A DNA stretch of 39,616 nt, from positions 1 through 39,616 of the IMG/VR virus record IMGVR_UViG_3300034198_018304, one strand, 5' to 3'. The position numbers and the translations under genes were made by a program. Within the stretch, counting starts at the first letter, position 1; the number at the start of each line of letters is the position of its first letter. Of the stretch, positions 1 through 39,616 are shown piece after piece. Below the pieces are notes generated by a model, which was not told the DNA's origin, made no database searches, and saw only the letters and a list, made by a program, of their open reading frames with translations. This stretch comes from a virus.

Positions 1-1
1 A

Positions 2-508
2 GCCAAAGAGTTACAGATCAAGGATGCTGCTGATCGCAGCGCCGCTGAACGTAAGGCTGAACGATTCGACGAAAAACAACAAGCTACCCTAGAAAAAATC
101 GAAAAATCACCGGAGAGACAAAGCGCGATTGAGGCGCTTGGCGCGATGACGAACGATCCCGCCAGCGTTGCCCTTGCTAAGTATGGGGATCCGGCCGCAA
201 TCGAAAAACTTCAAACGTACTTACAATCGCACCCTGAAGCGGCGGGTATTTTTGACGCAGCCGGGCTTCATCTCGATGACTTTATCTATCGAGGCGATGG
301 GGCTAGGGGTACGATCAACCCCATCAACAAAAAAGATGAGTTCTTCGGAGCCAAGCCCGGTGGCGCCATCGACAAAGCCATCAACGGGGGCGGTGGCGGG
401 GGGGTCGTCAACATCAACATCTATGGTGGGGACGAAAACAAGGTCTACCAAGTCGTGAAGCGGGTCTTGCAGGAGTCAGGGATACGTTCCGCAGCAGGAG
501 GCAGGTAA
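2..508 (+). CDS. Tail tape-measure protein, C-terminal end (partial)
   Basis: The reading frame is open from the left edge of the window, so only the last 168 residues are visible and the true start lies outside. The first part is a charged helical stretch rich in Lys, Glu, Asp and Ala, as expected of a coiled-coil ruler protein. The end has a polyglycine run followed by a short beta-type segment (VNINIYGGDENKVYQVV) and a final amphipathic helix. In my experience that glycine-plus-NINIYGG ending is common at the C-terminus of phage tape-measure proteins. The gene directly precedes the tube/baseplate connector genes, which is the usual position. A separate start at the ATG at 146 is possible but unlikely, because coding continues upstream without interruption. 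The family call rests on the tail end and on context. Confidence 0.7.
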   Translation, partial: AKELQIKDAADRSAAERKAERFDEKQQATLEKIEKSPERQSAIEALGAMTNDPASVALAKYGDPAAIEKLQTYLQSHPEAAGIFDAAGLHLDDFIYRGDGARGTINPINKKDEFFGAKPGGAIDKAINGGGGGGVVNINIYGGDENKVYQVVKRVLQESGIRSAAGGR

Positions 509-511
509 CCC

Positions 512-1123
512 ATGCCCGTCTTTAATGAGGGACGCCGAAACACACGACCTGTGATTTTTGATGTCCTTGGGCCAGACCGGGAAACGTCGTTGTTGCCCGA
601 GGGTTGGCGTCTGATCCTGCATGTCAATCCGCAGTCCATGGACATCAAGTACACCCGCAAGGTCTCACGTATTCAGACCAAGGGTGGATTCGTCGAGCAA
701 CATTGGGGAGACGACCCGCAGACGATATCCTTCGAGGCTGCCACGGGGGCTTTCATGCGCCTTTATACGGGTCTAAGTTCCGTTACGGAGCCCGGTTTCA
801 CTGGCGGCACCCGACGTGAGACCTTGGCGTATGACAGTTATCTGGACTTCCTGGCGCTGTTTCATAGCAACGGTTCGCTCTACGACACGAATGGCCAGAT
901 TATCTCTCAGGGAATCATCAAGATCATTTTCGACGAGGGTGTCTATCTGGGATGGTTCCAGGGGTTCTCTGTAAACGAAGAGTCGGACTCGCCCTTTATG
1001 TTCAGGATGACGACGGATTTTGTCATCGAACGGGAGCTTCAGACTTGGCGGACGATTTATAACCCGGCATCCCCTGTGGCGCAGACTCCCTCTGACGCAA
1101 CGGCTCGGACGATGTTGGCATGA
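512..1123 (+). CDS. Tail-tube/baseplate connector structural protein (first of two paralogues)
   Basis: This 203-residue protein starts at ATG 512, behind a strong GCAGGAGG ribosome-binding site that overlaps the end of the tape-measure gene. It carries an NPQS...Y segment, a GGF-EQHWG block, an ATGAF block and a second half with NGSLYDTNG and a Trp-rich beta segment. The same blocks occur in the same order in the next gene (NPKN, YGF-ERWG, TTGAF, NGYLYDTLG), so the two are paralogues. Similar proteins lie between tape measure and hub in many myophages and are thought to join the tube to the baseplate. The assignment to T4 gp48/gp54/gp53-like roles is by position only. Confidence 0.6.
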   Translation: MPVFNEGRRNTRPVIFDVLGPDRETSLLPEGWRLILHVNPQSMDIKYTRKVSRIQTKGGFVEQHWGDDPQTISFEAATGAFMRLYTGLSSVTEPGFTGGTRRETLAYDSYLDFLALFHSNGSLYDTNGQIISQGIIKIIFDEGVYLGWFQGFSVNEESDSPFMFRMTTDFVIERELQTWRTIYNPASPVAQTPSDATARTMLA

Positions 1124-1132
1124 GGTTCAAAA

Positions 1133-2239
1133 ATGGTCGAGCCTGGGTACATCGCTTCCCGATATGACGGCATTACCGCAGGGCCGTCCTTGTTCTATTC
1201 GTTCGAAGAACAAGACGGGATTCCTGTGGATGGGTCTCGGGCTCTACCCCGTAACCTGTCTCCGTTCACGTTGCGGTTTGTGCTGCCAGACATATACCTG
1301 GCAAGTTACAGGGCTGCGGGAAATAAGCCCAGCCCGGATGGTTATCTGGCAGCGGCGCTAGAGATCCAAGCGAACAACAACAAGGCGAACAGCATTCAAA
1401 AACAGTACGGACTGGTCGGAATCACCAATCCCGTTGTCGGCATTGCCCCTAAAGGGCCGCCGTCGTCTATTGAGCAGTATTACGCGAGTGGCAAGGCCAT
1501 TCTTGAAGCCAACGGTGCGAATCGAACGAGTACGTCTCTTTCTGACCAGATGACGGCGAGGGACATTCGGTATCAACTGGAGAAGCTGGCGCTTGCCCCT
1601 CCGCTGACGTTGCTGATCAACCCAAAAAACCTGTCCACATCGTATGCCTCGGTGCAGAAGTTCAGCGACCGGACACGCTATGGCTTTGTTTTTGAGCGAT
1701 GGGGCGAGGAACAGGTCAAGCTGAATTTTTCAGGCACAACAGGCGCCTTTATCGCTGCGGAGAACTCTCGCAATCTGGTCCGAAACCCAACGGAGACCTC
1801 GACACCGACAGGGGTTCAGTTTGCGTCCAAGCGAAATTCAGCAGCGTTTCAAAATTTCACGGCGTTGTACCAGTTCTATCGGAACAACGGGTATCTCTAC
1901 GACACGTTGGGTAGGACCCAAGCCCATTTGGCAATCGGTGCGCTTGCGATTGACTACGACCAGTTCACCTACATTGGTCACATGGAGAACTTCAGCTATA
2001 GCTACAAGGTCGACACCCCACATCGTATTGAATGGGAGATCGAGTTTATTGTAGACCGCCTTGTGGACCGTGCTGGACAACCCGGGGCATTGGGTCCAAT
2101 GAGAGCGCCCTATGTGAATCCGCTGACAGGTTCTATCTCTCCGGTGACTCCAACGGTGCAGGCAAACACATCAAGTCTGACAAGTCCGGCATCAAATCAT
2201 GCACAAACCCCCTGGGAATTGCTCAAAGATAGAAGATAG
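1133..2239 (+). CDS. Tail-tube/baseplate connector structural protein (second paralogue)
   Basis: This 368-residue protein lies 9 bases after the preceding gene; its GAGG ribosome-binding site overlaps the upstream stop. The block of about 165 residues near residues 155-320 aligns with most of the previous protein. Shared landmarks are the NPKN start, an ERWG element, TTGAF, and an NGYLYDTLG segment followed by a Tyr-rich strand region and IEWEIEF. About 150 extra N-terminal residues and a Ser/Thr/Pro-rich tail are unique to this copy. A tandem pair of related proteins here fits the T4 pattern in which two proteins cap the tube at the baseplate, but fold-level identity is not shown by the sequence. 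Confidence 0.6.
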   Translation: MVEPGYIASRYDGITAGPSLFYSFEEQDGIPVDGSRALPRNLSPFTLRFVLPDIYLASYRAAGNKPSPDGYLAAALEIQANNNKANSIQKQYGLVGITNPVVGIAPKGPPSSIEQYYASGKAILEANGANRTSTSLSDQMTARDIRYQLEKLALAPPLTLLINPKNLSTSYASVQKFSDRTRYGFVFERWGEEQVKLNFSGTTGAFIAAENSRNLVRNPTETSTPTGVQFASKRNSAAFQNFTALYQFYRNNGYLYDTLGRTQAHLAIGALAIDYDQFTYIGHMENFSYSYKVDTPHRIEWEIEFIVDRLVDRAGQPGALGPMRAPYVNPLTGSISPVTPTVQANTSSLTSPASNHAQTPWELLKDRR

Positions 2240-2247
2240 GGTGCCTT

Positions 2248-5200
2248 ATGGGTTTGCTTGACCGGCCATATTCCCCGACATGGGTGCCGAACCGTGAAGT
2301 ATATCGGCACACGCCGGATGCGATTGTCTACGTCAATGGGCAGACGTCAATAGATAGCTGCCCGACATGCAATCGACGAGTAGAACTGCAAAAATTCATC
2401 GTGTCGATATCGGTAGACACGAGCACAAATCCAATCGCAACGGCGACACTATCGCTTGTCGTTCCGAAACACGCGCAAGAGGTGTTTGGGTCTGATGGGA
2501 ACTGGTTGCTCCAACCGGGTCTTGAGATTGTGATCTTGTTTCGGGGGTACTTCGCAAGTGCAAATCTGGTGGAGAATGAGAACCCAGATGAACCGCTGAA
2601 AGACGTCTCCATGTACCCGTATTATCAGGTCTTTCGGGGCATCGTGAAAGACGTGTCACACGAGTTCAGTGGGGGGTTTTACTCTGCGAGTTTGTCTTGT
2701 GCAGACATTTTGCATTTGTGGCAGCACTTGTATCTATCGGCAAATGGTGCCGTATTTGGTCCGCGTCCAGACAACTCGGGTGTGTTCGTAGACTTGGAGG
2801 GCCATTCGCTCATGCGTCTGAGCCCTTTTGCGATCATTTATACGCTATGCCGTGCGGGTTTCGGTGCGGCCTTCGGTGTCGAATATAAGCTATCCCAAAA
2901 GACGAACTTCAAGGACGCTCGGGGCAATCTGTTCAAGCACGCCGCTGAATATCAGAGTGTGATCCAACAAAGGGGTCTCGGACATCTGCGCATGTACGGT
3001 GTCGATGGGAACCTGTTCACGATGTTCGATCAGGCATACCTGGGGATTTTCCAGTCAGGAGACCAGAACAAGGTCACCCGGATTATCAAGAACATTGGGG
3101 GGAAGATCAACTCGACAACGCGCAATCCTGAGAACACGGCCAGATTCCAGGAGACAATGCGGGATTTGGGCTTCCATCGAAGTGACACGGTTGCAAGTAT
3201 TACGGCGAACAGCAATGGCAAGCTCACGGCAATCAACATGCTGGCGATGCAGGTGTATGCCAACGACCTGGGCACGATGGCGCAGGTCAATTTCTTCAAC
3301 AGCGAAATGATGTCGAAGTTGGAGATTGCCAATGCGGTCATATCGCTCACAGGCTATGAGTTTTACCAAGACGTAGATGGGGATCTCGTGTTCAAGCCCC
3401 CGTTCTATAACTTGGACACGTCTCAAGACGCTGTGTACGTCATTGAAGACCGTGACTTGATATCCATCTCCGAATCCTCGACAGAACCCGAAGCCACGAT
3501 GATCAAGGGCACGGGCACGCACTACGGTTGGAAGGGCACGGGCACAGACGAATGGATGGGGGTGGGATCAACCTACATTGATTTCCGACTGGTGGCCCAA
3601 TACGGATGGCGAGAAGGCGGGTCGTTCGAGACGACCTATTTGACGGATCCCAGATCGATCTTCATTGCTGCGATCAACCGACTTGACTTGGCAAATATTG
3701 GAGTCAACTCGGCCGAAATCACAATCCCATTGCGTCCTGAGATGCGACCGGGCTACCCCGTGTATATCAGCCATCTGGACTGCTTCTACTACGCCAAAAG
3801 CATCAGCCATTCTTTTAGCTTTGGCGGCGATTGCACGACAAGAATCAGCGGGGTCGCCCGTCGTCGCAAATGGCTCCCCCCAGTAGAGGCCAGCAAAGAA
3901 GGCTTGCCGAAGCTCAGGGATATTCGGCTAGACGCACCAGGGCAGTTACCAGCCAAACCTATTTTTGTGCGTCCTGAGAATGTCCAGGGGAACGAGAATG
4001 CCAGTGGTCCGCTACGGGTCATTGGCTTTCCAAACGTCATTATGGCTTTGGATAGCAGCCGCTTAGACATAACCAGTGTGCCGCTACAAAGCCTGACTGA
4101 TAGTGCCGTGGATGTCGTCGTCAATGCGAATCCAGGTGTTTTCCAGATCACCGACAATGGCGATTACTTACTGCGATCTGGAAGCGGTGTTGGGGGAGGA
4201 CAGGTCTTCTCCAAAGAAGACCTGTTGACACAGTTCTCACTGATTCGACAAGAATTGGTGCAGCCTTCCGTCATCACACAGCAAAAAAAGAATGCAAAGA
4301 CGAAGGCCGCCACAGGGCTTGCTCGCTTCAATGTGGATCTGGTACGGGCATTCCAGAACAGCCCGCTTGGGGCTACAACGGCGATACGCAACGAGCAAGC
4401 ACTGTCAAATTGGATCAGCCTGAACGTCAACCTGCGATCTCTCTTTGCGCCTGGAAACGAGATTCGTGGAGAGTATCGCTACTACAGCAGTAGCCATGAG
4501 TTTTGGGAATTCCAAGGTCCGAAGACGGTCACATTCACAGACGATGGCATTCAGAAGAGTGACGCCCTTGGGAATGGCCCCAACGACACGGTCAAGAGCC
4601 GGAAAGTCCCCACGCTGGTAGAGGCCAATGATGGCGTTGGCTTAGTGATGAGAGAGCCCCAGAAGGGTGTCAAGATCGCTATGTTTGCGGATACCGCAGG
4701 GGCGACTTTCTTCGATGTGCAGACTGGGGATGTCAACCAAGTCTCTTTTGCCCCACACTTCAACAATCAATCGACAACCCGCGAGGTCATTGAGAATGGA
4801 GACTTGTATGCCGTGGGGTTGGTCATAGACGCAACGGCATTGGCGAAGGCCACAGCCACAAGGTTGGTGGAATACGCCGCCGACATCCAACCGAACACGG
4901 TAATCAAGGCCCTTTTCAATGATGGATGGGAATTTATCAACAGTGCATTTGACGCCATGTATGCGGCCTTTATAGAGCAGATTCCCGACACAGCCCAGAT
5001 ACAGATAACTGGCCCGGTAGGTACACCCCTGGCAGGGCAGTCATCGACCCCATACTCGCAGATGAAGACCGCACTTGCGAGTCTGGATCGAATGCTGGCG
5101 GCTAACAGTATTAACGGGGCGTATCCCGTGACGAAGACGTACAAGTCGGATGCCAAGGGCAGACAGGCGATTGCAGAGAAGCTGGCTATGCCTTGGGCCA

Positions 5201-6096
5201 AGGTCGTTTCACAATTCACGGTGGCCACAAAAAATCTATTTGCAGATGGCCCAAATCAGGTAATCGCAAATGCAAATGTCATAGAGGCGCTCATGGGGGC
5301 AAAGTCCGAATTTGAGGCTTTCATGGAGGTTCCGAGTCGCACTCCGAGTCAGAACGCTGTGAAAAAGACCGTGAAGCAAGCGTCCTCAAAAAAAGTCTAC
5401 GCCCCTGTATTCCCTGTGTCGGACAAGCACGGCTACGAGGTCTACGGTGGTATGCCCTATGGTCGGGATATGACCGTGACGGATCAATATACGGTCTTCG
5501 ATGGTCTGTTTGCGATAGCGAATCCGGAGAGTTTGCAGAGAACTGAGAACGCCTTGGTGGCGATCAGGAATAATGGCGTTGAGGCCGTGACTGCGTTCAA
5601 GGGTTTGAAGGCTTCAGAAAAGGCAGCCTTGGCAGCAGCGGGTGTTGAGAGCGGAGGTAAACTCAAAATCATCATTGACCGGACACGTCTTGCGCGGGGT
5701 CAGGTGTTGGCCCGGAACAAACCAATCACCACGGAAGACTTGTATCAGTCTGAGACTGGTGCTGGTGCCGTTGCTGGGTTGGCAACGCTCACGGTCGATA
5801 ATCAAGGTGCATGTGCGTGCAAGGGCGCCGATGCGGCCTTCTTGATGGAGATCAGCGTCGAGGGTGCCTTTGGGGATGTGGGCATCGTGACTGCGGTTCA
5901 GAAGCAAATATTGGAGACGGGTGTGCTTTGGAAGCAGTCCAAAGATGCCCTGGCGGGTGTTGCTGGGGACAGTGCTCCGAACTATGGCGCACAATTCGAC
6001 CGGATCAAGTCCGCAGTAGGTGCCGCAAAGACGGGTGTTGATCAAGTAACAGATCGTGCGAGTGACGCCCTGAAACGGCTGAAGGACAAGCTATGA
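2248..6096 (+). CDS. Baseplate hub protein, very long (gp27/gpD-like N-terminal region)
   Basis: This 1282-residue protein follows the connector genes and overlaps the spike gene by four bases (ATGA). The N-terminal 560 residues have the feel of a hub protein: paired strands with TATLSLVVP, a RGIVKDVSHEF turn and an S-x-x-LSCADIL segment, then a long region ending in VPLRPEMRPGYPVYI-type strands (positions about 3720-3770). Such hubs form the trimer below the tail tube that carries the spike. An unusual CxxC (Cys38, Cys41) sits near the N-terminus and a CAC cluster near the C-terminus. The second half (about 700 residues, with Ala-rich helices) has no family I recognise. T4 gp27 is about 390 residues, so this protein is a large extended version or a fusion. 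Confidence 0.65.
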   Translation: MGLLDRPYSPTWVPNREVYRHTPDAIVYVNGQTSIDSCPTCNRRVELQKFIVSISVDTSTNPIATATLSLVVPKHAQEVFGSDGNWLLQPGLEIVILFRGYFASANLVENENPDEPLKDVSMYPYYQVFRGIVKDVSHEFSGGFYSASLSCADILHLWQHLYLSANGAVFGPRPDNSGVFVDLEGHSLMRLSPFAIIYTLCRAGFGAAFGVEYKLSQKTNFKDARGNLFKHAAEYQSVIQQRGLGHLRMYGVDGNLFTMFDQAYLGIFQSGDQNKVTRIIKNIGGKINSTTRNPENTARFQETMRDLGFHRSDTVASITANSNGKLTAINMLAMQVYANDLGTMAQVNFFNSEMMSKLEIANAVISLTGYEFYQDVDGDLVFKPPFYNLDTSQDAVYVIEDRDLISISESSTEPEATMIKGTGTHYGWKGTGTDEWMGVGSTYIDFRLVAQYGWREGGSFETTYLTDPRSIFIAAINRLDLANIGVNSAEITIPLRPEMRPGYPVYISHLDCFYYAKSISHSFSFGGDCTTRISGVARRRKWLPPVEASKEGLPKLRDIRLDAPGQLPAKPIFVRPENVQGNENASGPLRVIGFPNVIMALDSSRLDITSVPLQSLTDSAVDVVVNANPGVFQITDNGDYLLRSGSGVGGGQVFSKEDLLTQFSLIRQELVQPSVITQQKKNAKTKAATGLARFNVDLVRAFQNSPLGATTAIRNEQALSNWISLNVNLRSLFAPGNEIRGEYRYYSSSHEFWEFQGPKTVTFTDDGIQKSDALGNGPNDTVKSRKVPTLVEANDGVGLVMREPQKGVKIAMFADTAGATFFDVQTGDVNQVSFAPHFNNQSTTREVIENGDLYAVGLVIDATALAKATATRLVEYAADIQPNTVIKALFNDGWEFINSAFDAMYAAFIEQIPDTAQIQITGPVGTPLAGQSSTPYSQMKTALASLDRMLAANSINGAYPVTKTYKSDAKGRQAIAEKLAMPWAKVVSQFTVATKNLFADGPNQVIANANVIEALMGAKSEFEAFMEVPSRTPSQNAVKKTVKQASSKKVYAPVFPVSDKHGYEVYGGMPYGRDMTVTDQYTVFDGLFAIANPESLQRTENALVAIRNNGVEAVTAFKGLKASEKAALAAAGVESGGKLKIIIDRTRLARGQVLARNKPITTEDLYQSETGAGAVAGLATLTVDNQGACACKGADAAFLMEISVEGAFGDVGIVTAVQKQILETGVLWKQSKDALAGVAGDSAPNYGAQFDRIKSAVGAAKTGVDQVTDRASDALKRLKDKL

Positions 6097-8450
6097 CCGA
6101 CAGGATCCCAACAGGTCGCATCCGGACGGATTTCAACCCGCAGTCTATCCAAACGGGGCAGTCACATGAAGACGGCAACACTTTTCCGCTTGGGTTTGCC
6201 AAGGTGTTGCGTGTGGACCCCCGCAAACGAGTCGTGGACCTGATTTCGCTCACAGGGAAGTCCTATATCTATCGTGATGTAGTCCTGCCCTTTCCAGGTG
6301 GTGGGGCTCGGCATTTCCTGGGATCTTTGCCTGAAGTCGCAGACATCGCCGTTATTGGCTACACCTATGAGGAATCCAAAAAATCTCGAACGGCTTTGAT
6401 CCTGTCGTGGATCATCCCAGGTGCATCCGCAGGCTACGACTGGCTTATGACGCAGTTCATGGGCCAAAACGACCTCGCCATGACCCCAGAGATCCAAGAG
6501 AATCTAAAGGGCATCGTTGGTCGCCGTAGGCATAAGGCCATGCTGCTTGAAGCGGGGAACGTGGCGGGTTCATCCTCGCAGGGGGCGGATTTATTGCTCG
6601 ACGAATCCGTGACGTTGATGAATCGTCGCGGTAATGAAATGGTCCTGCGAGATCAAGATCAAGCATTCGTGCTGCGAACGCTTCAACAGTTTCATGCAGG
6701 AGCGGGCTTTCGGATTTACGGCGGCATGGTGCAGCGAGATGCTACATTTTTGCCCACACAGATGCTTTCAGACGGGACCGATTGGTCCGCTGATCGTCAA
6801 GTGGATGCGAATGGCATCCCACTGGAGCCCGCTGAATTAACAAGTAGCACTACTGACAACCTTGGACTCAACGTCGAACCCGTTTTCGCGAACCTGCCGA
6901 ACCTACCGAATTTTGTAAACCCCCAAGACATCCTGACACGCGGTCTTTTTGTAGATGGGGATGGGAACGCTGTAGACGGGCTTGTCGTCCCAGAAGTCGT
7001 CTATGGAGGCAAATCCATTCATCGTGTCGAGAGCACTGTGAATGGGGTCGGCACAGGACAAACCTACTCCGAATACCGAATCGAGGTCGCCCACACCACA
7101 GATGGTACGCTGCCCGTTACAGAACAAACGGACGGCGTGGACATCGACCGCCTATTGCCAGCACCACCAAGCGAAGGGATCGACTCTACGAACCGATCCC
7201 AAAACGCGCCCATGGTTGAATTTGTCCTGGGCACGGCCGTAGGAAACGACCCTACTGGCGACCGTGATTCGTATGCCCATCCGTTGAAGCCTGTAGTCTT
7301 CACGAAAGATGGGAAGGTATCCGCTGCCATCGTACCTGCAACGGCTGACGACCCAACCACGGATCACGCCGCATTTCTGATCCGAGTACGCAACCCTGTA
7401 GACACCCACGCCCCCTCGGCATTCATGGCGATCACCAAGGGCGGCACGCTCAAGACCTATTTTCCGGGCAAGGGCTCTAAGAGCCACCAGGAATATTTTG
7501 GTTCTGGCTTGAATTCAGAACTTGGGACGGATGATGATGGCCACAGTCTATCCGTGAATGCCGAGGGCACGGTATCCCTAGTCAATTGGTCAAAGCCCCG
7601 ATCTGCCGATAACGTTGGCATTGTAGTCCAGTCGCTCAGTGGTGCCGTCGAAATTGTTGGCGGTGGCTCCAGCACAAATGGCGATGGCGTGGATTCGATT
7701 CGGGTTATGAGCGCGACCGGCGTATCCATTGCCGGTGCCTCCCGTGTTAAGATCACAGGCCCAAACATCGTCCTGACTGAATCCAACACGATATCCGCAA
7801 CTGCGAATACGGCACTCAATCTCCAGTCAGGAGATAGCACGAGCCTTGTCACGAACACCCTTAATGCCTCGATTTCGGGGGCGGCCAACATCATCTTTGG
7901 TGGGCCGAAGAATGGCTTACCCACAAACGGTCCTAGTCGCAGCACTACCTTCGCGGCAAATGCTGCGACTGGGTTCGCTGGCGGCACCGTAGACGACTAC
8001 ACTGTGGTCATGGGGGACTTGAAGCAGACCATCTACATTGGATCTCTGAGGACCAGTGTAGGTGTGGGTGGTTTCGTCGTAGGTACCGCGAATCCACTGG
8101 AAATGGGAAGCCCAGATTTTCCAGCGGATGGTGTCCAGTTGAGCGCAGGCCCGCCCCTGCTAAATCAAGCACTCACGTTAAGATCCCCGCTAGTTGGGGG
8201 CGGTGCGGAACTAGAAGCAAACCTCGGAAACCTCACATTGGCTGCGACGAAAGGCAGGGCGGCAATTGCCGCCACACTTGGGGTTACTATTAATAGCTCA
8301 AACGTGACAATCACCAGTCTGAGCACGGTTGTTCGGACACCGACGCCGAATGTCGGCGGTGTGCTCACTGACGGTGTGATTGATTCATTCACGGGGCGGC
8401 CTTTCATTTCATCAGGGACAATCGGTGTGGCTGGGTTCCGCGTATCATAA
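6093..8450 (+). CDS. Baseplate central spike protein (OB-fold plus beta-rich shaft)
   Basis: This 785-residue protein starts inside the stop codon of the hub gene, so the two are probably translationally coupled. Residues about 30-110 look like the OB-fold of gpV/gp5-type spike proteins: a GFAKVLRVDP strand, a VDLISLTG strand, a VLPFPGGGARHFLGSLPEVGD-like segment and a hydrophobic VAVIGY strand. After it comes a long region rich in Gly, Ser, Thr, Asn and Val with repeated short strands (about 480-760), as expected for a beta-helical or beta-solenoid needle. No lysozyme domain is visible, unlike T4 gp5. It would form the membrane-puncturing tip under the hub. It is the last gene of the tail operon, and a promoter for the next unit follows. 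Confidence 0.65.
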   Translation: MTDRIPTGRIRTDFNPQSIQTGQSHEDGNTFPLGFAKVLRVDPRKRVVDLISLTGKSYIYRDVVLPFPGGGARHFLGSLPEVADIAVIGYTYEESKKSRTALILSWIIPGASAGYDWLMTQFMGQNDLAMTPEIQENLKGIVGRRRHKAMLLEAGNVAGSSSQGADLLLDESVTLMNRRGNEMVLRDQDQAFVLRTLQQFHAGAGFRIYGGMVQRDATFLPTQMLSDGTDWSADRQVDANGIPLEPAELTSSTTDNLGLNVEPVFANLPNLPNFVNPQDILTRGLFVDGDGNAVDGLVVPEVVYGGKSIHRVESTVNGVGTGQTYSEYRIEVAHTTDGTLPVTEQTDGVDIDRLLPAPPSEGIDSTNRSQNAPMVEFVLGTAVGNDPTGDRDSYAHPLKPVVFTKDGKVSAAIVPATADDPTTDHAAFLIRVRNPVDTHAPSAFMAITKGGTLKTYFPGKGSKSHQEYFGSGLNSELGTDDDGHSLSVNAEGTVSLVNWSKPRSADNVGIVVQSLSGAVEIVGGGSSTNGDGVDSIRVMSATGVSIAGASRVKITGPNIVLTESNTISATANTALNLQSGDSTSLVTNTLNASISGAANIIFGGPKNGLPTNGPSRSTTFAANAATGFAGGTVDDYTVVMGDLKQTIYIGSLRTSVGVGGFVVGTANPLEMGSPDFPADGVQLSAGPPLLNQALTLRSPLVGGGAELEANLGNLTLAATKGRAAIAATLGVTINSSNVTITSLSTVVRTPTPNVGGVLTDGVIDSFTGRPFISSGTIGVAGFRVS

Positions 8451-8484
8451 GCGGCTAGAACTGATTTTCGACATGCAGAAAGTC

Positions 8485-8513
8485 GATTCTAGCGGGCTCC
8501 TGTTAGCGTTTGT
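8485..8513 (+). promoter_or_regulatory. Candidate phage promoter P1 (upstream of WGR-ligase unit)
   Basis: GATTCT at 8485-8490, fifteen bases, then GCGTTTGT at 8506-8513. It fits the two-box pattern GTTCY-N15-RCGTTTAY seen at eight other places in the window. It lies 30 bases upstream of the start at 8543, which has a TAGGAG ribosome-binding site at 8531-8536. The sequence just upstream (8452-8493) contains GCTAGAA and TTCTAGC arms that could form a weak hairpin ending the tail operon. Confidence 0.6.
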
Positions 8514-8542
8514 CTTTCAGAAACGCCACATAGGAGCAGCCC

Positions 8543-9028
8543 ATGACCACTGTCCGTTGCCACGATATCGGAACCCTGATCCGCAGTGCCGAATTCGGCA
8601 AGAAGTGGACCCTCACCCTGACCTATAAGGGTCCGAATGAGAAGAACCTGTCCGGCCACTCGGACAAGTGGTGGTCTATGTCGGGGACGGGGACGGGACG
8701 GGTAGAGATCAACTTCGGCGCCGCTCATTCGATGGGTCGGTCTACCCCGGTGACCAAGACCTACAGCGAGGCCATGAAGGTCTTGAACGAAAAGCTGTTC
8801 AAGGGATACACCTTCTTTACCCCTACCCCCGTCACCACCGCTTCACACATGAAGCCGCTGGCGGGCATGGGCGCCCCATTCTGCAACATCGTGAAGCTCT
8901 TGTTTTCCGATAATGGAACGCCGGTCGATGCCCTCGACGAATCGGGGCGTGTGGTCGTGAGGATCCCCCTCGACACCGCACGGAGTCTGGCAAAGCAGTA
9001 CCCTGACCTCGCGCAGGCTTGCGCGTGA
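8543..9028 (+). CDS. WGR-domain-like protein, partner of the DNA ligase
   Basis: This 161-residue protein starts at an ATG with a TAGGAG ribosome-binding site. Residues about 30-92 read like a WGR domain: a KWW strand, a GRVEINFG strand followed by GR, then T-KTYSEAMKVLNEKLFKGY, which matches the typical ending of bacterial WGR domains (F-x-S-x-x-EA...F-x-KL-x-KGY). WGR domains of PARP-type proteins bind DNA ends and nicks. The gene overlaps the ligase start (TGATG), so the pair is translationally coupled, which fits a role in recognising breaks for sealing. The canonical W-G-R triplet is not intact (INFGAAHSMGR), so the family call is moderate. The last 70 residues are unassigned. Confidence 0.5.
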   Translation: MTTVRCHDIGTLIRSAEFGKKWTLTLTYKGPNEKNLSGHSDKWWSMSGTGTGRVEINFGAAHSMGRSTPVTKTYSEAMKVLNEKLFKGYTFFTPTPVTTASHMKPLAGMGAPFCNIVKLLFSDNGTPVDALDESGRVVVRIPLDTARSLAKQYPDLAQACA

Positions 9029-10899
9029 TGAAATTCATGGATACCATCGAAACCATCGCCGCACGAATTCAGATGTATCGCGATGCCTACTACAACGGCA
9101 CGCCCATGATCGAAGATGCCGTCTACGATGCCCTGGAGGATACACTTCGGGGTCTAGACCCGAACCACCCGTTACTTGCGCGGGTCGGCGCCCCGCCCAC
9201 CGGAGGCTGGAACAAGGTCGCGCACAAGTGCGCGATGGGCAGTCTGGCCAAGGCCCAGGAAGTGGGCGAGGTCGCCGCATGGTTGAAGAACGCCCCTGCC
9301 AAGGGCTACACCGTCATGGAGAAGATGGACGGGGCATCGGTCGCCCTGTTCTACGAGAACGGCGTATTTCGGCAGGCGTTGACTCGCGGCGACGGCGAAA
9401 CGGGCGAGGATATCACTCGCAATGTCATGCGTATGGATTTCCCGAAGACGATCAACGCCCCGTACACGGGCTGGATCCGTGGGGAGATCATGTTGACGCT
9501 CTCGGCGTTCAAGCGTCACTTTGCCGGGGCGAAGAATCCGCGAAACACGGCCAACGGGACCATGAAACGCCATGACGGGACTGGATGCGAGTATCTGACG
9601 ATCTACGTCTACGAATTCGACGCCGCGACCGGCAGCAAGCAGGACGTGCTCCAACTTGCCCGAAGTTTCGGGTTCAAGACGCCCGGTTACTGTTCTGCCC
9701 ACGATCTGACTCACATCAATGACATCTATCAGGGCTACTGTGAAGGTGCCCGTGCCGTTCTGAACTATGAGATCGACGGCCTCGTGATCGAAGTCGATGA
9801 CCGCATCACCCGGGACGATCTGGGTGTCACGGACGGTCGCCCCAAGGGAGCGATTGCCTACAAGTTCCCACATGACATGAAAGAGACGAAAATCCGTAAC
9901 GTGGTCTGGCAGACGGGCAAGACGGGTCGGGTGACACCCGTTGCCATGTTCGATACGGTGCGGCTCGCGGGCGCGGATGTTTCACAGGCGTCACTACACA
10001 ACGTAGGCTATATCCGTCGCCTGGGAGGTCTTCGGAGTGGTGACTTGATCATGGTGTCTCGACGAAACGACGTGATCCCGGCAGTCGAGTCTGTGATTGC
10101 GTCGTATGATGGGGATTTCTTCGCACATCCCGACGACTGCCCAAGCTGTGGCAGTCATCTGGATTTCGAGGGTGAGTATCTGGTCTGTCGTAACGAGGGT
10201 TGTTCCGCGCAGATTGCGGGTGGGATTCGTCGTTGGGTGGACAAGATCGGTGTCCTGCATGTCGGGGAAGGGCTGATTGACGCCCTTGTTGATCAGGGTC
10301 TTGTGCAAGACCCTGCGGACCTGTATGAACTGAGCCCTTCACAGATCGCGAATGTGGAACTGCCCGATGGCCGAGTGGTGGGCGAAGCGATTGCCGACCG
10401 TGCCGTCGCTAACCTGTCTCTCTGCATGAGGCTGGATCTGCACACGTTCGTCGGTTCGTTGGGCATCCCACTTTTCGGTCGGTCGATGGTCAAGGTTCTG
10501 GTCGAAGCCGGATATGACACCCTGGAGAAGCTGCGTGCGATGACTTTGGCAGACATGGCTGGCATTGCGGGTGTCGGCCCCACGAAGGGCAAGTCCTTCA
10601 TTGAAGGCATCGAAGCCCGTGGGGGTTTGATCGACCGTTTGCTCGACGTGGGGATCAAGATCAATATCCGCAGCACGACGGGGCCGATGGTCGGCAAGAG
10701 CATGTGCCTGACGGGTTTTCGGGATGCGACCTTGGAGAAGGCGTTTGAGGATGCGGGAGGTTCAGTCAAGTCCGGTGTCGGCAAGGGACTGACGTATCTC
10801 GTGGCCAAGGATGCCAATTCGGGGTCTTCCAAGTTGCAGAAGGCGCGGGATCTGGGTGTGACAGTCTTGTCGCCGAATGATATGCGAGCCTTGCTCTAA
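9028..10899 (+). CDS. ligA: NAD+-dependent DNA ligase (LigA)
   Basis: This 623-residue protein seals DNA nicks using NAD+. An N-terminal Ia-type segment contains YYNGTPMIEDAVYDAL. The nucleotidyltransferase active site is EKMDG with catalytic Lys99, followed by TRGDGETGEDIT, RGEI, YEIDGLVIEVDD (motif IV) and AYKFP (motif V). An OB domain (TGRVTPVA, SLHN, GD-x-I-x-x-RRNDVIP), a four-Cys zinc finger (Cys371, 374, 387, 392), helix-hairpin-helix repeats and a C-terminal BRCT domain (about 555-623) complete the standard order. The length is slightly below the usual 670 residues of bacterial enzymes. I chose ATG 9028, which overlaps the upstream stop by one base; TTG 9019 and ATG 9037 are alternatives. 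A strong hairpin follows the stop. Confidence 0.96.
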   Translation: MKFMDTIETIAARIQMYRDAYYNGTPMIEDAVYDALEDTLRGLDPNHPLLARVGAPPTGGWNKVAHKCAMGSLAKAQEVGEVAAWLKNAPAKGYTVMEKMDGASVALFYENGVFRQALTRGDGETGEDITRNVMRMDFPKTINAPYTGWIRGEIMLTLSAFKRHFAGAKNPRNTANGTMKRHDGTGCEYLTIYVYEFDAATGSKQDVLQLARSFGFKTPGYCSAHDLTHINDIYQGYCEGARAVLNYEIDGLVIEVDDRITRDDLGVTDGRPKGAIAYKFPHDMKETKIRNVVWQTGKTGRVTPVAMFDTVRLAGADVSQASLHNVGYIRRLGGLRSGDLIMVSRRNDVIPAVESVIASYDGDFFAHPDDCPSCGSHLDFEGEYLVCRNEGCSAQIAGGIRRWVDKIGVLHVGEGLIDALVDQGLVQDPADLYELSPSQIANVELPDGRVVGEAIADRAVANLSLCMRLDLHTFVGSLGIPLFGRSMVKVLVEAGYDTLEKLRAMTLADMAGIAGVGPTKGKSFIEGIEARGGLIDRLLDVGIKINIRSTTGPMVGKSMCLTGFRDATLEKAFEDAGGSVKSGVGKGLTYLVAKDANSGSSKLQKARDLGVTVLSPNDMRALL

Positions 10900-10930
10900 C
10901 TGCCCGTCCGTCTACATTAGGCCGCCTATC

Positions 10931-10966
10931 AGAAAGCCCCTGGCGCATATGCGCCAGGGGCTTTCT
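10931..10966 (+). terminator. Hairpin terminator after the ligase gene
   Basis: A perfect inverted repeat of 18 + 18 bases (left arm AGAAAGCCCCTGGCGCAT) lies 31 bases after the ligase stop. The stem is GC-rich at its core and ends in CTTTCT, so the U-tract is weak. It probably ends transcription of the WGR-ligase unit and insulates the late genes that follow. Confidence 0.8.
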
Positions 10967-11022
10967 GCGTTAATGCCCTCGACGTATCGCCACACTTGCG
11001 CAACCCCCACAGGGAACGGGAC

Positions 11023-12060
11023 ATGAAGATCGCTACAAGCATTTCTGTCGGGGATCGCGAGTCGCCACTAGAGGCGGACTCCGAAACGGACGTGCTCCAT
11101 ACGGGGGACGAGATCGGCAAGCGTTGTGAGATATCCCCGTTCGCTGGCGGGCAGCTTGTCAACCATGTAGGCAAAGGTGCCCGTATCACGGGGATCATCA
11201 AACGTCTTGGGCAGACGGTGGGTTATGAGATCCGAATCAACAATCGCACGGTCTTGGTGCCTCTTAAAGACGTGTTTGTTGGTCGGCAGGTACTAGAGGA
11301 CATCCAAGCACCTACGCTCTACACGCGGGCGATCCGGGAGGCTCTTTCGCACTGGAAGGTGCAACGTGATTATTGGGCGCCGGATTTGTCTGGTTTGGAG
11401 GCGCTCTGCTATGAACTCGCCACGGTGGCACCCTCTGCACACATTGTTGTAACGGATGGTGGTTGGAAGTTTCTGGTGCCTGAGCCGCTTGGTGGCCGTG
11501 TTGTTGTGGACTGTGCGGTTCGAGTCCACGGCAACATTTGGTCTATGACAGTGGCCATATATCCTGAGCGTGAGCCGACTCCGGATGCAAAGCCAATTTT
11601 GGATCATTGGGGTCGGGTATTTACGTGGGCACACACGATTGCGTCACAGTTTAAGGGTTTGCCGTGGGAGAAGGCGTTGGGGAACCTGAGCAAACGCGCA
11701 CAAGTTTCTGCAAAACTTTTGCGACCTTTACTGGCAGAGTCCTTGGCAACAGCTTTCGAGAAGCGGCAGGAGCTTTTTGGAGACGCCCCGAAAATTTACA
11801 ACAATGGTGTGAGCATCGGCATGTCGAAAATCCGACTCTTGCCGATGACCGTTGGGTTGACGGAGCAGCCGAGTGATCGTCGACCGTACACCGTCATTTC
11901 GATATCGCCTGACGCCTGCAAGACGCGGGATGCAATGCGGGATGTGATCCTACATGAGTGCGTCCATTTGGCGTTGGCCGTTCGTGGTGGAGACCCACAC
12001 AACGGCGACTTCCACAAACTAGCAGATGCTCTAGGGCTGCCAGAGAAACACCAACACTAA
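11023..12060 (+). CDS. Zincin-type metallopeptidase-like protein (SprT-like ending)
   Basis: This 345-residue protein has the zinc-binding helix HECVH (residues 311-315) preceded by RDVIL, and GDPHNGDFHKLADALGLP about 10 residues later. That arrangement resembles SprT-like and related zincins, in which a third His or Asp downstream completes the site. The preceding 300 residues are not recognised; a beta-rich segment near residues 50-95 (GARITGIIKRLG, NNRTVLVPLKDV) could be an SH3-like barrel. ATG 11023 is preferred over an in-frame TTG at 10996 because AGGGAACGGG lies just upstream of it. It opens the late gene block, with the next gene 12 bases on. Its role (virion maturation, lysis or host-protein cleavage) cannot be told from the sequence. 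Confidence 0.6.
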   Translation: MKIATSISVGDRESPLEADSETDVLHTGDEIGKRCEISPFAGGQLVNHVGKGARITGIIKRLGQTVGYEIRINNRTVLVPLKDVFVGRQVLEDIQAPTLYTRAIREALSHWKVQRDYWAPDLSGLEALCYELATVAPSAHIVVTDGGWKFLVPEPLGGRVVVDCAVRVHGNIWSMTVAIYPEREPTPDAKPILDHWGRVFTWAHTIASQFKGLPWEKALGNLSKRAQVSAKLLRPLLAESLATAFEKRQELFGDAPKIYNNGVSIGMSKIRLLPMTVGLTEQPSDRRPYTVISISPDACKTRDAMRDVILHECVHLALAVRGGDPHNGDFHKLADALGLPEKHQH

Positions 12061-12072
12061 ATAGGAACAAGC

Positions 12073-13044
12073 ATGTCCACACTACAAAATCATGTCCACA
12101 CCGCTCGGTACTCACCACCGAAAGAAGACAAGGCACATAACCAGGATTTAGAGGAACAAGCAAAGCAGGAGAATCGTGATTGGGCCGATAAGAAGGAGAC
12201 GAAGCGCCTTCGGGGGGTTATCACGGACAACTTGATTGACAATCTGAAGCGCACGAATCCAAAGGCGCATAAGAATTTCGAGGCCCTGCAAGATGCGGAG
12301 GGGTATCTCAAAGAGGTGAACCGTGAGATCCACCGAATTGATTTCTCGCTCAAGTATGAGAAAGACGAGAGGAAGAAGAAGGGTCTAAATGCAGACCTGT
12401 CGGATCTCAAGAAGCAAAAGACGAAGTACGAATCGAAGTACGAGACCCTGGCGGGTGATGACTCGCTGAGTGATATTCTATCGGATATCAAAAAGGTCCA
12501 ATCGGCATCTTTGGGGGAGCTTCAAGAGACTGAAGGCAAGAGCAAGAGTAAGGGCGAAGGCAAAGACAAAGAGAAGGCGACAGAGAGCGCCAAGATCGAA
12601 TTCAAAACATACAAGGAAGAACATCCTGCCACTAAGAAGACGTGGAAGGATTTTCTGCCAACATGGCTTGGTGGTACAAAGAAAGAGGCAGCGTTGACGC
12701 GAGGCGCTCTAATCCGCGTAGCCGCGCAGATGCCCAAGGGCAACCATCATCGAAGGACTATTTTGGCCATGTTGAATGAGCGTGACTTTGCCGTGACGAT
12801 TGCCCATATCGGGGCGTTGACGGAAGACAACGAGCATACAAAAGCGACTCTGGCGCTTGCGGGATTGCTCAATCTCCGTAAAGAGTGGCGTGTTCTTGTA
12901 GCCCTACTCAAAATCCACGAGGAACTTGGGTATATGCCCGAAGAACTGATCACTTTCCGTGACTCTGTTCTTCGGGACATGCTTGGAGTTGCAAAAACCA
13001 AGCTGACGCCTGCGCAGTACGCCAGTCTAGCTGCGCAGTTCTAA
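12073..13044 (+). CDS. Charged coiled-coil protein of unknown function with a C-terminal LIRVA motif
   Basis: This 323-residue protein begins with AGGA seven bases upstream of its ATG. Residues 25-190 are extremely rich in Lys, Glu, Asp and Arg and form likely coiled coils with a KSKGEGKDKEKATE linker. A conserved-looking C-terminal part starts at ALIRVAAQMPKGNHHRRTIL and continues with amphipathic helices. The ALIRVA-x-x-(M/L)P-x-G-x-x-x-R-x-x-IL element recurs at the N-terminus of the product of 18968-19837. I do not recognise the protein. Its position among virion-type genes suggests a structural or ejected protein, but that is inference. Confidence 0.7.
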   Translation: MSTLQNHVHTARYSPPKEDKAHNQDLEEQAKQENRDWADKKETKRLRGVITDNLIDNLKRTNPKAHKNFEALQDAEGYLKEVNREIHRIDFSLKYEKDERKKKGLNADLSDLKKQKTKYESKYETLAGDDSLSDILSDIKKVQSASLGELQETEGKSKSKGEGKDKEKATESAKIEFKTYKEEHPATKKTWKDFLPTWLGGTKKEAALTRGALIRVAAQMPKGNHHRRTILAMLNERDFAVTIAHIGALTEDNEHTKATLALAGLLNLRKEWRVLVALLKIHEELGYMPEELITFRDSVLRDMLGVAKTKLTPAQYASLAAQF

Positions 13045-13080
13045 GCCTAATACCCCGGCTATTTTCAGGCCATCTTTACG

Positions 13081-15171
13081 ATGGCCTGGAACCCCACACA
13101 AGATTGGCCTTACCCACCAGCTAACGTCACGGCCATGTCGGCATTTACCGGCACGGACGTAGACCTTCGATGGGATGACCCGGCGACGCTGAATACCGGG
13201 CCGGCAAACCCATCTACGCGGGCTGCGGTGACCATCACGGTCGCAGGTAGCCCTGCGACCCTTCAGTCGGCTATCGGTGGCATCACGGTCGTATCGTCCC
13301 CTTTGCCGATTGGATCTACGCTGACGATTGGTGGGGAGGTTTTGACTTGCGTTGCGGGAGCCCCGGCCAACCCTGATGAGTTCGACGGTTCGAGTTTGGA
13401 TCGAGCAACCGTCGCAGCGAACATTGTGTCGGCGATAAATTTGGGAAGCGTGGCAACATGGGGCATCGCCACGGCTGTTGTCGCCGCAAATGTGATAACG
13501 CTTACCGCAGGGTTGGCCGGGGCTGAGGGCAATACGATTGCGATGTCCTCATCTTCATTGGACCTGGCGATCACGGCTTTCACAGGGGGCCGTGATCCCA
13601 GCACTTTGACCGTTGGCGGTCAGGTCTTGGTTGCGGTGCCGACCAGGACTGCGGGCGGCATGAACTTTGGTGTTGGGCCGACAAATTTTGATACGGCGGC
13701 CAGTATCGCTGCCGCAATCAACGACCACACGAACACTGTAGGTTTTGTTTCGGCGCGCATCGTGGACGGGGATCGGGTTGTCCTATCTGCATTCCGTGAC
13801 GGCACGATGGGGAATGGTATCACGGTCACGACGACCTCCAGTGCCTTGACGTTATCAAATGGCCAGACAACAGGTGGGTCAGGTGTCCCTTGCACGGGGA
13901 AATCCAACTCCGCTTGGACTATTGTCGGAGTCAATATTTACAGGTCGGACACGGGGGAGCGTGGCCCATATATTCGCGTTAACAAGATCCCTCTGGGAAC
14001 ATTGTTCTATCGTGACCGGACGGATATCCGTCGAGTCTACGATGAGGTTGTCGCGTGGAGCGGTTCATGGATTTATCGTGGGGGCGCCCCCAATGATCCA
14101 ATTTGGCGTTTTCGGACGCATTTTAGACCTGTGGTCAAAGCCACGGGCAACGCGATAGCAGCGAATTCATCGAATGATGTAGAAGTTTTTGTTGATGGTG
14201 TGCGGATGCCGCTGGCTGAGGTGTTCGGCCCAACAGGCGAGATTGATCTGAATCTGGCGCCGGTCTGGAATCCGGCAACGGAGAATTTGTCCACACCACC
14301 CACACCGACCGAGAATTCATTGGTCACTGTGAATTACTACTATGGTCGTGGGAACGTCTTGACGATGGGGCCTGATTTACGCCCCAAGGTTTTCTATCGG
14401 ATGACGACAGTGGCGATTGACCCTACGGGTACAACGCCATCGGGACTAATCGAAACGCCGCTTGAATACTGCGAGCCTGTTACACCATTCAACTCGGAAA
14501 CGCTGGATTATATCTGGCGTGAGGCAATTCGACGTAACAGATTCATTCTTGAACAAGGTGGCGAACGGGTAAAGCTGTTCATTCGCAAAATTACCGGGGT
14601 TCCTTGTGCCTGTGTGTGGGATGCCCGTTTACGTGAATACATGGGCCAGCCTTTGAACGATTGCCGGTCATGTTACGGCGTGGGATGGCTGGCGGGCTAC
14701 GAGGGGCCGATTGATATCATCATTGGTCCGGATGATTCCGAGCGTCGGGTGACGCAGACTCCGAATGGTCGTAGGTTGGAGAATACCTATGAGGTCTGGA
14801 TAGGACCGACGCCGATGGTGTCCCAGCGAGACTTCATCGTTAAACAAAATGGCGAACGGTTTTCGATTGGGCCTGTAAGAAGAACGCAAGTGCGCGGATT
14901 GACTTTGCAGCAGGCATTTCAGATTGGATACCTGCCTGAGACGGACATCAGGTATCAAGTCCCGATGGCGGATCTGGAACGGCTGGCATGGCCTGAGACG
15001 CGGTACACCCGGCCTGAAGATTCGCCCTGTGCGGATGCCCCGCCATATCCTGTGGGCTATGATTATCAGGCATCCCCGATGGGAACCGAAGTGGCCAAGG
15101 TGCCGGACGGGCGTGAAATTCGGGGCCGAACCCCCGTTTTTGCAAATCTGACGTATGGCGGTAATGGATAA
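13081..15171 (+). CDS. Large virion structural protein with duplicated beta domain and a four-Cys cluster
   Basis: This 696-residue protein has two tandem copies of a roughly 90-residue beta-rich unit (about residues 75-165 and 165-255). Both start with TLTIGGEVL or TLTVGGQVL, carry an A-x-x-A-x-x-IAAAIN-type helix and end with a GA-x-GN-x-I segment. This unit is common in phage tail and neck structural proteins. The middle part contains Ig-like strands, and the C-terminal third has CACVWD, then 15 residues, then CRSC, a probable metal site. The following gene resembles tail-completion proteins, so a head-to-tail or baseplate role is plausible. ATG 13081 lacks an obvious Shine-Dalgarno sequence. 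Confidence 0.65.
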   Translation: MAWNPTQDWPYPPANVTAMSAFTGTDVDLRWDDPATLNTGPANPSTRAAVTITVAGSPATLQSAIGGITVVSSPLPIGSTLTIGGEVLTCVAGAPANPDEFDGSSLDRATVAANIVSAINLGSVATWGIATAVVAANVITLTAGLAGAEGNTIAMSSSSLDLAITAFTGGRDPSTLTVGGQVLVAVPTRTAGGMNFGVGPTNFDTAASIAAAINDHTNTVGFVSARIVDGDRVVLSAFRDGTMGNGITVTTTSSALTLSNGQTTGGSGVPCTGKSNSAWTIVGVNIYRSDTGERGPYIRVNKIPLGTLFYRDRTDIRRVYDEVVAWSGSWIYRGGAPNDPIWRFRTHFRPVVKATGNAIAANSSNDVEVFVDGVRMPLAEVFGPTGEIDLNLAPVWNPATENLSTPPTPTENSLVTVNYYYGRGNVLTMGPDLRPKVFYRMTTVAIDPTGTTPSGLIETPLEYCEPVTPFNSETLDYIWREAIRRNRFILEQGGERVKLFIRKITGVPCACVWDARLREYMGQPLNDCRSCYGVGWLAGYEGPIDIIIGPDDSERRVTQTPNGRRLENTYEVWIGPTPMVSQRDFIVKQNGERFSIGPVRRTQVRGLTLQQAFQIGYLPETDIRYQVPMADLERLAWPETRYTRPEDSPCADAPPYPVGYDYQASPMGTEVAKVPDGREIRGRTPVFANLTYGGNG

Positions 15172-15174
15172 GAG

Positions 15175-15708
15175 ATGCCGCTTCGTGCTGCCAAATCGGA
15201 GAAGTCGTTTGTGCATATAGGGGGCGGTGTGTATGCCCCGAACGCACGTCTGATGGAAGTCGCGGCGAAGATCATCCTTGATGCGGTGAAGAAAGAAGCT
15301 GCGCTGGACATGGCCAAAGTAGGGGCGGTGTCAAAAAGCCAAGGGAAACCTGTGAGCTTGCCCCGAACGAGTGAATTCCTGGATTCGTTCAGCTACAAGA
15401 TCGAACGTAATGAGGTCGAAGTGCTATCAAGCTGGCCTATGTTTGAGCAGCACATCGAGGGTCGTGGCCCCTATCCGATGACGTGGCTTACGCAAGCCGA
15501 AGGCGTGACCGTAGTCCCGATGATCACCTCAACTGGCATCACGATTATGCGAATGGCTCCGTTGGACCGGGGTTCCGCCTGGATTCATCCAGGATTTTTG
15601 AGGTATACATTTCTCCAACGGGGACTCGATAAAGGGACAGACAAAGCTATAAGCTGGCTTCTTGAAGAAGCGGGCGGAGACTTTGTCTGCATGACACTCG
15701 AAAAATGA
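15175..15708 (+). CDS. Putative tail-completion / neck protein (HK97-gp10-like)
   Basis: This 177-residue protein begins three bases after the previous stop. It has an N-terminal helix region with Lys- and Ala-rich segments (VAAKIILDAVKKEA), a central beta section (SYKIERNEVEVLSSWPMFEQHIEGR) and an IHPGFLRYTFLQRGLDKG segment. The pattern of a helix, a sheet and an HPG-x-x-R ending is typical of small tail-completion proteins of the gp10/gpZ type. It sits directly after a large structural protein and overlaps the next gene by four bases (ATGA). Sequence conservation in this family is low, so this is a moderate call. Confidence 0.45.
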   Translation: MPLRAAKSEKSFVHIGGGVYAPNARLMEVAAKIILDAVKKEAALDMAKVGAVSKSQGKPVSLPRTSEFLDSFSYKIERNEVEVLSSWPMFEQHIEGRGPYPMTWLTQAEGVTVVPMITSTGITIMRMAPLDRGSAWIHPGFLRYTFLQRGLDKGTDKAISWLLEEAGGDFVCMTLEK

Positions 15709-16343
15709 AACAAATTCAAATCACACTTGGATATGGTCGGGTGCTTCCAGTCCACATCCCGGACTTGGATGTCACTGTGCGATTGGGAGAGACACATCTG
15801 ATAGATGAGGTCCGAGCCCGAAACTCGCTTTGTATGACCACGCTTATGCAAACGGGTCACATTCGGGTATCTTATAGGCGGAGTGATGAGACAAAAATGG
15901 CAACAATCGCAACAAAGCCGAGTGTACATTCTGTCGTGCAATCCCGGCCTTCGAGTCAGCCTTTGTCACACGCACCAAAGCCAACCCCACAGGCTCCTTC
16001 CGTGGATGTGGACAAGATAGCCGCAGCAGTTGCCGTGGCCGTGGCGTCACAACAAGCCGCCCAGCCTGCCGCCCTTGAAGCCATGATTGAGCGAGCCGTT
16101 GAAAGCGCCCTTTCACGGGCAAGATTAGCAGCACCCGGCAGTGCGTCTATCAACGCCAACAGGGACGACTTGATGCACACAGATCCAGTGTATATACCAA
16201 CAAATATTGTTGGGGATGCACCTGTAGAGATCAAGACGACTGCTGGTGTTTCCGATGCGGCGAGCCTGCATGATGCAGCGAAGGCGCTCAAATCTGTCAA
16301 TCGACCCAAGCGAGTAAAGAAGCAAGACCATGGCGAAGAGTAA
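15705..16343 (+). CDS. Hypothetical protein with N-terminal beta domain and Ala/Pro-rich linker
   Basis: This 212-residue protein starts within the upstream stop codon. Residues 1-60 form a compact beta-type domain. This is followed by a Pro/Ser/Gln-rich linker (about 70-100), an Ala-rich helix (about 103-145) and a Lys/Arg-rich C-terminus. The 3' end overlaps the actin-like gene by 14 bases, so production of the two proteins is probably linked. I do not recognise a family. Its position between a tail-completion candidate and the actin-like protein leaves both a virion protein and a partner of the filament open. Confidence 0.6.
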   Translation: MKQIQITLGYGRVLPVHIPDLDVTVRLGETHLIDEVRARNSLCMTTLMQTGHIRVSYRRSDETKMATIATKPSVHSVVQSRPSSQPLSHAPKPTPQAPSVDVDKIAAAVAVAVASQQAAQPAALEAMIERAVESALSRARLAAPGSASINANRDDLMHTDPVYIPTNIVGDAPVEIKTTAGVSDAASLHDAAKALKSVNRPKRVKKQDHGEE

Positions 16344-17343
16344 CACTGTTTCTCGGGGCATCGGCGCAGACATCGGGACAATGAATGTCGTGTCTGCACG
16401 CATGTCCGATGACGGCCAAATCAAAACGGCCCGGATTCGAGATGCCTTTATCGATCTGGAAGCTGGGGCGAAGAAAATGCTCAAGCTCTCTGGTGTCGAT
16501 TTTATCGACCAAGGCGACGAAGGCATTGTTGTCATTGGGGACGCTGCCATGGAGATGGCAACGGTCTTCGGAAGGGAATTGCGGCGTCCGCTGTCCCGGG
16601 GCTTGATTGCAGCCGGTGAAATTGACGCTCTAAAAGTCCTCGGCGTCATTGTCAAAGGGGTTTTAGGTCCGCCGAAGGAACCCAATGAGATTTGTTACTT
16701 TTGTGTGCCTGCGGCTCCAGTTGACGAAGCTCGTGATGTCGTCTATCACCGGGGCGTGCTGGAACGTATTGTGACTGAGTGCGGCTATGACGCTGTGGCA
16801 ACAAACGAAGCCATGGCAATCATCTTCTCGGAGGCAGCAAAAGAGAACTTCACTGCCATCGGTGCGAGCTTCGGATCTGGCATGACCAATATCGCGCTCG
16901 CCATCAATGGCGTCGAGGGCATGGCTTTCTCTTGCGCCAAGGGTGGTGATTGGCTGGATGCTGGCGCTGCCAAAGCAGTCGGATCAACGGCATCCCGCAT
17001 CTGCGCAATCAAAGAGCGGGGGATCGACCTCATGGCGCCTAAGAACCGTGAGGAAGAGGCTCTGGTACTCTACTACAAGAGCCTGATCGAATACGTGATC
17101 GACCAAATCGCACGAGAGTTTGACCGCAATCGGGAGAAGTTCGCGCTGCCCCGTGAAATCCCGATTATCGTCTCGGGTGGGACATCTATGGCCGGTGGTT
17201 TTCTGGCCCTTTTCCAGAAAGTCTTTGACCGCAAAAAGAAGCGGTTTCCGATCCAGATCAGCGAGATACGGGCCGCCAGTGATCCGCTCAATGCTGTGGC
17301 TAATGGGCTTCTCGTCCTTGCTCGGCAAGAGTACGAGGACTGA
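16330..17343 (+). CDS. Actin-like ATPase (ParM/MreB superfamily)
   Basis: This 337-residue protein has the ordered actin-fold motifs. Phosphate-1 is GADIGTMNV (Asp14-Thr17). A connecting helix contains TNEAMAIIFSEA (Glu160 region). Phosphate-2 is GASFGSGMTNIAL (178-190), and the adenosine-binding loop is IIVSGGTSMAGGF (279-291). The length matches ParM and MreB. Proteins of this fold bind ATP and assemble into filaments that move or position DNA, or they act as Hsp70-type ATPases; no Hsp70 substrate domain is present. In phosphate-2 the usual acidic residue is Ser180 (normally V-D-x-G-G-G-T-T-D), so hydrolysis may be altered. It lies among virion-type genes and overlaps the upstream gene by 14 bases. 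The actin fold is confident; its role is unknown. Confidence 0.85.
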   Translation: MAKSNTVSRGIGADIGTMNVVSARMSDDGQIKTARIRDAFIDLEAGAKKMLKLSGVDFIDQGDEGIVVIGDAAMEMATVFGRELRRPLSRGLIAAGEIDALKVLGVIVKGVLGPPKEPNEICYFCVPAAPVDEARDVVYHRGVLERIVTECGYDAVATNEAMAIIFSEAAKENFTAIGASFGSGMTNIALAINGVEGMAFSCAKGGDWLDAGAAKAVGSTASRICAIKERGIDLMAPKNREEEALVLYYKSLIEYVIDQIAREFDRNREKFALPREIPIIVSGGTSMAGGFLALFQKVFDRKKKRFPIQISEIRAASDPLNAVANGLLVLARQEYED

Positions 17344-17375
17344 CACTAGCTCGATTATCCCATCGATGCTGTACC

Positions 17376-18665
17376 ATGCAGCATCAAGCATCGCCTTTCA
17401 AAGTAGCCGCACGTTTTTTGAAAGCTGGTTTGATACAGCCACCTCCTGTAATGCTGACCAGCATTCGAGAATGGGTGCTTGGCTGTATCGCAGCAACCAA
17501 AATAGATAAGTTGGAGCGTAAGCTCCAATCCCATCTGGAATCCAGAGGCCGGTATCTCACACGACTCAGTGAGCTAGAACGTGCGGCTTCGCGGCTGGAG
17601 GGGCTCCTGCCTAGTGGCAAGTCCCGAGAACTGTTGTCGGCCGCAAAAGAGTTGTTCTCACTCACCTTGGGCGTCTTCGGCTATGGCGTCGCCCAAGAAC
17701 CGGAAGCGGCACACTTTCAAAAGCTAGACGACGCCAAACGCGCATCGTTGATTCCGGCACTTCAAGCCATGCTCAGCAAGGTTCGATACCGCTGTGCAAT
17801 TGAGCGGCTTGACCGCGAGGTCGAGAACGACTTGGAGCGTGATATCGCAACCGTTCGGCCAAGTGTTACACCGGACGCGGTATCCGTGCGTGACGGCAAA
17901 GCAAAAAAGACTTTCCCGGTGGATCTGACGGGCTGGAAGTACGGGGACGCTGCGATCTGGGACGCTCTGAAGGCCACGAAGTCCAAGCTCCTTGCGGAGA
18001 CTGGGATTACACGCGCTGAATTGCTAAACAGCTTACGTGAACAGCAGACAGAATCCAGATATGGATGGCGCAATATCACAGTCATCCTCATGGATGGTGA
18101 GATGGCACCACCTAATGCCACAGGGGGACATTGGTCTCCCATAGCGAGAGAGTTGGTGCTCTATATCCCTCTTGTCCAGGCGGAAGACCGGATTTTGAGC
18201 ACGATCTACCATGAAATGACTCATGTGGCGCAGTCCATCCTTCGTGAATCCGTGACAAATGTGGACTATGCAGACTTCAAATCGGGAGTCCGACTGCATG
18301 TGCCGGGAATGCCCCCAAAAAACATTTCGACACCGAAGCATATCCAACTCCAAGGTCCCGGAGTTAGAAGCCCGAATGCGCTTGAAACTCACGCCCTGGA
18401 CGACGTTGAGTTTTTCACGGACTTGAAAGATGCAATTGACACGGCAAAAGTCGGACTTCGAGACTTGGATCGGCGTTATCGACGCCAAGCAACCCGTGAA
18501 GAACAACGCATCTATATTGACTGGTTTGTGGGGGTCTTGCCCCGGTGGCCCGCTTCAATGGGCCAGATCCCTCCGCAGCAATCTCCAGCCTTCAAAGCGT
18601 GGAGGCGGGATGCTCCTGGCAAGTGGAAACGCGGAATCAAAGAGTTGTTCAAGCTACTGGATTAA
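17376..18665 (+). CDS. Zinc metallopeptidase-like protein (HEMTH)
   Basis: This 429-residue protein carries YHEMTHVAQSIL, an HExxH zinc helix at about residues 278-282, preceded by a strand (ELVLYIP). Downstream, an ALETHALDDVEFFTDL segment (about 335-350) may supply further ligands. The N-terminus, SPFKVAARFLKAG, looks like a short separate tag before a charged helical region (about 40-150). Together with the product of 11023-12060 it makes a second zincin-like protein in the same late block. It could be a maturation or scaffold protease, an endolysin-like peptidase or an internal virion protein; none is proved. No strong ribosome-binding site precedes the ATG at 17376. Confidence 0.6.
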   Translation: MQHQASPFKVAARFLKAGLIQPPPVMLTSIREWVLGCIAATKIDKLERKLQSHLESRGRYLTRLSELERAASRLEGLLPSGKSRELLSAAKELFSLTLGVFGYGVAQEPEAAHFQKLDDAKRASLIPALQAMLSKVRYRCAIERLDREVENDLERDIATVRPSVTPDAVSVRDGKAKKTFPVDLTGWKYGDAAIWDALKATKSKLLAETGITRAELLNSLREQQTESRYGWRNITVILMDGEMAPPNATGGHWSPIARELVLYIPLVQAEDRILSTIYHEMTHVAQSILRESVTNVDYADFKSGVRLHVPGMPPKNISTPKHIQLQGPGVRSPNALETHALDDVEFFTDLKDAIDTAKVGLRDLDRRYRRQATREEQRIYIDWFVGVLPRWPASMGQIPPQQSPAFKAWRRDAPGKWKRGIKELFKLLD

Positions 18666-18674
18666 CTCGTTTAT
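18646..18674 (+). promoter_or_regulatory. Candidate phage promoter P2
   Basis: TGTTCA at 18646-18651, fifteen bases, then TCGTTTAT at 18667-18674. The first box lies inside the end of the metallopeptidase gene and the second just after its stop. It would drive the genes at 18690 or 18723 and 18968. It matches the window-wide pattern with the same 15-base spacing, but the first box is one of the less perfect copies. Confidence 0.5.
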
Positions 18675-18689
18675 AGCATCTGTTCCGGC

Positions 18690-18938
18690 ATGTCCAAAAG
18701 AAACATCGAAGCGTCGTCCGGCATGGAAAACGACCCGTCAAAAATCCCTGTGATCTATTCACGGGTCACGGAATTGATCCTTGCGGATCAGCCGGGCGGG
18801 ATCAATATCCTGCGTACAGACGATGGTGGCGAGATTCGATTTATACTTGCTCCTGGAGCCCGGACGCTCCAGGTCCAGGAGAAAACGGCAAGCGCACAAC
18901 GCATTGCCGCACGGTTTATTAACGTGGCTAACAAATAG
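18690..18938 (+). CDS. Small hypothetical protein
   Basis: This 82-residue ORF has no recognised family. It has an N-terminal polar stretch, then alternating strands (IPVIYSRVTELIL, GINILRTDDGGEIRFIL) and a short Ala-rich helix, which suggests a small beta-rich fold. The ATG at 18690 would lie only about 10 bases after the expected transcript start from promoter P2. The in-frame ATG at 18723, giving 71 residues, may therefore be the real start; neither has a clear ribosome-binding site. The next gene starts 29 bases after its stop. Confidence 0.55.
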   Translation: MSKRNIEASSGMENDPSKIPVIYSRVTELILADQPGGINILRTDDGGEIRFILAPGARTLQVQEKTASAQRIAARFINVANK

Positions 18939-18967
18939 CCTTGACCGCAATGCACAGGAGTTTTGAG

Positions 18968-19837
18968 ATGTCAGACCGCGCAATCCTCATCCGTCTTGCA
19001 GCCAGCCTTCCGGTTGGTGATGCCTCACGTCATGCGATCCTGGATTTCCTTCAGGGAAATCGATTCGCGTCTTTGGACAAAGCTGCTTTGGCGGCTGACA
19101 CCGAAGATTTTATTGAGTGGGTACTCGCCACAAAGCAGGACAGCAAGCTCTCCGAAAGCGCCGCGCAGCGATTTTTGGAGGCCAAGGCAAAGCGTGAACC
19201 TTCGCAGCCTGCGGCCCCTGGTGAGAGCACACGCAAGACGGGGCCTTTGGGTAAGGGCGAGTTGGTCAGTGTGGACGCAAGCAAGAACACAAACCCAATG
19301 AATGTGGACGCTTGCGACCGCTTCAACGGCAAGGTCGCTACGATCACAGACGTGACGGCAGATGGCCTGCTTTTGGCTTTCCACAAGGGCGATGTGGCGT
19401 CATTCAGCGATGACTTGACTGGCCAGACTGCCCTGTTCAATGGTTTCGCCAGCGGTAAGGCAACGGGCCTTTATCGGTACACGCCCAAGTCGGTTGTCGT
19501 CGAGAACGCGACAGGGTCCGGCGTTTTGTTTGAGGTGGTCTACCTGCGTGCAGGCGAGAAGGTGGATTCCACACGCGCCGAACAGATTGAGTCCTACGTT
19601 GATCGTGGGTCGATGATTGGCGAGAGCCGCAGCCGGGTGTATTACACGGGCAGCCTGGGCAAGTTCGCCTTCAATCAACAGGGCGAACTGTATTTTGGTC
19701 TCGTTGCGCAGCAGCGTGACACGGCGATGACCTTCATTAATCCCGTGAAAGGCAAGTTGCTCTACTTGGGTGTCGCCGGCCAACGCCCGAAGGGTTGGAA
19801 GGATGAAGCCATCCAGCTTGGGATCATGCTGCCGTAA
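18968..19837 (+). CDS. Hypothetical virion-type protein with N-terminal LIRLA motif
   Basis: This 289-residue protein starts at ATG 18968 with AGGAG seven bases upstream; an in-frame TTG at 18941 is rejected. The N-terminus AILIRLAASLPVGDASRHAIL repeats an element found in the middle of the product of 12073-13044. Residues 15-95 are helical, with an Ala/Pro-rich linker to about 105. The rest is beta-rich (NGKVATITDVTADGLLLAF, TPKSVVVENATGSGVLFEVVYL) and contains GSMIGESRSRVYYTG. No enzyme motif is seen. It is the last gene of the late + strand block, and the stop codon is part of a hairpin terminator. Confidence 0.7.
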   Translation: MSDRAILIRLAASLPVGDASRHAILDFLQGNRFASLDKAALAADTEDFIEWVLATKQDSKLSESAAQRFLEAKAKREPSQPAAPGESTRKTGPLGKGELVSVDASKNTNPMNVDACDRFNGKVATITDVTADGLLLAFHKGDVASFSDDLTGQTALFNGFASGKATGLYRYTPKSVVVENATGSGVLFEVVYLRAGEKVDSTRAEQIESYVDRGSMIGESRSRVYYTGSLGKFAFNQQGELYFGLVAQQRDTAMTFINPVKGKLLYLGVAGQRPKGWKDEAIQLGIMLP

Positions 19838-19863
19838 AGGACTGATTTCAGATCAGTCCTTTT
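19836..19863. terminator. Bidirectional hairpin terminator between convergent operons
   Basis: Arms AAAGGACTGAT (19836-19846) and ATCAGTCCTTT (19852-19862) enclose a five-base loop, with a T-run on the + side and an A-run (T on the - strand) on the other. It contains the stop codons of both flanking convergent genes (19837 and 19853), so one compact element ends both transcripts. Confidence 0.85.
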
Positions 19864-20290
19864 GCGCGAGCAACAGCCTGAATCCAACTCGTAGCGGGAC
19901 TTCAAACCAAGGCTTCCAGTTGGAATTGTAAAGTGTGAACTTGTCCAGCGACCTGGATAGTCCGATAATACGGACTCCCTCAAACGGTTCGGGCAATGTC
20001 ACACGGACGGCGTGCATTTGCGGCACAGCGCCTTCTGATCCAACGATGAGCCGTAGTGTCGGCATTGCCTGATCCGGCTCATCCCCATACCGATCCTTCA
20101 GAGTGTAGGACCGACCTACGGCGTTAATCTGGACGCTTGCTGCGTGTCCCAATAGTTCTAGTCCAGCCCGGTATGGCAATTTAAGCACTTGCCAAAGCTT
20201 GATGTAGTCCCGCTCCCCGCAAAGGAGATGTTCGAGGCAATCGGCCAACGGTGGGGCCGACAAGTCCTCAAGATCAAGCACAAGTCGCAT
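19853..20290 (-). CDS. Hypothetical protein
   Basis: This 145-residue protein is the last gene of a leftward operon; its stop lies inside the bidirectional terminator. It begins MRLVLDLEDLSAPPLADCLEHLL with an amphipathic helix and ends with a basic FEVPLRVGFRLLLAQ segment. Strands near the middle (TLRLIVGSEGAVPQMHAVRVTLP) suggest an alpha/beta fold. I do not recognise the family. The 13-base gap from the previous gene supports co-transcription. Confidence 0.6.
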   Translation of the reverse strand: MRLVLDLEDLSAPPLADCLEHLLCGERDYIKLWQVLKLPYRAGLELLGHAASVQINAVGRSYTLKDRYGDEPDQAMPTLRLIVGSEGAVPQMHAVRVTLPEPFEGVRIIGLSRSLDKFTLYNSNWKPWFEVPLRVGFRLLLAQKD

Positions 20291-20303
20291 GGTTTACTCT
20301 AAC

Positions 20304-20522
20304 CTAGGGCACTTCCAATTTAGAATGCCGCAAAATGTGGGACGTGTCCCGTAACACGCCACCAAAAAGGTAGACCCGCCCAAGAGATTTAGACGCCAGC
20401 GTGACTTCCGTGCATAGGGCTTCGGCATGCAGTTCGACCACGTAAACACCATCATAGATAGGTGCTCCGTTGTATTCGATTTGCCGGGCGTCAAGATACG
20501 CCCGCAAGGTCACCTCTTGCAT
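20304..20522 (-). CDS. Small hypothetical protein
   Basis: This 72-residue ORF starts MQEVTLRAYLDARQI and overlaps the end of the preceding leftward gene by 13 bases. The composition (alternating Val/Leu/Tyr strands, VYVVELHAEALCTEVTLASKSLGRVYLFGG) looks like a real small beta-rich protein. A competing frame (20294-20494) has a less natural composition. No family is recognised. Confidence 0.55.
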   Translation of the reverse strand: MQEVTLRAYLDARQIEYNGAPIYDGVYVVELHAEALCTEVTLASKSLGRVYLFGGVLRDTSHILRHSKLEVP

Positions 20523-20752
20523 CGTGCTTGCCTATCTTGGTAGGCCCAGGATTGACGGATCGCACTAGCAATCTTGAAAGCCTCACGTCGGGTCAGACCC
20601 GAATGGAAGGCTGCCTGATTAGCCCCAATCCAGATTTCGACGCACCACGCGCCCATATACGGCGCGACAATAAAAGCTGTGTCGCCCCCGAGGGACATAA
20701 CCCAAGCATCGGCCACAAAAGACCATCGACGAGCACGCTGCCGCCGAGTCAT
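20510..20752 (-). CDS. Small basic hypothetical protein
   Basis: This 80-residue protein is read from ATG 20752, which overlaps the upstream stop as ATGA. The N-terminus is strongly basic (TRRQRARR). It is followed by two strands (VADAWVMSLGGDTAFIVAPYMGAWCVEIWIG) and a C-terminal helix with LTRREAFKIASAIRQSW. The fold resembles small phage proteins with a beta hairpin and a terminal helix; the function is unknown. Translational coupling with its neighbours indicates one operon. Confidence 0.6.
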   Translation of the reverse strand: MTRRQRARRWSFVADAWVMSLGGDTAFIVAPYMGAWCVEIWIGANQAAFHSGLTRREAFKIASAIRQSWAYQDRQARCKR

Positions 20753-21165
20753 GGTTCCACCTGAAGGGCTGCGCAAACCAGATCATCGGCCTTCCTGCCA
20801 ATCTCGGATTTCCGCATGGGCTTGAGCAGCTTGTGGATTCGCCACATGGCAAGCTCCATGCTGTCGATTTTGGACATCAGTTCTTTCAGGGCTGCCGAAG
20901 GTCGCTGCAAGGTTTCGATCTTGGCCAAGATCGCCTCGTTCGGCGCATTTTCCGGGATTGCCAAAAGTTCCCGAATAGCGTCGACCTCTTCATCCAGGAG
21001 AGTAGACTGCTTATGGGATAGGTCCAGAAAGGACCGCAAGGCTTCGATGCACACGTCAGGGTTGTCGTGGATTTTCGGGTTCTGCTTAGAACCTGGAGCG
21101 TCCTCATCATCGAGGACGCCGGTGCATTTCTCGCAAATCCGCATCTTCTCAAAATTAACCAACAT
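20749..21165 (-). CDS. Hypothetical helical protein with an N-terminal CxxC
   Basis: This 138-residue protein starts MLVNFEKMRICEKCTGVLDDEDAPG, with one CEKC pair that could be half of a zinc site. The rest is mainly helical (ALRSFLDLSHKQSTLLDEEVDAIRELL; KELMSKIDSMELAMWRIHKLLKPM) and may form coiled coils. I chose the ATG at 21165, which has GAGGG just upstream; an in-frame ATG at 21222 would overlap the ligase end. It overlaps the next gene by ATGA. No family is recognised. Confidence 0.6.
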   Translation of the reverse strand: MLVNFEKMRICEKCTGVLDDEDAPGSKQNPKIHDNPDVCIEALRSFLDLSHKQSTLLDEEVDAIRELLAIPENAPNEAILAKIETLQRPSAALKELMSKIDSMELAMWRIHKLLKPMRKSEIGRKADDLVCAALQVEP

Positions 21166-21214
21166 ATTCCCTCTAGTCCTTAAAATCGCACATGGCATTA
21201 CGGGGAATGGGATG

Positions 21215-22411
21215 TCACTCATCCCCTGTTGAAACCTTGCGGCCAACGTTCCAGATCAAATCATGTGCGCCTAGAATCCTTCGGACCTTGTCGGGATCGT
21301 TTTTCGTGCCTGGTTTTTTGACCAATTCAAGGAGCGTATCGGTGACCTTCTCCAAGGTCACATCTTGGTCAAAGAGGCTGAACAATGCCCCACGGGCGCC
21401 ATGCGATCCGACAACTTGAATGGCGTAGTCTTTACGGGCCATGCCACGACCCTGATTGATCAAGATCAGGCATTCTCGTGCCCGTGCCGACAACGCATCG
21501 TAAAACGCAGCCTCGAATCCCTCGACCCGAGCTAAATCCGAGGCATTGAGCCGCCCCTTGGCATCGTCCAGCAAACCGTCAAGGATCGTTTCCAGGATAC
21601 AAGATTCGCTTCGTAGAATGCCTAGGGTCTTGTGCCGCAAGCAATACTCATCGGCCTTGACCTTGACCATGGAAGGTTCGAGGTCGTCCTCAAATCTGAT
21701 GACGAATCCTTCCATGTTGGAGAGTCCGCGCACGTAGGTCCCGAACGCTGTGCGATCTTCCGTGTTGAGATCAAAAGCCAAAACGCATTCGATGCCCGCG
21801 CGACCAGCAAATCCGGTCATGGTCTTGTGATGCATGTACTGGCCGGTCCCCAAATGCCGCATGGCAGTCAGTACCAGTCGGTCAATCGGATGTTCGATTA
21901 CCACCCGGTTTTGCAGGCTACACCACTCAAAGATCGGTGTGCATCCGAGAGTGCTCAGGCACAACTGGCAGAAGGCAGCATATTCGGGATGCGACTTTGC
22001 GAATTCGGTTGCCTGAGCCGCAACATCCGTAGCCCCCATGCGAGTGCCAAAAACAACATTCCCGTCAACGTCAAACCAGATGGGCCGGACCATGGATCCG
22101 TCCAGCTTTTCAAGGATGACGTGCGGCCGGGACAAATCTATTTCAGCCAGGGACGTCCCCGGAACCTCACCCGCATTGAAGAATTTGTGGTACGGGCGGT
22201 TAAACACCGCGCCCGTCACCTTGTTGAAAATGATCCCACGACATTCGATGCGGGAGCCCGTTAGGTCTTCGTTGAACAGCGCAGGATAGCCGTAGATGTA
22301 GTTGAATAGCACCAAAGGCGTGCCGTCAGGGGCATTGAAATCACGGCGGGCGAACGATGGATGATCCCCCACAGCGATTTCGACATCGTTCAATGTGATT
22401 TGGTGCTTCAT
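21215..22411 (-). CDS. rnlA: T4 Rnl1-type RNA ligase
   Basis: This 398-residue enzyme would join RNA 5'-phosphate and 3'-hydroxyl ends using ATP, as in phage repair of tRNAs cut by host nucleases. The covalent nucleotidyltransferase motif is EKLDGSM with catalytic Lys102. It is preceded by the family-typical ECRGIIFN (56-63) and followed by a motif-III-like IFEWC, EGFVIRF (motif IV) and MVKVKADEY (motif V). The length is close to the 374 residues of T4 Rnl1, whose catalytic lysine is Lys99. It lies in a leftward operon with an HNH and a SAP-like gene. No classical polynucleotide kinase/phosphatase partner is adjacent. Confidence 0.9.
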   Translation of the reverse strand: MKHQITLNDVEIAVGDHPSFARRDFNAPDGTPLVLFNYIYGYPALFNEDLTGSRIECRGIIFNKVTGAVFNRPYHKFFNAGEVPGTSLAEIDLSRPHVILEKLDGSMVRPIWFDVDGNVVFGTRMGATDVAAQATEFAKSHPEYAAFCQLCLSTLGCTPIFEWCSLQNRVVIEHPIDRLVLTAMRHLGTGQYMHHKTMTGFAGRAGIECVLAFDLNTEDRTAFGTYVRGLSNMEGFVIRFEDDLEPSMVKVKADEYCLRHKTLGILRSESCILETILDGLLDDAKGRLNASDLARVEGFEAAFYDALSARARECLILINQGRGMARKDYAIQVVGSHGARGALFSLFDQDVTLEKVTDTLLELVKKPGTKNDPDKVRRILGAHDLIWNVGRKVSTGDE

Positions 22412-22417
22412 GTGAGT

Positions 22418-22714
22418 TCATCGCCTTCTGCGTTTCCGTGCGGATTCCCGCACGGTGATGGACGTGTTAGGATCTTGTTTCCGGACGAAAAGTAGAAACC
22501 GTTGAAAGTCGGGATTGGCGAGGATGCCATCTACCGTGTCCAGGTTCTTGGTCGGGTCACGCAAGTCCGCGTCTCGAAACAGCACATGAACTTGACGGTG
22601 GCAAAGGCCGCAAAGGTCTTCCGTATCCTTACGGTCTTTGCGTCGGGTTTTCAGATGATGGGCCTCTAGCAGAGTCGGGGGGACCAACCTGTTGCAGAGC
22701 GGACACTCAATCAC
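22418..22714 (-). CDS. HNH nuclease-like protein
   Basis: The core is CPLCNRLV...LEAHHLKTRR...DLCGLCHRQVHVLF, with a CxxC...HH...CxxCH...H arrangement typical of small zinc-stabilised HNH endonucleases. A longer reading frame extends to 22858, but that part overlaps the upstream gene and looks like non-coding Pro/Ser-rich sequence. I therefore favour GTG 22714, which overlaps the upstream stop as GTGA and has GGCGGA at suitable spacing, giving 98 residues; GTG 22720 is the alternative. It may be a free-standing homing nuclease or a phage DNA-processing enzyme. Confidence 0.7.
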   Translation of the reverse strand: MIECPLCNRLVPPTLLEAHHLKTRRKDRKDTEDLCGLCHRQVHVLFRDADLRDPTKNLDTVDGILANPDFQRFLLFVRKQDPNTSITVRESARKRRRR

Positions 22715-23490
22715 GGACACGTCCGCCGAACCATCGGATGTGCATCGTTGCGGAGGCAGTCCCGGATCTCCGCAGGGAGATCCTTGTACGTGCCCAAGCG
22801 TGCCCGACGATGGGGGTAGAACCGGAGGTTGTACCGAAACAGGTCCATCTTCGTCCACCCTTCGGGGACGTTATCCCATTCCAGCATATACGTGAATTCG
22901 GCAGCCAGAATCGACTTGGGCAATGATCCGATGCCCTTGATCAACGTCCGCAGGACACCATCCTGCGTGGACATATCCACTTTGAACACGGTACTACTTG
23001 CGCCCCCGTCAAGGCTTGTTGCGCCCCCGTCAAGGCTTGGCCACGGGTCCGTCGATTCGGCCCTCTTGGCAAGCAGGGCTTCAATCAGCGCCTCTTTCCC
23101 ACCACGGATCTCCCGAACGTTCTTGATGCCGACTCGCGTGGCGTAGATACGCAGAGCGTCCAGATTGACCTGTGAGAAATCCGGCGTCGGAATGGCTTTG
23201 ACCTTGGCCTTGACGGGCGGGACTGCCGTCGAGGTCTTGTTGACCAGCAAGTGTGCCCATGCCTTCAGGCGAGGATCGTCCTCGGCAAGGGTCGCCCGAT
23301 GCGCGAGCAAACGGGCAACCAGAACGTCTTTGCCGCCTTGGATCGAACGTGCGCCTTTTAGGCCGATGCCTACGGCATAGGTGCGCAGGTTCGCCGTCGA
23401 AACGGCGAGATATTCCATGGCGGACTCCAACTCGGACAATCCCGGGGGATTGTCCTGAGACTGGGTCAGGAAGTCTTTCATGCGGCTCAT
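22711..23490 (-). CDS. Protein with two SAP/Rho_N-like repeats, probably nucleic-acid binding
   Basis: This 259-residue protein starts at ATG 23490 with GAGGG five bases upstream. Two related helical repeats, LRTYAVGIGLKGARSIQGGK (about 35-54) and LRIYATRVGIKNVREIRGGK (about 113-132), are each followed by a leucine-rich helix. This LR-x-YA-x-x-x-GI-x-x-x-x-x-I-x-GGK pattern resembles SAP, HeH or Rho N-terminal motifs that bind DNA or RNA. A seven-residue direct repeat (SLDGGAT/S, about 152-165) lies in the linker and reflects a 21-bp tandem duplication. The C-terminal 90 residues are unassigned. It is the first gene of the leftward RNA-ligase operon behind promoter P3. Confidence 0.6.
   Translation of the reverse strand: MSRMKDFLTQSQDNPPGLSELESAMEYLAVSTANLRTYAVGIGLKGARSIQGGKDVLVARLLAHRATLAEDDPRLKAWAHLLVNKTSTAVPPVKAKVKAIPTPDFSQVNLDALRIYATRVGIKNVREIRGGKEALIEALLAKRAESTDPWPSLDGGATSLDGGASSTVFKVDMSTQDGVLRTLIKGIGSLPKSILAAEFTYMLEWDNVPEGWTKMDLFRYNLRFYPHRRARLGTYKDLPAEIRDCLRNDAHPMVRRTCP
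22998..23039 (-). repeat. 21-bp perfect tandem duplication
   Basis: Two adjacent identical 21-base units (22998-23018 and 23019-23039) lie in frame inside the SAP-like gene and add seven residues (a second SLDGGA) to its linker. Perfect identity suggests recent slippage. Confidence 0.95.
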
Positions 23491-23591
23491 TGAACCCTCG
23501 GGCTTGGGGGGGGGATACGGGATAGGGCCACCGAACACTGCCCGCGTTTGGGGCTTTGGCCGCGTTGTGGGGCGGTGTTCGGTGGCGTACT

Positions 23592-23620
23592 GTAAACGGA
23601 TATGTCGCCCACTTGGAACC
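23592..23620 (-). promoter_or_regulatory. Candidate phage promoter P3 (leftward, RNA-ligase operon)
   Basis: Reading leftward: GGTTCC (23620-23615), fifteen bases, CCGTTTAC (23599-23592). It is about 100 bases upstream of the start at 23490. It faces away from P4 and the two first boxes are 23 bases apart. The outer parts form an inverted repeat (23606-23620 against 23644-23659). Confidence 0.75.
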
Positions 23621-23643
23621 CATAATCGGCATGAAAGAAATTC

Positions 23644-23672
23644 GGTTCCAACGTGGGCGTCTTTACGTTTAC
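23644..23672 (+). promoter_or_regulatory. Candidate phage promoter P4 (rightward)
   Basis: GGTTCC at 23644-23649, fifteen bases, ACGTTTAC at 23665-23672. It lies 37 bases upstream of the start at 23710, which has a perfect AGGAGG ribosome-binding site (23696-23701). It is one of the best matches to the consensus. Confidence 0.75.
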
Positions 23673-23709
23673 ATAGCAGATGTATACCACCAACCAGGAG
23701 GATGCGAGC

Positions 23710-23931
23710 ATGGAAACTATCTCTGAGATGTTTCGCCTCGGCTGCGACGTGAACGCCTTCAACGCGGCCCCGCTGCTGAAGCGGGTCGCCCTTGAAAAGG
23801 TGCTCGACGAGCGCCTTTACGCGGACGATCCGGTCGAATCGGCGGCGCGGGTGGCCTTCTGGTCTCGTGTCTTCAACGAAACGGCAACCGACGCGGAGAT
23901 CGCCATGGCATGCCGAGTGGCGGGCCTCTGA
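23710..23931 (+). CDS. Small hypothetical protein, first gene of a rightward operon
   Basis: This 73-residue protein starts METISEMFRLGCDVNAFNAAPLLKRVALEKVLDERLY. It is read from ATG 23710 with AGGAGG eight bases upstream; the in-frame ATG at 23680 lies upstream of this site and is rejected. It is mainly helical and slightly acidic. A strong promoter match and an ideal ribosome-binding site suggest high expression, as is usual for small early phage proteins that act on the host. The stop overlaps the next start (TGATG). No family is recognised. Confidence 0.7.
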   Translation: METISEMFRLGCDVNAFNAAPLLKRVALEKVLDERLYADDPVESAARVAFWSRVFNETATDAEIAMACRVAGL

Positions 23932-24299
23932 TGAAGGTCAGCACCCCCATCGAAGACGCGGTGACAGAGTGTCACTTGGCGTTTTCGGCCTATCAGGCTC
24001 GCCTCCACGCCGAAAAGGAGCTTTGGATCCAAGGTTACATGGAACCAAAGTGGTTCGACAGGTTGCTGCGCCGCCCCGCCCCGTCCTATCACGCCGCCCA
24101 AGCGGCGCTTCAAGACATGCAGCAGCGGTCCAGAGAGTCGGGGTTTTACCTGGCCGCCGAGCTAGGTTTGATGGAGTGGTGGGAAGACCGTGCCGCGCAG
24201 GTCATCGATCTGCTCAAAGCCCTGGTCTATGCCCAGGGCCTCGGGGCAACCCACGCCGAGTTTTCAACCCGTGAGATTGAACTGCTTTCCTTCCGCTAA
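23931..24299 (+). CDS. Hypothetical helical protein
   Basis: This 122-residue protein starts inside the upstream stop (TGATG at 23929-23933). It is predicted to be almost entirely helical, with VTECHLAFSAYQARLHAEKELW, then a short basic Pro-rich region (DRLLRRPAPSYHA) and Ala/Leu-rich helices to the end. No motif is recognised. The coupling to its neighbours supports a single operon of small proteins running to 25730. Confidence 0.6.
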   Translation: MKVSTPIEDAVTECHLAFSAYQARLHAEKELWIQGYMEPKWFDRLLRRPAPSYHAAQAALQDMQQRSRESGFYLAAELGLMEWWEDRAAQVIDLLKALVYAQGLGATHAEFSTREIELLSFR

Positions 24300-24310
24300 G
24301 GGCGAACCCG

Positions 24311-24877
24311 ATGAACGCACTTGAAACTGCAATCGCCGAAGGTCAATCGTACACGCGAATCGCGGGACTTGCAGGACAGCTTGCCCGAAAGAGCCCTGGC
24401 GATCCCTTGTTGGTCGCCACGCGGGATTACCTCGCGCAACTGGAGATCCCCCCCGATGGTATTGGGGGGGATGATCCCGATGCCTTCCTCGACTCGCTGC
24501 ACGTCGCAATCGGGGACGAGATCATCGGGGGAAACGGCCGACCCGTTCCCGCCGAACTTGCCGCACTCGACGCTGCGATCTGCGGGCTCCGATTCATCGG
24601 GGACGATGGGCTCGCCGATGCCGTGGAAATCCGGGCGGCCCTCTACATCCGATTCATGGCCGACTGTTTCACGGAGCACATGGGCTTCGCCCGCGATTTC
24701 GTGGCAGAGCACGGCGTCAAGACGGAAAGCTCTTTCTGGGGCGCGGTACTCGAATCGCAGTCCCTTGCGGACCAAATGAGCGCGGACTTGCAAGACATCG
24801 ATCTTTCGGATGACGTGGAAATCCCGCCTTGGATGACCGCTATTCTGAACGGTATCGCTCTCTCAAACCAGGAGTAA
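24311..24877 (+). CDS. Hypothetical acidic protein
   Basis: This 188-residue acidic, Ala-rich protein begins MNALETAIAEGQSYTRIAGLAGQLA and ends in an acidic tail (DLQDIDLSDDVEIPPWMTAIL). It is largely helical with a Gly/Asp-rich loop near residues 49-57. No enzymatic motif is visible. It sits 11 bases after the previous gene and 6 bases before the next, so it belongs to the same operon. Confidence 0.6.
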   Translation: MNALETAIAEGQSYTRIAGLAGQLARKSPGDPLLVATRDYLAQLEIPPDGIGGDDPDAFLDSLHVAIGDEIIGGNGRPVPAELAALDAAICGLRFIGDDGLADAVEIRAALYIRFMADCFTEHMGFARDFVAEHGVKTESSFWGAVLESQSLADQMSADLQDIDLSDDVEIPPWMTAILNGIALSNQE

Positions 24878-24883
24878 AGAATC

Positions 24884-25489
24884 ATGGGGATGTTTGATCG
24901 GGTCGAGGTTGATCCCGCCTTGGCGGCTGAGATCAACCTGCCGAATGGGTCCGGTTGGCAAACCAAATCTCACTTCCCCCGTGGCGGGAATAGCCTCGGA
25001 GTTGTGCGGTTGCTGCCTGACCGGACGATGGAGTGGTCATCCAGGCACAACGATGGTGCCGAGGTTATCCTCGGCAACGGTGTGGTGACTTTCTACACGC
25101 CGTATCTCTGTGAGGATCAGAAAGATGTGCGCCCCGGTACGTCCTGGCTGGAGTACGACGCCCATTTCGTTGACGGAGTGCTTTACCGACTGGACGAGGT
25201 GCAGCGCGGTGTCACGCCACACGAATCGCCTGTCACTGTCTGGGAAGACGAGGCTAAACGACGTGTCGTTATCCATTTCGTTGACGGAGTGCTTTACCGA
25301 CTGGACGAGGTGCAGCGCGGTGTCACGCCACATGAATCGCCTGTCACTGTCTGGGAAGACGAGGCTAAACGACGTGTCGTTATCCCTGTGTCCGACGTAT
25401 TGGCGGTCTTGGCTATGCTGGAGCGGCTGGAACAGTCCGAGGCTCTTTGCGAGCGGCTACGTCACCGAATCGCCCACAAGGCCCCATGA
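24884..25489 (+). CDS. MGMFD-type phage protein with an internal 37-residue duplication
   Basis: This 201-residue protein begins MGMFDRVEVDPAL and continues with a QTKSH segment. This MGMFD-x-V...FQTK opening is shared by a widespread group of uncharacterised phage proteins (my recollection of the family, not searched here). Residues about 94-130 and 131-167 are an identical direct repeat, encoded by the 111-bp tandem duplication at 25162-25383. The core without the extra copy would be 164 residues. The repeated unit consists of strands (VDGVLYRLDEV, SPVTVWEDEAKRRVVI), so the duplication may add a beta layer or be neutral. A C-terminal helix contains LAMLERLEQSEALCERL. Confidence 0.75.
   Translation: MGMFDRVEVDPALAAEINLPNGSGWQTKSHFPRGGNSLGVVRLLPDRTMEWSSRHNDGAEVILGNGVVTFYTPYLCEDQKDVRPGTSWLEYDAHFVDGVLYRLDEVQRGVTPHESPVTVWEDEAKRRVVIHFVDGVLYRLDEVQRGVTPHESPVTVWEDEAKRRVVIPVSDVLAVLAMLERLEQSEALCERLRHRIAHKAP
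25162..25383 (+). repeat. 111-bp tandem direct duplication, in frame
   Basis: Units 25162-25272 and 25273-25383 are identical except for one C/T change (CACACGAATC against CACATGAATC). The change is silent (His codon), so the encoded 37-residue repeats are identical. Such near-perfect identity indicates a very recent event. Confidence 0.97.
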
Positions 25490-25511
25490 TGGGCTTCATC
25501 AGGAAGGAACT

Positions 25512-25730
25512 ATGAGTCAAGCATCATCTCAAGACGACGACTGGTCTGCCATCGAAATGGATCAGTACCTCACGCATATCTGGCGTATTGTCGATGGTCG
25601 CTTGGCCGTGGCAATGATGGTTTCGAATGCCACGGCGGAATCCTTGCGTGATCAGATCCGCAAGGCTGAGGAGGATCTACAACTGCTATGCCAGTTCGGC
25701 ACGGCCAAGCGCCTTAAAGGTCGGGTTTAA
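25512..25730 (+). CDS. Small hypothetical protein
   Basis: This 72-residue protein is read from ATG 25512 with AGGAAGGA just upstream. It begins MSQASSQDDDWSAIEMDQYL, then LTHIWRIVDGRLAVAMMV and a C-terminal charged helix with LRDQIRKAEEDLQLL. It is the last gene of the rightward operon. Its 3' end overlaps the end of the convergent phosphoesterase gene by 17 bases (25714-25730), with no hairpin visible between them. No family is recognised. Confidence 0.65.
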   Translation: MSQASSQDDDWSAIEMDQYLTHIWRIVDGRLAVAMMVSNATAESLRDQIRKAEEDLQLLCQFGTAKRLKGRV

Positions 25731-26445
25731 TCGTAAACAGCTTGACCGAATACTGGCCTTGGTTCTCCCCGGGGTAGCCTCTGGGATTGCACAGAAACCG
25801 GGTGCCATCAATCCTCCGATCCCCATACTCATGGGTGTGCCCGTAGCACCAGACCCTTGGCGGGTGCTCGCATTTCGCAAACACGTCGGAAGCAAAGAAC
25901 CGATTGATCGGGCTGTTCTTGTACCGATGGGAAATCAGCGCCGTTGACGGCATGTGATGTGTCACGAACACGTCGGCCTGCGCCTGGGCAAAAAATTGCT
26001 GTGCGTCTTGATGTTGACGTGCAATCCACGCCGAAGTCTGGCTTCCTGCAATCCAAATGCTTCGAAAGTCGGGGATCGCATGTTCGTACAAGTGATTTCG
26101 GTTGTCGGGGTCGCCAAACCAAAGAGTGTCCCCCGCAAATGTGACCCCCTGTATTTCCGTGACCTCTCCTGCGACCAAGCGCCTGAAGCCCGGATATTTC
26201 TCACGCAGAGAAACCGTGATATTTGCGACTTCTATGCTTCCTTCTCGGCCATAGAAGTCATGGTTGCCAGGGACGTAGAGAACATTCGGCACACGTTCGG
26301 CGTAGTACGTGAGTGCCCCACGTAATCCTTTTGGGGTCGCAATATCCCCCGCCAGAATGAGCACATCCAATTTCTCGGGCAGGGTAATGTGCCCATCCGG
26401 CCCATAGAACTCGTAGTGCAGGTCTGACAACAAGCCGCAGATCAT
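25714..26445 (-). CDS. Calcineurin-like metallophosphoesterase
   Basis: This 243-residue protein has the complete ordered motif set of the family: SDLHYEF (DxH), LAGDIA (GDxx), PGNHDFYG (GNHD/E), a THHMPS His motif and YGHTHEYGD (GHxH). These residues bind two metal ions and cleave phosphoesters; possible substrates include cyclic phosphates, nucleotides, RNA ends and phosphoproteins. I chose ATG 26445, which overlaps the upstream stop as ATGA; the longer in-frame extension to 26505 is unlikely. Nearby are a receiver-like protein of the type linked to cyclic-phosphate RNA ends and, in another operon, an RNA ligase, so RNA end healing is a reasonable hypothesis. Confidence 0.9.
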   Translation of the reverse strand: MICGLLSDLHYEFYGPDGHITLPEKLDVLILAGDIATPKGLRGALTYYAERVPNVLYVPGNHDFYGREGSIEVANITVSLREKYPGFRRLVAGEVTEIQGVTFAGDTLWFGDPDNRNHLYEHAIPDFRSIWIAGSQTSAWIARQHQDAQQFFAQAQADVFVTHHMPSTALISHRYKNSPINRFFASDVFAKCEHPPRVWCYGHTHEYGDRRIDGTRFLCNPRGYPGENQGQYSVKLFTIKPDL

Positions 26446-26993
26446 GCGCCGCACCCTCCGTTTCGGAAGTCCTCTTTGGTGAGAGCGTGCCCGCAACTGG
26501 CGCACTTGGCGTTACGTTCACCATCGCCCCAGATCCAAGTGTGCTCGCGGTATGGGGGCATGTCAGCCTTAACCAAACCTAGTCCCGAATCCATGGTGCC
26601 GTTAATTGCTATGGGGTCACCTATGTCAATTTTTGCCCATTCTTGGGCAAATCGGCGGGCATCCAGGCTATCTACAGCCCGGATTTCCAGCCAGTGCTTA
26701 TGGGTGCCGATGGTCACCGGCACCGAATACAGTCCTAACCCGTCTTCAAAAACCCACGGAATGCCCAGGTCTTCCGGGGCTTGGGTTTCTATCTTCAAAC
26801 TTTGCCATTTAATGCCCAACTTTTGAGTCAGCCCCGCGTTATACCGGACGGCTGATTTCGGGATGGCATGTACTTCCCCGAGGTTGTCCTTGAATGCAAG
26901 CTGCGTATCACGACCTTCCGTGCAGATCAGATATAGCTCAGGATTCATGTAGTGTTCCCACAGGAACAGCCAGTTCGCAATTGCAGGGTTCAT
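26442..26993 (-). CDS. Hypothetical protein with C-terminal CxxC zinc-type segment
   Basis: This 183-residue protein is read from ATG 26993, which overlaps the preceding gene (ATGA) and has AGGA eight bases upstream; a TTG at 27017 is rejected. The N-terminal half is alpha/beta (NWLFLWEHYM, YLICTEGRDTQLAF). The C-terminus carries CASCGHALTKEDFRNGGCG, a likely partial zinc ribbon. The segment IDIGDPIAINGTMD has a small beta-domain appearance. No enzymatic family is recognised. Coupled overlaps on both sides place it firmly in the phosphoesterase operon. Confidence 0.65.
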   Translation of the reverse strand: MNPAIANWLFLWEHYMNPELYLICTEGRDTQLAFKDNLGEVHAIPKSAVRYNAGLTQKLGIKWQSLKIETQAPEDLGIPWVFEDGLGLYSVPVTIGTHKHWLEIRAVDSLDARRFAQEWAKIDIGDPIAINGTMDSGLGLVKADMPPYREHTWIWGDGERNAKCASCGHALTKEDFRNGGCGA

Positions 26994-27169
26994 TTGCCGT
27001 ATCCTTCCGAGTACCAACCACCGCCTTTGAGGACAAAATTAGACCGAGAGATTAGCTTCTCGGTCTGGGTGTCTGGGCAGACTGGACACTTGGGGTTCTG
27101 GTCATTGACCTTCTGCGACCGTTCGAACGTGTGCCCGCATTTGGGGCACTTAAAGTCATACAAAGGCAT
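26990..27169 (-). CDS. FmdB-like small zinc-ribbon protein
   Basis: This 59-residue protein begins MPLYDFKCPKCGHTFE and continues with a second pair CPVC, a Lys-rich linker and a C-terminal FVLKGGGWYSEGYGK. The MP-x-YDF-x-C-x-x-CG-x-x-FE opening, the second CxxC and the F-x-L-x-GGGW-x-x-x-GY ending match the FmdB family of putative regulatory zinc ribbons, which is common in bacteria and in phages. Its role in phages is unknown. It starts one base after the previous stop and overlaps the next start by ATGA, so it is certainly translated within the operon despite its small size. Confidence 0.85.
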   Translation of the reverse strand: MPLYDFKCPKCGHTFERSQKVNDQNPKCPVCPDTQTEKLISRSNFVLKGGGWYSEGYGK

Positions 27170-27170
27170 T

Positions 27171-27620
27171 TCAGAGGCCCCATTCTTTCAAGAGGGTCGA
27201 CGGCAGCAAATTGCTGCAATCAATGGCTGGGGTGTTCACTGCACGGTGTCCTTCAACGCGAAGCGCCTGTGTCATCCTCTTACCGGCAGGGATATTTGCG
27301 GTATGCACAACGCAACGCATGGGTTTACCACGGTGTATAATCCGCTCCACCATTTCCATGCCTGTCAGACAGCCACATCCTGCGTTCAACGAGTTGGTGC
27401 TGGTGCCGATGCGGACAGGATTCGGGCAGGCCACGCCATCTGGGGCCTTGCACATATCGTGATCCAAAAAGATCATCCCGGCCCGGTCCAGATCGTCCAG
27501 AGTGACCTCGGACGGTGAGTACCTGCTTGTGAAAGTGATGTCGATGACGCCGCCTTGCGCGAACACGCCCCGAATCCAGTCGTGCCGAAATTGCCAATCA
27601 TCAACAATGAGGACGTGCAT
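27171..27620 (-). CDS. Receiver-like protein of the cyclic-phosphate-processing type
   Basis: This 149-residue protein begins MHVLIVDDWQFRHDWI (acidic pair Asp7-Asp8 at the first strand). It has MIFLDHDMC in the position of the phosphoacceptor strand and VVHTANIPAGKRM later. The combination of an LDHD strand and an H-(S/T)-x-N-x-x-G-x-x-M segment matches a stand-alone receiver-like domain predicted by others to process cyclic phosphates at RNA ends, and it differs from normal response regulators. The call is from pattern recognition. It starts in the upstream stop (TGATG). It shares an operon with a metallophosphoesterase, and the window also encodes Rnl1. Confidence 0.65.
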   Translation of the reverse strand: MHVLIVDDWQFRHDWIRGVFAQGGVIDITFTSRYSPSEVTLDDLDRAGMIFLDHDMCKAPDGVACPNPVRIGTSTNSLNAGCGCLTGMEMVERIIHRGKPMRCVVHTANIPAGKRMTQALRVEGHRAVNTPAIDCSNLLPSTLLKEWGL

Positions 27621-27853
27621 CACGTTGCTTCCATGAGATAGAGCACGCCATTAGTGATGCGGTCTTTCCAGGTAAACACCAAAAAATAAGCCAGGGAAGG
27701 CTCCGGGTCTTCGTCCCACTCAATCAGGATCGAATCCTGAGTCCCATGGCTCACGTTCCGTCGAACGTGCTGGAGGATTTTGCCACGTCGGCCATTCACG
27801 CCAACAACGGGCATACCAAGGGGTAGGTCTTTGAAATCAAAAGGACCAGTCAT
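27620..27853 (-). CDS. Small beta-rich hypothetical protein (SH3-like?)
   Basis: This 77-residue protein starts at ATG 27853 with GGAG upstream. An in-frame ATG at 27892 lies inside a palindrome without a ribosome-binding site. The sequence PLGMPVVGVNGRRGKILQHV and SILIEWDEDP alternates like a small beta barrel of the SH3 or KOW type. Such folds often bind nucleic acid or protein, but nothing specific can be claimed. Its stop overlaps the next start. Confidence 0.6.
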   Translation of the reverse strand: MTGPFDFKDLPLGMPVVGVNGRRGKILQHVRRNVSHGTQDSILIEWDEDPEPSLAYFLVFTWKDRITNGVLYLMEAT

Positions 27854-27880
27854 GGTCTCGCACTCCAATCTAGGCTGAAC

Positions 27881-27903
27881 ATTACCGTTCATTGAACGGT
27901 AAT
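27881..27903. repeat. Perfect 23-bp palindrome
   Basis: Arms of 11 bases (ATTACCGTTCA and its complement) surround a single central base, between the HNH gene and the gene starting at 27853. There is no T-run, so it fits an operator or an RNA processing hairpin better than a terminator. Confidence 0.8.
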
Positions 27904-27909
27904 TTCACG

Positions 27910-28341
27910 TCATTCTGGGAAATGCACGAGAGATATATCCAATGTCCATGGGTGCTGTGAGCGTCTCTGCCAAGTCGAAAAAGCCTCGTTGATGTGATCA
28001 CGGGCTTGACGATCCGTCCAATCGTTGACTTTGACCAGATGGGCGAAGGCGCGGGCCTCGTTACCTGTGACCCGGGCACGACCGAAGTGTTTGACCTCAT
28101 GGCAATTTGGGCAAAGTGAGATCAGACCGTGCAAGGTCTGGACGTGCGTAGCATCATCGTAAGTCCAGATTTCATGGCATTCGACGGGATGCTTCTTGCC
28201 GACACCACCACAAATTTCGCATTTGTGCCCGGCTCGGGCATAGGACGCATGACGTAAGGCGTCCCACTCGCTTGCCTTGAAGCGCGAACGGAGATTGTCT
28301 CCCCAAGCCGTCTTGGGGACCAGTTCAATGGTGAGTTGCAT
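27910..28341 (-). CDS. HNH endonuclease-like protein
   Basis: This 143-residue protein contains CEICGGVGKKHPVECHEIW and CPNCHEVKHFGRA, giving CxxC...H-x-x-x-CHE...H...CxxCHxxxH, a zinc-stabilised HNH fold. The ECHEIW segment preceding a D-x-x-THVQTL strand and LISLCPNC are typical of phage HNH proteins. It could be a homing nuclease or a nicking enzyme in phage DNA metabolism. It is the first gene of the leftward operon and lies 31 bases downstream of promoter P5. The second HNH gene of the window (22418-22714) is not a close copy. Confidence 0.8.
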   Translation of the reverse strand: MQLTIELVPKTAWGDNLRSRFKASEWDALRHASYARAGHKCEICGGVGKKHPVECHEIWTYDDATHVQTLHGLISLCPNCHEVKHFGRARVTGNEARAFAHLVKVNDWTDRQARDHINEAFSTWQRRSQHPWTLDISLVHFPE

Positions 28342-28372
28342 GTAGATCCTGTTCAGACATTGCTTCTACTAT

Positions 28373-28401
28373 AACAACGTGTTGTCCCCGCCCCTAGAAC
28401 A
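28373..28401 (-). promoter_or_regulatory. Candidate phage promoter P5 (leftward)
   Basis: Reading leftward: TGTTCT (28401-28396), fifteen bases including AGGGGCGGGG, then ACGTTGTT (28380-28373) followed by ATAGTAG. It precedes the HNH-phosphoesterase operon. The second box is the weakest match among the nine, but the position and spacing are right. Confidence 0.55.
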
Positions 28402-28408
28402 AAAAATC

Positions 28409-28437
28409 CGTTCCGGTAGGGGGCGGGCTACGTTTGG
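28409..28437 (+). promoter_or_regulatory. Candidate phage promoter P6 (rightward)
   Basis: CGTTCC at 28409-28414, fifteen bases including GGGGGCGGGC, ACGTTTGG at 28430-28437. It lies 40 bases upstream of the start at 28478 and diverges from P5, with only seven bases between the two first boxes. Confidence 0.65.
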
Positions 28438-28477
28438 ATTCATGTAGACGTTGCATATAGTCACGGAGTTGATCCCA

Positions 28478-28771
28478 ATGTCGAATGCACAAGAATCCGC
28501 CTGGGCTTTGTTGAAAGCTCAAGGCTACGAAACGGTCGGGCATATCGTCAGCCACTTCGACGGTGGGACGGTGTTCTTTTACCGTGGGCACAAGGAGTCC
28601 AAGTCAGGGCCTCAGTGCAAATACGCCAAGGTTGTCGTGTTGGGCAATGGTGATCTGGATGGTGAGGTCGAGATCATCTCACGAAACGACAAAAAGCGGC
28701 TTCAGAAGTTGATCTCGACGATCAACCGCCGTCTGACGCGGACTGAGAAGCGGGCTTCCCACAAGGGATAA
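28478..28771 (+). CDS. Small hypothetical protein
   Basis: This 97-residue protein starts MSNAQESAWALLKAQGYETVGHIVSHFDGGTVFFYRG, with CGGAG about 10 bases upstream of ATG 28478. It has a short N-terminal helix, three strands and a basic C-terminal helix (KKRLQKLISTINRRLTRTEKR), which could contact nucleic acid. An in-frame TTG at 28451 is not used here because it would lie too close to promoter P6. No family is recognised. The HAD gene follows 35 bases later. Confidence 0.65.
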   Translation: MSNAQESAWALLKAQGYETVGHIVSHFDGGTVFFYRGHKESKSGPQCKYAKVVVLGNGDLDGEVEIISRNDKKRLQKLISTINRRLTRTEKRASHKG

Positions 28772-28806
28772 CGACCCTATCCCCTGTAGGATATCGGAGG
28801 TTTGTG

Positions 28807-29412
28807 ATGACGGACGCGCTCCCTATCGTTTTCCTCGACCTCGACGAAACGCTTGTCTGCTCATTCGAGCCTATGACCGTGACGTATGCCCAAGCGGCAT
28901 ACGACAGGGCGATGCTCAAGCCGCAGACCCCGTTCAACGATAGTCTCCGTACACGTTCCCGCATTCGGTTGGAGCAGCTAAAATCAGCGGTGCGTGTGTC
29001 ATCGGAATTCATGGCCATCGTGCGACCAGACGCGCAAAAAGCCATAGACTTTCTGGGTACTTTTGCCGAGATCCATATCTTCACAGCAGCCGACGCAGAA
29101 TATGCAGCGGCCGTTTGCACCGCCGCTGAATTCAAGTTCAAGCCCGGCGAAGGTCGCATCTTCACGCTTCGGAACCCAGGCTTGGATATGCGTTGGGCGA
29201 TTCATCGCCCTTGGGTCTTGCTTGACGATACGCCAGGATTTGCAAAGATCACTTTCCTCGAAGACCTGGATTTTGAATCCCGAGTGATCCAAGTAGATCC
29301 ATTGGATCTGGGTGATGAGTGCTTGTCCCTGATGGACTACGCAAAAGAGGCGGCTCGGCGGTTCGGATTTATCGATCCTCATCATAGGTCAAAGTTAACG
29401 ACCCAAGCGTGA
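28807..29412 (+). CDS. HAD-superfamily phosphatase (FCP1/NIF-like)
   Basis: This 201-residue protein has FLDLDETLVCS (motif I, nucleophile Asp11 and Asp13), IRPDAQKAIDFL followed by IHIFTAAD (motif II Thr), and WVLLDDTP (acidic motif). DLDETL together with RP...F-E-I-x-x-FT is the signature of FCP1/SCP-type phosphatases, which act on phosphoproteins; other HAD members remove phosphates from small molecules or nucleic-acid ends. ATG 28807 follows GGAGG with six bases of spacing. It lies downstream of promoter P6. The 3' end overlaps the convergent baseplate gene by 44 bases. Confidence 0.85.
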   Translation: MTDALPIVFLDLDETLVCSFEPMTVTYAQAAYDRAMLKPQTPFNDSLRTRSRIRLEQLKSAVRVSSEFMAIVRPDAQKAIDFLGTFAEIHIFTAADAEYAAAVCTAAEFKFKPGEGRIFTLRNPGLDMRWAIHRPWVLLDDTPGFAKITFLEDLDFESRVIQVDPLDLGDECLSLMDYAKEAARRFGFIDPHHRSKLTTQA

Positions 29413-32400
29413 CGTATTGCGTAGGTCCAGGGTCGATATCCTTGCTGCCACTGTCGGCCCCGACAATGTAGATAACGGCATAGGTGTGCGCAGTCGGGGA
29501 TTGGCCAACAGGGAGCGACACCAAAATCCGATTCGCGGTCAGGGCGAGCCTTTGGGCAGCAATTGCTGCCGCCGTCACATAGCCTTGGGCTATTAGGGTT
29601 GCATCATCCGAGTAGCCCGCGATGGCTCGACCGGATGCGCCCAAGATATAAGCCCTGCCCGATGCAAGTCCGAGAGATCCCAGATTTGCAGCGGCCTCCA
29701 GTAAATCCAGTGCAACCTGATCCTGGAAGACTCCACGATAGTCGACGGAAGGCCCACCGCCATCCGTTGTCGCAGCGGATAGAGGGTTCTTCAGGATATA
29801 CACGGTGGTCCGATTGCTGGATAGCGATGATATGCTCGCGGACTCAGCCGCCGTGTCCGTGGAGATTTCATCCCAGACCACAGTGCTGTTCTCTGCACGG
29901 ACCATTTTTGTAAGGGGTACGACAACGTAGGACACGCCTGTTGTCTGCTCGAACACGCTGATCAAATCTGATTGTCGTATGGCGTCGCCAAGCCTCATAC
30001 CCGCAAGAAAATTGTCGAGGTTCGTCCGCAATGCCCGATCTACAAAAGCAGGATCAAGACCTCGCTGCAAGACGATGGTCGCGGATAAGTCCAGCGGAGC
30101 CGGTATGGCCTCTTTGACGAGAACGTCGGCAGTCGCGTGTTTACGCGCGTCAATCGCGTTCTGGGTCAGGGACACAATCAAATTTGTCGTGTACGTGACC
30201 GTGAAATTCTCGTCATGCTCGTAGCTAACAAGCACACTTGCGCCTGATGGGATCGCCCCTGTCTCGACGCGCGTGATTGATGCTGCTGTGGTCTGTGTGC
30301 CCAGCGTAATCTCAAAGTCGGGGTCGCCAGAGGGGTCATCCGGTCCTTTGTATTCTGTCAAGCCATCTGCGCTAAACACCCGGATTGTAAAATAGTTGGC
30401 GCCGAGGTTGTTCAAATATTCAGGGTACTGCCCAATCAACACATGCTGCTCACCGACGATTGACGTGAACGTCCCGCCCACACCGCCGTTGATTTGTAGA
30501 TAGTCGCCCGAGATAGTTGATCGACCGTACCCCAAAGGTGAGTTCGGGTGGTATAAACCGTACACTGTAGGATCAAGTGTGCCTGAAGCTGTCCCCACGA
30601 CAGATTTGATCTGTTTGACGGGCTGTCGAGGGAGAACAAAGATATTCCCTGCCCTTTTGCGATATGACCCCAACACGATATCAGTCAGATCCACAGAAGG
30701 CTGTGCGATACTGGTATCCAACTGGATCGTATTGTAGGACGTAATCACAACGTTGGTCAGGTCAAAAGTCTCACCTGTGGACACATTCTTAAACGTGTAA
30801 CCTGCGGCGGGTACGTCTAGCATTTCAACAATCGGGTTGTCCACGTTTAGAGCGGTATCCACCGCCACAAACGTCAATGAAGCGGGGTCTCCAACGGATT
30901 CGAATTGGATGTCTTGTGCAATATCATAGGAGAAGGCAAAAGAGTCCGTGATCGTAGCAACATTGGATTCCCCTTGGACCCACACGTCGACCTTGCCGCC
31001 CCGATGCACTTGATTGTCATCCAAGTCGCGCATCATCACGGCGTCGCCTGCTGCCACAACGTTCGCTTCGATGACGCCTGGAGTATCCGCTGCGGTCTGC
31101 GCGTAACCTAGGGCCGTGCCCGAGTCCACCGAAGCAAGACGGTTCTGAGCCCGCTCAATTAATTCGAGGTTGGACTCGGTGCCCACGCCCCCAAACATGG
31201 CCGCAGAGTTTGTGACAAGAACCCCACCGGGAATTTGGGTCACAACCTGACGAACCTGACCGACGCCAACGTTGCCGCTGCTGCCAGTGTTGACCGCGCG
31301 AACGGGCACATTGACTTTGTACCTGCCAGACACAGGGTCGTAAAAAGACGCGAGTTGGCTAAAATCAATGCTTGCTGCACGGGTGGTGACGAACTGCACC
31401 CCACTCGCAGCAACAATTGTTCCGATGGCGAGAGATATCGTGAACGTCGGCCGCTTGCTTGTGTAGAACGTCACTTCACCTTGAGCAGCTTGCCCCGATC
31501 TACGAATCACCCCAAAATTGCTGGCATATACATCAAACGCAGAGTCCACCATCGCCTGGACCGCAGCGTTGGAATTCATGTAGAGCGCAGCTTTGAGTGC
31601 TTGTTTGTATGCACTTTGCGTAACAGCAACCGATGACCCCGTATTTTGCGGGTCGTCGATCTGAAGTAACAACGCGGGTGTGCGGGACCGATAAAAGAAA
31701 TCCATCAGGAACCGGAGTCGCTCGGACTCTGATGAGAACGGGTCAATCACCGTATCCCGCAGAGTAGATCCAGGCTCTACTTTGATCTGTGGGTTTGATC
31801 GGAAAACGGCCTCGATGTAGCTCTCGACGATTTTTTGCCTGGACACAACCGCCAGCGATCCATTTGCGGTCGATATTGCAAGAGGTCTGGCCACGACTTC
31901 TTGCGAATAGGCAGATGTATATTCGAGATTCGACGCCGTATCATAGTAGGTGGCTACGACAACGTAGTAGAGCGGTGTCTCTGCGGGCAAACTACTGAAT
32001 ATGCCTGTACGAATAGTTTTTGGGTCCGATGTTGGCCCGTTTGATCGTCCGTGCTCGAATGAATAGACCGTGAAAGTACGAACAGTGTCCAGTGTTGCCG
32101 TCATTCGGATATGACGTGCCGTCTCAGGAATCACAAATCGGGAGTCCAAGTCCGCCTGGAGCAAGTCCCTGTTCGTGTCTTCTTGACGGGCAAGAACCCG
32201 AAAGTATTGAGGGTCCGCAAGCGGTACGTCACTCCCATCAACTGCAACATTCGTATCCAGATTAATAGACCCGAATGTCTCGACCTCCTGCTGACCCGTA
32301 CCAGAGGTCACCATATCCAAATTGATCTTTGTGTAGCCCTGAGTGCCACCACCGGCGTCCATTGAAGCATAGAAGTCCATGCCACGAAAGCCTGTGGAAC

Positions 32401-32809
32401 TGCTCGGTTCCGCTTGGATGACTACCGTGCTGCTCTTTTGCGTCACCCGAACGTTCGTCGGCGCCGTCGCAATTACAATATTGGCGTCCGTTACCAACCA
32501 GATTGTGGCGACTGCCGGTGATGACGCCATGCCCGAAGGATCAATGGCCCGCACCGATATCGTATTCATCCCAGCAAGTAAAACCAGTCCATCCGGTTCG
32601 TACATGGGATTCGGGACTGTGAAGCTGCCGTCACCCCACAAGGCCAGCGATGGATCCGACGAATAGCCAGAGCCGTTGACGGAAACCTGGAAGTCAATTG
32701 CGTCCTCTGGTAACGACCCCTGCACAAATTTTCGTGCAATCGTCGTGCTGAAGGCCAACGTACTTCTAGCCAAGCCGTCTGGACCTGTGATTGTGACAAG
32801 TGCTGCCAT
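29369..32809 (-). CDS. Baseplate wedge protein, gpJ-like, with N-terminal Ig/FN3-like domains
   Basis: This 1146-residue protein contains a Baseplate_J-type region near residues 450-640. Its signs are GTIVAASGVQFVTTR followed by strands, VPVRAVNTGSSGNVG, an LIERAQNRLASVDSGTALGY helix and TPGVIEANVV. The N-terminal 330 residues are Ig- or FN3-like (ATAPTNVRVTQKSSTVVIQAE). Baseplate J family proteins form the wedge ring that joins sheath to fibres in contractile tails. P2 gpJ is about 300 residues and T4 gp6 about 660, so this is an enlarged version. It starts within the upstream stop (TGATG). The encoding strand is opposite to the hub and spike genes. Confidence 0.75.
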   Translation of the reverse strand: MAALVTITGPDGLARSTLAFSTTIARKFVQGSLPEDAIDFQVSVNGSGYSSDPSLALWGDGSFTVPNPMYEPDGLVLLAGMNTISVRAIDPSGMASSPAVATIWLVTDANIVIATAPTNVRVTQKSSTVVIQAEPSSSTGFRGMDFYASMDAGGGTQGYTKINLDMVTSGTGQQEVETFGSINLDTNVAVDGSDVPLADPQYFRVLARQEDTNRDLLQADLDSRFVIPETARHIRMTATLDTVRTFTVYSFEHGRSNGPTSDPKTIRTGIFSSLPAETPLYYVVVATYYDTASNLEYTSAYSQEVVARPLAISTANGSLAVVSRQKIVESYIEAVFRSNPQIKVEPGSTLRDTVIDPFSSESERLRFLMDFFYRSRTPALLLQIDDPQNTGSSVAVTQSAYKQALKAALYMNSNAAVQAMVDSAFDVYASNFGVIRRSGQAAQGEVTFYTSKRPTFTISLAIGTIVAASGVQFVTTRAASIDFSQLASFYDPVSGRYKVNVPVRAVNTGSSGNVGVGQVRQVVTQIPGGVLVTNSAAMFGGVGTESNLELIERAQNRLASVDSGTALGYAQTAADTPGVIEANVVAAGDAVMMRDLDDNQVHRGGKVDVWVQGESNVATITDSFAFSYDIAQDIQFESVGDPASLTFVAVDTALNVDNPIVEMLDVPAAGYTFKNVSTGETFDLTNVVITSYNTIQLDTSIAQPSVDLTDIVLGSYRKRAGNIFVLPRQPVKQIKSVVGTASGTLDPTVYGLYHPNSPLGYGRSTISGDYLQINGGVGGTFTSIVGEQHVLIGQYPEYLNNLGANYFTIRVFSADGLTEYKGPDDPSGDPDFEITLGTQTTAASITRVETGAIPSGASVLVSYEHDENFTVTYTTNLIVSLTQNAIDARKHATADVLVKEAIPAPLDLSATIVLQRGLDPAFVDRALRTNLDNFLAGMRLGDAIRQSDLISVFEQTTGVSYVVVPLTKMVRAENSTVVWDEISTDTAAESASISSLSSNRTTVYILKNPLSAATTDGGGPSVDYRGVFQDQVALDLLEAAANLGSLGLASGRAYILGASGRAIAGYSDDATLIAQGYVTAAAIAAQRLALTANRILVSLPVGQSPTAHTYAVIYIVGADSGSKDIDPGPTQYVTLGSLTLTYDEDR

Positions 32810-33006
32810 CAGATCAACTCTTCCACATCACCCAAAATCTGTGATTCTACGTCGACTTGATGATCGATTCGTTCCAAAAGCGGCAACACCGCTCGGAAAG
32901 AGGGTTCCAACAGAGCATACTCGCGAATCGCATCCTGCAAAGACATGATGTCATGCGTCATACGATAGAGTAGCTCGGCTTTCTTCTTGCGATTCGTATC
33001 CTTCAT
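32809..33006 (-). CDS. Small helical protein within the baseplate operon
   Basis: This 65-residue protein begins MKDTNRKKKAELLYRMTHDIMSLQDAIREYALL and is all helical, with a Lys-rich start. ATG 33006 has GAGAGG six bases upstream; an in-frame TTG at 33012 is rejected. It lies between the gp25-like and gpJ-like genes and is coupled to the latter (TGATG). It may be a small baseplate assembly factor, but there is no direct evidence beyond context. Confidence 0.65.
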   Translation of the reverse strand: MKDTNRKKKAELLYRMTHDIMSLQDAIREYALLEPSFRAVLPLLERIDHQVDVESQILGDVEELI

Positions 33007-33016
33007 CCCCAACCTC

Positions 33017-34165
33017 TCAGGCGTTACCGATGACTGTCGGCTGAATCCCCAAGCTTAACCCATTCGTGCCCTTCAAGGCGACGACACCTGGAACCGTGAA
33101 CACAATGTTCAGGAGCACAGTCCGATTGGACGCATTTTTGACTGTAACCTGAACCTGAAATGTCGTCGGATCATTTGGATCTGTGTTCACTTGCACGTTG
33201 TTTATTGCATAGAGCCGTTCTTCAGCACTTACTGCCTGATACTTGCCCTGCGCCGCTTGTAGAGATTTGACTCGTTCAAGGGCCGTCTGGATATCCGACC
33301 GTATAAGCGACTGCGTCGCGGCGATTGCCTTCGCACCGATACGTGTTGTAACCGCCGACCCATACGCCGGATGATACGGATTGGATCCAAGCACGGTCAA
33401 AATCGCTTTCAAGCACGCTTGATAAAGCAGATCCTCGTCCTGAATCAACGCCATGTCGCCTTGAATATCGAAACGATAGTCGTTCTCGACGTAGGTGCCG
33501 CCACATCGCGGACACCGATCAGACATTGCGGCGTAGGTTATTTTGATTGTAGGGTTGCCCGCCAGAGGCCGTATGAATTTTGGTCGCCGCGAAGGTACCG
33601 GGAACACGCCAGCCGGAAGTTCTGTGGGCAGGGTGTCGTAGTAAGTCACCAACTGCCACGGCGGGTATATCTCTTTGCCCCGTGCGCCAATTTGTGTGAA
33701 ACCCAACGCTGTGCATACACCCCCAGACAAACGGATAAACGAGCCAAGTCCCGGTGTGTCGTTGTCAATCAACGACAACACCCCGTCTCGGTCTTCCACC
33801 GTAACAATGTCCGTTGCAAGTCTGATTGCCCGCGCGACTTGCGATATCGGAACTTGATCCCCTTCCGGGATTCGGACAGATGCCGTTCCGTTAGAAGTGG
33901 TGATTATCAAAAGGTTCCCGTCTGCACCGATCAAAGGGACGCAGCGTTGAATCCTATACGGGCCTCGCCTGCCAGCGGAAAGTATCGCCGCAGAGTATAG
34001 ACCCGAGGATGGGACGTAATCCTGGTCGTTGACCAGGATTAGAACCGAATCGGTGGATGCAATGGGAGCTTTGGGCATTAAAGTTTGCCTGTCTGTCGAA
34101 AGACTGACAGGTTCTTCAACTACCATGTGCGGGCAACGATGCCCTAAGTGGGGTTCCCGGCTCAT
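33017..34165 (-). CDS. Baseplate wedge protein, gp25/gpW-like C-terminal domain
   Basis: This 382-residue protein has a C-terminal part (about 235-375) with MALIQDEDLLYQACLKAIL, NPYHPAYGS, IRSDIQTALERVKSL and two strands (NNVQVNTDP, TFQVQVTVKN). This resembles the gpW/gp25 family of small wedge proteins that seed sheath polymerisation. The N-terminal 210 residues are a separate beta-rich region with CTALGFTQ, and a CPRCGG motif (218-223) marks the junction. Typical gp25 proteins are about 130 residues, so this is a fusion or extended form. The ATG at 34165 lacks a clear ribosome-binding site; in-frame ATGs at 34126 and 34078 are possible. Confidence 0.6.
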   Translation of the reverse strand: MSREPHLGHRCPHMVVEEPVSLSTDRQTLMPKAPIASTDSVLILVNDQDYVPSSGLYSAAILSAGRRGPYRIQRCVPLIGADGNLLIITTSNGTASVRIPEGDQVPISQVARAIRLATDIVTVEDRDGVLSLIDNDTPGLGSFIRLSGGVCTALGFTQIGARGKEIYPPWQLVTYYDTLPTELPAGVFPVPSRRPKFIRPLAGNPTIKITYAAMSDRCPRCGGTYVENDYRFDIQGDMALIQDEDLLYQACLKAILTVLGSNPYHPAYGSAVTTRIGAKAIAATQSLIRSDIQTALERVKSLQAAQGKYQAVSAEERLYAINNVQVNTDPNDPTTFQVQVTVKNASNRTVLLNIVFTVPGVVALKGTNGLSLGIQPTVIGNA

Positions 34166-34192
34166 TGTAACCGGGCATTGGGGATAGCCGAA

Positions 34193-35635
34193 TTAGCGGG
34201 GGATGTGGATCGTGACTTCCGCGCCCAATGCCTTGAGCGTGCGGAGTGTGTCTTCGATGGACCCCGATGGGGATGGCGTCTGGGCGAGCACGGATTTGAT
34301 CTCCTGCTGTACAGCCACCAAAACCGAGTCCATAAGCATATTTTGGATTTCACCCAATCGAGCATTGACAGTCTGCGTCAACGATTGGGCATATTCCTCG
34401 ATACGGCGGGACTGGGCCTGCATCTCGGTTTGAATATCCGAAAGCTCGCCCGACAAGAATTGTTGATCCCGACAAGACTCCGACTGCTTCTGCTCCTGCA
34501 TGGTCAAGGCGACGTTCGTGTCCCCAAGCCCGGCCTCAATGCGGGCGATGGCCCGAGTCGTATCCGTCAAGATTTCGCTCAAGGTCTTGACCTCACGCGA
34601 AAGCTTCTCCGACTCTTCAAGACGGATCGCAAGATTCAAAATCTCGTCCTGAACCGTCTTGAGCACCGCAGGCTCGCTCGTCGAGCTAGCGACCGGCGCC
34701 GTTTCGACCACCACCGGGGCTTCGACAACGGCGTCAGACCCGTCAGACCCGTCACCGGGGCGGGTCAACGTGACCTCAAACCCAATGGCATCCCGATAAA
34801 AGGGATACGCCTTGGGATCGACCTGCTTACCACCAGTAAGCTCCCGGTAGGCGTAGGTAATGATGGAAGTGCGCTTGGGGCGCTTATCCAACAGCGCCCA
34901 CATATAGAAACACAGGAAGGCCCGATTTTGCCCCTTCAACTCAGAAATGAACGTGGGCATCGGGCTCGGGAAAAAGGAGTGCCCATGACCGGCATCCGCC
35001 GCCATGAACGCATCCACCACCGCGTCCCGCATCGACTGTGGGATGGAGCGAAACGTGTTGCCCGCCTTGTAGAACCACGACATCAACGTGTCGTCGTAGT
35101 TCTCTTTGGGGAAGACCTGCACCCAAAGCTGCTTGAAAAGATCCGGTGCCGGTGTTCCAACTCCCTTGGCTTCCAAGGCCGAGAAGCAACGCCGCATGAA
35201 TCGCGCGGGGGTCTTCGCATACGGGGCGAGAACCTGTCGGATAAAGCTGGACGGCGCACTCTTTTTGAGAGCTTCCACCAGCGCAGCATCCTCGTCAACC
35301 TCCACAGGCGGTTGGGCTTCGGCCGCAGCGGGCTTTGAGGGTGACGCAAGCGTCACGTCTTGGAAGAACTTGTTGTTCATCGCAGCAAGCGCCATCCGGA
35401 TACCTGAAAGGCCATTCTCGGCCACCATTGGGATTTTTCGGGCCTTGGCATGTGCCCGTGCTCTCTCCAAGGCACCATGTGAACTTGACAGGTGCCGCAG
35501 GATCAACACGTCCAAGTTGTCTGGGAAATCGATGTCTGGGTCAGACCCAAGTAGGTGAACCGTGTGCCCGTCATGGGCCAAAGACGCTGCGTGGTTTTTT
35601 GCATGTGCTTCTTTACTGACAATTCCAACGATCAT
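34193..35635 (-). CDS. DUF2325-like / coiled-coil protein of unknown function
   Basis: This 480-residue protein starts MIVGIVSKEAHAKNHAASL with AAGGA upstream. Residues 1-90 have the shape of a small Rossmann-like domain: VGIV, an H-x-LGSDPDID segment, LDVLILRHLSSSH and IPMVAENGLSGI. This resembles DUF2325 (VGG...D-x-VI-x-x-x-x-x-SH...P...SG-x-S). A central region (about 125-290) is helical with aromatic residues. The C-terminus (about 325-455) is a long coiled coil with Glu- and Gln-rich heptads. It sits between baseplate genes and the sigma-factor gene. Function is unknown; DNA-bound partner recognition or a host-takeover role are only guesses. Confidence 0.55.
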   Translation of the reverse strand: MIVGIVSKEAHAKNHAASLAHDGHTVHLLGSDPDIDFPDNLDVLILRHLSSSHGALERARAHAKARKIPMVAENGLSGIRMALAAMNNKFFQDVTLASPSKPAAAEAQPPVEVDEDAALVEALKKSAPSSFIRQVLAPYAKTPARFMRRCFSALEAKGVGTPAPDLFKQLWVQVFPKENYDDTLMSWFYKAGNTFRSIPQSMRDAVVDAFMAADAGHGHSFFPSPMPTFISELKGQNRAFLCFYMWALLDKRPKRTSIITYAYRELTGGKQVDPKAYPFYRDAIGFEVTLTRPGDGSDGSDAVVEAPVVVETAPVASSTSEPAVLKTVQDEILNLAIRLEESEKLSREVKTLSEILTDTTRAIARIEAGLGDTNVALTMQEQKQSESCRDQQFLSGELSDIQTEMQAQSRRIEEYAQSLTQTVNARLGEIQNMLMDSVLVAVQQEIKSVLAQTPSPSGSIEDTLRTLKALGAEVTIHIPR

Positions 35636-35683
35636 CTCAAATCCTTCTTGGTTAAGAAGCGGGTTGCTTCTACTAGGAAGTAC

Positions 35684-36532
35684 CTAGTACGAATGGGTCA
35701 ATTGCCCCCTGAAATGCTGCGCCGCGTCTTTCACGGCCGAAATGGCTTGTTCGACCATAAAAGGTCGATACGTCCCTCGGTAAAAAGCCTCAATGTCACT
35801 TTTGCGGTAGCCCATCGCCATTTTTTCAGCGATCTCACGAGTCAGCGCCTCAGGCGTCTGCTTGTGCTGCGTATTTCGCACCGCATAGGATATCATGCGG
35901 TCAAGGAGCAAACTCGTCTCCGCCTTCTCCGTAGATTCGTGTGGGCAGACGGCAGAAGCCGCAACGTCTACGAGATCACCATCGGCATCGTGAATCCCCA
36001 GGCGTTCGGATTGCGTGACTCGATCCCACTTGCGATGGTAGTTCGCGAGCACGCACTTGATTATCAAATGGACGTAATGTCCAAAAGTTGATTTAGACGC
36101 ATCAAAAGGGCAGGTGCCCTTGTTCCGAATCAAGATGCCCTTGTAGACCTCTTGCAACACGTCTTCCGGGTCATATCCATAGTTGACGCAACTACGGGCA
36201 AACCCCGCGTAAAACAACTTGGCGACCTCATGGCCGCGTCTTACGAGGTCGATGCCACGGGTACTCGACCGAGAGGGCGACTTGAATAGCACCAACGTGT
36301 CCATGCTAGGCACGCTGGTTCGCCCGATCTTGAAGTATCGGGCGAACCCAATCTTTGGGTCGGGCACACTCGGCCCCGGTTGTGGGTTGCGACTGGTAAT
36401 CGCAGTCAACGTTTTTCGCACTGAGGGGTACTGGATAGACCCCGTGGGCCAGTCGACCTCGAAAATCCCGGAGTCCAGCTTACGAACACGATGACCACCA
36501 TGCACCGCCCGTGCAAAGTATTCGATCTGCAT
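35684..36532 (-). CDS. Sigma-70-family factor (phage-encoded)
   Basis: This 282-residue protein contains a recognisable sigma region 2 (about 104-168): AKLFYAGFARSC, then YDPEDVLQEVYKGIL, then FDASKSTFGHYVHLIIKCVL. The D-x-EDLxQ-E-V/A-y-x-gi pattern followed by FD-x-x-KSTF-x-x-Y is the core RNA-polymerase-binding and -10-reading segment. A C-terminal helical part (about 228-276) may be a reduced region 4. Such proteins redirect host RNA polymerase to phage promoters, as T4 gp55 does. ATG 36532 with a GGTGA ribosome-binding site is preferred over a GTG at 36586. It could read the GTTCY-N15-RCGTTTAY promoters, but that is inference. Confidence 0.75.
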   Translation of the reverse strand: MQIEYFARAVHGGHRVRKLDSGIFEVDWPTGSIQYPSVRKTLTAITSRNPQPGPSVPDPKIGFARYFKIGRTSVPSMDTLVLFKSPSRSSTRGIDLVRRGHEVAKLFYAGFARSCVNYGYDPEDVLQEVYKGILIRNKGTCPFDASKSTFGHYVHLIIKCVLANYHRKWDRVTQSERLGIHDADGDLVDVAASAVCPHESTEKAETSLLLDRMISYAVRNTQHKQTPEALTREIAEKMAMGYRKSDIEAFYRGTYRPFMVEQAISAVKDAAQHFRGQLTHSY

Positions 36533-36540
36533 TTGTTTCA

Positions 36541-36560
36541 CCGTCCGACGTTGTGGACGG
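36541..36560 (-). promoter_or_regulatory. Hairpin overlapping the ribosome-binding region of the sigma gene
   Basis: CCGTCC and GGACGG arms enclose an eight-base loop, eight bases before the sigma-factor start. On the transcript the right arm runs into the GGTGA ribosome-binding site, so folding could limit translation. There is no T-run to make it a terminator. Confidence 0.45.
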
Positions 36561-36631
36561 CATACTAATGCCGAGGGCACGGGCACGCAACGATAATGTG
36601 TACGTGCATGTCGTCTACTTGACGGCGAACC

Positions 36632-37219
36632 TCATGCAACCGCCCGGCCGAAACGTCGGGCGAGCTTGATCCGAAGTCGCGTGACCCAACCCGCTCGGGC
36701 AAGCAGGTTGTAAAGCCGCTCACAGGTCTCGGCGTCAAAGAGAGCCGTATGCGCCCCGTCTTTCGACCATCCGAGATGGTCCCGAATCTTGTCGAGGGCC
36801 AGGGACTCCAACCCAAGCGGGGCGAGGTGCTCATAGGCGAGAGTCATCGTATCGACCTTGTGGTGCCCGAAAGTCTTCCTCCCGTGGATTTTCAGTTCCG
36901 CCTCCAGGAACCCCATGTCGAAAGGGACATTGTGTCCGACGATCACGGCCCCCTTGAGCATTTCGACGATGCTATCGGCCACGTCGGCAAAGGCGGGGGC
37001 ATTGGCCCAGGCTTCCTCCGTGTACCCATTGATCTCCAGGGCCTTCGGAGAAGCCTCAGAGAGCCGCGCCGGCTTGATCTTCGTGCTGAAGACCACACGG
37101 TCCCCATCGGGATTGATCCGAATAATCGCTGCCTCGATGATTTCCTGCCGACCCGGCTCAAGGCCGGTGGTCTCAGTGTCAAAGAAACAGACGGGCTTCT
37201 GAGAAAGGCTCTTACTCAC
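36632..37219 (-). CDS. DnaQ-like 3'-5' exonuclease (DEDDh)
   Basis: This 195-residue protein has FFDTETTGLEPG (ExoI, Asp14 and Glu16), VGHNVPFDMGFL (ExoII) and HTALFDAETCERL (ExoIII, HxxxxD), plus KVDTMTLAY. It is a stand-alone proofreading-type exonuclease of the DnaQ/oligoribonuclease group, acting on DNA or RNA 3' ends. I chose GTG 37219 because GGGAG lies five bases upstream; the TTG at 37231 has no such site. It lies downstream of promoter P7. The gene after it on the same strand is the sigma factor, 99 bases away, so the two may be co-transcribed. Confidence 0.92.
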   Translation of the reverse strand: MSKSLSQKPVCFFDTETTGLEPGRQEIIEAAIIRINPDGDRVVFSTKIKPARLSEASPKALEINGYTEEAWANAPAFADVADSIVEMLKGAVIVGHNVPFDMGFLEAELKIHGRKTFGHHKVDTMTLAYEHLAPLGLESLALDKIRDHLGWSKDGAHTALFDAETCERLYNLLARAGWVTRLRIKLARRFGRAVA

Positions 37220-37256
37220 ATGGACTCCCAATGTGGGTGGGTGGGTGGTTCACACT

Positions 37257-37285
37257 ATAAACGCGGACTGCGATGCCCCGGAACC
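37257..37285 (-). promoter_or_regulatory. Candidate phage promoter P7 (leftward, exonuclease)
   Basis: Reading leftward: GGTTCC (37285-37280), fifteen bases, GCGTTTAT (37264-37257) followed by AGTG. It sits in the 71-base gap between the acidic protein gene and the exonuclease gene, 37 bases upstream of GTG 37219. Confidence 0.75.
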
Positions 37286-37290
37286 GACTA

Positions 37291-37719
37291 TTACGGATAG
37301 TCGCGCTCCCAATCGGAGCACCAATCGGGGCCGTCGTCGGGCTCGTAGTCGTTGGCGCCGTAGTCGTCGGGCAGGTGGCACTGCCCCTCATAGTCGTAGG
37401 TGCAAGTAAACCGGGTCACTCCGCCATCATCGGTTTCGACCTTACGGGTTCCGGCGACGGGGACGAATTCCAGGTCACATTTGAGTTCATCGTCCGATTG
37501 CCGGGAGAACCCGGCCGTCTCCTCGGGGAGATCCTCATCCCCCTCGACAATCCAGGTCAGGGTGACCTGACCCTCGTAAGTCCGGATCGCGTAGGGGCGG
37601 CTGTCGTTCGCCCAGGCCCCGTGATAGTCATGCCATCCGATTCCGTCGTCTCCGATCTCGTCCTGACCTTCAATGTCGATCAGGGCGAGGGCCTCATTGA
37701 ACTTCTCTTCGTAGGGCAT
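37291..37719 (-). CDS. Acidic hypothetical protein
   Basis: This 142-residue very acidic protein starts MPYEEKFNEALALIDIEGQDEIGDDGIGWHDY at ATG 37719 with AAGGAG upstream; the longer frame to 37776 is rejected because it would overlap promoter P8. Strands near SRPYAIRTYEGQVTLTWIV and a DYEPDDGPDWCSDWERDY tail stand out, with many Asp, Glu and Tyr/Trp. Highly acidic small phage proteins often mimic DNA or bind basic host proteins, but that is only a possibility here. It is transcribed leftward from P8. Confidence 0.7.
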   Translation of the reverse strand: MPYEEKFNEALALIDIEGQDEIGDDGIGWHDYHGAWANDSRPYAIRTYEGQVTLTWIVEGDEDLPEETAGFSRQSDDELKCDLEFVPVAGTRKVETDDGGVTRFTCTYDYEGQCHLPDDYGANDYEPDDGPDWCSDWERDYP

Positions 37720-37758
37720 GATGGGCTCCTTGTTTGGGTTGCGTTGTCCGTCTGCAAG

Positions 37759-37787
37759 GTAAACGCAGCGGGGCATCTACTGGAACT
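37759..37787 (-). promoter_or_regulatory. Candidate phage promoter P8 (leftward)
   Basis: Reading leftward: AGTTCC (37787-37782), fifteen bases, GCGTTTAC (37766-37759) followed by CTTGCAG. It lies 40 bases upstream of the start at 37719 and mirrors P9 across a large hairpin. Confidence 0.75.
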
Positions 37788-37798
37788 GAAATTCGCAT

Positions 37799-37842
37799 CG
37801 ATTTCGGGGTCAGCCTTTGCGCAAGGGCTGACCCCGAAATCG
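37799..37842. repeat. 44-bp inverted repeat between divergent promoters
   Basis: Arms of 17 bases (CGATTTCGGGGTCAGCC and its complement) enclose a TTTGCGCAAG core that continues pairing apart from one G-T wobble. It lies exactly between the first boxes of P8 and P9 and ends at the first base of P9. No T-run is present on either side, so a regulatory or transcript-insulating element is likelier than a normal terminator. Confidence 0.85.
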
Positions 37843-37870
37843 GTTCTGGGGGCGACGGATCTACGTTTAC
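37842..37870 (+). promoter_or_regulatory. Candidate phage promoter P9 (rightward)
   Basis: GGTTCT at 37842-37847, fifteen bases including GGGGGCG, ACGTTTAC at 37863-37870 followed by CATGTAG. It lies 34 bases upstream of the long ORF starting at 37905. Confidence 0.75.
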
Positions 37871-37904
37871 CATGTAGGTAGCCCTACTCGAAACGAAAGT
37901 TCCA

Positions 37905-39616
37905 ATGTACACCATCCCAAACGACCGTGTGACCATCAAGAACCAGCCTGCGACGTATGCCGTCGTGGCGTGGACGCCGAGCCACACCGTTCTGCGTGCC
38001 CGAGACGGGTCGGAGCACACGGTCCCCACATCGGATCTCCATCCGGCCCCCATGATTAAGGATCATTCGTTTCTCCAAAGCCTAAACGGTGTCCGACTCG
38101 AATATGTCGAGGGTGATAGCGTCATCGTCTCTTACGGGGATTTCGTCTCGCGGGCGATTTTCTCCCACTATGTCCCGATCTTCGAGTCCCCTGCACACCA
38201 CGACCGCGTTGTCGTCCTGGTCGACGGATCGCCTGTCGAGACGAACTTGGGCTGCGTGTTCTATGACCCGAATCCGCTGCGAACTTTCCAGGCAGAAGGC
38301 TCCGTGGACATCAAGATCAGGTACGAGCTTGAGGATGCCATCCTGAAGATGGATTTCAGCGCGCTCGACTGGAACGGGCACCATAAGAATGGTGCCTACT
38401 GGCGGGACGCCCAGTGGTTCCGCCCCCTGAACGAACGTAACAAGGAATTGTCTGCCGTTCGTCTGTACGGCGACAACCCCCCCTCGAATGATCAGGCCAC
38501 ACGGCTTCTCGCGGCTTTGGGTGCGGGTACCGCACTAGATGAGTGGGTGCCCATCGGTACTCTGCGCGCGTATCAGTACGCGCGCTGCCCCTTCTGCGGG
38601 GATGCATCCCTGGACGCAAAGGTCGAGACCAACGGCCGAGACGTGCGCCTTATGGGTACCGCATGTCCGAATCCCGAAGGGAACGTCACGAACACCTTTA
38701 ACATCAATGTAGCTTCGGGCAAGCTAGTCATCGCCAACGATCTGTGTGACTTGGCTCCAGTAGACGACGAAGTATTCAATACGAATCTAATGTACGGGCG
38801 ATTTCAGGTCACGCGGGCTTACGCCGAAGCGGGCATGGCTCATGGGTTCGTAGGGAACACTTGCCCCAGCATCTACAAGATGCGTGGCAATCAGTATCGC
38901 ATCGGGGGGAAGCGCACGGGAGCAACCCGTGTGGCGGGTGTGTGTACGGATCTGTGGTGGTACTCCATCATGGACTATGACCTCTATGTTGCCCGATGCG
39001 CAGCCTTGGGTGTCACAAACACAGACATCAGCGTGATTGACGTGACGCCGGGGGTGTACGAATTCACGCACTTCAATGACGTTGACCATAACCGTGACAT
39101 GAACTGTATCTACGCGACGTTTCGGCGAGTCGGCAAGCCTATGCCGGCTGGACCCGATACATTCCTGGAAGCATACAGTCGGCAGGACTGTACGGCGCAG
39201 CAGGTACTTGCCCAGGCGATCAAGAACTGGCCGACCCTTTACCTGCGGGACAATGACGCAAAGTCCGTTGAGTCGATTCGCTGCGCTGCAAACCAATTCA
39301 TGTGCGTCAACGGTGGTGGTGTTGAATGGCATGAGAACGGCCATCCGATTTACAACATCGATCCTGACCTGGAGCCCCTTCCGGCGATCCCGGTTTTCAC
39401 GGGTATGCACCAATGGTATCCAATGAGTCCTGGCTACTGTGGGATCTTCAACGCCGCTGGCATGTTCTCTCCGTCTCCGTATGGCCCCGGCACGCAAGAA
39501 GGCGTCTACGGCGGGCACTTGAACGAGTCTTTCCAGGAGTTGGCCTACCGGGTGTTGCAGAACATCATCGTGTACGGGCAACGCCCGCATTATTCGGGGT
39601 CTCACCCGAACCAAGA
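37905..39616 (+). CDS. Large hypothetical protein, N-terminal part (runs off the right edge)
   Basis: From ATG 37905 the frame stays open to the edge of the window: 570 codons without a stop. It begins MYTIPNDRVTIKNQPATYAV. Features include a strand-rich first 150 residues, a CPFCGD pair near residue 230, a Cys/Trp/Tyr-rich middle part (TDLWWYSIMDYDLY) and an ALGVTNTDISVIDVTPGVYEF region. The even, moderately acidic composition and the absence of stops support a real gene. No family is recognised and no enzymatic motif is visible in this part. Promoter P9 precedes it, but its ribosome-binding site is weak (GAAAG). Confidence 0.75.
   Translation, partial: MYTIPNDRVTIKNQPATYAVVAWTPSHTVLRARDGSEHTVPTSDLHPAPMIKDHSFLQSLNGVRLEYVEGDSVIVSYGDFVSRAIFSHYVPIFESPAHHDRVVVLVDGSPVETNLGCVFYDPNPLRTFQAEGSVDIKIRYELEDAILKMDFSALDWNGHHKNGAYWRDAQWFRPLNERNKELSAVRLYGDNPPSNDQATRLLAALGAGTALDEWVPIGTLRAYQYARCPFCGDASLDAKVETNGRDVRLMGTACPNPEGNVTNTFNINVASGKLVIANDLCDLAPVDDEVFNTNLMYGRFQVTRAYAEAGMAHGFVGNTCPSIYKMRGNQYRIGGKRTGATRVAGVCTDLWWYSIMDYDLYVARCAALGVTNTDISVIDVTPGVYEFTHFNDVDHNRDMNCIYATFRRVGKPMPAGPDTFLEAYSRQDCTAQQVLAQAIKNWPTLYLRDNDAKSVESIRCAANQFMCVNGGGVEWHENGHPIYNIDPDLEPLPAIPVFTGMHQWYPMSPGYCGIFNAAGMFSPSPYGPGTQEGVYGGHLNESFQELAYRVLQNIIVYGQRPHYSGSHPNQ

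Follow-up and report, generated by a model that had tools for sequence, protein, structure and literature searches.

Nine copies of a two-box motif in a 39,616-nucleotide stretch of viral DNA (the window) are probably bipartite promoters, read by a phage-encoded ECF-type sigma factor (35684–36532) on the host core RNA polymerase. The original prediction gave coordinates and strands for the nine sites, all of which were accurate, and likened them to ECF promoters. It overlooked a minus-strand gene of the window that codes for a divergent sigma-70/ECF-type factor. The sites and the genes around them were:

8485–8513, plus strand: site 1, predicted promoter, before 8543–9028 and the NAD-dependent DNA ligase gene 9028–10899 (phrog_3869, E 2.7e-146)
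18646–18674, plus strand: site 2, predicted promoter, before the small genes 18690/18723–18938 and 18968–19837
23592–23620, minus strand: site 3, predicted promoter, before 22711–23481 and the RNA ligase gene 21215–22411 (phrog_562, E 1.5e-62)
23644–23672, plus strand: site 4, predicted promoter, divergent to site 3, before a small-gene cluster from 23710; best leave-one-out rank (2)
28373–28401, minus strand: site 5, predicted promoter and the weakest, before the HNH endonuclease gene 27910–28341 (phrog_5200, E 2.7e-54)
28409–28437, plus strand: site 6, predicted promoter, divergent to site 5, before 28478–28771 and the NIF-like phosphatase gene 28807–29412
37257–37285, minus strand: site 7, predicted promoter, before the DnaQ-like exonuclease gene 36632–37219, with the sigma gene and baseplate genes next on the strand
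37759–37787, minus strand: site 8, predicted promoter, before 37291–37719
37842–37870, plus strand: site 9, predicted promoter, divergent to site 8, before a long gene from 37905 that leaves the window end and is complete in L146
36632–37219, minus strand: DnaQ-like 3'-5' exonuclease, first gene past site 7 (phrog_192, E 1.9e-44; Pfam RNase_T, E 4.4e-27)
35684–36532, minus strand: putative phage sigma factor, 282 aa, with an N-terminal domain, sigma region 2 (about 98–170) and a C-terminal, region 4-like HTH (about 228–275)
146–8450, plus strand: tail-associated gene block (context), assigned by synteny with relatives, with no weight-matrix match in an upstream position
29369–34165, minus strand: baseplate genes (context; phrog_6, phrog_975), with no site of their own

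The window held six exact copies of the two-box signal GTTC-N-CGTTTA against 0.29 expected from shuffles, so the pattern was not equally frequent in shuffled sequence. All six had a spacing of 17 (equal to a box-to-box N15) and none of the other spacings between 10 and 21 gave an exact pair in the window, which bears out the fixed 15-base spacer originally described. A weight matrix built from the nine sites placed those nine at the top of about 79,000 window positions (at least 15.3 bits), and the best non-site position, at 12.5 bits, lay inside coding sequence. When each site was left out of the matrix in turn, the ranks were 2, 3, 3, 7, 9, 10, 12, 13 and 19. Ten window positions scored at least 12, compared to a mean of 2.8 and a maximum of 6 in shuffled sequence. 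Unsupervised searching upstream of the window genes returned the same motif as its best dyad (6 occurrences versus at most 4 in shuffles). The weakest sites were those at 8485, 18646, 28373 (second box CGTTGTT) and 28409. Most sites carried an AT-rich element (GAAATC/GATTTT type) directly upstream of box 1; of the GGGGCG spacer block that had been proposed, a weak G bias was found and no real block. The 5.25 kb by which L146 extends this genome held no further copies.

Only 11% of the window is non-coding, and eight of the nine sites lay there, upstream of genes and facing them. These eight are wholly intergenic, as predicted for sites lying between units, whereas 18646–18674 runs into the 3' end of the gene before it. 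The distance from site to gene start was 29–48 bases for most sites (for 28373 it is 31, taking 28341 as the HNH start) and about 110 for 23592, in broad agreement with the 30–45 bases, and about 100 for the third site, first put forward. Six of the sites formed three divergent pairs, back to back, with the first boxes of sites 5 and 6 separated by 7 bases. Such pairs, and the fact that phages commonly carry repeats, would also suit an operator, an origin-linked repeat or a mobile repeat that is not a promoter. We regard this as extremely improbable, given that the sites face genes near their start codons with a weakly conserved spacer and that an ECF-like geometry recurs across many diverged genomes (see below). 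The tail and baseplate blocks lack a site of their own, consistent with the suggestion of a regulon dedicated to genes of DNA/RNA metabolism and to accessory ones. The accompanying statement that few virion genes are covered holds for the site positions only, because read-through from the 37257 promoter into the sigma and baseplate genes is possible.

Alone, the window sigma protein matched at E values of 0.03 and 0.006, short of the curated Pfam / NCBIfam cut-offs (Pfam Sigma70_r2, E 0.006–0.007, below cut-off). Its alignment included 23 homologues, almost all of them on contigs of huge phages (up to 536 kb), and TIGR02937 was found in 20 of these 24 family members (best E 1.1e-10). The family profile matched PDB 3mzy (sigma-H) across regions 2–4 (E 5e-7 and 1.3e-6), and the C-terminal HTH was matched in several members (at best E 2.4e-4 for Sigma70_ECF and 0.024 for r4_2), though not significantly in the window protein by itself. 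No region 3 family appeared among the domain matches, an absence that is weak evidence. Direct profile matches of the family to Escherichia coli RpoE and FliA, and to two sigma factors of Tunturi_5, were not significant. AlphaFold modeling gave a pLDDT of 48.5 with a 5-sequence input and 72 with a 12-sequence input; with the latter model Foldseek returned no significant match (best E 0.74; sigmaE region 2, 5or5, E 7.2). ECF promoters have a −10 core of CGT, a spacer near 16 and, typically if not universally, a −35 box of GGAAC type. Because the window has GGTTCC in place of a GGAAC-like −35 box, we file the predicted product as ECF-like in domain layout and not as a typical ECF factor.

Other transcription systems were also considered. 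The genomes tested do not appear to encode their own multisubunit RNA polymerase, as no beta or beta-prime domain was found: PF00562 was absent in the window (a fragment), G1–G4 and LR745208, and PF04997 was absent in G8, G10, G12 and G13. As originally noted, the nine sites bear no resemblance to housekeeping sigma-70 promoters (TTGACA-N17-TATAAT), and sigma-70-like sites were fewer than chance in the right half of the window (3 versus 10.8 in shuffles). Promoters of the T4 gp55 late type, with a single −10-like element and no −35, were rejected since the nine sites have two boxes at a fixed spacing. The flagellar sigma-28 (FliA) consensus is TAAA-N15-GCCGATAA, from which the window boxes differ. 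Scanning the window with Rfam and for tRNA genes gave no hits. In LR745208, GGTATGG was discarded as a late-promoter candidate (upstream position in only 12 of 90 copies).

A megablast of the window against phages gave no match, and the window's own spelling of the motif was absent from its relatives, which at first looked like a refutation. Unsupervised searching of upstream regions then revealed that relatives have spellings of their own. Most genomes examined had a two-box motif of matching geometry, with first a −35-like box, next about 14–17 bases and finally a core that is usually (C/A)GT, and nearly every lineage spelled it in its own way. LR745208 (485 kb) had CTAAAA-N16-CGATAGG (54 matches with up to two mismatches allowed), G1 and G2 had GGTTTT-N16-CGTTTGG, and a 536-kb phage had CTTACT-N14-CGTAGA at more than 100 sites; GTTCAA-N16-CGTAT, CGTTAA-N16-CGTAAG and others were found in further sigma-bearing phages. 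Dyad scores were well above simulated nulls in most genomes (G12, 85.7 versus 7.3; LR745208, 28.7 versus 10), those of G5, G6, G10 and G23 being individually not clearly above null, and no clear motif was found in the sigma-bearing, partly sampled G20 and G21. Across 14 genomes including the window, 89–100% of weight-matrix matches were intergenic, against a non-coding fraction of 7–21%. The −10 spelling tracked the sigma tree, with 7 changes compared to a shuffled mean of 10.0 (0 of 500 shuffles as low). The ECF-like reading fits, in that the window encodes an ECF-type sigma and homologues of it elsewhere are accompanied by diverged promoters with matching geometry. As sigma and motif have their phage descent in common, this co-variation is no proof of contact. 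A different two-box motif occurs in Tunturi_5, which gave no significant match to the sigma family but has two other sigma factors annotated, and upstream regions of CcrBL9 also carry a repeated motif, with no sigma homologue detected there; repeated upstream motifs are therefore not unique to this family.

The promoters might instead be read by one of the host's alternative sigma factors, of ECF or flagellar sigma-28 type, leaving the phage sigma-like protein to serve other (late) promoters. The LR745208 motif, written as TAAA-N15-(G/A)CCGATAG, fits the sigma-28 consensus, the CGT core of the −10 is ECF-like and the served genes appear early or middle. However, almost every phage lineage spells the motif differently at constant geometry and the spelling follows the phage sigma tree, the boxes of the window, G1 and G2 match neither sigma-28 nor the GGAAC ECF box, and more than 100 sites would presumably bind one phage to a rarely active host factor; we consider a host sigma unlikely. 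That the first box is more diverged than the second, and that several lineages have an extra AT-rich element just upstream, would accord with box 1 being the site of a MotA-like phage activator and box 2 a degenerate −10 for host sigma-70 or the phage sigma. This is very unlikely in our view, as the second boxes are unlike TATAAT, the predicted C-terminal HTH of the sigma family is suited to −35 reading, and any one phage keeps its two boxes a fixed, sigma-like distance apart.

We infer, in favor of the phage sigma, that the protein would bind host core RNA polymerase and redirect it to the nine sites. There the −35 box (GGTTCC) would be read by its region 4-like HTH and the −10 box (ACGTTTAC) by its region 2, with transcription beginning a few bases downstream of the latter. 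Genes for replication, repair and RNA functions, along with small accessory ones, may make up most of what these promoters drive, as an early or middle class, most virion genes having no promoter copy of their own. Joint divergence of sigma and promoters would explain why huge-phage lineages spell the motif differently while its geometry hardly changes.

Little is known about the way in which huge phages that lack a polymerase of their own seize host transcription, and our literature searches on sigma-28-type promoters in phages and on huge-phage promoter motifs found nothing on this sigma family, which seems to be undescribed, with many promoter dialects. The analysis puts forward one specific factor that can be tested, together with hundreds of predicted promoters spread over more than a dozen phages. 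More tentatively, and at somewhat less than even chances, a large huge-phage clade may conduct much of its non-virion transcription through this family, with a lineage-varying promoter language that amounts to natural orthogonal sigma-promoter pairs. Such a natural series would allow the evolution of sigma specificity to be studied and, if truly orthogonal, the pairs would serve as laboratory tools.

Compared to bacterial ECF (group 4) factors, the family likewise has region 2, a region 4-like HTH with no region 3 detected, a CGT core and a spacer near 16; it differs in its −35 box (GGTTCC and variants) and in an extra N-terminal domain. Likeness to FliA is confined to promoter layout in the LR745208 lineage and does not extend to the protein. 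Group 2 jumbo phages have no polymerase of their own, encode sigma factors and are thought to recruit host polymerase; in the part of that account drawn on here, their sigmas are described as single-HTH or RpoD-like versions, with no promoters given (PMC7824862). The phiEco32 sigma gp36 also has private promoters, but its middle/late promoters consist of a single element, tAATGTAtA, with no −35 box (PMC8948821), in contrast to the two boxes seen here. In the podovirus Salmonella phage 7-11, the sigma SaPh711_gp47 directs host polymerase to eight bipartite promoters (GTAAtg-(16)-aCTA) before late genes (PMC8948821). Both systems appear to have a phage-encoded sigma with region 4 homology (the two sigmas being likened by description) that directs host polymerase to phage-specific bipartite promoters of nearly equal spacing, whereas ours involves a huge-phage sigma family, up to more than 100 sites, mostly non-virion genes and lineage-specific spellings. 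Phage 7-11 is thus a proven, small-scale precedent for a phage sigma acting with host polymerase at bipartite promoters.

The nine positions at which a two-box promoter-like signal had been proposed were confirmed in the sequence. The signal has a GGTTCC-like first box (proposed -35) and a CGTTTA-like second box (proposed -10) separated by 15 bases, and the sites include three divergent pairs:

8485 (+), site
18646 (+), site
23592 (-) and 23644 (+), divergent pair
28373 (-) and 28409 (+), divergent pair
37257 (-), site
37759 (-) and 37842 (+), divergent pair

The exact pair GTTC and CGTTTA occurs six times and is 17 bases apart in 6/6 cases, bearing out the fixed spacing of the original prediction; shuffles gave 0.29 expected copies of the whole gapped pattern. 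Scanning the window with a weight matrix of both boxes placed the nine sites at ranks 1–9 of approximately 79,000 positions, with the score falling from 15.3 to 12.5 bits at the next position, which is coding (leave-one-out ranks of the nine sites, 2 to 19). With no prior motif given, the commonest gapped word pair in the window's upstream regions was the same motif (6 copies, shuffles ≤4). The predicted intergenic enrichment also held, as 8/9 sites are entirely non-coding, though non-coding DNA makes up 11% of the window.

Gene 35684-36532 (-), encoding 282 amino acids and proposed as the recogniser of the nine sites, gave a weak Pfam match to sigma region 2, and its homologues were gathered from huge-phage contigs. 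The sigma-70/ECF superfamily model TIGR02937 was matched by 20 of the 24 family members scanned singly (best E 1.1e-10), and the family profile found one significant PDB entry, RNA polymerase sigma-H (3mzy; E 5e-7 and 1.3e-6), with alignments spanning regions 2 to 4. Region 2 is strongly conserved (GHEVxKL...DPEDVLQE...FGHYVH) and the C-terminus is a helix-turn-helix. An AlphaFold model of the protein (pLDDT 72) had no significant fold match, and its identity therefore rests on sequence profiles, from which it is predicted to be a sigma factor of this family. One homologue lies on a contig binned as an Altiarchaeales archaeon (WJJK01000286.1), probably a phage contig placed in the wrong bin. 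In record G011 the sigma gene (20795-21717) is seemingly split over two frames, with the G009 relative intact, and second, shorter region 2 matches in G021 (42917-43183) and G025 (265442-265708) are possibly paralogues.

The window's own motif spelling was absent from the relatives searched. Unsupervised search of upstream regions found, in most of them, a different two-box motif of similar geometry.

Two-box spellings in virus records of relatives (G1–G24 stand for records G001–G024; LR745208.1 is the same phage as G13)
G1, G2: GGTTTT-N16-CGTTTGG (sigma 67% identical)
LR745208: CTAAAA-N16-CGATAGG (54 hits allowing two mismatches)
G6, G8: GTTCAA-N16-CGTAT
G7: GGTTGG-N16-CGTC
G10: CGTTAA-N16-CGTAAG
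G12 (536 kb): CTTACT-N14-CGTAGA (133 intergenic sites allowing two mismatches)
G14: GGTTCC..CGTAGAG
G15: TAACGTAA..CGTATAG
G16: GGTTGC..CGTATA
G17: GGATCATC..AGTAG
G19: GGTAAC..AGTAG
G22: GGTTAC..CGTGG
G23: TGTAA..CGTGCAG
G24: GCTTAT..AGTAGT

In 14 genomes, counting the window, where 7–21% of the DNA is non-coding, 89–100% of matrix hits were intergenic. Compared with simulated upstream regions, the top dyad exceeded the null in most genomes and was marginal in G10 and G23; those of G5, G6 and G21 were not above it, the G5 and G6 motifs being recognised through resemblance to their nearest relatives. No convincing motif was found in G20, and no clear one in the part of the G21 genome read. An AT-rich element (CGATTT type) lies 5' of the first box in the window, G1, G2, LR745208 and G22. 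The LR745208.1 motif can also be written TAAA-N15-(G/A)CCGATAG (about 54 copies), which fits the flagellar sigma-28 consensus layout as generally known; this could mean that the host is motile or that sigma specificities have converged.

The sigma tree clusters phages with similar second boxes: G12, G17, G19 and G24, all (C/A)GTAG; G15 with G16 (CGTATA); and the window with G1–G5. Over 16 rows the -10 label, assigned by eye on a tree with several weakly supported inner branches, changed 7 times against a shuffled mean of 10.0 (0/500 shuffles ≤7). Because of these two features, and because shared phage descent could yield the same pattern, the coupling supports contact but does not prove it.

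Repeated upstream motifs were also seen in two control phages. In the cultured Acidobacteriota jumbo phage Tunturi_5 (PP885688.1), where two other genes are annotated as sigma factors, with no significant profile match to this family, the motif is a different one, CAAAtTCATCTTTGG..TGTAGGTTGA, seen in 29 upstream regions. CcrBL9 (NC_048047.1), in which the sigma queries found no match, carries a long motif in 17 upstream regions (TTGACac-like left part, CCCTATGCGAGAAAGG right part). Finding such a motif in a phage is therefore not enough to point to this sigma.

Searches for RNA polymerase beta domains were negative in the window, G1–G4 and LR745208, as were those for beta-prime domains in the four largest records, which makes the host core polymerase the probable partner. 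By analogy with phage 7-11 and its sigma gp47, sigma region 4 would read the first box, and the second would be read by region 2. The first sigma molecules could come from host promoters, from autoregulation through the 37257 promoter, located before the gene preceding sigma, or from the virion, carried in with it. Downstream of the sites are genes for NAD-dependent DNA ligase, RNA ligase, HNH endonuclease, DnaQ-like exonuclease and phosphatase, and small unknown genes, kinds that suggest early or middle expression. The window scan found no own site for the tail block (146-8450) or the baseplate genes (29369-34165). In LR745208 the sites fall mostly within the first 160 kb, and most structural genes related to the window sit near 264–341 kb, apart from the majority of sites.

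The 39,616-base virus record is only part of a far larger phage: its genes for baseplate wedge, tail and actin-like proteins are related to genes of LR745208.1, an uncultured 485-kb phage. The actin-family protein (16330-17343, +) matches Pfam Volactin (E 3.5e-74), a name derived from an archaeon, and is 63% identical to its LR745208 counterpart. The right 7.1 kb of the window is 99.6% identical to RGPS01000171.1, a contig assigned to the bin of an Acidobacteriota (Terriglobia) genome, which hints at, without proving, such a host. This contig, from the same phage, adds 5.25 kb of structural-looking genes, an extension in which no promoter site was found. Elsewhere in the window, a protein at 24884-25489 (+) contains an exact 37-residue tandem duplication (HFVDGVLYRLDEVQRGVTPHESPVTVWEDEAKRRVVI twice), genuine or an assembly effect, and two proteins resemble SprT-like metalloproteases (11023-12060, +; 17376-18665, +, the latter weakly).

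Private promoters read by phage-encoded sigma factors are already known (PMC4331800, PMC8948821), and sigma factors of jumbo phages are mentioned in two papers (PMC7824862, PMC7162821). As far as our search of the open PMC literature reaches, what is new is this huge-phage sigma family, its promoter sets, and the shift in spelling per lineage at nearly constant geometry. The direct precedent for a sigma working with the host core is gp47 of phage 7-11, which uses GTAAtg-(16)-aCTA promoters (PMC8948821). In contrast to the two boxes of the window, the promoters of phiEco32 gp36, a factor without region 4 homology, have a single box (PMC8948821).

Follow-up and report, generated by a model that had tools for sequence, protein, structure and literature searches.

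Phage volactin, an actin-family protein from the tail operon of huge phages, and its proposed adaptor cl1

We propose that phage volactin is an actin-family ATPase that is co-produced with proteins of the neck and tail and that forms filaments which, anchored by the protein cl1, place phage particles; we assign this reading a probability of about 0.45. The protein is encoded in the window, i.e. the whole stretch of DNA that was analysed, a fragmentary linear virus record of 39616 bases. Judged by its sequence, the open reading frame at positions 16330 to 17343 is a real gene for an actin-family protein and a full-length member of the Volactin family. Phage volactin belongs to a family that is already known, but its setting and its partner are new.

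Family and fold of the phage protein

The gene lies on the plus strand, begins with ATG and encodes a predicted actin-like ATPase of 337 amino acids, which was assigned by its Pfam match and its AlphaFold2 fold. The Pfam Volactin profile (PF25216) matches the protein over profile positions 3 to 321 of 321 with an E-value of 3.5e-74; the score is 250.6 bits, where the curated cut-off is 35. Other actin families in Pfam gave no match. A match to MreB_Mbl was absent at E-values up to 1, and no match to the Hsp70 or Ppx families was found. The AlphaFold2 model has a mean pLDDT of 93.6 and, together with the Pfam score, bears out the initial annotation of this reading frame as an actin-like ATPase.

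The best solved folds for the model are MamK (Z 29.1; rmsd 2.8 Å over 294 aligned residues), BeeR (Z 27.4) and MreB (Z 26), all of which are filament formers with an identity to phage volactin of only 17–20%. Actin and DnaK follow closely behind, DnaK being a few Z units lower. In the model, the ATPase fold extends to the end of the protein at residue 337, and no substrate domain is present. The possibility raised in the initial annotation, that the homologues are chaperones of the Hsp70/Ppx type, is therefore not borne out, since a substrate domain is lacking and the closest folds are those of filament-forming proteins. Filament formation by the window volactin is expected from the modelled fold and from the family, with the DnaK fold close behind.

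The window protein shares its Pfam family with VolA of Haloferax volcanii (HVO_2015, PF25216) from end to end, and its identity to haloarchaeal volactins amounts to 38–40%. In the window protein, the P1 motif reads G12-A-D14-I-G16-T17, the P2 stretch A179-S180-F-G-S-G-M-T-N187 and the adenosine motif G283-G-T-S286. The features of P1, P2 (S-F-G-x-G-M-T-N) and Tyr-His are shared with haloarchaeal volactins, from which the phage clade differs in a small insertion close to residue 300 and in conserved positions of its own. The volactin of Hfx. volcanii forms dynamic filaments in vivo with fast polymerisation and depolymerisation, and acts in disk-shape formation (PMC10869688). Different from this archaeal protein, the phage gene is a member of a tail operon and is accompanied by cl1.

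The tail operon and the proposed partner cl1

The window encodes a contractile-tail baseplate J-like protein (29369–32809, minus strand; PF04865, E 2.7e-23; phrog_6, baseplate wedge, E 4.3e-29), a sheath-initiator or baseplate protein (33017–34165, minus strand; PF10934, E 3.5e-4; phrog_975, E 7.9e-8) and a probable tail tube initiator or structural protein (512–1123, plus strand; PF23980, E 8e-6; phrog_1011, virion structural), and therefore stems from a contractile-tailed virus. Upstream of volactin and on the same plus strand are found cl2 (13081–15171; 696 amino acids), a conserved protein of the neck-tail module with no known relative by profile; cl4 (15175–15708; 177 amino acids), a probable neck or tail-completion protein that is conserved directly upstream of cl1 and has a weak PHROG match; and cl1 (15705–16343; 212 amino acids), an Ala/Pro-rich protein and the proposed volactin adaptor. 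The order cl2-cl4-cl1-volactin is kept in other phages. Neither cl3 nor a tail sheath gene was found when both were looked for in this 39.6-kb fragment.

The overlap of volactin with a small Ala/Pro-rich gene, recorded in the initial annotation, amounts to 14 nucleotides with cl1. The flanking genes had been named as tail-completion and metallopeptidase genes. The gene downstream (17376–18665, plus strand) encodes a putative zinc metallopeptidase of 429 amino acids with a HEMTH motif and a weak SprT-like match. It is a variable neighbour outside the conserved module, and its cluster has only 3 members. The tail-completion name for cl4 is weak, because a single one of 29 family members matches 'tail completion or Neck1' (E 0.008) and the structure model (pLDDT 74.6) gave no convincing fold match.

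Several further genes of the window deserve mention. A second putative metallopeptidase of the SprT/HExxH type at 10996–12060 places such genes on either side of the neck-volactin block (with 17376–18665), and both an NAD-dependent DNA ligase (9019–10899, plus strand) and a T4 Rnl1-type RNA ligase (phrog_562; 21215–22411, minus strand) are located amid structural genes. At 25162–25385, within the reading-frame region 24884–25730, a 111-bp unit is duplicated in tandem in near-perfect form.

In the clade of phage volactins to which the window belongs (clade A), diverged phages repeatedly show the genes for cl2, cl4, cl1, volactin, cl3, zinc-ribbon protein, tail sheath and tube-like protein in this order. 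Here, cl4, cl1 and volactin constitute a tight operon that is situated after neck-type genes and before the tail sheath. The downstream protein of about 1700 amino acids was identified as tail sheath in 20 of 20 members by PHROGs. Together with the contractile-tail genes of the window, this order agrees with the earlier placement of the gene in a late or virion block. PHROGs gave no match for volactin itself, and a sequence search of solved structures found no true relative of volactin, cl2, cl3, cl4, the sheath or the tube protein. With starts set at the first possible codon, cl1 precedes volactin in 80 loci, overlapping it in 42, lying within 48 nucleotides in 28 and being separated from it by inserts in 10. 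Genes that by appearance are homing endonuclease-like, and other genes as well, are inserted at many places in the clade A module, the cl4-to-cl3 interval around volactin being a frequent insertion place (e.g. clusters 14, 24 and 25).

In the cl1 protein, a variable linker rich in Ala and Pro joins a conserved N-terminal domain to a C-terminal tail, which is likewise conserved. The family form of this tail is F-I-P-x-x-I-V ... D-D-A-x-x-A-L-K-A-x-R-K, and it reads YIPTNIV...LHDAAKALK in the window. Among 91 distinct cl1 proteins with volactin downstream, 79 have the strict tail and 12 a visible variant. The tail is missing in all four cl1 proteins without volactin, in which the match to the cl1 profile stops at positions 85 to 159 of 220. 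The simplest reading of this sequence pattern is that the C-terminal tail of cl1 binds volactin and that its N-terminal part belongs to the tail module, but a single deletion that takes out volactin along with the 3' end of cl1 could mimic the joint loss of a binding tail.

The association was also assessed in tail modules that were recruited via cl3 and cl2, without volactin as bait. Volactin is present in 51 of 57 cl3 loci with sufficient flank and in 46 of 66 cl2 loci. Of 68 distinct modules with cl4 and cl3, 52 contain cl1 as well as volactin and 10 contain neither, while cl1 occurs alone in 4 and volactin alone in 2; the Fisher p for this co-occurrence is 2e-7 and serves only as a guide, because the rows are related. 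When volactin is absent from the module, it is absent from the rest of the contig as well (14 of 14 contigs). In the cl3 tree, several rows without volactin are nested inside volactin-bearing clades; 8 label changes are needed for volactin, at least 5 of them forced by well-supported branches, and 3 changes for the cl1-only state. As these nested rows keep the tail module, volactin is an accessory component, and it has probably been lost repeatedly.

The place of volactin in the tail operon beside a probable adaptor suggests that an actin-type machine is used while particles are built or placed. In the proposed mechanism, cl1 would be attached by its N-terminal domain to the particle under assembly, at the neck or tail, and would bind volactin with its flexible linker and C-terminal tail. 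Volactin would bind ATP and build dynamic filaments like archaeal volactin. Late in infection, growing or anchored filaments would position or gather the assembling heads, tails or virions inside the host cell. The working principle would be that of ParR-ParM or AlpA-AlpC, but the cargo would be a virion part and not DNA. In more general terms, huge contractile-tailed phages may possess actin-based machinery that is dedicated to the assembly or transport of virions and operates via cl1, and phage volactin may be the first actin of a phage with a link to a part of the virion and not to DNA, a tentative claim to which we give somewhat less than an even chance.

The fixed place between neck-type and sheath genes would equally suit an assembly ATPase or minor virion part, which is non-filamentous or ring-like, is held by cl1 at the neck and uses ATP for head-tail joining or sheath loading. 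The analogue would be the HSP70 homologue of closteroviruses, a virus-coded ATPase of the actin/Hsp70 fold that is linked to the virion tail. This protein is found among the viral fold matches of the window volactin, and the small distance in Z between DnaK and MamK points in the same direction. Closteroviruses are, however, RNA plant viruses, their homologue is an Hsp70 with a C-terminal domain, and no homology with phage volactin is claimed. We consider this alternative rather unlikely, as the closest folds and the family are those of filament formers. An obligate structural part is in addition disfavoured by the several nested lineages that lack volactin and keep the tail module.

Distribution, origins and possible links to host and DNA

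A scan of IMG/VR with an alignment as query yielded 504 stretches related to the window volactin, while a phage scan with the single window protein as query found no relative. The best 80 of the 504 stretches include 13 distinct contigs of more than 200 kb, the largest measuring 619 kb. The closest of 50,697 phage records is LR745208, a 485-kb uncultured phage genome with 63% identity, and the sole other match is LR756511, a 595-kb uncultured phage with 31% identity; thus, no cultured phage matched in that collection. A second phage clade (clade B) was found with a second query and comprises contigs of up to 533 kb in addition to the 595-kb record. Contig IMGVR_UViG_3300025141_000016 (297 kb) carries two sets of cl4-cl1-volactin (L007 10001–11014 and L014 2129–3133), both with neck-type genes, which may correspond to two tail modules or to a joined assembly.

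In trees, clades A and B are located on separate, fully supported branches among volactins from bacterial and archaeal genomes. Two origins of the phage clades are therefore likely on phylogenetic grounds, but a single common origin is not rejected (p-AU 0.093). Some Omnitrophota genomes contain two adjacent volactin genes of unequal length (L168, L169 and L170; G002, G138 and G124), possibly a two-actin system in bacteria.

In contrast to clade A, volactin of clade B is preceded by a gene for a protein of about 78 amino acids, and HHalign detected no homology between the partner genes of the two clades. This small protein (e.g. L003 19768–19998) has a conserved W-x-I-P-D-F C-terminus and its gene abuts volactin, so that it possibly represents a partner of its own. 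Near clade B volactin, a PKD-domain protein and a weak match to glycosyltransferase-9 are encoded; one phage additionally has a portal gene there, along with weak tail-lysin/tape-measure matches. Where a clade B tail sheath was found, it is about 50–110 kb away from volactin. Because the neighbours differ and the sheath is distant, a neck or tail cargo does not apply to phage volactins in general.

The nesting of clade A among volactins of cellular genomes, together with the role of volactin in Haloferax shape (PMC10869688), would suit a host-directed actin that changes the shape of the cell or disturbs the host cytoskeleton. Such an activity appears clearly unlikely in view of the fixed linkage of volactin to cl1 and the tail genes, the N-terminal domain of cl1 remaining with the tail module when volactin is absent.

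Segregation of the genome or positioning of replicating DNA, as by ParMRC or the prophage AlpAC system, with cl1 or a neighbour as DNA-binding adaptor, is how the phage actins described in the papers that our search found work. ParM/ParR/parC and prophage AlpC/AlpA/alpS likewise combine an actin-family ATPase with a co-transcribed adaptor-like partner. Different from both, phage volactin belongs to another actin family and is not accompanied by parC- or alpS-like repeats, and its partner tracks tail genes and not a DNA site. No parC-like repeat array was found near the gene, in line with the initial annotation, which had seen no ParR/parC-like pair, and neither Pfam nor PHROGs recognised a DNA-binding family in cl1 or its neighbours. 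In combination with the location in a tail block, these results render a role in segregation improbable.

The phosphate-2 site and phage cytoskeletal proteins

The initial annotation read the P2 block with a serine at the place of the usual aspartate, and here the sequence and a profile alignment concur: HHalign aligns Ser180 onto the Asp of MreB IIDIGGGTTE (probability 98.4, E 4e-14), which MreB keeps. Both Ser180 and Asn187 are present in 165 of 165 aligned volactins (84 of 84 from phages, 81 of 81 others). The scans for the first collection relied on peptide patterns of P1 and P2 and were biased towards this motif; members recruited by HMM were therefore checked separately, and full-length volactins recruited by the Pfam HMM also retain Ser180. 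Variation at this place is seen only in long divergent paralogues of haloarchaea, in which volactin domains without the P2 serine occur in open frames of about 770–1260 amino acids (L184–L192). Ser180 is therefore an old family trait, and the idea of a phage-specific loss was rejected, as the serine is found family-wide and in cellular members.

The catalytic residue is Gln137 in actin and a Glu in MreB. Its place falls on an invariant Tyr139-His140 pair of volactins, with an ambiguous alignment register, and from the alignment Tyr139 or His140 could replace the catalytic residue. Volactins thus pose a puzzle at the level of the family: they are altered at both the metal-site Asp and the catalytic Gln/Glu place, which puts the route of ATP hydrolysis in question.

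The idea that the phage has a static, non-hydrolysing filament of its own, for which Ser180 and the apparent takeover of the catalytic place by Tyr139-His140 would speak, is highly improbable, because both features are common to the whole family, cellular members included, and the family has dynamic filaments in vivo. Being common to all volactins, Ser180 does not argue for a non-hydrolysing phage filament, nor does the P2 motif argue for a static one, since archaeal volactin turns over fast in cells. As to the roles suggested in the initial annotation, the tail-block context makes an involvement in the assembly or positioning of virions likely, whereas the non-hydrolysing filament did not hold up.

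The cytoskeletal proteins known so far from phages are mainly PhuZ tubulins that place the phage nucleus, or ParM-like actins that move DNA. We found no relevant paper on phage volactin in a literature search that mostly did not extend to subscription papers and preprints, where reports may exist; a survey of huge phages mentions tubulin and not actin (PMC7162821), and a 2026 review of jumbo phages discusses PhuZ and no phage actin (PMC13282480). PhuZ of nucleus-forming jumbo phages is likewise a cytoskeletal-type protein of very large phages, but volactin has an actin and not a tubulin fold. In 21 large records tested, volactin was present in all and a Pfam tubulin in none, although a divergent PhuZ might escape detection; tubulin was also looked for as a substitute in relatives without volactin, and none was found.

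A filament-type actin family is now seen in the tail operon of a large and diverse group of uncultured huge phages, next to a partner whose C-terminal tail comes and goes with volactin. If cl1 links the actin to the particle, the way in which huge phages organise their assembly in a small cell would be directly testable with two proteins that a laboratory strain can produce. Capsids travel along PhuZ filaments (PMC13282480), and the volactin-cl1 system, if the proposed reading is true, would be the actin counterpart of this transport.
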